Source of the DNA: Chondrosia reniformis
Lineage: Eukaryota > Porifera > Demospongiae > Chondrillida > Chondrillidae
DNA length: 64,000 nt
NCBI GenBank assembly: GCA_947172415.1
Contig: OX359191.1
Coordinates: forward strand, 1,612,001 to 1,676,000
Direction: 5' to 3'
In this document: one piece after another, positions 1 to 64,000 of the stretch
Position numbering within the stretch: position 1 is the first letter of the stretch
Layout: each line of letters opens with the position of its first letter
Program-made: the position numbers and the translations under genes
The notes under the pieces: generated by a model
Seen by the model: the letters and a program-made list of their open reading frames with translations, nothing else
Databases searched by the model: none
What the model was told of the DNA's origin: nothing

Positions 1-117
1 AACATATTCAGGAACAGTTACAGCTCTATAAGGAAATTAGAATGTAAAAAATGTATGATATTTATGCAGAGCAGATTAAGTCAATTAACTTTTTCTCTCG
101 GTACGATATGTACTAAC

Positions 118-335
118 CTTCCAGTAGGAGTGGACTTGCACACTTTCCAAAAGAGCCAAAAGAAGAGTAGTACTAGGAGTATGGTTACAACAACCACAAT
201 GGGAACCACTACAGCCAGACCCAGCTCAGGGTTGCACTCAAAGAAGCCATTGCATATATCCTCAGTTGGGGAAGATATAGCAGCTGAAACTGTCTCTGAA
301 AATTCTGTTAGACCTGCCGAGCTATTGCACCTTAC
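118..335 (-). CDS. Exon: end of FN3, juxtamembrane stalk, TM helix, start of cytoplasmic tail
   Basis: Acceptor at 336-337, donor GTTAGT at 117. The translation begins VRCNSSAGLTEFSETV, the final strand of an FN3 domain. A short Cys-containing stalk follows, then a hydrophobic run rich in Val/Leu/Phe (LAVVVPIVVVTILLVLLFF) and basic WKVCKS residues. This orients the protein with the CCP array outside. The exon ends in phase 2, so the cytoplasmic domain continues beyond the left edge. A plus-strand open frame over the same bases is antisense noise. Confidence 0.75.
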
Positions 336-3300
336 CTATACATAGATTGGAGTAGCATGTGTATCAAAGTAACTAAATAAGTGTACCATATATTATATAT
401 ATTCATCATGTATATTCTATATTGATCACATCCAGGGTGTTTGAGTATCAATCGGGATCAATATGCTTTTTCAATATCTAGCTGAAGACCCAAAGATGAT
501 ATGAATGAATATATATATACCACAGAGGTGACATCATGTAACACAGAAACAAGTTAGAGTTTGTGACATATCAGATATGACTGACTAACCTCGGGTGTGT
601 CCTGTTACACCATAGAAGCGGGGATTTAATCATATAAGTAAATATAGCTATAACCCAGAGGCTATATACGTACGTTGTATATTTGAGACCATAATTTGTG
701 GATGTTGATTTCCGTTACAGACAAACAAACACACAAACAGATTCAGTGCATTATTGTATCCATACATATACGTATGTCACAGTTAATTCCAGGAATAGCT
801 ACGTAACTAACTTGGAAGATATACAATCCATCCTCTTCAACTTCTGCAAAGTACGTATTTTGATCTTTTGGCAACAGCACACTCTGTTGAAACACAATAT
901 AAAATATAGATAATCAGTTACTCGATCGCCCTATGGGGGGATCATATTTTATTTATCTACATACTCTTCTCTCTGCTTCTGGAGCACGAGCTTCTAATTC
1001 ACTCATCGGAAGAGGTACTATTCCCTACAAGTTTTGTATGTATATACATGAAAGAATTTATATAGTACTGACGTTTAAACTTGTGTATACATAATAATTA
1101 AAAATTAAAAGTTCTTCTATAACAATGACCAAAAATAGAGCAGATCTCACATTTAAACCAAACTGGGTTTCCTGTCGGAAATAGACAAGTTCACATTTAC
1201 GAGATATTCCCTGATAGTACTCCCAAATCACTTCAAAGTGGCTAGTATTCACCACTCTTACTTGAACATTAATTGGTGGCAATGGAACTGCAAGTAATTA
1301 TAAAGTTATATACATATACTGTCCGTATGTGTATGAAATATACTATTCCTAATACGTAAGTATATATATACACATGTGTAGATACGTATATACTGTACAT
1401 AGTTGATATGCTTAAAATAATTACGAATGCATATAAACATTTAGTCTACACATTTTTTCCTGAACTGTTCCCCTAGATATTTATAGGGAAAACCTGCCAT
1501 TGGATGAGAATATACTGTATAAATATAGATTAATTGCCAACTGTACATATAGAATAATAATAGTTAATGTTGCTGAAAAAGTAAATATAAACATTAAAAA
1601 GCTAAATTCAATGCAGTGATGTATATAGAAGAGAATAATTGCTTTATACCTGCACAGACTGGTGCTGCTCCACTCCATGTGCCATTGGATTGGCACACTC
1701 TTACTGACGAACCATTGATTAACTCGTAGCCACTATCACACTGGTATTCAGCAGTGGAATTGAAGAGTGTTCCATTAGTGAATGCAACAACTGAATGGTC
1801 CACTTGTTGTGGGTATCCACAGTCCATAACTATATATGTTTATTGTATGCAGTGGAATGTATCAAAATATATTATATGTATACAATGTCAGATATATATA
1901 TGCACAGTGCTGCAAACAGTAAAACCTACTATCACAATATGGTGATGGCTCGCTCCAGTTTCCATGTGCCAGACAAGTTATAAAACTTGGTTCCCTTAGT
2001 TCATATCCTTCATTACATACATAATAAGCTCTGGAAGGATAGAAGATGTCTGTACTATTTCCAGATCTGTATCCATTATCAATTTCCGGGGAGGGCCCAC
2101 ATTCAATAGCTAATTAATTCATGAGACATAGAGACAATAGTTACATATAAATTATTTAACTCTCTATAATATGTATTTTAGCCTTACGTTGGCAATATGG
2201 CTCTTCTTCACTCCATTCTCCATCTTCTAAGCAAGATCTCAATTGTGGTCCTACTAGAGAATAGCCAAAATCACAATCATACAGTGCTAGTGACTTGAAG
2301 GTTGTATCTGCACTGTGTAGAACTGTTCCATTGTCAGGAGTGTCAGGAATACCACAGTCCACAACTGTTACACAAATGAATATTTTGATCAACATATTGT
2401 ATTAAATATATGTATAATATAAAATACCAATTGTTAGATATATATACGTGCATATCTCACTTCTACATGCTGGTTCAGTTCCATTCCATTCTCCATTGGC
2501 CTGACAGTACCTCGCATCAGATCCATTCAGTGCATATCCGGGGTCACAGAAATAGATGGCGGTAGATTCAAACACTGTACCATAGCTGTACATCAGATTG
2601 CCATTCTCAATGTCAGGAAGAGAATAACAATCAACAACTACAACGTATAATGGAAGTTATAATTCAATGATATGATATATAAGTATATCCATTTAGGTAA
2701 GGCTATAAATGTTATATGATATATATATATGTTTAACATTTGCTATACTTACCTATACAGAAGGGATCTGTTTCATTCCAGTAGCCAGACGAAAGACAGC
2801 TTCTTTCAGAGGGTCCAATCAAGTTGTAACCAACACTGCAGTTGTATATCACAATTGACTGATATGTAGTGCTATTAAAAACAAGGTCAGTGGAACCATT
2901 TGCAATTTCCTCTATCTCTCCACAATCCGCAACTATTAAGAATACATACATAAATGGAAATAATAAAAATAAAATGCATAAAAAAGGTTTTACTGGAAAT
3001 TATGCATCTCAGATGCATACCTTGACACTGTGGAGTGTCTCCAATCCACTCCCCATCTTCCTGACAAGTCACTAGAGGATGGTTCTTGCTCAAAAAGTAG
3101 CCATCTAGACATTCGTATTTGGCCACTGAAAGGTACGTTGTGTTTCTACTAATGTCAGCATATCCATTTGCAATCACAGGAGGACTGCCACAATCAATCA
3201 CTATAGATTACAGTATACATAGATCAATCATGTCATATCACCATACCACATATACACATGCTATGGTCTTTATCATTCATACATATCATAAACATTCTCA

Positions 3301-6300
3301 TATCTGTACCTTCACAACTTGGTTCTTCAAGACTCCATTCTCCTGAAATCTGACACACTCTCTCAGATGGACCATTCAGGGTATATCCGCTGTTACACAA
3401 GTATTTGGCTATAGACTGATAATCATTTCCTGTATTGATCACATCTCCATCAGTTATAGGCTCCAAGGCTGGACACTCCACAACTGTATGGTTGGTATAT
3501 AAACAGAAAGTTCTCAAAATATTGTATGTAATCATTTCCTTAGAATTGACATACCTTGACATATTGGTGAGGCTGGATCCCAAAATCCACACTCATCACA
3601 GACAGATGTGTTAGATCCAATTAGCCAATAACCTTCATTACAAGTAAAGTAAGCAATATCCAGGTATTCTTGTCCACTATAGTCAATCCTTCCATTGACC
3701 AGCCTATCAAGACTACCACATTTCAATCCTGTTAACATTAAAAAACTCATTAAAACAACAACAGTGCATAGTTTATAAAATTCTCACTTCTGCATTCAGC
3801 TGTTAGTGTACTCCAGTTTCCACTTGCTTGACAGGAAATGCTGTCATATCCAATCAATTCAAAGCCTTCGTTGCATGTGAACTTGGCTACATTCCTATAA
3901 TATGTGCCCTCACTAGCATCAACTGTTCCATTTACCAATTGAGGAGGACTTCCACAGTCTATAGCTGTCTCCAAAAGAATAATGGAATTATTTGAAGACC
4001 AGGTATCCATTTAAATGAGTTACAACAGGCTCACCTGAACATTGAGGTTCCACACTGCTCCAAGAACCATCACTGAAACACTCTCTTGTTTCATTACTGT
4101 TCAGATAGAATCCAGTGTCACATGAATATGTTGCAAGCGTCATAAAAGTGATCTTGCCAGTATCATAATAAATATTTCCATTTTCAATAGAAGTAAGGCC
4201 TTGACATTCAATGGCTGCAATATAAGATGTATAGAAACCTTATTCTATAATATAGTGATTGTAATACCTTTCAAATATTGTACCTTTACATTCTGGTTCC
4301 TTCCCGCTCCAAGTACCATCTGCCTTACACACATGGTTAGCTGTGCCCACAAGATAGTACCCTTCTTCACAAGAATACCTGATTTCAGAGCTGAACTCAG
4401 TGCTTCCAGAAACCATCTCATAGGTTCCATTCGTAACGGCCCAGGGTTGACCACAATCAATAACTACAATAACATGATTATGAAGTTAAAAAACACTTGA
4501 AAGATGAATCCATAACTTAGATTTATGTTTTTCACTACAGTCGTCGTCATTTCTATTAAACTTAGTATATGAATGAACATATTTTAAAATGAGGTACATC
4601 TGGAATATAAAAACTTAAGAATCATCTTATAAGGCTAACCATACAAAAGCAGAAAACTGAAATTGAAGTGACTTAGCATATGTATAGCATAATATGTGAT
4701 ATCAGTCTATGCAACTATATAATATAATTGGAGACTACTCACTCATGCAGGTTGGTGATGGTCCGCTCCACTGCTCATCTTCCTGACAAGTTCCCAATGG
4801 AATACCCACCAACTGGTAGCCCTCATTGCATATGTAGCGAGCAACTGATAGATAGGTTGTCCCTCTACTCACATCAAATATACCATTCACCACTGATGGA
4901 GGACTGTTACAGTCAATGACTATACACAATGTAAAAATGCATTCCCTTTAGTGAATAATGATGGGAAAGAAAAGACTAATAAATATACTCACTTTGACAT
5001 TGAGGTGCAGTTTCACTCCATGCACCCGTATCCCTGCATACTCTGCTACTGGCTCCAATCAATTCAAAGCCTTCATCACAGATGTAGCTTGCAGTGGAGT
5101 CATAGAAAAGTCCATTAGAGTAGTGTACATCTCCATTCCTTACTGGAGCCTCTTCTTCACATCTTACAACTAAATAAGTGCTATACTCATGACACAGCCT
5201 TTCTAAATTTCCTCTATAGCTACAAGGTATATTCACCTTCACAGTATGGCTCATCTCCGCTCCAAGTTCCATCAGCCAGACATGTCCTTGTTTGTAATCC
5301 AATCAGCCTATGCCCTTCTACACAGCTGTACTGTGCAAACTTGCCAAGTGTGGTTCCAAGGAAGTGATCTATGATGGCTCCCTCTACTGTAGCTGGCTCT
5401 CCACAATCCACCTCTATAGTAATGGAGATCAACCAATCTGACATCTTAAAACACTTATATTTGTGCTACATAGTTGTAAATGTATATACTGTACATAGTG
5501 AGAACAAAGTAATATATATACACACATCATTATCATCATTGAAGTTTGCTTACCTTCACAGACTGGTACTTCACTGCTCCATTGTCCATCAACTCCACAA
5601 ATAGCTAATGGAGTGCCCTTCAAGTTGTAGCCAGATTCACAGGAGAACACAGCCACTGATGGGTAAGAGGTACCAGCAGTCAGTGTAGTATCACCGTTTG
5701 GCAGGGATGCAAGGTTTCCACATTTGACACCTAAATAAAAGTAAACATATATTCAATGACATTTCTTTCAAACATGTAACCAGGAACATACCAACACACT
5801 GTGGTGCAGTGAATGACCAGGTTCCATCCCTGATACATGTTCTTGTTGCCCTGTTAGTATTGTCCAACTCATAGCCACTGTCACATGAATAGGTTAAGAC
5901 CGAATCTAAAGTTGTTCCGCCACTTTGGTCAACCTTTCCATTTTGTACAGGAGGTGGACTACCACAGTCGATTGCTGCAGGGGAAGCATTAATATTCGTT
6001 ACTGACATACCTTGATACCTTGTGATATGGAAGACTCACAATTACAAATTGGTTCATTTCCACTCCAACTGCCACTGCTCTGACATGTCCTCTCATCGTC
6101 TCCTTCCAGTAAATAGCCCTCATCGCAGGTATAAGTAGCTACAGCATCTAGTAATGTTCCAAAGCTTATGACTGTCGATACTTGGCCATTTTCAATATCT
6201 TCCAAAGAACCACAGTCAACCCCTAGTAATTATTTAGATAAGGAAATCATTTTGAGCATGAAGTTGTACCTAATGTGACTCACTCTGACAAGCTGGTTCA

Positions 6301-9300
6301 GAACCACTCCAATCTCCAAAGGGAGACATTATAGCACTGGGATCTTCTTCACACAACTGGATTGTGTCAGCTACTCCCACAAACTCATATCCCTCATCAC
6401 AAGTGTAGATTGCCACAGATCCAAAGTTAATATCATCTGTTAGCTCTACATTCACATTAGTGTTAGTAGGTGGATCCCTTGAAGGACAAGTTATTCCTGT
6501 ATATATATAGAATGGACAATGTATGTAAGTACATATAAATACAACTACGTACGTTTGCCATGAAACACTTCATATTTATATATATATGTGCCATTCTAGG
6601 AATATTATGTGCTGTATAATATTAGTACAATCTTTGAGATAATTCAGTCTTTTGAGCATTTGTAGATTTGAAAATAGTTTCTATAAAGGCATCCAAGAAT
6701 GATCGATCTAACTGACATTTGTTTCCCTAAAGTAACTAAGTAAAGATAACTCACTGGTACAGGTTGGTGGTGTACTCCATGAATTGTCACTCATACATGT
6801 TATAACTGTAGTGTCTCTTGTCTGAAATCCCTCTACACAAGTATATCTTGACTCATCATTGAAGGTGGTCCCTCCCACAGCAACAATGGCATTATCCATT
6901 TCTGGTGGAAGTCCACACTCCACAGCTGTTTGTTGTTAAAACGAGGTGTGAAAATTAGGTATAACATAGGAATGTATATATAATTCGTTTTGAGTAAAAA
7001 CACTACTACGTGAACAGCTTACGTTCACAGTGGACATCACTTTCACTCCAAACTCCACTGGATAAACAGAGACGTATCTGTGTTACACCTGCAATGTTAT
7101 ATCCTGAGTCACAGACATAGGTGGAATTATCTTCATACTCATTACTACCACTGCTAGAAATTTGTCCATTCAGTAGTGGTGGAGGAGGCCCACAGGACAC
7201 CTCTGAATAACAGTAGACAAGACATTCACTTCTGCTAGTGTGTCCTTGGCATCAAATGTGACTCACTCTGACAAGCTGGTTCAGAACCACTCCAATTTCC
7301 AAAGGGAGCCATTATAGCACTGGAATCTTCTTCACACAACTGGATTGTGTCAGCTACTCCCACAAACTCATATCCCTCGTCACAAGTGTAGATGGCCACA
7401 GATCCAAAGTTAACATCATCTGTTAGCTCCACTTTCACATTAGCGTTAGTAGGTGGATCCCTTGAAGGACAAGTTATTCCTGTATATAGAATGGAGAATT
7501 TATTTGTCATAAAATACTTCATTTTTAATATGCGCCATCTTAGGAAATATATACATACAGCATGCTTTTTTATTTAAAGGAAAGTTATACAATATCATCA
7601 GTCTGTTTATTACAAACCATTTACGTACATATTCACAAATCTTGGGATAAGTGTTAAAAGGCAATCATGAAAGATCTAACTGCATGACATTATTTTTCAA
7701 CAAAAACAACTAAGGAAAGATAACTCACTGGTACAGGTTGGTGGTGTACTCCATAAAGTGTCACTCATACATGTTACAACTGTAGTGTCTCTTGTCTGAA
7801 ATCCCTCTACACAAGTATATCTTGACTCATCATTGAAGGTGGTCCCTCCCACAGCAACAATGGCACTATCCACTTCTGGTGGAAGTCCACACTCCATGGC
7901 TGTTTGTTGTTAAAACGAGGTGTGAAAATTAGGTATAACATAGGAATGTATAATTCGTTTTGAGTAAAAACACTACTACGTGAACAGCTTACGTTCACAG
8001 TGGACATCACTTTCACTCCAAACTCCCCTTGATAAACAGTGACGTATCTGTGTTACACCTGTAATGTTATATCCTATGTCACAGACATAGGTGGTAGTAT
8101 CTTCATACAAATTACTACCACTGCTAGAAATTTGTCCATTCAGTAGTGGTGGAGGAGGCCCGCAGGACACCTCTGAATAACAGTAGACAAGACATTCACT
8201 TCTGCTAGTGTGTCCTTGGCATCAAATGTGACTCACTCTGACAAGCTGGTTCAGAACCACTCCAATTTCCAAAGGGAGCCATTATAGCACTGGAATCTTC
8301 TTCACACAACTGGATTGTGTCAGCTACTCCCACAAACTCATATCCCTCATCACAAGTGTAGATGGCCACAGATCCAAAGTTAACATCATCTGTTAGCTCC
8401 ACTTTCACATTAGCGTTAGTAGGTGGATCCCTTGAAGGACAAGTTATTCCTGTATATAGAATGGAGAATTTATTTGTCATAAAATACTTCATGTTTAATA
8501 TGCGCCATCTTAGGAAATATATACGTACAGCATGCTTTTTATTTAAAGGAAAGTTATTCAATATCATCAGTCTGTTTATTACAAACCATTTACGTACATA
8601 TTCACAAATCTTGGGATAAGTGTTAAAAGGCAATCATGAAAGATCTAACTGCATGACATTATTTTTCAACAAAAACAACTAAGGAAAGTTAACTCACTGG
8701 TACAGGTTGGTGGTGTACTCCATGAAGTGTCACTCATACATGTTACAACTGTAGTGTCTCTTGTCTGAAATCCCTCTACACAAGTATATCTTGACTCATC
8801 ATTGAAGGTGGTCCCTCCCACAGCAACAATGGCACTATCCACTTCTGGTGGAAGTCCACACTCCATGGCTGTTTGTTGGTAAAATGAGGTGTGAAAATTA
8901 GGTATAACATAGGAATGTATATATAATTCGTTTTGAGTAAAAACACTGTTACGTGAACAGCTTACGTTCACAGTGGACATCACTTTCATTCCAAACTCCA
9001 CTGGATAAACAGAGACGTATCTGTGTTACACCTGCAATGTTATATCCTGAGTCACAGACATAGGTGGTAGTATCTTCATACTCATTACTACCACTGCTAG
9101 AAATTTGTCCATTCAGCAGAGGTGGAGGAGGCCCACAGGACACCTCTGAATAACAGTAGACAAGACATTCACTTCTGCTAGTGTGTCCTTGGCATCAAAT
9201 GTGACTCACTCTGACAAGCTGGTTCAGAACCACTCCAATTTCCAAAGGGAGCCATTATAGCACTGGAATCTTCTTCACACAACTGGATTGTGTCAGCTAC

Positions 9301-12300
9301 TCCCACAAACTCATATCCCTCATCACAAGTGTAGATGGCCACAGATCCAAAGTTAACATCATCTGTTAGCTCCACTTTCACATTAGCGTTAGTAGGTGGA
9401 TCCCTTGAAGGACAAGTTATTCCTGTATATAGAATGGAGAATTTATTTGTCATAAAATACTTCATGTTTAATAATATTGTTTATGCGCCATCCTAGGAAA
9501 TATATATGTACAGCATGCTTTTTTATTTAAAGGAAAGTTATTCAATATCATCAGTCTGTTTATTACAAACCATTTACGTACATATTCACAAATCTTGGAA
9601 TAAGTGTTAAAAGGCAATCAAGAAAGATCTAACTGACATTATTTTCACCTAAAACAAGTAAGTAAAAATAACTCACTGGTACAGGTTGGTGGTGTAGTCC
9701 ATCCACCAATACATGTTACTACTGTAGTGTCTCTTGTCTGAAATCCCTCTACACAAGTATATCTTGACTGATCAAGGAAGGTGGTCCCTTCCATAGCAAC
9801 AATGGCATTATCCACTTCTGGTGGAAGTCCACACTCCAAAGCTGTTTGTTGGTAAAATGAAGTGTGAAAATTAAGTATAACATAGGAATGTATATATAAT
9901 TCCTTTTGAGTAAAAACACTACTACGTGAACAGCTTACGTTCACAGTGGACATCACTTTCACTCCAAACTCCACTTGATAAACAGTGACGTATCTGTGTT
10001 ACACCTGCAATGTTATATACTGTGTCACAGGCATAGGTGGTAGTATCTTCATACTCATTACTACCACTGCTAGAAATTTGTCCATTCAGTAGTGGTGGAG
10101 GAGGCCCACAGGACACCCCTGAATAACAGTAGACAAGAAATTCACTTCTGCTAGTGTATCATCCATGGTATCAAATGTGACTCACTCTGACAAGCTGGTT
10201 CAGAACCACTCCAATTTCCAAAGGGAGCTATTGTAGCACTGGGATCCTCTTCACACAACTGGATTGTGTCAGCTACTCCCACAAACCCATATCCCTCATC
10301 ACAAGTGTAGATGGCCACTGATCCAAAGTTAACATCATCTGTTAGCTCCACTTTCACATTAGCGTTAGTAGGTGGATCCCTTGAAGGACAAGTTATTCCT
10401 GTATATAGAATGGAGAATTTATTTGTCATAAAATACTTCATGTTTAATATGCGCCATCTTAGGAAATATATACGTACAGCATGCTTTTTATTTAAAGGAA
10501 AGTTATACAATATCATCAGTCTGTTTATTACAAACCATTTACGTACATATTCACAAATCTTGGGATAAGTGTTAAAAGGCAATCATGAAAGATCTAACTG
10601 CATGACATTATTTTTCAACAAAAACAACTAAGGAAAGTTAACTCACTGGTACAGGTTGGTGGTGTACTCCATGAAGTGTCACTCATACATGTTACAACTG
10701 TAGTGTCTCTTGTCTGAAATCCCTCTACACAAGTATATCTTGACTCATCATTGAAGGTGGTCCCTCCCACAGCAACAATGGCACTATCCACTTCTGGTGG
10801 AAGTCCACACTCCATGGCTGTTTGTTGGTAAAATGAGGTGTGAAAATTAGGTATAACATAGGAATGTATATATAATTCGTTTTGAGTAAAAACACTGTTA
10901 CGTGAACAGCTTACGTTCACAGTGGACATCACTTTCATTCCAAACTCCACTGGATAAACAGAGACGTATCTGTGTTACACCTGCAATGTTATATCCTGAG
11001 TCACAGACATAGGTGGTAGTATCTTCATACTCATTACTACCACTGCTAGAAATTTGTCCATTCAGCAGAGGTGGAGGAGGCCCACAGGACACCTCTGAAT
11101 AACAGTAGACAAGACATTCACTTCTGCTAGTGTGTCCTTGGCATCAAATGTGACTCACTCTGACAAGCTGGTTCAGAACCACTCCAATTTCCAAAGGGAG
11201 CCATTATAGCACTGGAATCTTCTTCACACAACTGGATTGTGTCAGCTACTCCCACAAACTCATATCCCTCATCACAAGTGTAGATGGCCACAGATCCAAA
11301 GTTAACATCATCTGTTAGCTCCACTTTCACATTAGCGTTAGTAGGTGGATCCCTTGAAGGACAAGTTATTCCTGTATATAGAATGGAGAATTTATTTGTC
11401 ATAAAATACTTCATGTTTAATAATATTGTTTATGCGCCATCCTAGGAAATATATATGTACAGCATGCTTTTTTATTTAAAGGAAAGTTATTCAATATCAT
11501 CAGTCTGTTTATTACAAACCATTTACGTACATATTCACAAATCTTGGAATAAGTGTTAAAAGGCAATCAAGAAAGATCTAACTGACATTATTTTCACCTA
11601 AAACAAGTAAGTAAAAATAACTCACTGGTACAGGTTGGTGGTGTAGTCCATCCACCAATACATGTTACTACTGTAGTGTCTCTTGTCTGAAATCCCTCTA
11701 CACAAGTATATCTTGACTGATCAAGGAAGGTGGTCCCTTCCATAGCAACAATGGCATTATCCACTTCTGGTGGAAGTCCACACTCCAAAGCTGTTTGTTG
11801 GTAAAATGAAGTGTGAAAATTAAGTATAACATAGGAATGTATATATAATTCCTTTTGAGTAAAAACACTACTACGTGAACAGCTTACGTTCACAGTGGAC
11901 ATCACTTTCACTCCAAACTCCACTTGATAAACAGTGACGTATCTGTGTTACACCTGCAATGTTATATACTGTGTCACAGGCATAGGTGGTAGTATCTTCA
12001 TACTCATTACTACCACTGCTAGAAATTTGTCCATTCAGTAGTGGTGGAGGAGGCCCACAGGACACCCCTGAATAACAGTAGACAAGAAATTCACTTCTGC
12101 TAGTGTATCATCCATGGTATCAAATGTGACTCACTCTGACAAGCTGGTTCAGAACCACTCCAATTTCCAAAGGGAGCTATTGTAGCACTGGGATCCTCTT
12201 CACACAACTGGATTGTGTCAGCTACTCCCACAAACCCATATCCCTCATCACAAGTGTAGATGGCCACTGATCCAAAGTTAACATCATCTGTTAGCTCCAC

Positions 12301-14568
12301 TTTCACATTAGCGTTAGTAGGTGGATCCCTTGAAGGACAAGTTATTCCTGTATATAGAATGGACAATTTATGTGTCATGTAACGCTTCATGTTTAATAAT
12401 ATTGTTTAAGTGCCATCCTAGGAATATATATACGTATACAGCATGCTTTTTTAATTGGTTTTATTAAAAGGAAAATTATATATACAATATCCTCAGTCTA
12501 TTTGTGACACACCATTAACGTATTAATACAGTCAGACCTCAGTTATCCGCACCTCAGATAACCGGTTCCCTCACCATCCGCATCATTTCCTGCTGAAACT
12601 AATCTGCACAATACATTTTAACCTCTATTTACCGGAAACCTCGCTATCCGCATCCATTCACGCTTTTTGTATACTGTTGTACTGTATATACATATTCATT
12701 AGAATAAGTGTTTAAAGGCATTCAAGAAATTCACAGGTTCAAATGTCAGGTTTAAGAAAAAGCATGAAATCTATTTGAAACTCTTTGAACAGCCAGGTTT
12801 CAAAAGGTATGAAAGTATGCATAAAACTGGAAAGGGGGCTGTTAAAATTTGAAACACGTGAATTTAATCAACTAACACATTCTTGAGCACCCTTTGAAAC
12901 TTGGTTTTTCAAGAAGTTTCAAATAGGTTTCATGCCATATGAAACCTGAAAATTGATCCTATATGAGAGATCTAACTGACATTATTTTTCAACAAAAACA
13001 ACTAAGTAAAGATAACTCACTGGTGCAGGTTGGTGGTGTACTCCATAAAGTGTCACTCATACATGTTACCACTGTAGAATCTCTTGTCTGAGATCCCTCT
13101 AAACAAGTATATCTTGACTTATATTTGAAGGTGGTCCCTCCAACAGCAACAATGGCATTATCCACTTCTGGTGGAAGTCCACACTCCACAGCTGTTTGTT
13201 GGTAAAATGAGGTGTGAAAATTAGGTATAACATAGGAATGTATAATACCTTCTGAGTAAAAACACTATTATGTGAACAGCTTACGTTCACAGTGGACATC
13301 ACTTTCACTCCAAACTCCACTTGATAAACAGTGACGTATCTGTGTTACACCTGCAATGTTATATCCTGTGTCACAGACATAGGTGGTAGTATCTTCATAC
13401 ATATTACTACCACTGCTAGAAATTTGTCCATTCAGTAGTGGTGGAGGAGGCCCACAGGACACCTCTGAATAACAGTAGACAAGACATTCACTTCTGCTAG
13501 TGCATGGTATCCAATGTGACTCACTCTGACAAGCTAAGCATTCTAGGATTATTATGTACTATGTATATATATATATGCTTTTTTAAATTTGTATTATTGG
13601 TGTACGTACATAATACAAATTGTTTATTCAGAATGATATACAATCTTTTGAGCATTTGAGTTTAAATTGAAATTCTCAAGATAAGTTAATTTTAAGTTTT
13701 GGGAAGTTAGAAGAAATCCCTATCATCAAGTCATGGAATAAGTGTTAAAAGTTAAAATGTATTCAAGAACGATCTAACTGATATTTGTTTTCTATCTAAA
13801 ACAACTAAGTAAAGATAACTCACTGGTACAGGTTGGTGGTGTACTCCATGAAGTGTCACTCATACATGTTACAACTGTAGTGTCTCTTGTCTGAAATCCC
13901 TCTAAACAAGTATATCTTGACTGATCAAGGAAGGTGGTCCCTTCCACAGCAACAATGGCATTATCCACTTCTGGTGGAAGTCCACACTCCAAAGCTGTTT
14001 GTTGGTAAAATGAGGTGTGAAAAATTAGGTATAACATAGGAATGTATAATTCCTTTTGAGTAAAATCACTATATACTACATGAACAGCTTACATTCACAG
14101 TGGACATCACTTTCACTCCAAACTCCACTTGTTAGACAGAGACGTATCTGTGTTACACCTGTAATGTTATATCCTGTGTCACAGACATAGGTGGTAGTAT
14201 CTTCATACTCGTTACTACCGCTGCTAGAAATTTGACCATTCAGTAGTGGTGGAGGAGGCCCACAGGACACCTCTGAATAACAGTAGACAATTGCAAGATA
14301 TTCATTTCTGCTAGTGTATCATTTCATGGTATCGAATGTGATAAATCTTTAAATCAAAACACATATAACTTGTACCTACTGGTATCACAATTTGGTTGCC
14401 CAGGATATTGATACACCCAGTTTACTCCATTACAGATTCCAGCTCTTGGTCCAGATAATATGTAACCAGGAAGACACTCCCACAATACTATGGAGCCCTC
14501 TGATGTACCGGAAAAATAGAAGACACCATTTGAACCAGCACCTCCTAAGGGTGGAGTAGCAGTGCAAT
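118..14568 (-). CDS. Giant CCP (sushi)/FN3 type I membrane receptor-like gene, 5' and 3' ends outside the annotated exons
   Basis: Minus-strand multi-exon gene. Nearly every exon encodes one whole CCP module with the family pattern (four Cys, a conserved Trp near the third/fourth Cys, G-x-W). Exons are phase 1-1, typically ending CxG/S before GTAxxx and starting after a pyrimidine-rich AG. Reading downstream from 14568: one divergent CCP, an array of 23 cassette CCPs, 17 single CCPs, one FN3 domain split over three exons, a TM helix, and the first tail residues at 118, where a donor sends the gene off the left edge. I see about 41 CCPs. No signal-peptide exon is recognisable above 14568, so the N-terminus is missing. 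CCP proteins bind ligands or other cells; a surface recognition or adhesion role is inferred. A highly expanded sushi receptor fits sponge and other invertebrate immune-type receptors. Confidence 0.85.
812..1287 (-). CDS. Two exons encoding the FN3 domain of the CCP receptor
   Basis: Exon 1287-1151 starts VPLPPINVQVRVVN and contains FEVIWEYYQG, the A/B strands and conserved Trp of fibronectin type III. Exon 883-812 encodes YFAEVEEDGLYIFQ, and its reading phase joins the next exon at 335 as YIFQVRCNSSAG, the classic FN3 F/G-strand signature. Donors are GTGAGA and GTTAGT. The joins are in phase (0/0). Intervening DNA (336-811, 884-1150) is AT-rich intron with nothing else visible. Confidence 0.7.
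1650..6224 (-). CDS. Seventeen single, diverged CCP/sushi exons
   Basis: One CCP per exon, at about 1650-1829, 1936-2111, 2186-2367, 2458-2636, 2752-2933, 3018-3200, 3309-3486, 3553-3730, 3787-3966, 4034-4216, 4285-4464, 4742-4921, 4992-5171, 5237-5414, 5552-5733, 5790-5976 and 6036-6224. Typical sequence: DCGxPPxxxNG, then YxCxxGYxLxG, then CxxxGxWSxxxPxC. All are phase 1-1, so any number can be added or lost without a frameshift. The modules differ clearly from each other, unlike the cassette array next door, so this is the older part of the gene. No stop or broken splice site was noticed. Confidence 0.8.
8500..12350 (-). repeat. Near-identical tandem duplication, offset 1,949 bp
   Basis: About 8.5-10.4 kb and 10.43-12.35 kb carry two cassettes each at an exact offset of 1,949 bp. 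Exons at 8696/10645, 8960/10909, 9206/11155, 9672/11621, 9933/11882 and 10182/12131 translate identically, and the introns inspected are also identical. Single-base differences appear only near the left boundary (for example TTCAAT near 8557 against TACAAT near 10506). Divergence resumes to the right of about 12355. It is either a very recent unequal crossing-over or an assembly duplication. Confidence 0.85.
12529..12690. mobile_element. Fragment resembling a pogo/Tigger-type DNA transposon end
   Basis: The stretch starts CAGTCAGACCTCAGTTATCC and repeats the ATCCGCA/TATCCGCAT theme four times, with ACCGG motifs between. This is the style of pogo/Tigger termini. It lies in an enlarged intron of the CCP gene between the cassettes at 12131 and 13017. 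No transposase remains. Confidence 0.4.
12731..12960. mobile_element. MITE-like element, family M1 (copy 1)
   Basis: About 230 bp. The right end reads ATGAAACCTGAAAATTGATC and the left end is its imperfect inverse (CACAGGTTCAAATGTCAGG). Internal segments repeat TTTGAAAC and CATACTTGAGCACCCTTTGAAAC. Related copies lie at 17517-17725, 17726-17912 and 19200-19424. The inverted ends and small size suggest a non-autonomous DNA transposon. It sits in a CCP-gene intron. Confidence 0.6.
13510..13540 (-). pseudogene. Remnant of a deleted type C CCP exon
   Basis: At the place where a type C exon should lie (between A at 13281 and B at 13819), only the exon's last bases and donor survive: CAATGTGACTCACTCTGACA, then unrelated AT-rich sequence. 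All other cassettes continue with the CCP codons here. The cassette therefore lost its C module, without affecting frame because flanking exons are symmetric. Confidence 0.7.
14380..14568 (-). CDS. Most upstream visible exon of the CCP gene: divergent CCP-like module
   Basis: A 189-nt phase 1-1 exon with acceptor TTTTCACAG and donor GTAGGT. The translation starts DCTATPPLGGAGSNG and contains LWECLPGYILSGPRAG, CNGVNWVYQYPGQPNC, i.e. four Cys and the late Trp of a CCP, but unlike cassette types A, B or C. It may be the first CCP after the missing N-terminus. Upstream sequence to about 14700 shows no signal peptide. Confidence 0.65.
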
Positions 14569-14697
14569 CTGTGAAAATACAAAGTCACATGTAGTGTTAA
14601 CAGCATATTTGTTTATGATATACACTAATTGTATTGAAGTATATAGTTTGGCAAATTACTCTGGTACAACAAGTGATATATAAATAATAACATTTAA

Positions 14698-15665
14698 AAA
14701 TGAAATTAGAAGTAGGGATAGCAGTGCTTCCAACAGATCTGCAAAATGTAGCGAAACAAGAGAATAATCATGTACGTGGCAAGGACAACCATAGATTAGG
14801 ATTAGGAATCTTATTTAATGTGGGAAGCCTTTAGCCAAGAGGCTACTCTACCAGGCACCCACAATAGTACAAACAACATAATCATAACAACGTAAACACA
14901 ACATACAGTAAATTAGTCAGCAATAATCAGTTTGTTCAGTGGGCAATGTTTGTTGTCAAGGGGGTGCTGTCACTGAAAAGGGGGTCAAGGGGGTGCTGTC
15001 ACTGAAAAATTGCTGCCATGGCCTGGGCTCGAACTTGGGACATCCCATAATAGCTTGATCTTGAATCTTCTGCTTTAGCTCCAGACCACCAGCACCCCCG
15101 AACATGAAGTGGCATATATACTGAAATTTAAGTGACTTAACCATACACATCACTTCCATGTTTGGGCGCAACCGCGAGTAGGGATGGTGCACCCAAACAT
15201 GGAAAGTTTTCTTTGTCGACAAGTCGAAATAACGTCGCGGTCAAAGAGAAAAGAAGAGATAACCGAGAGTTCTTAATTAAAAAATGGCGACAAAAAGCTT
15301 CCTCTCATCTGACGTATCATAAATAACCGTCTCTGCTCAAATCGTTTTAAAACAGAAGCGTGCCTATTCCATAGTTCCTAAACCTTTTAGACTATATAAC
15401 CTTAAGATGTAGTTATCTATATGCGCGTTCATGCACTAGCGTGAAATAAAAGAAGAAAAAAAATGAGGAAAACCGGAAGTAGACCTGCAACTGTTTTACC
15501 AACTTCGAGCCATTATGCGGTCTTCAAAACAACTTTCCCTCAATTGACATCGTACAAAAATAAACATTAGAGGTTTAAAAGAGCTAAAGAGGCATTCGCT
15601 GCCGATTTATAAGGTGTTAATTCGTAATACATTGAATACGGCCGCCATCTTTTTTGGGGCCATCC
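14698..15665. mobile_element. Composite repeat related to that at 29.6-30.25 kb, hosting a SINE
   Basis: The left end (GAAGTAGGGATAGCAGTGCT, then ATCTGCAAAATGTAGCGAAAC) and the right part (ATAACGTC near 15228, CTTAATTAAAAAATGGCG, later GTGAAATAAAAGAAG) match in order the element at 29608-30250. The internal piece GTTTGGGCGCA is also shared. No coding capacity was found. Probably a non-autonomous element family; orientation and ends are not certain. Confidence 0.5.
14989..15099 (-). mobile_element. tRNA-Leu-like SINE head
   Basis: Read on the minus strand, it starts GGGGGTGCTGGTGGTCTGGA (A-box-like), has GATTCAAGATC where an anticodon loop with CAA would lie, then AAGTTCGAGCCC (B box), and ends CAGCACCCCC, which pairs with the 5' end over 10 bp. 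The spacing and long variable region fit tRNA-Leu. The arms are too degenerate for a working tRNA. The 20-bp stretch AGGGGGTGCTGTCACTGAAA occurs twice in tandem at its end (from 14959 and 14988). This accounts for the small open frame there. Confidence 0.55.
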
Positions 15666-15956
15666 CTACTTACAGAGTACATATAGTATATTATATACAT
15701 CCAAGTGACTGTATAATATTAAAATTACAATCAAGTGCTAGCTACACGTGCAGTGCAAGTTACAAATTTAAGTGACCCATATAGGATAATCAGTATTTTA
15801 AACAATACAAGACTTTAGTCACACTGTTGCAGGCTTTGAAATCCTCAACTACTGCATAGAGAGTAAATTAGTAATTTTTAAAATATTTGCCATTAACTTT
15901 CACTGTGTAGTGTACTTGAGTGTAATTAGCCAGCAAAGTACTTCACTATATTAGAC

Positions 15957-15996
15957 CATAGATCTTATATACTTACGTAAGTATATAAGATCTATG
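15957..15996. repeat. 40-bp perfect palindrome
   Basis: CATAGATCTTATATACTTAC is followed immediately by its exact reverse complement, with TACGTA at the centre and no spacer. It lies inside the T2 repeat and is absent from the matching part of the copy at 21.4-22.2 kb. Confidence 0.95.
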
Positions 15997-16070
15997 ATTA
16001 GACATTCACTATGAGCAATTTCGTTATGAGATTCCACTGTATGTACACATGGAAAACGTACACACATAGA

Positions 16071-16222
16071 TAAGAATAAAGCCTTGTTGAACGTCAGTAA
16101 CATAAATTTACTAATTCTGGACCTTTCAACCTGGAGGTCTTCATCAGTAATACAGGAATGGAAATATCAAGTAGGAAATTAGTAAATTCATGTTGCTGAC
16201 GCTCAACAAGGCTTTATTCTCA
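16071..16222. mobile_element. Small inverted-repeat (fold-back) element
   Basis: Arms of about 45 bp: GAATAAAGCCTTGTTGAACG at the left and CGCTCAACAAGGCTTTATTC at the right, both extended inward through GTAACATAAATTTACTAATT-type sequence. The spacer holds GGACCTTTCAACCTGGAGGT. It interrupts the T2 element. Confidence 0.6.
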
Positions 16223-17516
16223 TAATGATCGCAACAACACTCCTAATTCCTACACATGGACAAGTAAAAATAGGAACAAAAACATAAGAAGAGAAGACAG
16301 AGCTTAAATTACCAAAGTTTTAATACGGTCGACTAAACGAATTTCTTTTGCATCAATATAGGGACAACTCTGCCTCAAACTTAACAGGAACGTATACAAA
16401 TACGCTTTATCTAACCTTCGCTACAACTCGCTTATTCCCGGTAGCGGGTCTGGGTGTGGCTAGGTTAGGGTTGGTTAGTTTATGCTATATTGCATAATAA
16501 TTTCGCTCCATGACGTTTCATCCTTTATATGTGCCATCTGCCCTTCTGTAGAAGAGCGTCGACTTGTCATACCGCTCACAAAAAGGATGATCGCAATGTC
16601 ACATGATTCACAAAATGTGTACGAGCGACATACGAGGGTGTTGGTGACGCACTAGAGAAACATCATAATACATCACCAGATTGCACAATCGTAAGCATTC
16701 GATTATTTTGCAACTTTAATTAAACAATACTTCGCCAGACGTTTGTCATACACATGTACCGTAATATATGTCGGTTTCACAGTGATCTGACCAATTGATA
16801 ATTTTTATCAATATAACACTTGGTTTCAATATAAATTTCGATAGCTTTTCTATAGTCCTAAGGCACTTTATATGCAGATTTTGTCCTCCGTTTTCTACCA
16901 AACGGAGACCTAAATAAAAAATCCCTTGATTTAAAATGAGTTTTATGCCCTAAACTTTATGATACTATGCCCATTCAGTTACTAGGTCCTTTCTTGGAGC
17001 CATATGTATTATCTATATTGTTTATTTATTTATATTATTTAGCTTACCTTAGTATATTGTAATTTGTACTGTATATATAGGACCATTATTCAACTATATA
17101 TACGATAAACGTATATCATCAAAAAATTAAGATTTTAATGCATGGGCTTCGAGGCTGTCTGAAAGGTGTATGTATACGTACGTATCTATATATAGATATA
17201 CCTCCTTCAGCAGTCCATATCTCAGATTTCATAAAGATCAATAATACTAACATCCAATGGAAAGTCATCATTAAACTTTTAAGCTAACTCCAAAAAGACT
17301 GAGGCAGATTCAGTTCAATTTAGTTAGCTGAACAGCTTATATATATAGTAAAGTTATATATAGGATACATAGATATACAGTACAAGTTACAATATTATAT
17401 ATATACTAGTACTAATTAAGGTAATCATATAAATAATATTATATACGTATATATACGTATGTATATATATGTATATAGTATATTGTAACTTGTACTGTAT
17501 ATACATATATCACAGG

Positions 17517-17912
17517 ATCATATCTCATGTTTTAGAGGGCATGAAACCTATTTGAAACCTTTAAATGGCCATGCATGCAGGTTTGGAAGTTTTGAAATAG
17601 CTGTGAAAAACTTGAAATCTATGATTAATCTATTACACATACTTGACACCCTTTGAAACCTGGCTGTTCAAGAAGTTTCAAATAGATGTCATGCCATATT
17701 AAACCTGAGAGTGTTGATCCTGTATCCAGGACCAAATCTCAGATTTCAGAAGGCATGAATTCTACTTGAATTAAACTCTTTGAAGTGCCATGCAGGTTTC
17801 AAAAGGTACCTTGAAACCAGTGAAATTAAACTATTTGCACATACTTAAGTGCCCTTTGAAACTTGGCTGTTCAAATAGGTTTCATGCCATATGAAACCTG
17901 AAATTTGATCCT
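17517..17912. mobile_element. Two adjacent M1 MITE copies
   Basis: Two head-to-tail copies. The first opens CAGGATCATATCTCATG and closes AAACCTGAGAGTGTTGATCC. The second opens CAGGACCAAATCTCAGATTT and closes GAAACCTGAAATTTGATCCT. The opening and closing sequences are inverted repeats of each other. Both contain CCCTTTGAAAC and GGCTGTTCAA. Confidence 0.65.
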
Positions 17913-18204
17913 GTGCTAGGCTTGGAAGGTAATTTACGTGAGTTTATACGTATACTACTATACAACTACAATTGATCAAGTACTACACAGTGCAAGGTTC
18001 AAAGTGTACTGACTCCTAAGATAGTCTTTTGAGTTTTAAAAACTTGTGCATGGGGCACCTGGTGCCCCCAAACTCGTGAATGCCGTCAATTTCAAGGCCA
18101 TATCTCGATAGCAATGCAATTTAATTAGACTTGCATGCCATTTCTGTATTTTTAATTTCAGGTATAGTATATTCTCATCTTATTAATTTATTGTATACTA
18201 TATC

Positions 18205-18960
18205 AATTGTGGTCCTACTAGAGAATAGCCAAAATCACAATCATACAGTGCTAGTGACTTGAAGGTTGTATCTGCGCTGTGTAGAACTGTTCCATTGTCA
18301 GGAGTGTCAGGAATACCACAGTCCACAACTGTTACACAAATGAACATTTTGATCAACATACCGTACTAAACATATATAATATAATACCAATGTTAGATAT
18401 ATGTATATCTAACTTCTACATGTTGGTTCAGTTCCATTCCAATCTCCATTGGCCTGACAGTACCTCACATCAGATCCATTCAGTGCATATCTGGGATCAC
18501 AGAAATAGATGGCGGTTGACTCTAACACTGTACCATAGCTGATCAAATTGCCATTCTCAATGTCAGGAAGAGAATAACAATCAACAACTACAACGTATAA
18601 TGGAAGTTATAATTCAATAATAATAAAGGATATGATATATAGGTATATCTATTTAGGTAAAGCTATAAATGTTATATGATATATATATGTTTAACATTTG
18701 CTATACTTACCTATACAGAAGGAATCTGTTCCGTTCCAGTAGCCAGACGAAAGACAGCTTCTTTCAGAGGGGCCAATCAAGTTGTAACCAATACTGCAGT
18801 TGTATATCACAATTGACTGATATGTAGTGCTATTAAGAACAAGGTCAGTGGAACCATTTGCAATTTCCTCTATCTCTCCACAATCCGCAACTATTAAGAA
18901 TACATACATAAATGGAAATAATAAAAATAAAATGCATAAAAAAGGTTTTACTGGAAATTG
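18205..18960 (-). pseudogene. Truncated segmental copy of three CCP exons
   Basis: This closely copies 2250-3000 of the CCP gene, introns included. The exon matching 2186-2367 is cut off at 18205 and lacks its third/fourth Cys and donor. The exons matching 2458-2636 (here about 18418-18595) and 2752-2933 (18709-18891) are complete and open, including CGEIEEIANGSTDLVLNST. Similarity stops abruptly at 18960, where an unrelated dispersed repeat begins. Without one exon end and with repeats on both sides, it is probably a non-functional fragment, but two exons could still be spliced. Confidence 0.7.
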
Positions 18961-19475
18961 CGCAAGAACAAGACACTCTTTTTACTGAAATAATCAATTA
19001 TCTAACCAAAAGTGCAACCACTCAAAAACATACAACGTAACAATATGCAAAATCATCCAGTTACCATGGAAATGCCATGGTTCAAAAAGGAAACTAGAGG
19101 CTATAAAAAGCCCAGCCCCAGAACCAACAATCAGTCACTGAAGAAGATACACAGGATTGAAATGTTTGACCATGAAATAAAGGAGAAGAACAAATTAGAA
19201 TCATCAGAATGCATGAATCCTATTTGAAACTCTTTGGACTGCCAGGTTTCAAAAGGTATGGAAGTACGTACAGCATGTATATATAACCGGAAAGGGGGCT
19301 GCTAAAATTTGAAACCCATGAAATTAATCTATTAGCACATACTTGAGCACCCTTTGAAGCCTGGCTATCAAGATGTTTCAAATAGGTTTCATGCCATATG
19401 AAACCTGAAATTTGATCCTGTGGAACCAACTGCACATGCATCTCCATATGCTCTTCAAGCCTAGGGTCCCATAAT
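18960..19475. repeat. Dispersed repeat R3, split by an M1 MITE
   Basis: This matches 58985-59300: CTGAAATAATCAATTATCTA, CCAAAAGTGCAACCACTCAA, ATGGAAATGCCATGGTT, CCAGAACCAAC, CAGTCACTGAAGAAGAT and GCATCTCCA..TGCTC..CTAGGGTCCCA. In this copy an M1 element (19200-19424) sits between the GACCATGAA and CAACTGCA segments that are close together at 59230-59270. No coding potential was recognised. Confidence 0.65.
19200..19424. mobile_element. M1 MITE copy inserted in repeat R3
   Basis: It runs from GCATGAATCCTATTTGAAAC to CATATGAAACCTGAAATTTG/ATCCTGT. The same element lies at 12731 and 17517. The copy of R3 at 58985 lacks it and serves as an approximate empty site. Confidence 0.6.
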
Positions 19476-19539
19476 TAGGGACTCAAAAACATACAAAAGG
19501 CTACTGCCCTGGGATTAATTATAGAAACATACATATAAA

Positions 19540-19715
19540 CCATTTATACAGGGTGAAAGGAAAAACTGACAGAGAAATGGTAATCCATCTTGCACTCATT
19601 AGAAACAATGGGACTATATATTCATGCAACCACTGTGTAAATGGAAAAGTTTCTTTACCAAGAATGGTACAATTTGGTTGCACTTTAATCTTAAGATGTT
19701 TGACTAGTGTAAACC
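19540..19715 (-). pseudogene. Decayed fragment of the Frizzled-like CRD exon
   Basis: The plus strand ACAGGGTGAAAGGAAAAACT, CAGAGAAATGGTAATCCATC, ACCAAGAATGGTACAATTTG matches exon 2 of the Frizzled-like gene (26240-26400), with small deletions that break the frame. It lies just downstream of that gene's last exon. Only the middle of the CRD exon is present. Confidence 0.7.
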
Positions 19716-20116
19716 AAAAGAAAAACAAATTTGAAAATATATATACCATGCAGATCTTGTCCACGGAATTTACATGTGTTGTATATTAATTATTCAGTGT
19801 TTCATGTGCTATATATGCACGCTATATATATAGGGCTATTTTGTCCCATGTAGCACTGCATGTACAAAGATAAATGCCATTGGATAATTGACACACATGT
19901 TTAACTGGAAGGAGCTAAATAGCTAAAAGTATTTAACATGCAACTCTAACAACATATATAAACTATCAATAAATTTTAAGTATAATAAATATATATATAT
20001 ATATAGTGACCTCCTATTATATATATAAACCACAATGCAGATTTTACAGTTTTAAGTATATAATGCATGCACTCTGTAAAGCTTCGAATTCTTTGAATTG
20101 CAAACCAAGTTAATTA

Positions 20117-23100
20117 TTAGATGGTATCACTTTTGAGTTCCTCTGATCGTGATGATGTGGCCAATTTGGATTTCTGAGACTGAAACCTCTTGAAACATTT
20201 GTAAACTCTTTGAAAATCAGAGCCATTTAGACCAAATCCAATGTTTGCAAGTGGAATAAACCCAAACAGGAAGAAGGATGAAACATCTAAAGCGACAATA
20301 GTATCATCCACTAAGGACTCTATGCCTGGACAGTCCCTATTATAGCCATAAAAGTTGCATCTGGAAAATGACAATATTCCACTGATGTAGCTGTTATTCT
20401 TTCCAGTGGATTCACTAAACCTTGCTAAAATAAACACACCAGCTATGACATAGAAAATGGACAATGACAATATCTTTACTTCAGGAGTGAAAGAGCGATT
20501 CTTGGCAAATGATTGACTCTGCGTATATATGAAAAATATAGTATCTAATATTAGTTAGTACATGTAAATTTAAAGACAAGCTAATAACTAGATACTAGTG
20601 AAACATTCAATTTCTCCTAGAACTATTTATATTTTAAATTAGTGCTTCTGACTTGCCTTTCTATTATATATAAAAGTTATAAACTTAATAATACTCCTTA
20701 CAATTTCTAGATATTCTATATATATAATGTATACACAATATTATTATATACAATATATAATATTATCCAGTTTTTTGTCCTCTTAGTTTCTAAGATGCTT
20801 GCATGCCATACATATATCCAATTATTATTGTGCATTAACAAAATCATGAATGTATTCAATTAATTAAAATTAATGAAGTGATCATGAATTAATATTGTTA
20901 TATATACATTAGCATGTCCTCTTATATATATACTAAATATGCATATATATACCAAATATATTACCCACCTTCCAAGTAATCCAAAATATATTTACCAAAA
21001 ATGACACTCCAAGAGGTATGATAATGCTTAATGGAAGAAGGCTTGAATAAAACACTACATCAAGATCATTTGCTACACAAATTATGGCTGGAAGTCGTGT
21101 CAGAATATATTTGTATTTTGCAAGTACAACAATTGGTCCAATACTGCATATCAGTGCTGTAATCACCATTACTGATACATGGATAAGGTTTAGATGTTTA
21201 GTGAGTCTTTTTGACCAAATTGGAAAGAAGAGTGTAATCCAAATGTGTATAATATGAAGGAGCCACAGGATGTTTGAACTTACAATGATATAGTGGAAAG
21301 CTATACCTGTTAAAAGTAATATATAACAACATATATATAGGAATAAGGAGTGTTATATATTATGCATGTTTAAATACAATCAAGTACTACACAGTGCAAG
21401 TTACAAATTTATACACGGATGCAAGTGACTCCCAAGATAATCACACTGAGGTAGATAATATAATACAGATGGAAATGACTCCCAAAATAATCACAATCAG
21501 GTATATAATTAAACGCTACAAGACTTTAGCCACACTGAAATTCTCAACTTCTGCATACAGAGTAGTAGTAGCTCCTTCTCGTAGGAGAGCGTCGACTTGT
21601 CATAGCCGTTCTCGAAAGGATGATCTTCTTCAGCAACGAGCCGGTGACATTTCCGCAACGTCACATGATTCCTAAATGTTTACGGAGCGACATACGAGAG
21701 GTGTTGGTGACGCATTAGAAGAACATCACATACATCACCAGCTTGCGCAATCGTAACTTTGAATTCTTCATTATATTTTGATTATTTTGCTCATTTAATT
21801 AAGCAAAACTTGGCCAGATGTTTCCTATGCACATGTACCATGATATATGTTGGTTTCCCAATATCTGACAAATAGAAATTTTTTATTAATATAACACATG
21901 GTTTGAATATAAATTTTCCATAGGTTTTCTATAGTCCTATGGCCTTTTATATGCAGACTTTGTCCTCCGTTTTCTAACAAACGGAGGCCTAAATAAGAAA
22001 TCCCTTAATTAAAACGAGTTTTATACCCTAAACTTTATGATGATATGCCCAATTTGTTTCTAGATCCTTTCTTGGAGCCATATGAATTATTTAATTATAT
22101 TATATTATTTATTTTTTTATTTTTTATTTAGATTACCTTAGTATATTGTAACTTGCACTGTATATATATATTTCAATTTATAATAATGTCATACATGATC
22201 ACGAGAGAATATATACAATCATAAGTGTAAACATACCGGATATAGTGCAATAAGCTGTCGGCTCATCTATAATTGTTTGTAGAAAATCTGAATGACTACA
22301 GTAGAGACCATTTTGTGGATACACCTTTCCAATGAGGACTAAAATAGCTATATTTAATAGATATTATGTTATTATTTTAGAATAATAATGACATTAATTA
22401 TTAAATTCTAGCTTCAATTAATATTTTAAATGTGCACATGCAAAGACCAACTGAATATGGCATTACAAATCTACCACATTTTGCGTGATTTGTTTATTAG
22501 GAGAAGATAAAATATAAACAGCATGCATATGAAGAAGTATATACAGGAAGTGAAGTAAATGAAGCAAATCTCTTCATCTTTTTAGTCATATCAATCCCAG
22601 GCTGCCAGATGCCATAGCTATCTGGTATAAATCAGTTATAGCCCCATCTCAGATTTTGCCAAATTAAAATAACCTGCCCTTGGTTGTACCTTGGCTTTAT
22701 ATTATATACGTATCGGCTATAGTCCTCACCTCTAGGCTATATATATATATATAACATTGAAGTGTGTATATATACATGCATATATATATATATAGAATAT
22801 ATTATAATAATTGTCCCTTACCAAAAACAGAAAGGTGTATGTCAATGTACAAAACAAGGATTGTTGGATACTTTAATCTAAAAATGATTATAATATAAAT
22901 TATACATTAATTGATTGCACAGTTTAACTAATTACATGTATAATAATGTCTTATCATTTGACTCTAAATTTTACCCCAGAGGAGTGTAATGAGCAAAAGA
23001 GTGGAACTGGAGTTCACTCAATGGGAACCTACCTCTCTCTCCTTAGCCACTCAAAAAATAAAATCCATACAGTCAAATACATAGCTTTAAGATAGGCTAT

Positions 23101-26100
23101 ATATACAGATCTAAAAGTCCTCTATTTTTTCATGAACAATTTCTTCCTATAATGTATTATTTTAATACTTCTAATTGGACTCTGGAATTTTGATATAAAT
23201 TAATAATATTTATCCATACTGTAAAGTATTGCATAATTATAAATAATATTTAAAGATAAAAGATGGCCACTCCAGCTTCACCACCCTCTGCAAGGGTCGA
23301 GCCGATTGTTGCAGATTCGCCAGGGTCAAAGCACGCCCCCTGCTCTTTCGGCCATAGAACTATACCCTTAAGGAATTTAGGGGTAGTTCGCATTCATGGC
23401 CCCCATTCACAGCCACTGTTCCGGTTCGTGCAAATCTCTAGACACGGAGCCAAGTAAACAAGTTTCTTCTTGTTATTTTCACAGCCCACAAAATGCACCC
23501 TCGCGCCAATACCTTTGCCTTACCAGTTAAAGTTTTGAGAAGAATTCCTCGGGCTTCCCGCAGTCTGGCCACCAAGAAGTTATCTGTTATTTTGGACCAA
23601 GTCACAGCTGACAACTCCTGGGAAGCTTAGACGCGTCTTTTCCACTTTGCTTCTCGCTGTCTGCATGTCCCCAAATGAGGCAGTCATTGAAGAAATCTGG
23701 CCTCCCTTGTTAATTCCAATATTGCCAATGAGATTAACCAAGTATATATTCTCTCCACACCCCTCTAACATCAACATCAACAACTCGATTCCCTTGAATC
23801 TCTAGCCAAACGTGTCTCTGCCAAACTGGAGGATAGAGACTTCACAGGAGCAGTCCGCCTGGCTTCATCTGCTTCCAAATTGGCAACCCCTAGTGAGGAA
23901 ACCCTCTCAGCATTACAAAAACCCCATCCACCTCCACACCCAAACCTGAGTCTACCCAATATCTTAACAGCTCAGTCCACAACCCCACTTCAAGTGTTAT
24001 CAGAAGAAATCGCCAGAACAATAGCATCTTTCAATTCCCTTGTGGTCTAGCAGGAGGCCCATGCAGACTTGCTCAAGCCCCAGCACCTTAAGGACATGAC
24101 AGGAAGAAGTGCCCTGGCGGGGGGGAAACATATACTACTTCAATCGCTGACCAAGTTTGTCAACATGATTCTGGTTGGTAAGGTCTCCTCCTCTGATACC
24201 CATTCCTTTTTGGGGCAACACTCCTAGCCCTGGAGAAGAAACATGAGACTTGAGTCTTCAGACCCATTGCTGTGGGTAACACCCTGCGTTGTGTAGTGGC
24301 CAAATGCACTTGCAATCAGCTTAAAAGTGCTCCAACTTCCCGGAGTTGCTCCCACTTGTCTTGTCAGCTTATGGCTCCCCATATTCTCTTTTCCATGGAG
24401 AAGGGACCATCCTTTTTGCATTACCATCCACTCCGTGGTGGCCAAAGTGACATCAGAACTGAACATCTATTACCTGGACAAACGGAACCCTAGGGGGGAG
24501 TCTCGAGGAGGTGCTTCAGGATTTCAAGCTGATTGAGGAGGGGCCAAGAAACTAGGTATAGTCCTCAACCACAACAAGTCAGAGGTAATTGCTAGACAAT
24601 TCCACCAGGTATGTAGCACTTGAGAATTACCCAGACCTCTGTATTACTGATCCCAGCCAGGCCTCCCTCCTTGGCTCCCCATTAGGAACCTTTTCCTAGA
24701 GACCCTGGGCCACAGATTGCAGTTTCTGGCAGCCCATATTCCAGACGCTATTTCACGCTACGTATTTCAGCCACAATGGAGACCCCCAACCTCCGGGCCC
24801 CAGCTGCTTCTAAACAAAAATCTTGGGACTCCCCTCGGATCTTGGCCCGGAAGCCCTCCCTCCTGGAAGAATCCTCAGATCCTATATACATCTAGAGCAT
24901 GCCTCTTGGACGCCTTCAAAGGGGAGTCAGGGGCTTGGCTGAAGGCCCCCCAATTGCCTCCCTGGGTCTCAGATTGGAAGACGAGGTAATCAGGCTGGCC
25001 ATGGGAATCCGCTTGGGAACAACCATCTGCCATCCTTACCCATGCCAACATTGTGGTTCTCAACATCAAGCAATCCCTAGCTGCGGCAAGTATCCCCTCC
25101 CATCTGGAACCTGTGGGAATTTGTAGCTCGGAGGGCAAAAGACCCAACTGAGTGACCCTCATGCCATGGAATCGTGGCCACAATCTGGTTTGGGATGCCA
25201 CTTGTTCTGACACCTTTGCTGCCTCCTGTATACTCCACCACTGCTAGCAGAGCAGCAGGGGAAGTTGCTCAGAGGATAGGAAAAGGGAGAAATACTCCTC
25301 CCTAGGACCCAGTTACACCTTTCTGTCTTTTGTAGTGGAGACTTCCGGAGTGTTAGGGATGGAGGCTGTACTCTTTCTGAAAGATCTTGACAGACGAATC
25401 AAAGATGCAACAGATGATTGTAATTCATATCAATATCTACTTCAAGGGATTTCAGTCCTGATCCAAAGAGGAAATATTAATGCTGTCTCCATGCTGGGCA
25501 CGTCCAGGGTCCAGTCAGATGCCTTTGATTTCCCTTGATTAGGGGCATGAACTCCCTTTTTTATTATTTCTATTATTATTTATTAATCATTAAAAAATTC
25601 CATTATTATCCACTTATTGTGTGTTTTATTATTGCGATTAGTATATATATGTATAAAGAAATTGTGCAAGATAGTTCACCCGATTTTCCCTGCATTGTAT
25701 TTGGCAACCTGAATCTTTTATTAAAAATCTTATATAGTATACATACGTAGGCGTATATACATGTGAGTGGTATAGTTTTTGAACTTATATATACATATAT
25801 ATACATTTGTAATATATACTTGATGATTGTAAAACATATATACACTTACAGTTTCTTCCTTCTCTTACAGACCAATGCAAAGTAGATACTAGCTGTCAAG
25901 AGACCGGTAATGATTGTGAGGTAAATGAAAAAGTCTTCTGTTCTTTGTCCAGATTCTGTGTTTACCCGGAATGTGGAACAACTTGGCAAACAAAAGCAAT
26001 CTACTTGAGTAAACAATGAATCACATTGAAATTCTCCTACTGATTCATTAGTCAGAACATGAATATCTTCTTCACTAGACTCTGATATATATTTTAGTGG

Positions 26101-27154
26101 GAGACAATTGCAATCAGGTAGAGAACTTGAGAAATCAGATACCTTTGATAATAAAGTCCATTCAAGTTTGCATGTGTCGGTTTGAACCTTGTAGCAATCC
26201 TGTCTGGATGGCAATACTATGTTGGATGTACCATTTACACAGGGTGGAAAGAAATACTGACAGAGAAATGGTAATCCATCTTTCTTGCATTCACTAGACA
26301 CAAAGGGACTATCCAACAACTGTGTAATCAAAGAATCTATTTCTGAAATGGAACAGCTTTCTTTACCAAGAATGGTACAATTTGGTTGCACTTCAATCTC
26401 ATCATATGAGAGGTCTTCAATAATGTCAGTCAACACATCTGTGCAGGGACCACTATTTCCATAAGTTACACAGTCTGGAAGCTTATAACCCTGAAGAATC
26501 ATGAGTGAAAATTGTTAATACATTAGTGAAACATATAATACCACAATGCATGCTTACAGTATTATATTGGATGTATATGTATTATAGTAGCTATATTAAC
26601 TTGCATATGACCCTTATATACATATAGAATTGTTAATTAAAATAGGAATAGGATAATTGAGGTTGCCTAAATGGACTAATTGCTATCTGTGAGATTAACA
26701 TCTGCTTCAGCCCATTGTATACTTATGCAAAAATGAAATCAGTATATAGACTTCCCAAACAATTGCATGAGTTTAAATTGCACTACACAACCAAAAGGTG
26801 GTCCATGTACGTATATATTTTACTTTAATTATAATTTCAATATTAAGGATTATAGGAGTTAACATTGTGTAATTTATACAAATGTATTACTTCTTCATGC
26901 GTATATACCTTTGTCACATTTGCCAAAATTTCAGAAGTTGTATTCAATTCACATACTTCATTGGAGGAAATATTTTTTGGCAAACAAATTCCTCTGAGAC
27001 TTTCAAAGAAATCCGTAAGATCATTAATGTATTGGATACTACTGCCTTCTCTTGAACGATAATAGAAAATCACTGGCAAAGAAAAGAGTCCCCAAACTGT
27101 CAACACAGCTATTATATGGATTAGTATTCCAAAACTTTGAAGCCCCTTCTTCAT
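20117..27154 (-). CDS. Frizzled-like 7TM receptor, complete six-exon gene (594 aa)
   Basis: Exons 27154-26909, 26490-25850, 22877-22822, 22338-22237, 21306-20969 and 20518-20117 all have GT-AG junctions and join in phase with no stop. It encodes a signal peptide, then a Cys-rich CRD (CLPK, LPDC, SECKKDGLPFLCQYFFPPC, QDCYKVQTDTC), a stalk and TM1 (end of exon 2). TM2 is in exon 3, the first extracellular loop with conserved Cys (AYCTISG) in exon 4, TM3-5 in exon 5 (LWLLHIIHIW, LPAIICVAND) and TM6-7 in exon 6. Frizzleds are Wnt receptors of about 550-600 aa. The cytoplasmic tail after TM7 is short (GSDFQRVYKCFKRFQ) and has no KTxxxW Dishevelled-binding motif. It could be a divergent Frizzled or a Frizzled/Smoothened-like protein. 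Confidence 0.85.
21375..22170. mobile_element. TIR element, family T2 (short copy), in Frizzled-like intron 4
   Basis: The left end is TACTACACAGTGCAAGTTAC and the right end GTATATTGTAACTTGCACTG, which are inverted repeats. The internal sequence matches 15735-17075. It lies between exon 5 (ends 21306) and exon 4 (starts 22237) of the Frizzled-like gene. No reading frame is supported. Confidence 0.6.
23263..25538 (+). pseudogene. Degenerate non-LTR retrotransposon (reverse transcriptase remnant)
   Basis: GC-richer than its surroundings and placed in intron 2 of the Frizzled-like gene, antisense to it. Broken-frame pieces are recognisable in order: ATPSEETLSALQKPHPPP (pre-RT), LRPIAVGNTLR-type motif near 24260-24295 (here FRPIAVGNTLR), the remains of the YLDD active site with its second Asp replaced (YYLDK, near 24470), GASGFQ/LEEVLQDFKLIEEG, VLNHNKSEV near 24560, and an open C-terminus FLKDLDRRIKDATDD. 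Many stops and frameshifts mean it is dead. The order and motifs identify a LINE-type RT; the clade was not determined. Confidence 0.7.
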
Positions 27155-27429
27155 ACTTTCTATTTAAGCAAGATTAAGTATATATATCCAACTCCAGGGT
27201 ATAGGATTATTGTATTATTATATAAACTCCAAGGCCCTAAAATGCAAATTGAATTAATTAGTTTTGTCTATAATATTAGACAAAACTATTTAAATCATCA
27301 TCATTTGCATATGCCTGTGTGTGAGTATATTCAATTTACTCACTTTGTGTACATGTGGTTTTGCATTAGAACCCATCACATGGTTCATTATAGTGGTTCC
27401 ATATTATGGAACATGGGCAGCACTTATAG

Positions 27430-28115
27430 GCTTTCCCAGTAAGTATTATATGTTCCTGTATTTATACAGGGTGGAAAGAAATACTGACAGAGAAATGGTA
27501 ATCCATCTTTCTTGCATTCATCAGTCACAATAGGAATGCTCAATAACAGTGAAATTAAAGAATCTATTTCTGAAATGGAACAGCTTTCTTTACCAAGAAT
27601 GGTACAATTTGGTTGCACTTCAAGTTTATCAAATGATAGGTCTTCGAATTCAACAATGTCAGTCAACACATCTGTGCAGGGACCACTATTTCCATAAGTT
27701 ACACAGTCCAGAGCTGTAGACTCAAATTTCTATGTGGATACAAAAGATCATTTAAAAATACATGCATATGATTGTCTATATACAGTACTGTTTCTGTTAC
27801 ATTTCAAACAAAAACCTATATAAATTTCTCTTATACCTTTGATACATTCACTGACAAGTTCGAATTGACATTTAAAACTCCTTGGCATAGTTCAAAGTTA
27901 ATGTCTTCATTGAAGGAAATATTATTATTCGGCAAACAAAACCCATGCAGAGGCTCTGAGATTTTCAATAAAATTATTAAGTTCATTGAGGTATTCGATG
28001 CTACCACCTTCTTTTGTACGATAATAACTGATCGCTGGCAAAGAAAAGAGTCCCTAAACTGTCAACAGAGCTATTATTTGGATTAGTATTCCAATGACTT
28101 GAGGTCCCTTCATCT
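27430..28115 (-). pseudogene. Second, broken copy of Frizzled-like exons 1 and 2
   Basis: Just upstream of the intact gene. Around 28115-27840 it matches exon 1, but the Trp codon of the signal peptide is a stop (TTTAGGGACTC) and there is a frameshift before CLPNNNISFNED. A normal-looking donor follows (TCAAAGGTATAAG). About 27730-27440 matches the first half of exon 2 (LDCVTYGNSGPC, ECKKDGLPFLCQYFFPPC), then similarity stops. No TM exons follow before the intact copy. It is an incomplete tandem duplicate, now non-functional. Confidence 0.8.
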
Positions 28116-28139
28116 CATATACTTGTATTCTCTGTCTAT

Positions 28140-28975
28140 AGAAGCTGTGATTCCTTCATCATATATATATAGTTTTGATATGCATGGATGAACGATTTTA
28201 CTAACTTAAAGTTACTATATATATAATATAATATAAAATCATACTATTGTATTAAAGTATAATAATGTATAATTATAATACTTATATGGTAGCCCATTAG
28301 CACTTTAAATGGTTCCCATGTATATATAAGGCTTAATAGTTCCCAGTGTTATTGAGTGCTTTGTTGTGGTATCTGTAGTGCTCACACAAGCAACATGAAA
28401 ATATGTTATAGTTATAATATTACACCTTTAAAGAATGTATACCTTTATACAGACAGAAGAGAATTTTCACAAAGCTATAAATTGAAAAAACACCTTCGGT
28501 AAAGTTAAAAATGAAAAATTTATATACAACCATTTGATGGTCTATCAACCTCTGTCACTAAAATTAACGGTATATAGAATCTAAATTAAGATTATATAAA
28601 GACAAATATATTAGATAATCAATAAAGTTTTTGATTGTAAGATGTACTATTAGCTAAAACTCTACTCTTTATCCACTTAATATACCCAAATAACCGTACA
28701 ATGATAATTAAGGGCTCTCAGATAACAAAACCAGCACATGCACACACATATATATATACATGCACGGCTACTGGAATTACAGACCACTTTGTTTATATTA
28801 ACATGCACACAAGGGCATGAGAGGCTGCTTACATGAAGTCTTAATGTAAACCTTAAAATTCCAATCTGCACAGGGTATATGCACGTATTGTATTTATTGT
28901 GTCAATTTTTGGTTGAGCAAAACTAATGAATATCTAGAGCCACAGATACCTCTTGAGATTGTAAGCATGCATGTT
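28140..28975. other. AT-rich intergenic stretch
   Basis: No supported gene. Contains TATATA runs and short unsupported open frames. Confidence 0.6.
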
Positions 28976-29300
28976 TATAGGACTCTCCGAAAAGCGGACA
29001 ACCTCTGTACAGCGGACAAATCTTACGCCCCCGATTGACTTTCCCATAGAACTAGCACATTTCGAACCTCCGAGTAGCGGCACCTCCGAACTCTGGACAA
29101 CGGACACTGACCAAGCCTCAGACTGATCTCTGACAATACATACTGACCTCCGAAAGCGGTTAAACTAAAGACGAGACGAAACTAAAACGATAAAACGATA
29201 ATAGTACAGTGAACAAAATTAACGTATAAGTCATAAGTATCTAGCTACATAAAATAGCTACAGATGTCTAGCGGATCGAACGTAGTCTCAAGTGAATTTC
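28976..29300. mobile_element. Possible pogo/Tigger-like transposon fragment
   Basis: Repeated CTCCGAAAAGCGGACAACCT, ACAGCGGACA, CCTCCGAGTAGCGG, ACCTCCGAACTCTGGACAAC and CCTCCGAAAGCGG motifs. Arrays of such CGGACA/CTCCGA units are typical of subterminal regions of pogo-type elements. No transposase is seen. Confidence 0.4.
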
Positions 29301-29607
29301 AGTTCCTCCCGCTAGCTCATTGCACTCCTATTTTTTTCAACTATTCAAAGGTTGATGAAAGTGGCCTTAAACCAGATTGGTCTAAGTGAATGATTTATCC
29401 ATTTGGTAGTTGTTCATTTTAACTGTCCTAAAACCACTTGTACCAAACCATCTAATAGGAAGTCCTGTTTCTGAGGATCGTGCCCAGCATAACCTTTAAG
29501 TTAGTTAACCGTTATGCTAGTAAAATGTTAGTGTTTGTAGCTTTCTATAACTTGTTGGTGTGTATTTATTGCATCTCTTGGATTTTGATCATGAGCCGTA
29601 ATATATA

Positions 29608-29926
29608 AAGTAAATAAAAAACATTTACAAAAATGATGTTAGAAGTAGTAATGGCAGTGTTCACTAATACATCTGCAAAAAGTATCGAAACAAGACACTG
29701 ATTATATGATAAGGCTAATCATACAGAAGTTGCATATATACTGAAATTTAAGTAACTTAACCATACACTTCTGTGTTTGGGCGCACCATTCCGTATATAT
29801 GCAACTTCTGTATGATTAGCCTTATCATATAATCAGTGTCTTGTTTCGATACTTTTTGCAGATGTATTAGTGAACACTGCCATTACTACTTCTAACTTCA
29901 TTTTTGTAAATGTTTTTTATTTACTT
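29608..29926. repeat. Long inverted-repeat element (arms about 130 bp, loop about 50 bp)
   Basis: The left arm from AAGTAAATAAAAAACATTTA through AGTAGTAATGGCAGTGTTCA and ACTGATTATATGATAAGGCT is mirrored almost perfectly by the right arm ending TAAATGTTTTTTATTTACTT. The loop holds CACTTCTGTGTTTGGGCGCA. A transcript would fold into one long hairpin. It belongs to the same family as 14698-15665. Confidence 0.9.
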
Positions 29927-29989
29927 GTATTCCCCTTTTTTTCCTCTTAATATTACTTGTTTTAAATTGATTTGAAAGTTTTCTTGGCG

Positions 29990-30221
29990 AAGATCTCAAA
30001 ATAACGTCTTAGACAAGAGAAATATGCCGAAAACCATGATCTCTTAATTAAAAAATGGCGTCCGAGAAGACTACAATTTTCGCTCTTCACAATTAACAGG
30101 CTTATTGTAGAGCGCATTCAGATTTAGGGCGGTCTATTCCCTAGTTCCGAAATATTTATGACGATTTATAACTAGTACGTGCCCGCATAAGCTCGCATAT
30201 TAGCGCTAGTCTATTCAATAA

Positions 30222-30251
<30 letters not shown>
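29990..30251. repeat. Right part of composite repeat, ending in (GAA)n
   Basis: ATAACGTCTTAGACAAGAGA and TCTTAATTAAAAAATGGCG match 15228-15290; GGTCTATTCCCTAGTTCC and AATAAAAGAAG match 15364-15455. It ends in about ten GAA/AAG units at 30221-30251, exactly where the first copy of the 4.2-kb unit begins. Confidence 0.6.
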
Positions 30252-30252
<1 letters not shown>

Positions 30253-30545
30253 CATTAAAGTAATATATGTATAATAAATAAGCTAATTGTAAAAATAAAA
30301 TTCTCAGTAAAGACCCATAGATTTGGCAGTTGAAGGATCCAATCTGAAGGGGCACCCGATCCCCCACTAGTTACACAGTCATCCTACCAGTTACCGGATA
30401 TATCAACCTCCGACAATATGACTTGATATCTGTTTTTAGGTTATGTAAACACCCACACCACAAACTGGCATACTACAAATAACTCCATTTAGACCATCTG
30501 GTGGTGTGTATATAGCACATACGTATACACAGAAATGAGTTGTTC

Positions 30546-31064
30546 TTAGCTAAGGGTTAAGCATGTCTTTATACAATATTTAGACTGGCTCAGCTGTCTT
30601 CCCTTCACCTCGACAGACAGTTTTCCAACTTTCCTCTTATCCCTCCTTTCTGGTTTAGCGGAGCTTGCTCCGCCTAGTTTCTTCTTTCTCTTAACCACTT
30701 TGCTGAAGGAAGCCTCACTCTGATGAACCGTCGCCTCACCGGGGTGTTTTACTCCATCTCCAAGCTGCGCGTTCTTTCCGTCCAGATCACTTTCCTCTTC
30801 TTTTTCGGCTAGCTTCCCCCACAACTCTCGCACTTTTTTTCTCAGCTGCTCTACTTCTCTCATCAGCGACACAGTCTTCGAGGCCATGCAGAAACAGCAG
30901 ACAAAGCTTCGGTCGTCCAGTAGACCGACGTTCTCCTTGTATCCCAAGCACTGAAAGTGAAACCATCCCCCGCAAATCTCACAGCTCGCCATTTCACCAA
31001 ATTCGCTGTCTTCGCCACATATGCATAAGATTACATAAGATTTTGTCTTCTTTCTAGCCTCCAC
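30546..31064 (-). CDS. PHD-finger/coiled-coil protein, copy 1 (172 aa)
   Basis: A single open exon. Residues 14-60 form a PHD finger of the C-x-C type (CICGED...CEICGGWFHFQC...CCFC: Cys4-His-Cys3 with the conserved Trp before His). Residues 66-90 are a predicted coiled coil (LMREVEQLRKKVRELWGKL). The tail is Lys/Arg-rich. PHD fingers usually read histone H3 tails, but PHD plus coiled coil is also the layout of ORF1 proteins in some non-LTR retrotransposons, and a dead RT fragment is present in the same unit. It is divergent from nuclease-like gene A with 191 bp between start codons. Copy 2 at 34742 is identical in protein. Host gene or former LINE ORF1 is unresolved. Confidence 0.65.
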   Translation of the reverse strand: MEARKKTKSYVILCICGEDSEFGEMASCEICGGWFHFQCLGYKENVGLLDDRSFVCCFCMASKTVSLMREVEQLRKKVRELWGKLAEKEEESDLDGKNAQLGDGVKHPGEATVHQSEASFSKVVKRKKKLGGASSAKPERRDKRKVGKLSVEVKGRQLSQSKYCIKTCLTLS

Positions 31065-31255
31065 TGGATTTCACCAGACATTTACTATCCTTCCGGGAGC
31101 TATTACAAACTCTTCCGGACACCCGATGCTTGCCTGCCGCCATCTTTTTCGCACTTATATATGATTAGCCTTTGTTCGCCCCAATTAACGCCCATGGGCT
31201 AATATGCCTAGCCTAGCCTAGCCAATAAGATTACAGTTACCATGCCAACGTTTTC
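31065..31255. promoter_or_regulatory. Shared divergent promoter between PHD and nuclease-like genes
   Basis: 191 bp between two start codons. It holds CTTCCGGGAGC and CTTCCGGACA (ETS-like), CCGCCATCTTTTTCGC (YY1-like CGCCATCTT), and AGCCAATAAG (inverted-CCAAT-type) after three CCTAG repeats. The same layout occurs in unit 3 (53835-54072). In unit 2 it is split by a DIRS-like element. Confidence 0.45.
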
Positions 31256-32896
31256 ATGACGATTTTTGCACATGCGAACTTGAAGCATCCAATGGACGAG
31301 AAGGTTGACTTTGACGGGTACACTGTTTTTTTCATCAGGGAGGCCTGTGATCTCCTGACAGATCAGCTTCAGCTTGGAACGATCATTTCTCCATCAGATC
31401 ATCTCCGTGATTATGCAAGCACTCCTAACAGTCCCGCCAAGGCTGCTGGTCAATTGACCATTGGCAAGAAGCGTGATAATACAGACTTTTGGAGGCGTCC
31501 TATATCAAAGGAGACCAAATTGCTGGAAAACGTTAAACTTGAGATCAAGAATTTCTTTAAAAACATTGAAAATAAATCAAAGCGGGTCAAATGTTTTTTT
31601 GCACTGGAGATGGAGTGCTGGAGTAGCATTGTTACAGCACTAACGCGACGGAGAAGTACAACGGTTAGAAACGAGACAGAGCTCAGGTATTGCATTGGAA
31701 GCCCAATTATTAATTTCCTAAGCGAGCTTGGAGAGTATAAGGTACGTATTTGTTCCAACAAGGAGATAGGTATGCAAAGATTTCTCCCCTTTCGTATACA
31801 GGCCAAAATGGAGGAGTGTGTGCGAACAGAGGAAACGTATGAAAAAGAGGAGGTAGAGAGGTATTCAGAGGAACCACAAGCAAAGACTATAAGAACACTA
31901 CAAGGTACTGATCCTACAAAGTTTGAAGTTCATTTTCCTTGAATCCTTCGTTATGCTTTAATCCTGTTCCTCCAACAGCCACTCCAAGGAGTGTTCATGT
32001 AGCAAGGTCAGTTTCACAGGGGAGTATTGCAGACTATGTGTTGTTCACTTTGAGAAATGGGAAGGGTGATATTGTGGCTGTAATCATTGAAGCAAAAATG
32101 GACAGTTCACGTCGTAATGCTGTTGCCCAGGTAATTTTGTGCAGCTGTTTATGTGCCTATAGTGCTAACCAGTGAGTGAATCCCCTTCAACATGCAACTT
32201 GGCGATATGCACTATATATTGCCCATGAATGCAAATGCTTACACTAACCAGTGTTTTCATCATGTGTGTATTCTTAATACATTACAGGCAATTGGTTACT
32301 ACGTTGCGTTTACAGTTCTAAATCCTTCTGATGCAATGCCACTTGTTTTTGTACTCACTGAGAAGGACTTACACCTGGTACTGTTTCCTTTTACGAAAGA
32401 AGGAAAAGGCTCACTGGTGAATGCACTGAAAATACAAATTCCACTGTGGACTACAGACGAGGGATCTAGCAAAGAATGTAAATTACCATGGCGTTTGAAT
32501 TTACAGTTGCTTCACGTACTGGCCTCATTGGTATTGGCACAAATATTCAATATCAGACTGAATGTTGAATACTCATTTTCTGATGCAACAGCAAAGGTGC
32601 ATCTATCTGAAAGGATTATTACTGATAAAATGAAGATTGATGAATTGAAAACAAAAGTCGAGGAGACAATAAAGGAAAAGGATAAGGAAATAAAGAGAGT
32701 GAGGGAGGAAAAGGATGAGACAATAAAGGAAAAGGATGAGGAAATAAAGGAAAAGGATGAGGAAATAAAGAGACTGAGGGAGGAAAAGGATGAGGAAAAG
32801 AGACCGAGGGAGGAAAAGGATGAGGAAATAAAGAGAGTGAGGGAGGAAATAAAGAGACTGAGGGAGGCACTTAAGCACAAGGAAGACAAACAATAA
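31256..32896 (+). CDS. PD-(D/E)XK-nuclease-like/coiled-coil protein, copy A (469 aa, three exons)
   Basis: Exons 31256-31904, 31979-32130 and 32288-32896 have GT-AG junctions and are in phase. The N-terminal about 215 residues are helical and of unknown family, ending in ETELRYCIGSPIINFLSELG, a plausible first core helix. Exon 2 encodes IADYVLFTLRNGKGDIVAV then IIEAK and AVAQ, i.e. Asp, 18 residues, Glu-x-Lys, then a helix with Gln, the pattern of PD-(D/E)XK nucleases. Exon 3 continues AIGYYVAFTV, then EKDLHLVLFPF. The last 70 residues are an almost pure Lys/Glu/Arg coiled coil built of EEKDEEIKRLR-type repeats. No known named gene is recognised. Copies B and C keep the same exon structure. 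A Crinkler-like or transposon-linked effector is possible but unproven. Confidence 0.7.
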
Positions 32897-33404
32897 TGAT
32901 TTAATTGACACTATCATCAAAGCATAACTGATTACCAACTTGAACTTTACTGCACTAACATCTACGTATGTTTGTGTTTAAAAAGCAGTGTGCAATTCTT
33001 GAGTTATACTTCAAATACATAATCAGACATTGTAGGCAAAGAGCATGTTAAATATGCACCAGTTGTTAACATGAAGCTGCCAATACACTGATAACTACTT
33101 TATCAGTGAAATTTAATGTAAGCCTGCATGTTTATAGGCATAAATATTGTAGTAGCAGTCCTCATCTATATGTGTATATGTATATACTGCTTTGCATGTT
33201 GACATATTATGGTGGGTATATATATATAGTGGTGTTAACGTTGACATTAATGAGCTCGAGATTATTCTGGCTCTCCTGCGTGGCTCCTTTTCTTATATAT
33301 AATTAATGAAAATATAATTATATATAAGAAAGAGACCAACTGCTGCATGGCCATTTATATAGTCTATATATATAGACTATAAATGCCTATACTCCAGGAT
33401 GAAA
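32897..33404. other. Non-coding 3' flank of nuclease-like gene A with two short hairpins
   Basis: Repeated almost unchanged after copies B (49968-50500) and C (56355-56890). It includes an inverted repeat TCTTATATATAATTA...TAATTATATATAAGA (about 33292-33330) and a TATAGTCTATATATATAGACTATA palindrome near 33357-33382. No coding sequence supported. Confidence 0.6.
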
Positions 33405-33783
33405 TAGATCTCGCCTTCTCCCTGGTGAAAAAAGAAGCAGCTCCGGTCCAGGGAAGGATGGTATCTCCTTTCAAATAATGAGTGCTGATGTTCTAAGAGA
33501 TTTGTGGCTTACCCTGTTAGGAGTATGTTGGAAGAGTGGTATGATTCCCTCAGAATGGCAGAGAAGCTTGGTGGTTCCGGTTCCCAAGAAGCAATGTGGT
33601 GGCATGAGTGTGGCTGATAGATTTAGAGGAATTGCACTAACTTTGGTGCATGGTGTGTAAGGTTTTCTGTCATATTCTAAAGGAGAGGCTGGCTACTGTG
33701 GTTGAGGAATACAATTTGGTCTTGGAAGAACAAGGTGCCACATCAGTTATTGGTGGACATGAGTTGTCATGGTTACAGCTTTG
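33405..33783 (+). pseudogene. Non-LTR reverse transcriptase fragment (unit 1)
   Basis: Encodes the N-terminal part of an RT: FSLVKKEAAP, GKDGISFQIM, PSEWQRSLVVPVPKKQ, FRGIALTL. A 5-bp insertion (GGTCC after GCAGCTCC) and a 3-4 bp CATG insertion break the frame relative to the copy at 50505. A stop follows EEQGATSVIGGHELSWLQL. It has no catalytic core. Confidence 0.75.
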
Positions 33784-33789
33784 AAGGGG

Positions 33790-34741
33790 ATCCTAGCTTT
33801 AATCAGTCTGTATCAGTGCATGCATGTGGAGGTGTGTCAAGTTGGTTCTCTCTCCCAGACGCCACCCCTCACTCTATATAGCCCAACCTCAGCCAATAAC
33901 ATATAATAAATGTTAATAATATATATATACATTAATACTAGTTCACATTACTGGTGTATATAATATTACATGTTGCTCTTGGGGCCTTAATGCTTCTCCT
34001 GTAAAGTATAAAATTGCATGTTGGGCCGTCCCTTTCTGTAGTGAGGGATGCATATGCCCACTTGTAGTGGGAGGAACACACCCTTCAAATAGTCCTCCAC
34101 TCTCATGCGATTCACTGGAACCAGATCTTGACTCAATCTAACATAAATAGACCAAAACTTTAAAAAAATAATAATATATAAACAGTGATATATAGGCTGG
34201 CGAGGTGGATGGAAGCTTGCGATAGGAATTTGCAGACTTGGGAAATTAAAATATTGTATACGTGAATGAAACTGATAGAATTCTCACCATGTAGAGATGT
34301 CCCAACACTCATAGGGCATTCACTTTTTGACTTTGACTATAGGTGGAAGTAAAATGGTGCCGCTTGGTCCACGTGGACTGGTCTGGCAAGGCCAGACGTT
34401 ATCTCAAAGGGATGATATTTACTCTTAATAATATTATACGGTCAAAGTCATTGAAGTAATATATGTATAATAAATAAGCTAATTGTAAAAATAAAATTCT
34501 CAGTAAAGACCCATAGATTTGGCAGTTGAAGGATCCAATCTGAAGGGGCACCCGATCCCCCACTAGTTACACAGTCATCCTACCAGTTACCGGATATATC
34601 GACCTCCGACAATATGACTTGATATCTGTTTTTAGGTTATGTAAACACCCACACCACAAACTGGCATACTACAAATAACTCCATTTAGACCATCTGGTGG
34701 TGTGTATATAGCACATACGTATACACAGAAATGAGTTGTTC
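33790..34741. other. Non-coding spacer joining units 1 and 2
   Basis: AT-rich, closely repeated at 50880-51840. Includes a direct-repeat boundary at about 34446. No gene seen. Confidence 0.6.
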
Positions 34742-35260
34742 TTAGCTAAGGGTTAAGCATGTCTTTATACAATATTTAGACTGGCTCAGCTGTCTTCCCT
34801 TCACCTCGACAGACAGTTTTCCAACTTTCCTCTTATCCCTCCTTTCTGGTTTAGCGGAGCTTGCTCCGCCTAGTTTCTTCTTTCTCTTAACCACTTTGCT
34901 GAAGGAAGCCTCACTCTGATGAACCGTCGCCTCACCGGGGTGTTTTACTCCATCTCCAAGCTGCGCGTTCTTTCCGTCCAGATCACTTTCCTCTTCTTTC
35001 TCGGCTAGCTTCCCCCACAACTCTCGCACTTTTTTTCTCAGCTGCTCTACTTCTCTCATCAGCGACACAGTCTTCGAGGCCATGCAGAAACAGCAGACAA
35101 AGCTTCGGTCGTCCAGTAGACCGACGTTCTCCTTGTATCCCAAGCACTGAAAGTGAAACCATCCCCCGCAAATCTCACAGCTCGCCATTTCACCAAATTC
35201 GCTGTCTTCGCCACATATGCATAAGATTACATAAGATTTTGTCTTCTTTCTAGCCTCCAC
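34742..35260 (-). CDS. PHD-finger/coiled-coil protein, copy 2 (172 aa)
   Basis: The same 172-residue protein as the copy at 30546, with only silent changes noticed (for example TTTTTCGGC/TTTCTCGGC near the middle, silent in this frame). All PHD zinc ligands and the coiled coil are present. Its upstream region is truncated 131 bp from the start codon by the insertion of a DIRS-like element that separates it from nuclease-like gene B. Start codon as in copy 1. Confidence 0.65.
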   Translation of the reverse strand: MEARKKTKSYVILCICGEDSEFGEMASCEICGGWFHFQCLGYKENVGLLDDRSFVCCFCMASKTVSLMREVEQLRKKVRELWGKLAEKEEESDLDGKNAQLGDGVKHPGEATVHQSEASFSKVVKRKKKLGGASSAKPERRDKRKVGKLSVEVKGRQLSQSKYCIKTCLTLS

Positions 35261-36063
35261 TGGATTTTACAAGACATTTACTATCCTTCCGGGAGCTATT
35301 TCAAACTCTTCCGGACACCCGCTGCTTGCCTGCCGCCATCTTTTTCGCACTTATATATGATTAGCCTTTGTGTAAATGTATTAACTCTTGTTAATGAACA
35401 GCCGTTACGTTACCAGTGTATAGTGATTATTTGCGATCTCACCTTAAATCCTAAACCTGACTCTCAGTTCTCCTATAGTTCGCTTTCGGCTAATACCATC
35501 CCCCAACCTTTACCCTCGACATCATCGATGCCGATAGGCTTTGGCGGTCCGGTCCAAAGAGGAGACCCACACCCTCAATGCTTTGGGTGGTGCCGACTTC
35601 CACAAAATGACAGCGGCACGTGACCCATCACGTAACGCGTCATTCATCCCAAAGCATAGGAAAAACGAAACCACGGAACCGGACCCTGACAACAGCTGGT
35701 AATACACCCAGGCAACATTTCACCTCAGCCCAAAACAGATGTGTATAAAAAACGATCTCAACATTGACCAAAAACGTGAGTTTTTTTTTCCACTATACTT
35801 CTGATCTCTAAACTCCACTAACTAGCCCTTTGCTCACTTCAAAAACTGCAACCAAATGATTTACTAATGCTAACTTTCCTTGAGGCTTTAACCCCATATT
35901 CAAAGACGAATCCATTATCATACATATAGTTACACAAATCAAATTGACAATTATTAATATTCTCCAATAACTAGATAGATGCATATATTCTATATTCATT
36001 AAATAAATAACAGTTATTAATATCCTCTAAATTGTCCACATATCTCCATTCAATAAATAACAC

Positions 36064-37074
36064 TTAAATAGTCCTTTCCAGTAACTGGTTAGATATATTA
36101 GCCAATTCTGACTGAGGGGGACGAATATATAGCTGATATGCCGTACTTTTCCATCGTCCCAATCTTTTAATATCTGTTTCGGGAACTCCCGTACTAGCAG
36201 CAGTAGTTGCTGCTCCAATGCGTAAACTATGACTATTATAGTTCCTTGGGTTGATATCTGAGTAAGCCTCCAGCATTTTCCTAATACCCTTCACTAACTG
36301 AGATCGTGTCAAAGCACTGCCATTTTTATGTATAAAAAGAATCCCAGGCCTGGGACCTCTAATTTTTAAATAATCCAATACAGCAGCCACAGGACAGAGA
36401 TCACACCCTGTGCTATTTAAATAAACCGTTGTACCTTGCCTTTCCTGGTCTGTTTTTGAAGCTTTTATTTTAATAGCAATCTGAGATGGCTTAAATGGAT
36501 TATTGAATGTGATATCACCCAATGATAAATGTCTAGATGGGTCATATTGAACCCCATCTGCTAATAAAAATTCTGCTGATCTCAGAAAAGCAAAAAATCC
36601 AATATTAACTGCTGCCCATAATAATCTATTCTCAAATTCTTTTGGATTCCTGGCTAATTGTTTCTTAATTAACCTTAATATAGCTGGAGTAATTGGTAGC
36701 CTGATAAGCGGTCCCTTCTGAATATGTGGTTTCTGTCTAGCAATACCCTTTAGCAATAATTCTATTCTAGGTGATATACCACAGTACCACAAGCTTTCGC
36801 TTATATGAAAATATCTAATAGCTGATAAATATATTCGAATAGTTTTGACAGATACATTTTCCTTGCCCATAGATGTCACAAAAAGGAATAATGCATAATC
36901 CGATGTTGGTAAATAGGGTAACGAGAACTGAATGCAAAATTTTTTAAACCTTTTCATGCCAGAATTGTAGCATCTCCTGGTAGACTCTGATATTCCTTGC
37001 CTAATGAATTGGTGAGCATTCTCTTCCAATCCTTTGAGAGCCAATCTGGACGATGAGTGACTAACATCTGCCAT
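36064..37074 (-). CDS. Tyrosine recombinase of the DIRS-like element (336 aa)
   Basis: Integrase that replaces DDE integrase in YR retroelements, inserting circular DNA by a tyrosine nucleophile. N-terminal SAM-like domain (GISESTRRCYNSGMKRFKKF), catalytic domain with FLRSAEFL (Arg I), HSLRIGAATTAA (H-x-x-R), LGRWKSTAYQLYIR (Trp and nucleophile Tyr). All key residues are present and there are no stops. It overlaps the RT frame by about 120 bp in another frame, as usual for these elements. Confidence 0.85.
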   Translation of the reverse strand: MADVSHSSSRLALKGLEENAHQFIRQGISESTRRCYNSGMKRFKKFCIQFSLPYLPTSDYALFLFVTSMGKENVSVKTIRIYLSAIRYFHISESLWYCGISPRIELLLKGIARQKPHIQKGPLIRLPITPAILRLIKKQLARNPKEFENRLLWAAVNIGFFAFLRSAEFLLADGVQYDPSRHLSLGDITFNNPFKPSQIAIKIKASKTDQERQGTTVYLNSTGCDLCPVAAVLDYLKIRGPRPGILFIHKNGSALTRSQLVKGIRKMLEAYSDINPRNYNSHSLRIGAATTAASTGVPETDIKRLGRWKSTAYQLYIRPPQSELANISNQLLERTI

Positions 37075-38763
37075 AAGCTGTCTGGAATTACAGTAGGACT
37101 TTTTTCTGCTTGAGGAACCTGAGTAAAGAATAATTTTAATTTATTTCGAGATATGCTATCAGCAGGGCCATTCTCAATGCCACTCAAATGATCGGCTGTA
37201 AGTGTAAATTGAAAAATAGCTGTAAAAAAAGTTAAACATCTCAATAAATGCATCACAATTCCTGATGGTTCTTTAGAGGAACCCTTCCTTATTGCCTGCA
37301 CTACAGCCATATTGTCACACTGACATAAGACATGGTGGTTTGACCATGAAGGTCCCCATATAGCGGCTGCTAATACTATTGGAATTAACTCCTTGATCAT
37401 TATATTAACATCCTGCCAGCTACTATCCCAGCTACCCTGAATCCACTGAGACTGCCACAATGCCCCACAGCCCCAGGTGCCTGAAGCATCCGAGCTAAAG
37501 GTAATGGAAGGTACAACCATGTGAGCTAAATGAAGAAACCCTACACCATTCCACCTCTCACAAAAAGTAGACCACCAAGCCAAATCAGATCTAAAACCCA
37601 CGTTTAACCGAATAAAGTGATGCTTCTTATTAGCAATTGATAATGTATCGAACATTCTCCTCAGAAAGCAGCGGCCCTGAGGAATCACTTTGCAAGCAAA
37701 ATTCAATAAACCCAGCAATTTCTCCAACTCCCTTCTAGTTGCCGCTTTCTTGGAGGACCACTTGCGTAATTCATCTTTAATTTTTGATAACTTTGTACTC
37801 GGTAAACTGGCTATTTGCCTTTCTGAATCAATTTCAATTCCCAAAAATGTTAATCTAGTTTCAGGCCCTTCAATCTTATCCTCAGCCAGGGGAACCCCTA
37901 GCATTGTACACGTAGAAATTAATATTTCTAAGTATTTACTACACTCATCAGTAGCAGGCCTACCTACAACCAAAAAATCATCAAGGTAATGTAGTATATT
38001 CTGGCAACCATTAGCCCGTACAATCCATTCCAATGCATCAGCATATGCATTAAATAACACTGGAGCCGACCTTAAGCCAAAAGGTACTTGTTTATCAAAA
38101 TAAGATTTATCTCTCCACACCATGCCAAGAAGGTGGCGATCATCAGGGTGCACTGGAACATTCCGAAAGGCATTTGCAACATCAATCTTAGCCATTAATG
38201 CCCCTTTACCTGCCTGCCACAACATCCTTGCGGCGTCCTCCACAGAGGAATAGACCATGCTAGCTGACACCTTAGAAATGCCATCATTGATGCTAACTTT
38301 TTCTGGGAATGATAAATCAACAATCAATCTCCACTTCCCAGGAGTTGACTTAGGAATTACCCCAAATCGATTAGCCATGCAGCCAATGAAAGACTTTCTC
38401 CTGAATGGACCAGCAATATGTTTCTTAACTAATTCATTATTTAAGTATGCATCCACCACCTCTGACTTTTCCATTGATGAGGGACAGTTGTTTTTAGCAG
38501 ACCTAAATGGCCTAGTATAATCATAACCTATTCGAACTCCACATCTCACCCCATTAACCAGATGATTAACCCATTGCCTATTCTGGTGACCCTCCAGAGC
38601 TTTCTCCCAAGCTTCAGCTTTGAAAGGTGTATCTACCTGTCTTGCTTCTTCTGGAATATATGGTTGTACCATTGCAAATTTAGACGCTGACTCCTGAATC
38701 TCTACAAATCGTTTGGCAAGCAGCGGTGCTGATACAAAGCATCTTGGTAAGACCTGACCTATA
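36954..38763 (-). CDS. Reverse transcriptase/RNase H of the DIRS-like element (about 600 aa)
   Basis: Open frame from a likely acceptor at 38764 (GTATATTATAG/GTCAGG); the frame itself is open from 38789. RT motifs: NRFGVIPKS, WRLIVDLSFPE, AKIDVANAFRNVPVHP, FGLRSAPVLFNAYADALEW, YLDDFLVVG (active site intact), LTFLGIEID. RNase H follows: SSDASGTWGCGALW, KELIPIVLAA, CDNMAVV, GPADSISR, with Asp, Glu and Asp ligands visible. It runs into the recombinase frame at its 3' end. Upstream splicing to gag is inferred from the acceptor. Confidence 0.85.
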
Positions 38764-39217
38764 ATATACACATAAATGTTTATAACCATGCATTCCCCAG
38801 ATAAACAACCTGTTAGATATATCTATATATCAATTCTTTGTATGAATATGTATATAGAAAAGAATAATTAAATATACCTATAAAGACCATTCGGTTAATT
38901 ATGAATAAATTCAGATATCATTTCAATTCATTTACCAATAAAGCTTAATCAAATGGTACCACCACATTTTATAATTATGTCATGCACAATGCCAAATCCA
39001 TTAATCCAGATATATATATTAACTCAATGGAGTCAACAAATAACTTAGATATATGCAAATAACCGTATATGGTCTACATATCAACAATGTTCAGTTATAC
39101 ATAAGCTAATTAAGCAAACATGAAATTATTCAGCTACTAATGGCATTAATATTCCCATACAAAGCCATGTATATTTAAGCTGAAGCATAAATTTATCCAG
39201 CTACAGCCATCTACAAT

Positions 39218-41408
39218 TTATTGTCTGGTCGGAGCATTTCCCGTAGATGATTGAACAACACCCCCAAATGCTGCAGGTCTTGGCTCCATTGATGTATAAG
39301 GCTGGCGAAAATTGGTCATCCTGTTCCGCTTACACTTTATGGCTGGGTGATCCCTTCCACATGTACTGCACATATGGTCAAAGCGGCATGAGTAGTTCTG
39401 GCAAAAACGACCTGCATTCCAACGTATACAGGTCCTATTCAGCCGACGCATTTTACTCTTCCTAGCCCACTGCAGCCCATTTAACTTCCCCACAAAGAGC
39501 AGCTGCCTTTTCTCTAAATTGGATATCATATTCAAGCCAGTGGGTTTCACCGAAATTAGCGTCCCTGGCCAAACGGGTAACTACACCCAAATAAGTAAAT
39601 AACTCCAATGCCTTCTCTGGCTTCTCAGCAACAACTGTAGCGGCATACAAGGCGAAGGACAAGGCCCAGTCAGGGAATGTCTCCACTGGTATGGGTTTCT
39701 TCTTCTTCTCCTTTTCGTCTTTAAATTGTTCTGCCATGTTTTCCGGCAATAAGGATGCAAAATCCACATAAATCCCTTCCCGGATCTTCTCAACGAGATT
39801 CCCCGGAACAGCTGGCAAGCCCCCCCCTGGAGCAAAGCCAACCTTCATTTTGGCCTTTCCATTTCCTGATTGAACAGGCATATCACTCTTCCCGGTCTCA
39901 TCATCGGACCCTTCTTCCACCAAGCCCGACAAAGTGCCTTCAACCAAAGCACCTAAATATCAACACCAAAATAACTTATCAATGACGCCTCTAACTTCCA
40001 TGAATAACAAACTACCGTAAATCAATCAACAAAAACCATATTCCCAAACATATCCATATCCCTCCATTATCTAAACAATAACACTTAAATTTAGTGTTAT
40101 ACATCCTTCCATCAAAACTGTCAACAATTTTGGCCAAGCGTGGCTATAGTACATATACATTACAACTGCCAATAATAATATATTACCAAGCGTGGCTACA
40201 TACATCACCCATTATAGAGCATTACTAATAAATGTTGCTAGCACAGCCATATTACATATACATCCAAACTATCAATAATAATATTGCCTAGCGTGGCTAT
40301 ATACGTACCTCCAAACCGTCATTAACAATATTGCCAAGTATGCATGGCTATAATATACATAACAATTGCCCATGAAAATTTGCCACACGTAGTTATAACA
40401 AATAGACCCATCAAACCACCATATTGCCAAAGATCTATAATCAAACTGCCATTAAATAATATTGCCAAGCGTGGCTATAACACCCCAATCAACATTTGCC
40501 ATTAATCAGGCCAAGCGTGACTATAATACACCAATCAACAATTTGCCATTAATCTTGCCAAGTGTGGCTAAAATACACCAACCAACAATTGCCATTAATC
40601 ATGCCAAGCGTGGCTATAATACACCAACCAACAATTACCATTAATCATGCCAAGCGTGGCTATAATACACCAACCAACAATTACCATTAATATTACCAAG
40701 AATTACATTGAGAACATGGCCAAGTGTGGTTATCATACACACCCAAGTTGCATGCCATTAAGAATAAAGCCAAGTGCCAAAAGTGGCTATACATGTGTAT
40801 ACCTCAAAAACCTTAAATATAAACCTAAATTAGCTATATATAATGCCTCCTGTAACCAAATTTAGCAATAAAATGAATTAACCCTTAACCAACTACCCCA
40901 GAGCATTCAATTATCCATCCCAAATTACAATTTATAACTATATACCCTAAGCATATGAGAGTATGTGAAATATTGTCCATTATATGCAACTCCAATAAAA
41001 CCCAGCCTTAACATAATTTACCTGACCAACTTCTAAGAACTTTCCTACCAAAATTATCCTAATGCCTATTAAATAACTTAAGCCAAATAAATACTAAATA
41101 GATACTGCAATTATTTACTATTTTAAAAACAAACTACCTATTCCTACAACACTTATATTTGCACTATAATAAAATTCCTACATAGCGATACATACAAAAG
41201 AATAACACTCACCTTCAGACGTAGCCTGTATATCTCCTGACGAAGGCTGACCCGAAGCAACTTTAACAGAGAGCTCCTCAACAGTCTTTCCCAAAGTTAA
41301 TTGCTGCTGCTGCAATGTTTGCACCACCTGCGTCAACGACAAAAGCGCCGTCTCCACGGCACCGTTATTACTGCTTGCTGACACCTCTGGAATACCACCC
41401 GTTGCCAT
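39218..41408 (-). CDS. Gag-like gene of the DIRS-like element, spliced, with an apparent frameshift
   Basis: Exon 1 (41408-41213) encodes a coiled-coil-forming N-terminus (LTQVVQTLQQQQLTLGKTVE) ending GAAG/GTGAGT. Exon 2 begins at 39952 after TATTTAG and joins in phase (EG-ALVEGTLSGLVEEG). It continues to GEVKWAAV, after which the frame must shift by one base near 39465 to read WARKSKMRRLNRTC and the zinc-binding region CRFDHMCSTCGRDHPAIKC. The shift could be a mutation, programmed frameshifting or a sequence error. The intron contains a minisatellite. Confidence 0.6.
40130..40790. repeat. Minisatellite of about 46-bp units in the gag intron
   Basis: About twelve degenerate units containing GCCAAGCGTGGCTATAATAC, spaced about 45-55 bp where best preserved (40467, 40512, 40558, 40603, 40649), joined by CACCAACCAACAATTACCAT. 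No spacers of unrelated sequence, so it is not CRISPR-like. Confidence 0.85.
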
Positions 41409-41667
41409 TGAATAGCGCTATCTGTTCGCAAATAAAAACTGAAAGAATTAACGTCGTTTCCACCGTAGGTTCACGTTGTTGAATGCACAAACATCACCTA
41501 GTAACAGCTTAACCAATCCACTTGATTCTCTTATCGATTTTAGCATACTATTCGCGGAGATTTCATATAGCGTATACCTTATATACAATTATATATATAT
41601 ATATATGCGTACATCCTTCACTCGTCCATTAACTCCGTTTACCTCCGTAAACTCCATTAAACTCCAT

Positions 41668-41782
41668 TTAACAAAGTCTCCAGTGATTGGTGCATGGGCT
41701 GCTCGCCCCAATTAACGCCCACGGGCTAATATGCCTAGCCTAGCCTAGCCAATAAGATTACAGTTACCATTCCAACATTTTC
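41668..41782. promoter_or_regulatory. Promoter half of nuclease-like gene B
   Basis: Resumes the unit sequence after the DIRS-like element: AAAGTCTCCAGTGATTGGTG (CCAAT box, inverted), then three CCTAG repeats and AGCCAATAAGATTAC just before the start codon. Same as 53965-54072 in unit 3. Confidence 0.4.
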
Positions 41783-44700
41783 ATGACGACTTTTGCACAT
41801 GCGAACTTGAAGCATCCAATGGACGAGAAGGTTGACTTTGACGGGTACACTGTTTTTTTCATCAGGGAGGCCTGTGATCTCCTGACAGATCAGCTTCAGC
41901 TTGGAACGATCATTTCTCCATCAGATCATCTCCGTGATAATCAAATCACTCCTAAAAGTCCCGCCAAGGCTGCTGGTGAATTGACCATTGGCAAGGAGAA
42001 TGAGAATACAGACTTTTGGGAGCGCTCTATATTAGAGGAGACCAAATTGCTGGAAAACGTTAAACGTGAGATCAAGGATTTCTTTAAAAAAATTGAAAAA
42101 AATTCAAAGCGGGTCAAATGTTTTTTTGCACTGGAGATGGAGTGCTGGAGTAGCATTGTTACAGCACTAACGCGACGGAGAAGTAGGCCTGCATCGGTTA
42201 GAAACGAGACAGAGCTGAGGTATTGGATTGGAAACCCAATTATTAATTTCCTAAGCGAGCTTGGAGAGTATAAGGTACGTATTTGTTCCAACAAGGAGAT
42301 AGGTATGCAAAGATTTCTCCCCTTTCGTATACAGGGCAAAATGGAGGAGTGTGTGCGAACAGAGGAGGTAGAGAGGTATTCAGAGGAACCACAAGTAGAG
42401 ACTATAGTAGCACTACGAAGTACGAGCTTCATTTTGCTTGAATCCTTCCTTATGCTTCAATCCTTTTCCTCCAACAGCCAGTCCACAGAGTGTTCATGTA
42501 GCAAGGTCAGTTTCACAGGGGAGTATTTCAGACTATGTGTTGTTCACTTTGAGAAATGGGAAGGGTGATATTGTGGCTGTAATCATTGAAGCAAAAATGG
42601 ACAGTTCACGTCGTAATGCTGTTGCCCAGGTAATTTTGTGCAGCTGTTTATATGCCTATAGTGCATATCACCATAAAGTGCATATCGCCATAAAGTTGCC
42701 AAAGCTAAAATATTATTATTATTATTATAAAATTTACTACTTGAAATATTACATCTTGAGAATTTTTTTCCTGAACAAAAAAATTTACTCCTTAGCGCTA
42801 ATCACTGCATATCTTACCTTTTTTAGTGTGAATCCCCTTCAACATGCTAGAAGTTTTACATCTATGGATGTTCTCTCTGTTTTCCAAGTTCAATCTCTGT
42901 TGAACTTAGATAAAGCTTAAAATTTCTAAAAGTCAGCAAAAATGGCAACTTCTTCATTAAAAATGGATTGTGCAATAAAATAATCGCCATCTGGAGCCCT
43001 CATGCTTAAACTCTGAAATAAAACAGTCATTTATTACAAATTTTGCTTAAAACTGACAATTCACCGTTGAAATCACTTCCTACCTAAATTTTAGCTTTGG
43101 CAACCACAAGGAATTAAGCCTTCGTGTACGGGTACCGTTTAATTGATGAACGATGTCCGTTAACTCGTAATACACGGGTGAAAAACGGTATCCTGTACGG
43201 TTCATTTACGGTGCCGTTTAATACCGTATATGCACAAATATCACACGGGTTATACCGTTAACGATGCCGTGTAATAAACGAGAATCAGCCCGTACAAACG
43301 GCTGTACGTACCGTTAACGTTGCCGTGCAATGAACGAGAATTAGCCCGTATTTGATTACCGTGAATATGGCGAATATACGGTCTAGGCGTTCAGCGTATA
43401 TACATGTAAATTAAATCTTTCTTGGTATCGTTTGTTCAGCCTGCAACATAACGTTTTACAATTGTCACAATTACAAAATAAACTAAGTTTACTACAAACT
43501 AAATCATGAAGTGTAACTTGATAAGAGTTACTTTGGATTTGTGCAGTCTGAGTCGCTGCAATACTCTGAATCTGAGCCTGACTGGTTACTGCTTAATCCT
43601 AGGTCTGTCTGTGGCACAGGTTCTTCTGCAATTGATGGCTGTTCTTCCTGTTGTTCTTGGTTGGAGGCTGGCTCACTGACAAGCACTTGAATAGCCCAGT
43701 CTGGTCCTTCCATTCTAGGTAGTTTAGATGCAGAACCTTCAACCCTGTTTTTTTGCACCAAGTTTGTGCCTTTCTGGTTACAGTCATTCCTGTACCTCTT
43801 GTCCAGTCTTGCTATAAACTTTGAGGCTTCTATAATACAGATATACCAATTTAATGAGAATGATCCTACATGCATGTACGTATATGGAACAAAATTCTTA
43901 CTTTCAGATCTCCAAGGTAATTTATGCCTCGTTATTTCATCATCACTGCCACCACTTTCTTCTGTCATAAAGTGGTATGACAGCTGCTCCCATGCGGTTG
44001 TTTCCTTCCCTGGTTTTACATACTTTGATCGCCTTTTAAATAGCTGAATGTACAATTGAAAGTCCTGTAACTAATGGGCCAGACATGCTAAAACATGCTA
44101 AGCCTTACATTCTTTTGTGCCTGTGTGTTTCTCCTTTTGTGATTGTTTTTCGTAACTTTTTCTTTCCTTTCTGGCCTAGAATCATTGAATTCCCTTCTTC
44201 TTGACTCATAGTATCTGTAAACAGCTCCTATATATTGATCATCAAACTATCAATTACAATATACCATGCATGCATGTTGCATACAGCATCAGTGACACTT
44301 ACGTTTTAAATCAGCCTCCTTCTTATCTACAAATTTAACTCTTAACTCATCCAATATTTTATTTTTTATTTTTTGATTATCTTCACTGTTGTATCTACAG
44401 TTAGGAAAATTGAACTAATACATATTCAGTTGTTCATACTCACAATAGAATTAAGATTTGACTTACTTTTCTGCTGGCTTGAACTGGTTTTCCTTGCCAT
44501 AGCTTTGATGCAGCTGCTTAACAGATCGCTATTTCCAGAGGAAAATGATAATGACCCTTAACATATGTTGGAAAGTTAACTGATGGCTAATTAAGCTATA
44601 TAGCTAATACTTACAGAAACATCAGGTGGAAGTTTATTAGAACTCTGCAGGCCTACTTGCTTTCTTTGTTGAGTTTCCTGTAGGTTGAAGACGGATATTT

Positions 44701-47700
44701 GTTCCTTTATTGTGGCACTTTCCTTTTTCAGTTCTTCTATAGCTGTTGCATGTTCCATACTGATATTGAGAATCATATCTAATTTCTGATTAAAACTAAC
44801 AAAGGAACTGGATATGGAATTATGGCTTGCAGGTGTTCCAAGAGTACTAGCAGCTGGAGAAGCCTGTGTGTTTCCAAAGAACCTTCTTGTGGACAGACCA
44901 CCACTGGTACCCTGAGCACTACTGCTATTAGCCATCTTTTCTCTGTATCCCGCTCTTTTTGATTGAAAAAAATGGCCGACATAGGCATAAGTTATTTTAA
45001 TTGCCTAAAATGGCTGACATTGCATTATACATATATATATACAGTGCAAGTTACAATATATAAATATATATATACTGCAATCATCAGCTTAACATAATTA
45101 TTTACAATTCTATATAATTGCACATTGCTGCATTAAATACAGACCTTTTAATTTCATATGTATATTTCATCCATAAAATTACAATTGTAAATTATACGTA
45201 GCTACTACTAAAGTTTTAACCGTAAGTGCAATGGACAAGCAACAGTTACAACTTCAGTTATACCACTAGGGAATTTGAAGGGCATGGTCACATGTGCACA
45301 TCTTCTTGCGATACGATGCACAGGTAAATAGTTCCATTTGCATTCCTCATGGTTTCCCTCTGTTTCACATATAAATGCTATATTCTCTGTGAGCAAATTC
45401 TTGAATGCATGTTGCTTTTTCCAAAGAACAAATGCAAATATCTGCTTCCATTCAACAACGTTATTGGCCTCTTGTATAGAGATAGCAGTAATTTCTAAAA
45501 AATACTGCACCTCACCAACATTCCAATCAGGTATAGTACAAAGTACACTCGGCCAATAAGCCATGATAAGTGTGGAAGTAGCACTTGCTTTGTACATGCT
45601 GGATCCAACTATGTCATCTCCAATCAAAAGTTTTCTAAACTTGATATAAAACCTAGACTTTAGCTCTGTCCCTGGACCAAACACTTCTTGCATGACATTA
45701 TTAATTTTTAGAGCCTCGAAATCACTTAGTACATCATCTTTGAATGGCCCAATAGACTTTAACATGTTACTGAACCCAATACAAAGTGGTACACTTACAT
45801 TATCCAGGGGGCCAAATGAAGCCGTTAAAAGTTGCTTAATGTCGATGTTGTCTAAGCACAAGTTGCTTGCATTCTTGTACATCTGATTAGCTTTACTTAA
45901 AATGTTTAATTTAGAATATGCTTCAGTTAAGATAGTACCACCAAGAGCCTTTCCAGGAACTATATATTGACTTCCCAGAAATCTCTTCATTATCTGGCTT
46001 TCTATCTGAATATTGTTAGTTGGGAACGAACCTAATATTCCATTATACCGTTCAAAGGCATACAGCCAAAATGCATTTGATGGTCCATAGTCTTGCAAAC
46101 AATTAATCAAGTGCAGGTGCAGATGCATGTTAATAGTGCACTCTTTATCTCCATAAAGTTCTTGAAATTTGGTACAAAATTCTTGCAGAAGGTCATTAGC
46201 TTGGTGCAAATCTGAGATAGTCAGAACACGACATATGATAATTTTAACAGCTTGAACAAACAATATCCAGCAATTCCAGTGTTGTGGACCAAGCACATGC
46301 CACATCAACACCGGTGAATAAATGGTTATCCAGCTTCTCCACTGATCTGCTGTGAATCCTCCAAAATGTGATGTTATATTACTAGGAAGGCGCCCCATAC
46401 CCTCTGGAATTACAAATTTCTTTATCAATGACTCAATTTGTTCTAGGTTCTGCTTTGATAGTAAATTAGGTTGTCTCAACCACACTTCCATCATCCGTTT
46501 TCCTGTACCTAAAAATAAATTATGCATAGGGTCTATTATAGGATAACGAATTGGATCAAAATATGGGAGGTCTAGAAGAACAGAATAACGTAGACCATTC
46601 CTTGATTCTGCCTCCATAAGTGATAACTTGGTACCACTGTCCCTAAATAATTGACCAATGCTTGAACAACGCTGACAATGATCTGCACCTGTACGCAAAT
46701 TCCATTCACTTCTATTAAAGCCCCCATAGTTTGTCCATATAGAGTTTGAACCATCTTCTCTAATTTGCTCAAACTTTTTAAAACATTTATTACAACCTAG
46801 TGTAGCCCTATGCCCAAGAAACCCACAAACCTTACGAGTAGCTGGAATGTCACAAGCAATGCATGTCAATGCTAGGCGAACTGTGATTGTCCTTTCTGTA
46901 CCCATCAGTGTAGTATCCACAACTTGAAAACCATTCCAAGCACTGTGTAATTCCTCTATCAAGGGTGTTAGGTAACTGTTTACAGTTAAATGAGGTTCAC
47001 CAGGGCCTGGTATTACTCCTACGAGTATGATATTGTCTGGGTTATTTCTTATAGACAAGGGTAGGTTCTGTATAGTTAGATACATGGCACCTACAGAATA
47101 GTTACCATGCTCATATGGGGAAAACCAATCAATATTAAGAGTCAACAAGTAATTATAGGGTGCCTCTAAAAAATCACTATACTGGTTCCATACTTCTCCA
47201 TCATATACATCAGCAAGATAGCCTGAAGCTTTGAAGTTGCTTCTTTTTCTCCACAATTCACAGCACTCTACAAACCCAGGTCTTTGAGTAAAAGAGGCAA
47301 TGGCCTTCTTTATGGACTGATAGGGAAAGACTTTAATAGGTCTACAAACAGAACCAGATTTTGTTCGAACAGTTCTCATTAATTGGGCTCCACACTCTTT
47401 TCTTTTTTGGGAGTGTGGGTGGTTGGGAAGTGCTTTGTATACACAAGATAAAGCATAAAATTTATTATTTCGCTTGCAGTAATCGAAAGAGTAAACAGCA
47501 GCACACTTTGGACATACCACATATTCAGTAAAATTCTCATTTTCTATCTGCAAACACTTGTGCAATGCAGCTTTTGTGAGTGGCATTGCATTAGAAAAAT
47601 CTTGCAACGGCACACACTGAAAGGCAATAGCTATGGCAACACAAAAGGCTTTCAAATATTTCAAAAGTGACAAAAGAGCTGCACTTGAAAATCTATAAGT

Positions 47701-49967
47701 TGCCTGCCAAACAAGTAAGAAGTGAAAGAGTTGTAAAAAAGGCATTGGAAATGCTGTTTCACTGGCAAATGTGTCTTTAGTTCCATTATCTGATTCCTGA
47801 CTACTATCGCACTGATCAAATTCATAAGTTGATTCTCTTTCTGACTCAGATTCAGAGCTGGAGGTGTCTTCAGCAAACATCTATAGAAATAGGATTTTCT
47901 CAGGCTAAATAACATAAAAGTCTTAGACTATACATACAAGAAGCTGCAATGGTGATTTCAGAGGATAATACAGGCTGCTAGATTAATTCAAATACCTATG
48001 CATGCAGTCTTCTGAGGTAAAGGGGGGTAGTGCAAAGAAAGGGAAAGCGAGGCAGCTAGCCGTGAAGGAGAAAAGGAGGTAGCCCTGAAGAGAGGGAAAG
48101 GGAGGCAGCCGTGATGAGAGAGAAAGGGAGGCAGCCGTGATGAGAGAGAAAGGGAGGCAGCTATGAAGGAAAAAGAAAATTGTATATTAACAGGACATGT
48201 GTTAGCTCTGTGTAATCCATGTACAGTGCTACACGGGGCAAAATATAGTGCGCAGAGCACATGAAGCACTAAATACGCAGTGTATAATTCATAAACTAAA
48301 GTTATATGGTCTAGTACATGAGCAAGGACATGTGGGGATTCCCGGGGGTCCATTCAAGATATATACCCCTTCAGATCTAGACTTTGATGGAGTGTCTTCA
48401 AAGGCGTATGGCAATTTTAGATTTGCATATTGTTTCTTGCATTAATTATATACTTTCGTTATGATTGAAAAAGTTAATAACAACATAAACCACTAATTGT
48501 TACCCTGTCTAGGCCTGGTATACAGTATGCAGTAACTGAGTCGATCATGTACATATGTATCCAGAGTGACTTTTTTCAAGGGAAATGTAGTTTAATTTAA
48601 CTTGTAAAGTTTTATTTTAGGCATAAAATCTTTACACATCATAAGGTATAACTGAATAGTTGGCCGTGGGATTAGGGAATTTCTAACTGGCTTGAAAAAG
48701 AGTGAATGGAAGGCTACTCGACTACTATAGAGACCTAGTCACGCCTACACGACATTAATTTATCATTTTAAGCTTTTGAATTTTTGTGAGCCTCTGTCTT
48801 CTGTTAGAGAGACACTGCAGGGTGTCTCTTTTAACAGTCAGACCGAATATGTAGCTATAAACGTACTCACAGTGGATGAAGATTCCTCGCCGGTACGACA
48901 ACAGCTATCACTTAAATCCATAGCCTGCTCAATAAGTCCTCCTTTAGTAATAAGTGGAGAATCTACGTCAAACGTAGAGTCGTCGCTTGAACTATATTGG
49001 CTTAGGTCAAACTCCTTCTGCCATTGCTTCGTTTGTACATCGAAATGCTGATTTTTGTGAAGATAATATGTCCGAGGAGCAACGATTTGAGAACAATGAG
49101 GACAAAACTTTCCTCCTTTATCATTAGTGCTACTCATAGTACCGTTTTCGGAACTTATAGTATACCCGCAACCGTTGTTCTTCGGAGCGTTTAAAGACGA
49201 AACATCATTATAAACGGCCTTGTTGACGGACTCGTGTTAACCCGTATATTCTTACCACGGGACCGTGACGTATCGTATCGTTAAAACGCCGTGTATACTC
49301 CCGTCAGCCTGGCATGCCACGGATTTCGTGAATACCCGTTCACAAAGGCAGTTTTCCCTGTGAACTTTATGCTTATACTAACCAGTGTTTTCATCATGTG
49401 TGTATTCTTAATACATTACAGGCAATTGGTTACTACGTTGCGTTTGCAGTTCCTTCTAATGCATTGCCACTTGTTTTTGTACTCACTGAGAATGACTTAC
49501 ACCTGGTACTGTTTCCTTTTATGAAAGAAGGAAAAGGCTCACTGGTGAATGCACTGAAAATACAAATTCCACTGTGGACTACAGACGAGGGATCTAGCAA
49601 AGAATGTAAATTACCATGGCATTTGAATTTACAGTTGCTTCACGTACTGGCCTCATTGGTATTGGCACAAATATTCAATATCAGACTGAATGTTGAATAC
49701 TCATTTTCTGATGCAACAGCAAAGCTGCACCTATCTAAAAGGATTATTACTGATAAAATGAAGATTGATGAATTAAAGAGACTGATGGAGGAAAAGGATG
49801 AGAAAATAAAGGAAAAGGATGAGAAAATAAAGGAAAAGGATGAGAAAATAAAGGAAAAGGATGAGGAAATAAAGAGACGGAGGGAGGAAATAAAGAGACT
49901 GAGGGAGGAAAAGGATGAGGAAATAAAGAGAGTGAGGGAGGAAATAGAGACTGAGGGAGGCACTTAA
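41783..49967 (+). CDS. PD-(D/E)XK-nuclease-like/coiled-coil protein, copy B (444 aa), intron 2 expanded by transposons
   Basis: Exons 41783-42419, 42478-42629 and 49422-49967. The joins are in phase and open. The core is conserved (ISDYVLFTLRNGKGD, IIEAK, AVAQ/AIGYYVAF). Intron 2 is about 6.8 kb because it holds half of an inverted-repeat element and a whole EnSpm/CACTA element. The coiled coil is shorter than in A and C and has EKDEKIKEKDEKIK repeats. A 2-bp deletion near 49945 (GAAATAGAGACT against GAAATAAAGAGACT) shifts the last codons to ETEGGT and ends the protein early. Closer to C than to A (both have TRRRSRPASVRNE where A has TRRRSTTVRNE). It can be functional only if the long intron is spliced. 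Confidence 0.65.
42660..43104. mobile_element. Half of the inverted-repeat element in intron 2 of copy B
   Basis: It retains about 20 bp of the left arm (CATAAAGTTGCCAAAGCTAA), then an ATTATTATT run and the right half matching 55255-55640 of copy C. It ends exactly at TTTGGCAAC, where the EnSpm element is inserted. Confidence 0.7.
43528..44935 (-). CDS. Companion (second) protein of the EnSpm element, multi-exon
   Basis: Exons read by eye: 44935 to about 44615 (Ser-rich N-terminus, then coiled coil MEHATAIEELKKESATIKEQ), about 44540-44470 (SVKQLHQSYGKENQF), about 44390-44305 (KIKNKILDELRVKFVDKKEA), about 44210-44110 (basic), about 44055-43905 (WEQLSYHFMTEESGGSDDE, HKLPWRSES) and 43835-43528 (acidic Ser/Glu tail SGSDSEYCSDSD). 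The joins checked are in phase with GTAAGT-type donors. The role is probably DNA binding or subterminal repeat recognition like TnpA, by analogy only. Confidence 0.55.
45208..49137 (-). CDS. EnSpm/CACTA transposase (tnp2-type), two exons
   Basis: Exon 1 starts at 49137 with FCPHCSQIVAPRTYYLHKNQH, a Cys2-His2-like zinc motif, and ends at about 48862 (TCCACT/GTGAGT). Exon 2 starts at 47880 after CTATTTCTATAG and is open for 890 codons. It has an acidic Ser/Glu N-terminus, Cys pairs (CPKC), then the tnp2 core: LTLNIDWFSPYEHGNYSVGA, NIILVGVIPGPGEPHLTVN, CGFLGHRATLGCNKC, and YPIIDPMHNLFLGTGKRM. No stop in the domain. It mobilises the element by cutting at the CACA termini. It appears intact. Confidence 0.85.
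47890..48830. other. Transposase intron with GAGA-type purine repeats
   Basis: Contains four imperfect repeats of GAGAGAAAGGGAGGCAGCCG-type sequence (48030-48170). No supported gene; the small open frames are low-complexity. Confidence 0.5.
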
Positions 49968-50504
49968 GCACAAGGAAGACAAACAATAATGATTTAATTA
50001 ACACTATCATCAAAGCATAACTGATTACCAACTTGAACTTTACTGCACTAACATCTACGTGTGTTTGTGTTTAAAAAGCAGTGTGCAATTCTTGAGTTAT
50101 ACTTCAAATACATAATCAGACATTGTAGGCAAAGAGCATGTTAAATATGCACCAGTTGTTAACATGAAGCTGCCAATACACTGATAACTACTTTATCAGT
50201 GAAATTTAATGTAAGTATGCATGTTTATATATAGGCATAAATATTGTAGTAGCAGTCCTCATCTATATATGTGTATATATACTGCTTTGCATGTTGACAT
50301 ATTATGGTGGGTATATATATATAGTGGTGTTAACGTTGACAGTAATGAGCTCGAGATTATTCTGGCTCTCCTGCGTGGCTCCTTTTCTTATATATAATTA
50401 ATGAAAATATAATTATATATAAGAAAGAGACCAACTGCTGCATGGCCATTTATATAGTCTATATATATATATAGACTATAAATGCCTATACTCCAGGATT
50501 AAAT

Positions 50505-50873
50505 AGATCTCGCCTTCTCCCTGGTGAAAAAAGAAGCAGCTCCAGGGAAGGATGGTATCTCCTTTCAAATAATGAGTGCCGATGTTCTAAGAGATTTGTG
50601 GCTTGCCCTGTTAGGAGTATGTTGGAAGAGTGGTATGATTCCCTCAGAATGGCAGAGAAGCTTGGTGGTTCCGGTTCCCAAGAAGCAATGTGGTGGCATG
50701 TGTGTGGCTGATAGATTTAGAGGAATTGCACTAACTTTGGTGGTGTGTAAGGTTTTCTGTCATATTCTAAAGGAGAGGCTGGCTACTGTGGTTGAGGAAT
50801 ACAATTTGGTTTTGGAAGAACAAGGTGCCACATCAGTTATTGGTGGACATGAGTTGTCATGGTTACAGCTTTG
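50505..50873 (+). pseudogene. Non-LTR reverse transcriptase fragment (unit 2)
   Basis: Counterpart of 33405-33783 with a longer open frame (116 codons): AAPGKDGISFQIMSADVLRD, WQRSLVVPVPKKQCGG, FRGIALTLVVCKVFCHIL, then stop. It is only the finger part of an RT; the catalytic YxDD half is absent. Non-functional but less damaged than the unit 1 copy. Confidence 0.75.
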
Positions 50874-50879
50874 AAGGGG

Positions 50880-51855
50880 ATCCTAGCTTTAATCAGTCTG
50901 TATCAGTGCATGCATGTGGAGGTGTGTCAAGTTGGTTCTCTCTCCCAGACACCACCCCTCACTCTATATAGCCCAACCTCAGCCAATAACATATAATAAA
51001 TGTTAATAATATATACATTAATACTAGTTCACATTACTGGTGTATATAATATTACATGTTGCTCTTGGGGCCTTAATGCTTCTCCTGTAAAGTATAAAAT
51101 TGCATGTTGGGCAGTCCCTTTCTGTAGTGAGGGATGCATATGCCCACTTGTACTGGGAGGAACACACCCTTCAAATAGTCCTCCACTCTCATGCGATTCA
51201 CTGGAACCAGATCTTGACTCAATCTAACATAAATAGACCAAAACTTTAAAAAATAATAATATATAAACAGTGATATATAGGCTGGCGAGGTGGATGGAAG
51301 CTTGCGATAGGAATTTGCAGACTTGGGAAATTAAAATATTGTATACGTGAATGAAACTGATAGAATTCTCACCATGTAGAGATGTCCCAACACTCATAGG
51401 GCATTCACTTTTTGACTTTGACTATAGGTGGAAGTAAAATGGTGCCGCTTGGTCCACGTGGACTGGTCTGGCAAGGCCAGATGTTATCTCAAAGGGATGA
51501 TATTTACTCTTAATAATATTATACGGTCAAAGTCATTGAAGTAATATATGTATAATAAATAAGCTAATTGTAAAAATAAAATTCTCAGTAAAGACCCATA
51601 GATTTGGCAGTTGAAGGATCCAATCTGAAGGGGCACCCGATCCCCCACTAGTTACACAGTCATCCTACCAGTTACCGGATATATCGACCTCCGACAATAT
51701 GACTTGATATCTGTTTCAGGTTATGTAAACACCCACACCACAAACTGGCATACTACAAATAACTCCATTTAGACCATCTGGTGGTGTGTATATAGCACAT
51801 ACGTATACACAGAAATGAGTTGTTCTTAGCTAAGGGTTAAGCATGTCTTTATACA
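50880..51855. other. Non-coding spacer joining units 2 and 3
   Basis: Nearly identical to 33790-34741. No gene. Confidence 0.6.
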
Positions 51856-52199
51856 ATATTTAGACTGGCTCAGCTGTCTTCCCTTCACCTCGACAGACAG
51901 TTTTCCAACTTTCCTCTTCTCCCTCCTTTCTGGTTTAGCGGAGCTTGCTCCGCCTAGTTTCTTCTTTCTCTTAACCACTTTGCTGAAGGAAGCCTCACTC
52001 TGATGGGATCAACTAAAGTATACGATCACGGCCATTTAACCGCATGGGATGACGTCACCGATTACGTCATCGACACCCTAACCGTCGATGACGTCAGTCA
52101 ATTAGAAAGACAAGTGCTGTCGGGTTAGAAAGATTCAAGTTCGTTTTTCCTCGAGTCATTTTGTTACTTCGTTCCGATTGAATTATAATCTTTGCTAGT

Positions 52200-52373
52200 A
52201 TGGACAACGGACTTGATGCCCCAGACGAAAGACCCGCATGCCGCATCTGCGGAGATTTCGCTACCGGCAACCATTTCGGCGTTCTGAGTTGTGAAGCGTG
52301 TAAAAGTTTCAAGCAAGGAAAGAGTCCAACTAAAAATGACAAATACAAAGAACTCAAAATGCGTGGTGACTAG
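52200..52373 (+). CDS. Captured nuclear-receptor first zinc finger ORF (57 aa)
   Basis: ATG to TAG inside the Merlin element, convergent with the transposase. Residues 14-31, [18 protein letters not shown], continue EACKSF. This is the nuclear-receptor DNA-binding zinc finger I with all four Cys (C-x2-C-x13-C-x2-C) and a CEACKS P-box. Similarity ends at SF; the usual second Phe, the basic residues and zinc finger II are absent, and the remaining residues ([11 protein letters not shown]) look unrelated. It is probably one host exon picked up by the transposon. Whether it is expressed is unknown; the left TIR with CRE-like sites lies just upstream. It is below the usual ORF-length cut-off. Confidence 0.75.
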
Positions 52374-52386
52374 TTTTCTTAGGACT

Positions 52387-53392
52387 CTAAACTGGATACT
52401 GTGTGGCGATATCTCTCAGCAAGCTCGCAAAGACTGCGGATGATGACCCTCCATACTTGTCTTTCCACAGAAATTCATCCAGGTAAGATGGAATGAATTC
52501 GTGCTTGCATCCTTTCATCTTCTTCAGTTTGCCCTTTGCGCGCTCCCAGTAACTCTCGATATTGTTTGTATGTACCCCGGTTACTGGATCTTTGAAGTGG
52601 AGACTGTGGTTCACAGTTGAATGCGAAGAGACATTGGGTAATGCACCAACACGGCGGTATGCGCTCCACTGGTCTGAATAGATGATTGTGCCTGGTCTGA
52701 CGTGGCCTTGTATAATGGGAAGCAATGTCACTGCATCCCTTTGTTGGACAACCTCCATGTAACCATGTGCAGGAGTGGTGGACGTGTCAACCATTCCAAA
52801 TACCCACACTTCATCTCTGGGTGGGTGTCCCCGATGATGCTGTATTACAGGGCAATAACAGACCATTAATATAATGTACCTTTATTATTCATTACACCCC
52901 CCAGTATACAATCCCTTTCTAGCTTACTTTGCATTTGTGTACAAATAGCGACTCATCTATTTGTACCACCACACCATTTCCTCCAAGCATTGTTGGGCCA
53001 TCATTTATGAGCCGAGTTGAGCAGACATCCCTGCAAAACTGGTACACATCCACTGCTGTAACCTCTGATATCTCGGCTTGAAGTGCAGCAGTGCACACAC
53101 CCACATCCATGCTCCATAGGTATAGCAGGAAGATCCACTTGTTTAATGGCAGCTTGGATTTTGCAAAAAAACTACCTGCTCGGATGGTCTTCATTGTGTG
53201 GCAACATGTGCAGCGCCAAGTGTAGCCATCCTTTGAGCCCCCCTGTTCTGTCCGCTCTCTAAAAACCATGGCAGTGCCATTGTTGCATTTCTGGCAGTCC
53301 ATACTAGAGGCTAGCAATCCCTTATTTTTCATCCAGTCAATTAGCTTACTTTTCTCTCCAAAAATAATAGCTCCAAGGGAAAACAGAGACAT
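52387..53392 (-). CDS. Merlin (ISXO2/IS1016-like) transposase, 305 aa, two exons
   Basis: Exon 1 is 53392-52928 (start MSLFSLGAIIFG; an open frame continues upstream but this Met fits the family start). The donor is AAA/GTAAGC. Exon 2 is 52839-52387 after CTGTAATACAG, joined in phase as VHKCK-HHRGHPPRDEVWVFG, which restores the family motif. An N-terminal zinc ribbon (CQKC, CTCC) precedes the catalytic domain. Catalytic Asp in VVQIDESLF, Asp in YSDQWSAY, Glu in NNIESYWERAKGKLK. No stop. It probably cuts the TIRs. It appears capable of activity. Confidence 0.85.
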
Positions 53393-53834
53393 TTTGGCTT
53401 CGCTGTGTAATCTTAAATAACCCGCTAAAACAACACTAGCACGTGATCCAGTGCATAAATGAATGTATAATTGCATTCATTGTTATTTCATTAAATAACG
53501 AAATGTATCAAAAATGCGCTAAATTCTCAACGGTCTTTCTAATTGACTGACGTCATCGACGGTTAGGGTGTCGATGACGTAATCGGTGACGTCATCCCAT
53601 GCGGTTAAATGGCCGTGATCGTATACTTTAGTTGATCCACACAGTCTTCGAGGCCATGCAGAAACAGCAGACAAAGCTTCGGTCGTCCAGTAGACCGACA
53701 TTCTCCTTGTATCCCAAGCACTGAAAGTGAAACCATCCCCCGCAAATCTCACAGCTCGCCATTTCACCAAATTCGCTGTCTTCGCCACATATGCATAAGA
53801 TTACATAAGATTTTGTCTTCTTTCTAGCCTCCAC

Positions 53835-54072
53835 TGGATTTTACCAGACATTTACTATCCTTCCGGGAGCTATTACAAACTCTTCCGGACACCCGCTGCT
53901 TGCCTGCCGCCATCTTTTTCGCACTTATATATGATTAGCCTTTGTAAATGTATTAACTCTTGTTAAGAAAGTCTCCAGTGATTGGTGCATGGGCTGCTAG
54001 CCCCAATTAACGCCCACGGGCTAATATGCCTAGCCTAGCCAATAAGATTACAGTTACCATGCCAACGTTTTC
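53835..54072. promoter_or_regulatory. Shared divergent promoter, unit 3 (undisturbed form)
   Basis: 238 bp with CTTCCGGGAGC, CTTCCGGACA, CCGCCATCTTTTTCGC, GTGATTGGTGC and AGCCAATAAG. It is longer than unit 1 by about 50 bp (TAAATGTATTAACTCTTGTT to GGGCTGCT), a segment deleted in unit 1. It provides the empty site for the DIRS-like insertion in unit 2. Confidence 0.45.
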
Positions 54073-56354
54073 ATGACGACTTTTGCACATGCGAACTTGA
54101 AGCATCCAATGGACGAGAAGGTTGACTTAGACGCGTACAATGTTTTTTTCATCAGGGAGGCCTGTGATCTCCTGACAGATCAGCTTCAGCTTGGAACGAT
54201 CATTTCTCCATCAGATCATCTCCGTGATAATCAAATCACTCCTAAAAGTCCCGCCAAGGCTGCTGGTGAATTGACCATTGGCAAGGAGAATGAGAATACA
54301 GACTTTTGGGAGCGCTCTATATTAGAGGAGACCAAATTGCTGGAAAACGTTAAACGTGAGATCAAGGATTTCTTTAAAAAAATTGAAAAAAATTCAAAGC
54401 GGGTCAAATGTTTTTTTGCACTGGAGATGGAGTGCTGGAGTAGCATTGTTACAGCACTAACGCGACGGAGAAGTAGGCCTGCATCGGTTAGAAACGAGAC
54501 AGAGCTGAGGTATTGGATTGGAAACCCAATTATTAATTTCCTAAGCGAGCTTGGAGAGTATAAGGTACGTATTTGTTCCAACAAGGAGATAGGTATGCAA
54601 AGATTTCTCCCCTTTCGTATACAGGGCAAAATGGAGGAGTGTGTGCGAACAGAGGAGGTAGAGAGGTATTCAGAGGAACCACAAGTAGAGACTATAGTAG
54701 CACTACGAAGTACGAGCTTCATTTTGCTTGAATCCTTCCTTATGCTTCAATCCTTTTCCTCCAACAGCCAGTCCACAGAGTGTTCATGTAGCAAGGTCAG
54801 TTTCACAGGGGAGTATTGCAGACTATGTGTTGTTCACTTTGAGAAATGGGAAGGGTGATATTGTGGCTGTAATCATTGAAGCAAAAATGGACAGTTCAAG
54901 ACGTAATGCTGTTGCCCAGGTAATTTAGTGCAGCTGTTTATATGCCTATAGTGCATATCACCATAAAGTGCATATCGCCATAAAGTTGCCAAAGCTAAAA
55001 TTTAGGTAGGAAGTGATTTCAATGGTAAATTGTCAGTTTAAAGCAAAATTTGTAATAAATGACTGTTTTATTTCAGAGTTTAAGCATTGAACTTGGACAA
55101 CAGAGAGAACATCCATAGATGTAAAACTTCTAGCATGTTGAAGGGGATTTGCTCTAAAAAAGGTAAGATATGCAGTGATTAGCGCTAAGGAGTAAATTTT
55201 TATGTTTGGTGGTGAACATGCTACATTATTTCACTTCCTATCTAGTCTATGAAATATAAAATTTACTACTTGAAATATTACATCTTGAGAATTTTTTTCC
55301 TGAACAAAAAAATTTACTCCTTAGCGCTAATCACTGCATATCTTACCTTAATTTTTTAGAGCGAATCCCCTTCAACATGCTAGAAGTTTTACATCTATGG
55401 ATGTTCTCTCTGTTTTCCAAGTTCAATCTCTGTTGAACTTAGATAAAGCTTAAAATTTCTAAAAGTCAGCAAAAATGGCAACTTCTTCATTAAAAATGGA
55501 TTGCGCAATAAAATAATCGCCATCTGGAGCCCTCATGCTTAAACTCTGAAATAAAACAGTCATTTATTACAAATTTTGCTTAAAACTGACAATTCACCGT
55601 TGAAATCACTTCCTACCTAAATTTTAGCTTTGGCAACTTTATGGCGATATGCACTACGTATATATTGCCCATGAATACAAATGCTTACACTAACCAGTGT
55701 TTTCATCATGTGTGTATTCTTAATACATTACAGGCAATTGGTTACTACGTTGCGTTTGCAGTTCTAGATCCAATAGATGCAATGCCACTTGTTTTTGTAC
55801 TCACTGAGAATGACTTACACCTGGTACTGTTTCCTTTTATGAAAGAAGGAAAAGGCTCACTGGTGAATGCGCTGAATATACAAATTCCACTGTGGACTAC
55901 AGACGAGGGATCTAGCAAAGAATGTAAATTACCATGGCGTTTGAATTTACAGTTGCTTCACGTACTGGCCTCATTGGTATTGGCACAAATATTCAATATC
56001 AGACTGAATGTTGAATACTCATTTTCTGATGCAACAGCAAAGCTGCACCTATCTGAAAGGATTATTACTGATAAAATGAAGATTGATGAATTGAAAGCAG
56101 AATTAGAGGAGACAATAAAGGAAAAGGATGAGGAATTAAAGAGACTGAGGGAGGAAAAGGATGAGGAAATAAAGAGACGGAGGGAGGAAATAAAGAGACT
56201 GAGGGAGGAAAAGGATGAGGAAATAAAGAGACTGAGGGAGGAAAAGGATGAGGAAAAGAGACCAAGGGAGGAAAAGGATGAGGAAATAAAGAGAGTGAGG
56301 GAGGAAATAAAGAGACTGAGGGAGGCACTTAAGCACAAGGAAGACAAACAATAA
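54073..56354 (+). CDS. PD-(D/E)XK-nuclease-like/coiled-coil protein, copy C (469 aa)
   Basis: Exons 54073-54709, 54768-54919 and 55734-56354, in phase and open. Conserved core IADYVLFTLRNGKGD, IIEAK, then AIGYYVAFAV after splicing. The C-terminal coiled coil has more EEKDEEIKRLR units than the other copies, with the same KHKEDKQ end as A. Exons 1 and 2 are nearly identical to copy B. Intron 2 (54920-55733) is occupied by an inverted-repeat element. Head-to-head with disrupted PHD copy 3. Confidence 0.7.
54968..55650. mobile_element. Inverted-repeat (fold-back) element in intron 2 of copy C
   Basis: Starts CATATCGCCATAAAGTTGCC and ends with its inverse GGCAACTTTATGGCGATATG. The arms match for about 120 bp and continue as a second inverted block (CAACATGCTAGAAGTTTTAC against GTAAAACTTCTAGCATGTTG). 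No ORF. Copy B has its right half. Copy A has only two fused scraps (GAATCCCCTTCAACATGC and TTGGCGATATGC near 32178-32208). Confidence 0.85.
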
Positions 56355-57604
56355 TGATATAATTAACACTATCATCAAAGCATAACTGATTACCAACTTG
56401 AACTTTACTGCACTAACATCTACGTATGTTTGTGTTTAAAAAGCAGTGTGCAATTCTTGAGTTATACCTCAAATACATAATCAGACATTGTAGGCAAAGA
56501 GCATGTTAAATATGCACCAGTTGTTAACATGAAGCTGCCAATACACTGATAACTACTTTATCAGTGAAATTTAATGTAAGCCTGCATGTTTATAGGCATA
56601 AATATTGTAGAAGCAGTCCTCATCTATATGTGTATATATACTGCTTTGCATGTTGACATATTATGGTGGGTATATATAGTGGTGTTAACATTATTGAGAT
56701 TATCATGGCTTTCCTGCATGGCTCCTTTTCTTATATATAATTAAGTTAAAGTTACAAGAGTATATATAAAGCTATTCTTCAACTATATACAATAGACCCA
56801 GGTAGATTTTTCTAAAAGTCGACTTTGAAGTGAAAATATAAGAAAGAAACCAACTGCTGGCCATTTATAGTCTATAGAACTAGATCGACAGTATTAAGTT
56901 CAGTTTTTGATTTTTGTTGGCATTAATCACATTAAGATCCGGAGTTAACAAAGATGCAAATTGTTCTTCCATTCCTGCCTTACACAACACTATTCTGAGG
57001 TTATATATTCCTGATCCAGTAACGCAACTAAAGTGCAGTTTCAATACAAACTACAACTTGCTTGTATGTTCCTTTAATCTAGATCAATTTATGCTCCAAT
57101 GACCATAGCATCTTTACAAATTACATAGAAAACGGCAATCACGTATATTTGGACTTTGGTCCTGAATTTGGCGCTCCATATATATTTCCCCTTGACGTCA
57201 CTATATATTTAAGTTAACTATTCTCTTCTTACTAATGTACGCGTAGGTATGCTAAATCTGCTGCTGTTTAGATACAGATACAGGTAATCGAATGACCAAT
57301 ATAAATAGATTCATAACTAACAATGAATACACTAGTATACATGTGCCGCGGTCATGCAAAGCTCATAAAACTGGCCCAGGCAAGCACAGCACGCATACCT
57401 TACTTACTTGCCTGGGCTTGCCTTTAGGGTTTAATCCTTTAGAAACCCCATTGTAGCTAAAATTAGAATTACAGGTAGACTTTTCTAGAAATCGAAGCGA
57501 AACCATGCATATATAAAAGTACCACGGAATAAGGAAAAACGATATTATACGTCTATAGAGATTTAGTAATTACATTAGATTAGTTCCAGTTCTTTGTGAT
57601 AATA
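56355..57604. other. Intergenic: end of unit 3 and 5' region of kinase gene
   Basis: 56355-56890 is the unit flank without the RT fragment. A short hairpin, GCCCAGGCAAG ... CTTGCCTGGGC with a 26-nt loop, lies at about 57370-57417. No coding sequence was supported. Confidence 0.5.
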
Positions 57605-60369
57605 ATGACTGATCCTTCTATAGCTGTGGAAAATATTCTTAATTCACTGAATCAAAGACAAAATGGATACATAGGAGATCCATTTGGAGCAGTTAGGAGA
57701 AGTATTGAGCCTCGTATGATCAGCTATAATGTGTGGAAGGCTGAACCTTTAAGCAAGTATGTAGACTGTAATTATCTATACAATACTTAGGCTTTATAAT
57801 TATATTATATGGTTTTTGCGAATCTGAATTATTTCAGGCATAAGAGCAAGCCTTTAACATACCAACTGACCAGCTACAACACTTTAACTAAGTATGTTTT
57901 GAAAGTCAACCCGGCTGAAAACATCACTTCTTGGAACAATGTATGTTGGATGTATATACTCCTATAGTAAAGGAATATGTTTAATATACAACTGTTTGTT
58001 GATGCAATGATTTAGGTTAAACATTTGTATCACATATTGGATGACTTTAACAGGAGGACTAACATTCCAGTTCCTAAGGTGAAGCATTTCAGTAGCCCTT
58101 CTGAAGCTGATCATGTTGGTTCAGATTTCCTCATTCTACAGTATGTTGAGGTACGACTTATAAAGCTATATACAATATACAATTCATTGCCAATGATATC
58201 AATCTGTCCTAATTAGGTTTCCAATTGAAAGTTCCTTGCATATATAAGTAATTATTACTGCATACATTCAAGGCCATCAATATAAGCCAAAATATGTATG
58301 GTAAAAACTAAGCTGGCAATGTTTTATTATGAATTAAAATATGTAGAATTTAGTTTAGAATGCTTTGTTAGAAGTATACATTGTAACTTGATCTATCACC
58401 TAAATTAAATTGCATGGATCATCGATCTATTGTATATAGTGTTGAGAGATCTGAGCTTGTTTTGTATATATATTATGTATATTTTATTTCTATTGACCCA
58501 ATTACAACACATGCATATTATATTGAGCTCAAGGCCATACAACTGTGTGTATTATGTATATTGGTGATTGATGCATAGGGTTTCTGCATGTATGTAGGGC
58601 CATCATTTTGGTACTATACAAGAGCTTTACACTAAATTCCCATTAACAGTTGCATATGCCCTCAAATCTGTAATGAGAGAAATGGCTAATGTCCACCGGT
58701 ACCATTGGATCTGGCTAGATACTAACAGAAAGTGTGCTGACTTGCAAACTGATAGTTTTTGGTCGAACCAAGTGAGTTATATTATATATGTCTATATTAT
58801 ATATATAATTATGGTATACTATATATGCATGCATAATGTATGGGAATTGGTTTGTCATCCTTTCTTTCTTTAATTTCTAAATATGACGTATTGTTGAAAA
58901 GTGCCCTAACCCTAACCTTAATAATAAACAATTTTAAAAGAAGCCATTTTTGTGGTAACTAGTTGTAGTAATGTCGTATGAAGGCACCGCAATGCACACA
59001 CGAGGAACAAGATGCTCCTTTTATATACTGAAATAATCAATTATCTAACCAAAAGTACAACCACTCAAAAGTACAATGTAAAATTATCCAGTTACTATGG
59101 AAATGCCATGGTTACAAGAAGGATATGCGTCAAACAACATCACAAATTGACAGGAAACTAGAGGCCATAAAAAGTACAACACCAGAACCAACGATCAGTC
59201 ACTGAAGAAGATCCACAAGATTTAAACGTTTGACCATGAACTCAAGAAGAAAAATCAACTGCATCTCCAAATGCTCCTCAATCCTAGGGTCCCACCCTTA
59301 TCATAATTTGGGTGCAGTACGAAGATATCCCTACCCTATTAGTACTAGTCTAGCTTGATATAGACCTGTATATATGGCTCATACGTATATATGTATATAG
59401 AAACTTGCTTTTTAATCTTTGCATATCAACCAAGTGCCAAACTTGGAGAAGTAACTATGGAGATGGATATGGAGGTCAACAACAAGCTACTTCATTCCTA
59501 TCCTCTTTGGTTAATGGAACCAAACCATCAAATAATAACACACGTAAGGGTCACAGTATTTATGTATATTGAACTTATGTATATTGAATTTATATAATTT
59601 ATAGAAATTATACACGGAGATTTGGACATTTCGAACATAATCTTTGATGTCAACGTAAGGTCTAATTTATATGCATGCATCATACACATTAATGTTTAGC
59701 AGAATTTGAATTCTTATGCAGTTTAATGTAGCAGCGATCCTTGACTGGAAATTCAGTGGTGTCAACGGAGATCCTTTGGTAGATGTGGCATACTTCACCA
59801 TGATGTTTACTCACCTGCCAGATGAGAATTTGAGGAGACTCCCTTTACTAACAAGTAGCTGTGGTATGTATAGATCTTGTTTATTACCCTAATTATTTAT
59901 TTTATATGCATGTGCATGTATAATACAGTATATAGCTCCGGTACATTAGCCTATTAATATAATGAAGTAATATGAAAACCTGCTATATATATATGTCACT
60001 GTGACATTTATAGATAATTTTCCTGTCACTGAGGAGAGCCTATTAAGGGAGTACCATGAGGCACTTAAACAAACTGCTTTCTACAGAAAAGACTTGAAAT
60101 ATGCTAAAGCAGTTGCTTGTGCTAGATTGATTTCAGTGTTGCAGGTAAAATATTATAGTATGACAAATAAAACGTTTGTTGCTATTATATCATGTTATTG
60201 TGCACATTTTAACGACACTCTATAGGCTGCAAAGAGTCAGGGATTTGTCGGACATGAATGTGGACAGTATCGTCAAATTACTGTGAACAGCGATAGACTG
60301 ATCACCACTCTCACTGATTATGGCAAAGGTCAATATCAAGATTGGACCATGCATGGCCATAGATGGTAA
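57605..60369 (+). CDS. APH-family kinase (ACAD10/11 N-terminal-domain-like), nine exons, 379 aa
   Basis: Exons 57605-57756, 57838-57940, 58016-58150, 58598-58771, 59435-59543, 59605-59654, 59722-59863, 60014-60144 and 60226-60369. All have GT-AG junctions, are in phase, and end in TAA. N-lobe: YVLKVNPAE (ATP-binding Lys) and TNIPVPKVKHF, GSDFLILQYVEG (hinge). C-lobe: IIHGDLDISNIIFD (Brenner motif with catalytic Asp and Asn) and ILDWKFSGVNGDPLVDVAYF (metal-binding Asp, DPLxDxAY). This is the aminoglycoside/choline-kinase fold in the form found at the N-terminus of ACAD10/11. No dehydrogenase domain follows, so it is a stand-alone kinase. Substrate is unknown; 4-hydroxy acid phosphorylation is known for ACAD10/11 relatives. 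Confidence 0.85.
58985..59300. repeat. Dispersed repeat R3 in kinase intron 4
   Basis: An uninterrupted copy of the repeat at 18960-19475: AATAATCAATTATCTAACCA, CCAGAACCAACGATCAGTCA, GCATCTCCAAATGCTCCTCA. It is intronic and non-coding. Confidence 0.65.
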
Positions 60370-60929
60370 TGGTTATTGGTGGATATCACTTTACACAGCG
60401 TTTTAAATAACATATACTTTTAACAATGAATAACACTATGTATATATAGACTTTAATATACATGCAATCAATCAATGACACTATAAATAGCGCATACATG
60501 TAGGACGTACGGTTTCTGTTATTATATATGATGTACATCTGTACAATTTAAGTATACATTTCTTTATTAATGGTTTTAACTTTATTATATAGTCAATTTC
60601 AACTGAGGTATTTATATTTTCTGTGATTCCTACTGCCAGTGCTTACATAAAAGCATGGTATATATCTCATTTGGTTCCAACAAAGATTTATATGTATACA
60701 TTTTATATATAATTAAAAGAAGAACATTATAAGACATGCCAACTGAAAGTATATATGTAATTCACTAAAACTTGTCTCAAGAGAGATCAGCTGTCAATTA
60801 AGCAGCTGCAAAGAGACAACGTGTACCCAAAGACATACAAAAGGAACTTACTGCCCTGGGATTAAAGTATAATTATAAACATATTGATCTATCTATAACT
60901 AAGGTTGATATAGTGTATGATTGTATATC
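60370..60929. other. Convergent intergenic region between kinase and secreted-protein genes
   Basis: AT-rich. A short scrap at about 60830-60865 (ACATACAAAAGG...TACTGCCCTGGGATTAA) is shared with 19489-19520. No gene. Confidence 0.5.
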
Positions 60930-61918
60930 TTAAGGGCAACTTTGAGTATTGAGAATGCAAGTCAAAGCCAATATATCTGAAGACCGTTCAAATTTTTTGT
61001 ATTCCCTTCTCTCTTTAATGGACGAAACAACTTTCTTAGTCTCCATGGCAATTTCTCTGATTGTACAAATACTTTTCCTGAAGTAGGATGGACCTTGACT
61101 AGTACTTCTGCTACCATACATTCCTTCCTGATTGATCCTAATTGGGTGAAACACTTGTCGTCTTGGTCTGACATTGGTAGTGTTGCCCTGGCAACCAAAT
61201 TTCAATCCTTCAAGCTATATATAATGTAGTATATACGTAAATGAAAGTATAATGACACTATACTCAATAGGTTATTAAACATATAGCAATTATGTATGTA
61301 TCATGTATATTTTTAACTAAGTATATACGTATATATAGTTATGAACAGAAGGATATATAAAAACCATGAACATTCAGGTAGCATGCATTTTCGAAATAAT
61401 ATGTATTATATAATATATTATATCTTGAAGTGTAGGTTTTTTATTAGCAGTAATGTATACCATATACAACTTACAAGATTGAGTAGCAATTCCTGAAAAT
61501 TTCTCACCCAAATGCCTAAAGAATTGAGTTTCTCCACAGGTAGAGTGTTATTGACCAAATTTGCACATCTAAGTGAACTAGTAAAGTTTAGAGTAGCCAA
61601 TTGCAAGTGACTAAAAAGAGAAAATAACTTATGTTCTTCTCCACCACTTCCTATGCTAATTGGAATACATGAATTTGAATCTTCTATGCTATCATTGGCT
61701 TGGGAAAAAAGAGCATTAGCCTCAATAATAGCTCTCTGAAGTAATTTTGCAAGTTTCTCAGGGTTTACACTGATATCACAGTAGGTACTGGTACTTCCCT
61801 TGTTGATGCTCTCAAGTCCTTGCAAACACTGAAGAAATAAGATCAGTAAAACAAGAACCCTGAGAAATGAAAGCTTTGACATCATTGTTGGTATACAACA
61901 AATTTTCCAATTGTCCAT
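60930..61918 (-). CDS. Secreted, mostly helical small protein (two exons, 231-242 aa)
   Basis: Exon 1 61918-61475 and exon 2 61214-60930 join in phase 0 (NL-LEGLKFG) across a 260-bp intron with GTAAGT donor and TATATAG acceptor. MMSKLSFLRVLVLLILFLQC is a clear signal peptide. The Met at 61885 gives the tighter signal peptide, the one at 61918 adds 11 residues. The mature part has about four helix-prone segments (LAKLLQRAIIEANALFSQA; LFSLFSHLQLATLNFTSSLR; VEKLNSLGIWVRNFQELLLN; FRKSICTIREIAMETKKVV). It has N-glycosylation sequons (NDS, NFT, NNT) and seven Cys, and ends CILNTQSCP. No family is recognised. Size and layout recall four-helix cytokines, but this rests on shape alone. Confidence 0.65.
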
Positions 61919-63424
61919 TAATTTCTTGATATTCGAGATCTTTATAAATTGATAATGAATAGCTATACCTTATAATCACACTTGTATTTATACGCTTTTG
62001 AAATGTTTGCCTACATGAAGTATTAACCAGCTGGAAATTGCATACTAAATGTGGCAGATGGCATTAAAATAGACTGTAAGTGTCTACCGAATTTAATTTG
62101 CATCTGACAATGTGACATAATAGTTTCAAGTTGATGCACCATTGAGAACTACAGCTGTTGCACATATGTTGAATACAAAAACACGTGCAGTCAACTGGGA
62201 AAAATGGAAATTTCAAGAAAATTGATTAACAAATTGATTTCCTATATCAACCGTGTTTCAACTAAAATGTTTTCCAAACTGACATGTATTTACTCTTTAC
62301 TTGTCAGAATACAAAGATTTCATGAAAAGGTTAATTGCCGTCTAATTTCCCTATAACAATCCCTTAGGGGATCAATTAAAAATGATGGTAAGTCATGTAA
62401 TGTATACGTATATATCAATAATAATACATGTAACAAGAATGCACTTTGAATTGCACTCATAAATTCTTCGCTTCAATTCCTCATCAAAATTCATAACTTG
62501 CAAGAAACTATTAGAATAAGGTACATATTATTATACATACGTACATTAAAAGATAGGATACATGTATAACTCCACCAAGAATGACAATAAAACATGCATA
62601 TGGTCAACTATATCCTAAGATGGCACCTTTGAAATCCTTTAACAAGTGCATTTTCTTACTCATTTTATACCTAGGTTATACATATATATGCTTTCATTTC
62701 CATTTAATGCACTTCATCCTAAATTACAGTTGATTGTTTATATGCTGAAGAGCAAATACATTTGTAGATACTTAAAAATAGACTACAATGGTGAACTACT
62801 TCAAGCCAATCACTGTACGTATATGTCCAAAAAATAGATAATCAGAATGTATGAGTAAAAGTATATTTGATTGCCTATTAAGACTTAAAAAGATTGGATA
62901 ACATAAAAGTTGTTTACATGTAAGAAAAAAGGTGTGTTAGATTATTCATGTGTTATTGCTTTCCTCCAGTAATTGCGATATACGTAGATATTGACCCGGA
63001 AAAGATGGCATGTGCAAAGAGAAAATGCTGAGATTTATGATGTGGAGGAGAGGATAGTTCATATTAGGGGACTTCTTCCATATAGTTATTAGATGACTGA
63101 AAACACTCTCATGATGTATTGCTTCTTGAGTATATCCTTAGTTGCCCAACACTCATGCAGGTAGGTTAATTATACATACACGTATGTATATTTTAACCAA
63201 TAATTATTAAGTAAATAAGCCAATTGTACGTATGTTTACAAATAAAATTGAACAGTACAAGCCAATTACTGTATATGGTTACTGAGTACGAAATGCTATG
63301 GATAAAAGTCTCACATTAACTTAGAGATAATTTATCACTTAACACAACTGCTATGAATACATACACTAGAGAAGTTCCTTATGCTGTTGGCCGTATGTAA
63401 ACTATACGACACAAGAGACATTGA
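61919..63424. other. AT-rich intergenic stretch
   Basis: No gene, structured repeat or RNA was recognised. One short open frame at 62646-62837 has no supporting features. Confidence 0.5.
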
Positions 63425-63671
63425 TCACTTCTCTTTCTTGATATACCTCCTATAGTAAGGTCCAATGAACGGCATGTCTTTAAAAGGTACAGTGAATTTC
63501 CAGGCTGCCCAGATAAAGATTGCAGTAAAGAAGATAACCCAACCCCATTTAAAATGAACAGGAACTGGGATGGTTATAATCTCCCAGCCAAACTTGATAA
63601 CAATCAGCGTTTCTACACAGAGCATTGCAAACACCACCCAACACTGTCGACCAATAATAGCATTTGGATCA
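63425..63671 (-). CDS. Last exon of a multipass membrane protein (partial)
   Basis: Acceptor TTTTCTATTAG, then DPNAIIGRQCWVVFAMLCVE. It contains two hydrophobic segments (CWVVFAMLCVETLIVI and WGWVIFFTAIFIWAAW) and ends in a basic tail GPYYRRYIKKEK with stop. Upstream exons lie beyond 63671, where 63672-64000 shows no further clear exon. Family not recognised. Confidence 0.55.
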
Positions 63672-63817
63672 CTAATAGAAAAGAGACATTATGTATGTGT
63701 GAATATGAGTGGAAAGGTTAGAGTGCATATGTATACACTGAACTCTGATAATAACATATTACAAGGGAACACAAATGTACGTACTTACTATTCAAGGTAG
63801 TACCTAACCAACAAGTA

Positions 63818-63986
63818 TACAGTACTTCTTGGGTCGGTTGTTCAGACTGGACGTTGCAATCGGTAATCGATAAAAAGGTTATCGCTGCATGGTGACATCA
63901 TTTTAGTGGGAAAGTTTTTTCAATTGGTAGTTGTGAGTTACTGATTGCAATGTCCAGTCTGGACAAATGACCCAAAAGGTACTGTA
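63818..63986. mobile_element. MITE-like inverted-repeat element
   Basis: TACAGTACTTCTTGGGTCGG...CAGACTGGACGTTGCAATCG at the left, and the inverse of the right end TACAGTACCTTTTGGGTCAT...CAGACTGGACATTGCAATCA. TIRs of about 50 bp flank a 65-bp middle. No ORF. Confidence 0.75.
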
Positions 63987-64000
63987 ATTTGAGTTAAAAA

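What the first reader, a model, noticed from the sequence alone, without database searches (positions are those of the whole stretch)
30252..56890. Triplicated head-to-head pair: PHD-finger protein and PD-(D/E)XK-nuclease-like coiled-coil protein
Seen: three units, each with a PHD/coiled-coil ORF (minus) and a three-exon gene (plus) separated, in undisturbed copies, by 191 or 238 bp. The plus gene has D-x18-E-x-K then Gln (IADYV...IIEAK...AVAQ) spanning an exon boundary, and a Lys/Glu-rich coiled coil. All three keep open frames and in-phase splice sites despite heavy transposon insertion in introns and promoter. Known: this Asp/Glu-x-Lys/Gln pattern is the PD-(D/E)XK nuclease signature, and PHD fingers read histone tails. 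Inference: a paired chromatin-reader/nuclease system, either domesticated or still selfish. The family is one I do not recognise.
Basis: partly seen in the sequence, partly recalled or inferred. Interest (0 to 1): 0.85.

Follow-up and report, generated by a model that had tools for sequence, protein, structure and literature searches.

The report
Triplicated animal gene, probable DNA-cutting enzyme
An invertebrate chromosome segment was copied three times in a row, each copy keeping an open gene for a probable DNA-cutting protein whose front part seems to change unusually fast, while the neighbouring chromatin-reader-like frame looks like a passenger rather than a working partner.

Summary
Three tandem copies of a ~4.2 kb segment (A 30249-34444, B 34445-51529, C 51530-~56744) carry a minus-strand PHD-finger ORF and, head-to-head, a plus-strand three-exon gene; large transposons interrupt B and C. 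The spliced proteins (469/444/469 aa) share D-x18-E-x-K...Q, matching the PD-(D/E)XK nuclease motif, but no family library, PDB sequence search or fold model confirmed the fold. Frame-keeping indels and lack of stops support constraint on the plus gene. In exon 1, copy A differs from B/C by 34-37 replacement but only 2 silent changes (p 0.008-0.019), above the 3'-flank rate. That suggests diversifying selection, but intron 1 is also diverged, so gene conversion stays open. The 'paired system' reading is not supported: one arrangement was copied twice, the PHD ORF has no in-frame start before the finger, and copy C's PHD is cut by an ISXO2/Merlin-type element with 143 bp missing, while its nuclease-like gene stays open. 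Best reading: a tandemly amplified, fast-evolving nuclease-like host gene with a hitchhiking PHD ORF, perhaps from a LINE. No eukaryotic sequence collection could be searched.

The parts
30549..31070 (-). Copy A PHD-finger ORF with a short leucine-zipper-like stretch, 174 aa stop to stop; first ATG is codon 27, inside the finger
   Evidence: (PF00628 E 3.7e-6)
31256..31904 (+). Copy A plus gene, exon 1 (start codon inferred)
31979..32130 (+). Copy A exon 2, holding D, E-x-K and, as last codon, Q
32288..32896 (+). Copy A exon 3 and stop; Lys/Glu-rich tail, coiled coil by inspection
33408..33780 (+). Copy A LINE reverse-transcriptase-like fragment, frame-shifted (recognised by eye; the copy B version has no Pfam hit)
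34745..35266 (-). Copy B PHD ORF, open, translation identical to A
35390..41670 (-). DIRS-like retroelement in the copy B spacer (approximate ends; class name recalled): reverse transcriptase and tyrosine recombinase
   Evidence: RVT_1 E 4.5e-18, Phage_integrase E 3.5e-6; one search shows the uninterrupted site in C
41783..42419 (+). Copy B exon 1
42478..42629 (+). Copy B exon 2 with the motif
43105..49362 (-). DNA transposon of EnSpm/CMC type (class name recalled) in copy B intron 2; ends CACAAGG/CCCTGTG, 3-bp AAC duplication
   Evidence: (Transposase_21 E 5.8e-13)
49422..49967 (+). Copy B exon 3; 2-nt deletion alters and shortens the tail
50503..50874 (+). Copy B LINE reverse-transcriptase-like fragment, 123 aa open
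   Evidence: no Pfam hit
51829..52005 (-). Copy C PHD ORF, C-terminal remnant
52006..53638 (-). ISXO2/Merlin-like transposon (Merlin: name recalled) inside copy C PHD ORF; 106-bp identical terminal inverted repeats; 143 bp of the ORF missing at the site
   Evidence: (DDE_Tnp_IS1595 E 6.8e-20)
53639..53840 (-). Copy C PHD ORF, N-terminal remnant
54073..54709 (+). Copy C exon 1
54768..54919 (+). Copy C exon 2 with the motif
54949..55656 (.). Nested inverted-repeat element (MITE-like) in copy C intron 2; copy A keeps a short remnant by inspection
55734..56354 (+). Copy C exon 3 and stop

Best explanation
A segment of an animal genome (perhaps a demosponge, a guess) was tandemly duplicated twice. 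Its functional content is one three-exon gene for a probable PD-(D/E)XK-superfamily, metal-dependent DNA- or RNA-cleaving protein. On this reading D231, E250 and K252 (copy C numbering) form the metal/catalytic site, Q263 lies on the following helix, the Lys/Glu tail is a coiled coil that multimerises the protein, and the N-terminal ~135 residues bind a regulator or target. The copies kept open frames while exon 1 gained replacement changes faster than silent changes, as expected for a gene in a biological conflict (intracellular defence or selfish nuclease). The PHD ORF is most likely a 5'-incomplete gene or a remnant related to LINE ORF1, carried along in the duplicated segment. SHOWN: tandem copies, exon structure by sequence, open frames, motif, replacement excess, broken PHD in copy C. 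INFERRED: splicing itself, nuclease fold and activity, conflict role, origin of the PHD ORF, species group.
For: Tandem units share their left ends, at 4196-nt and ~17.1-kb spacing, and B and C have identical left junctions. Frame constraint on the plus gene: A/C coding indels are 6, 12 and 18 nt (3 of 3 multiples of three), against 0 of 8 in the A/B, 1 of 4 in the A/C and 1 of 6 in the B/C 3' flank; 71 A/C substitutions made no stop, whereas 126 of 5000 simulations with 72 random substitutions were stop-free. Replacement excess in exon 1: A/B 34 N and 2 S, A/C 37 N and 2 S, Fisher p 0.019 and 0.008. Replacement-site divergence exceeds the 3' flank: A/B 34 of 501 against 16 of 1525, p 8e-11; A/C 37 of 501 against 11 of 381, p 0.004. 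Motif with five hydrophobic residues before E-x-K: 93 of 20000 shuffles, 0 of 127 E. coli ORFs. PHD fate independent of the nuclease-like gene. PHD fingers are found in many CR1/L2 ORF1 subgroups (PMC4120745 abstract and passages).
Against: No convincing profile or structure match to any nuclease. The looser motif occurs in 705 of 20000 shuffles and 6 of 127 E. coli ORFs, and both forms miss all 8 ORFs of a stretch that encodes HsdR, McrC and Mrr, so the motif is neither specific nor sensitive. Intron 1 is diverged between A and C (8 of 58 aligned bases differ, 16 gap columns), more than the A/C flank (p 0.0014) and more than exon 1 silent sites (p 0.0012), so silent sites may not be a fair neutral yardstick here. 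B against C shows no excess (omega 0.9 before the coiled coil), and A/C exons 2 and 3 give 0.49 and 0.66. B/C and A/B coding indels are multiples of three in 5 of 7 and 6 of 8 cases (the rest at B's altered tail), and coiled-coil indels may be repeat-unit slippage. No LINE ORF2 follows the PHD ORF, and no RRM or CCHC domain was found in it. No transcript data.
Confidence: 0.52

Rival explanations
1. One reading: PHD protein and nuclease form a functional divergently transcribed pair, the reader directing the nuclease to chromatin or neutralising it.
For: Head-to-head arrangement in all three units, spacer 185 bp in A and 232 bp in C (B's spacer holds a retroelement); a complete C4HC3 finger that keeps the Trp aligned with that of Set3/Spp1 fingers; A and B PHD ORFs have the same translation.
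Against: Copy C's PHD is destroyed while its nuclease-like gene stays open; no start codon before the finger in any of 3 copies; one ancestral pairing, so no independent recurrence; A/B identity is too recent to show selection (7 substitutions in 924 nt).
Confidence: 0.1
2. The exon 1 divergence of copy A is gene conversion or recombination with an older paralogue, and selection need not be invoked.
For: The divergence is patchy: 21 of 34 changes fall in 31412-31576, and 7 more in the last 24 bases of exon 1 next to a diverged intron 1. Intron 1 differs more than the flank, p 0.0014.
Against: A neutral donor should bring silent changes too: 2 of ~135 silent sites against 34-37 of ~501 replacement sites. 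A donor that had itself been under diversifying selection would reconcile both.
Confidence: 0.35
3. The plus gene is itself a transposon-encoded or transposon-derived gene and the unit a decayed mobile element.
For: Transposon-rich region; LINE RT-like fragment in units A and B; no relatives confirmed in the prokaryote and viral scans, which is weak.
Against: No inverted repeats of 16 nt or more at the edges of unit A; unit boundaries are those of tandem duplication; no transposase family in the Pfam scan of the spliced protein.
Confidence: 0.15
4. The protein is not a nuclease; the D...E-x-K...Q residues are coincidence in an orphan coiled-coil protein.
For: No convincing database match; loose motif in 705 of 20000 shuffles.
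Against: Full hydrophobic strand before E-x-K, Q at a position typical of the superfamily (recalled), all residues invariant in 3 copies.
Confidence: 0.27

Closest known systems
PD-(D/E)XK (restriction-endonuclease-like) nuclease superfamily
   Same: Order and spacing of Asp, Glu-x-Lys and Gln, with hydrophobic stretches after the Asp and before the Glu (motif level; superfamily pattern recalled)
   Different: No significant profile match to the curated families searched; the N-terminal and coiled-coil regions match nothing known in those libraries
CR (Crinkler-RHS-type) proteins with REase domain (reviewed in PMC5289972, section 11 read)
   Same: Eukaryotic, duplicated, transposon-rich context, REase-type nuclease predicted as the active part
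   Different: No Ubl header, P-loop NTPase, kinase or HTH family found; no LXLFLAK motif in any of 3 proteins
PHD-containing ORF1 of CR1/L2 LINE retrotransposons (PMC4120745, abstract, passages and section 12)
   Same: PHD finger on the N-terminal side; a coiled coil beside the PHD is recorded for CR1 subgroup 3, and PHD alone for L2 subgroup 4 and CR1 subgroup 6
   Different: No RRM or CCHC domain, no EN/RT ORF2 downstream on the same strand; the RT-like fragment in the unit lies on the opposite strand
PHD fingers of Set3, Spp1, MLL5 and BPTF (H3K4me3 readers, function recalled)
   Same: C4HC3 pattern and core Trp; best PDB sequence match Set3, E 1.5e-5
   Different: Similarity limited to the finger and a short stretch behind it; other cage residues not established; start of the protein unknown

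Membership tests
PD-(D/E)XK nuclease superfamily | Catalytic D-x(n)-(D/E)-x-K, with following helix residue | tested here: met
   D231-x18-E250-x-K252, Q263 invariant in 3 of 3 copies; specificity limited
PD-(D/E)XK nuclease superfamily | Significant profile similarity to a member family | tested here: not met
   Pfam, NCBIfam, PADLOC, PHROGs, PDB sequences: none convincing; weak PADLOC PDC-S11 match over 21 residues at the E-K-Q stretch, E 0.016
PD-(D/E)XK nuclease superfamily | alpha-beta-beta-beta-alpha-beta core fold | tested here: inconclusive
   Spliced protein not admissible for prediction; exon 1 alone pLDDT 40.8, first 124 residues of exon 3 alone 45.7
PD-(D/E)XK nuclease superfamily | Metal-dependent nucleic-acid cleavage | not testable with these tools
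   Needs bench assay
CR (Crinkler-RHS-type) proteins | Ubl or other recognised header domain | tested here: not met
   No Pfam Crinkler or Ubl family listed (the scan's filters drop most matches above E 0.1); no LXLFLAK motif
CR (Crinkler-RHS-type) proteins | NTPase or kinase coupled to REase domain | tested here: not met
   No P-loop or kinase family listed
CR1/L2 LINE ORF1 (PHD type) | PHD finger, in some subgroups with a coiled coil | tested here: met
   PF00628 at residues 16-61; V73-L76-V80-L83-L87 spacing, no coiled-coil program was run
CR1/L2 LINE ORF1 (PHD type) | ORF2 with endonuclease and RT downstream on the same strand | tested here: not met
   No minus-strand ORF of 100 aa or more at 28500-30300; decayed sequence not tested further
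PHD-finger proteins | C4HC3 zinc-binding pattern | tested here: met
   (pattern by inspection)

The most novel reading that the evidence does not exclude
A lineage-restricted animal nuclease family, expanding by tandem duplication, whose variable N-terminal region evolves under diversifying selection: an intracellular 'restriction-like' conflict gene (anti-invader or selfish) in an early-branching animal, amplified next to, and perhaps originally regulated with, a transposon-derived histone-tail reader.
Probability: 0.16. Interest if true: 0.72.

Novelty: new member of a known kind. Interest (0 to 1): 0.38.

Why it matters
If the fold and the replacement excess hold up, this would be a fast-evolving restriction-nuclease-like gene in an early-branching animal, a type of conflict protein better known from bacteria, fungi and oomycetes (recalled). 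It would also be a test case of whether divergently placed PHD ORFs are partners or passengers.

Tried and rejected
Relatives were sought in viral contigs with the spliced alignment and with the PHD domain, and in genome contigs with the alignment and with the nuclease core: 0 confirmed of 20, 10, 31 and 94 candidate stretches. These scans use exact 7-8-residue patterns in prokaryote and virus collections, so they say little about animals. Phages by tblastn: 5 records, E 9-10, chance. PDB: 1 hit at E 0.021 and 23 at E 0.083-9.7, none a nuclease, many of them coiled coils. AlphaFold2 on exon 1 and on part of exon 3 apart: mean pLDDT below 50, not searched further. A plan to build PD-(D/E)XK family profiles from prokaryote genomes for hhalign was dropped, because no usable genome handle could be obtained.

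LINE origin of the whole unit as one element was rejected: the PHD ORF and the RT-like fragment lie on opposite strands. A short intron joining an upstream ATG-GCG-GCA start to the PHD frame was considered by eye (22 or 61 nt): the first is very short for an animal intron, the second has an unusual acceptor; neither adopted (sequence). Targeted hypermutation of one base in exon 1 was considered and rejected: the 34 changes are spread over 11 kinds of substitution, the commonest seen 8 times.

Papers: PMC4120745, abstract, passages and section 12; PMC5289972, passages and section 11. Zhang et al. 2016 (gkw221) is not held and is known here only through the review and recall. Searches bearing on whether such a family or pair is in print; in the rows shown (titles and abstract starts; one search showed 15 of 44) I saw none describing it, and searches returned no paper. 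Only open-access papers are searched.
Full report
OBSERVATION. The region is a tandem array of three related segments. Units A (30249) and B (34445) start 4196 nt apart; B and C start about 17.1 kb apart because B holds two large insertions. The A/B match runs on across the unit edges, and B and C have identical left junctions, as expected of tandem duplication; A's left edge abuts a GAA microsatellite. Unit C matches A up to about 56744, with a short partial match to 56889, and lacks the RT-like fragment. Each unit holds a PHD ORF, whole or broken, on the minus strand and a three-exon gene on the plus strand.

THE PLUS GENE. With GT-AG introns the three copies give 469, 444 and 469 aa, A 89% and B 94% identical to C. 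D231, E250, K252 and Q263 are invariant and all lie in exon 2; Q263 is its last codon. Copy B's tail is altered by a 2-nt deletion. Splicing is inferred from sequence; there are no transcripts.

IS IT A NUCLEASE? The motif agrees with PD-(D/E)XK: Asp followed by a hydrophobic stretch, a hydrophobic strand ending in E-A-K, then Gln (superfamily description recalled). Against chance, a loose form of the motif occurs in 705 of 20000 shuffles and 6 of 127 E. coli ORFs. A strict form, set after seeing the sequence, occurs in 93 of 20000 shuffles and 0 of 127 ORFs. Neither form finds any of the 8 ORFs in a stretch encoding HsdR, McrC and Mrr (annotation), so the motif test is weak in both directions. 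Profile searches gave nothing convincing: Pfam, NCBIfam, PADLOC (20, one weak 21-residue match at the motif, E 0.016), PHROGs (21, best E 0.01, outside the motif), PDB sequences. AlphaFold2 could be given only exon pieces and returned pLDDT 40.8 and 45.7. The fold is a reasoned inference, not shown.

IS IT UNDER SELECTION? Between A and C the coding sequence differs by 71 substitutions and indels of 6, 12 and 18 nt with no stop and no frame change; 126 of 5000 simulations with 72 random substitutions were stop-free. For B/C (40 substitutions) the simulation with 45 gave 527 of 5000. Coding indels were multiples of three in 3 of 3 (A/C), 5 of 7 (B/C) and 6 of 8 (A/B) cases, the exceptions being the 2-nt and 22-nt gaps at B's altered tail; 3' flank indels in 0 of 8, 1 of 6 and 1 of 4 cases for A/B, B/C and A/C. 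In exon 1, A differs from B by 34 replacement and 2 silent changes and from C by 37 and 2, on about 501 replacement and 135 silent sites (Fisher p 0.019 and 0.008). B and C are nearly identical here (3 replacement, 0 silent), so this is one comparison, not two. Exon 1 silent divergence (1.5%) is close to the A/B 3' flank (16 of 1525; p 0.65), whereas replacement divergence is about 7% (p 8e-11 against the A/B flank; p 0.004 against the A/C flank, 11 of 381). This suggests diversifying selection. Against it: the changes are patchy (21 of 34 in 31412-31576, 7 in the last 24 bases); intron 1 differs at 8 of 58 aligned bases with 16 gap columns, more than flank (p 0.0014) and more than exon 1 silent sites (p 0.0012); B against C shows no excess (omega 0.9); and A/C exons 2 and 3 give 0.49 and 0.66, A/B 1.52 and 2.53, on few changes. 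The tests were chosen after looking at the data.

THE PHD ORF. The finger is a good PHD (PF00628 E 3.7e-6), closest in the PDB to Set3 and Spp1 fingers (E 1.5e-5). But the ORF opens directly after a stop in all three copies, and its first ATG is codon 27, inside the finger (copies A and B). In copy C an ISXO2/Merlin-type element (52006-53638, 106-bp identical inverted repeats, transposase domain E 6.8e-20) sits in it and 143 bp are missing. The plus gene of copy C is open, so the two do not share a fate. PHD fingers occur in many CR1 and L2 LINE ORF1 subgroups (PMC4120745 abstract and passages), a possible source; but no ORF2 follows it and it has no RRM or CCHC match, so a 5'-incomplete host gene is about as likely.

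SURROUNDINGS. Insertions: a DIRS-like element in the B spacer (RVT_1 E 4.5e-18, Phage_integrase E 3.5e-6), an EnSpm/CMC-type element in B intron 2 (Transposase_21 E 5.8e-13; 3-bp AAC duplication) and a MITE-like inverted repeat in C intron 2, of which A retains a remnant by inspection. Element class names are recalled. The neighbourhood carries sushi-repeat and Frizzled-domain ORFs and a nuclear-receptor-type zinc finger, which together point to an animal (by recall); a demosponge is my guess and is not tested.

MECHANISM AND VERDICT. Most likely a duplicated host gene for a restriction-nuclease-like enzyme with a multimerising coiled coil and a changeable N-terminal region, in some biological conflict; the PHD ORF is a passenger. 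The duplication, open frames and broken PHD are shown; splicing, the nuclease activity and the conflict role are inferred. The finding is real but less remarkable than claimed; interest rests on the replacement excess and on the absence of a convincing family match in the libraries searched. No collection of animal genomes was available. On rechecking, I lowered the main confidence slightly (0.55 to 0.52) and the novel case (0.17 to 0.16), and raised the not-a-nuclease rival (0.25 to 0.27), because the intron 1 contrast and the missing RRM/CCHC domains weaken supporting points.

Noticed in passing
52200-52370 (+), inside the ISXO2/Merlin-like element 52006-53638: A 57-aa ORF with the first zinc finger of a nuclear-receptor-type DNA-binding domain (zf-C4, E 3.5e-10): possible capture of a host exon by a DNA transposon.
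   Followed up: partly
43105-49362: EnSpm/CMC-type element with an open 890-aa transposase ORF and a 3-bp AAC duplication, so possibly a recent insertion.
   Followed up: partly
33408-33780 and 50503-50874 (+): LINE reverse-transcriptase-like N-terminal fragment carried in units A and B and not matched in C; recognised by eye, no Pfam hit for the B copy.
   Followed up: partly
6260-14345: Array of about 970-bp direct repeats, 5-8 copies by family, containing sushi-repeat ORFs on the minus strand: probably recent internal expansion of a sushi-domain gene.
   Followed up: no
25846-27729 (-): Two similar Frizzled-type cysteine-rich domain ORFs in tandem (Fz E 5.9e-9 for the one at 25849-26514; the other by inspection).
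   Followed up: no
29608-29926: A 320-bp palindromic inverted repeat, 90% identical to its own reverse complement, just left of unit A.
   Followed up: no
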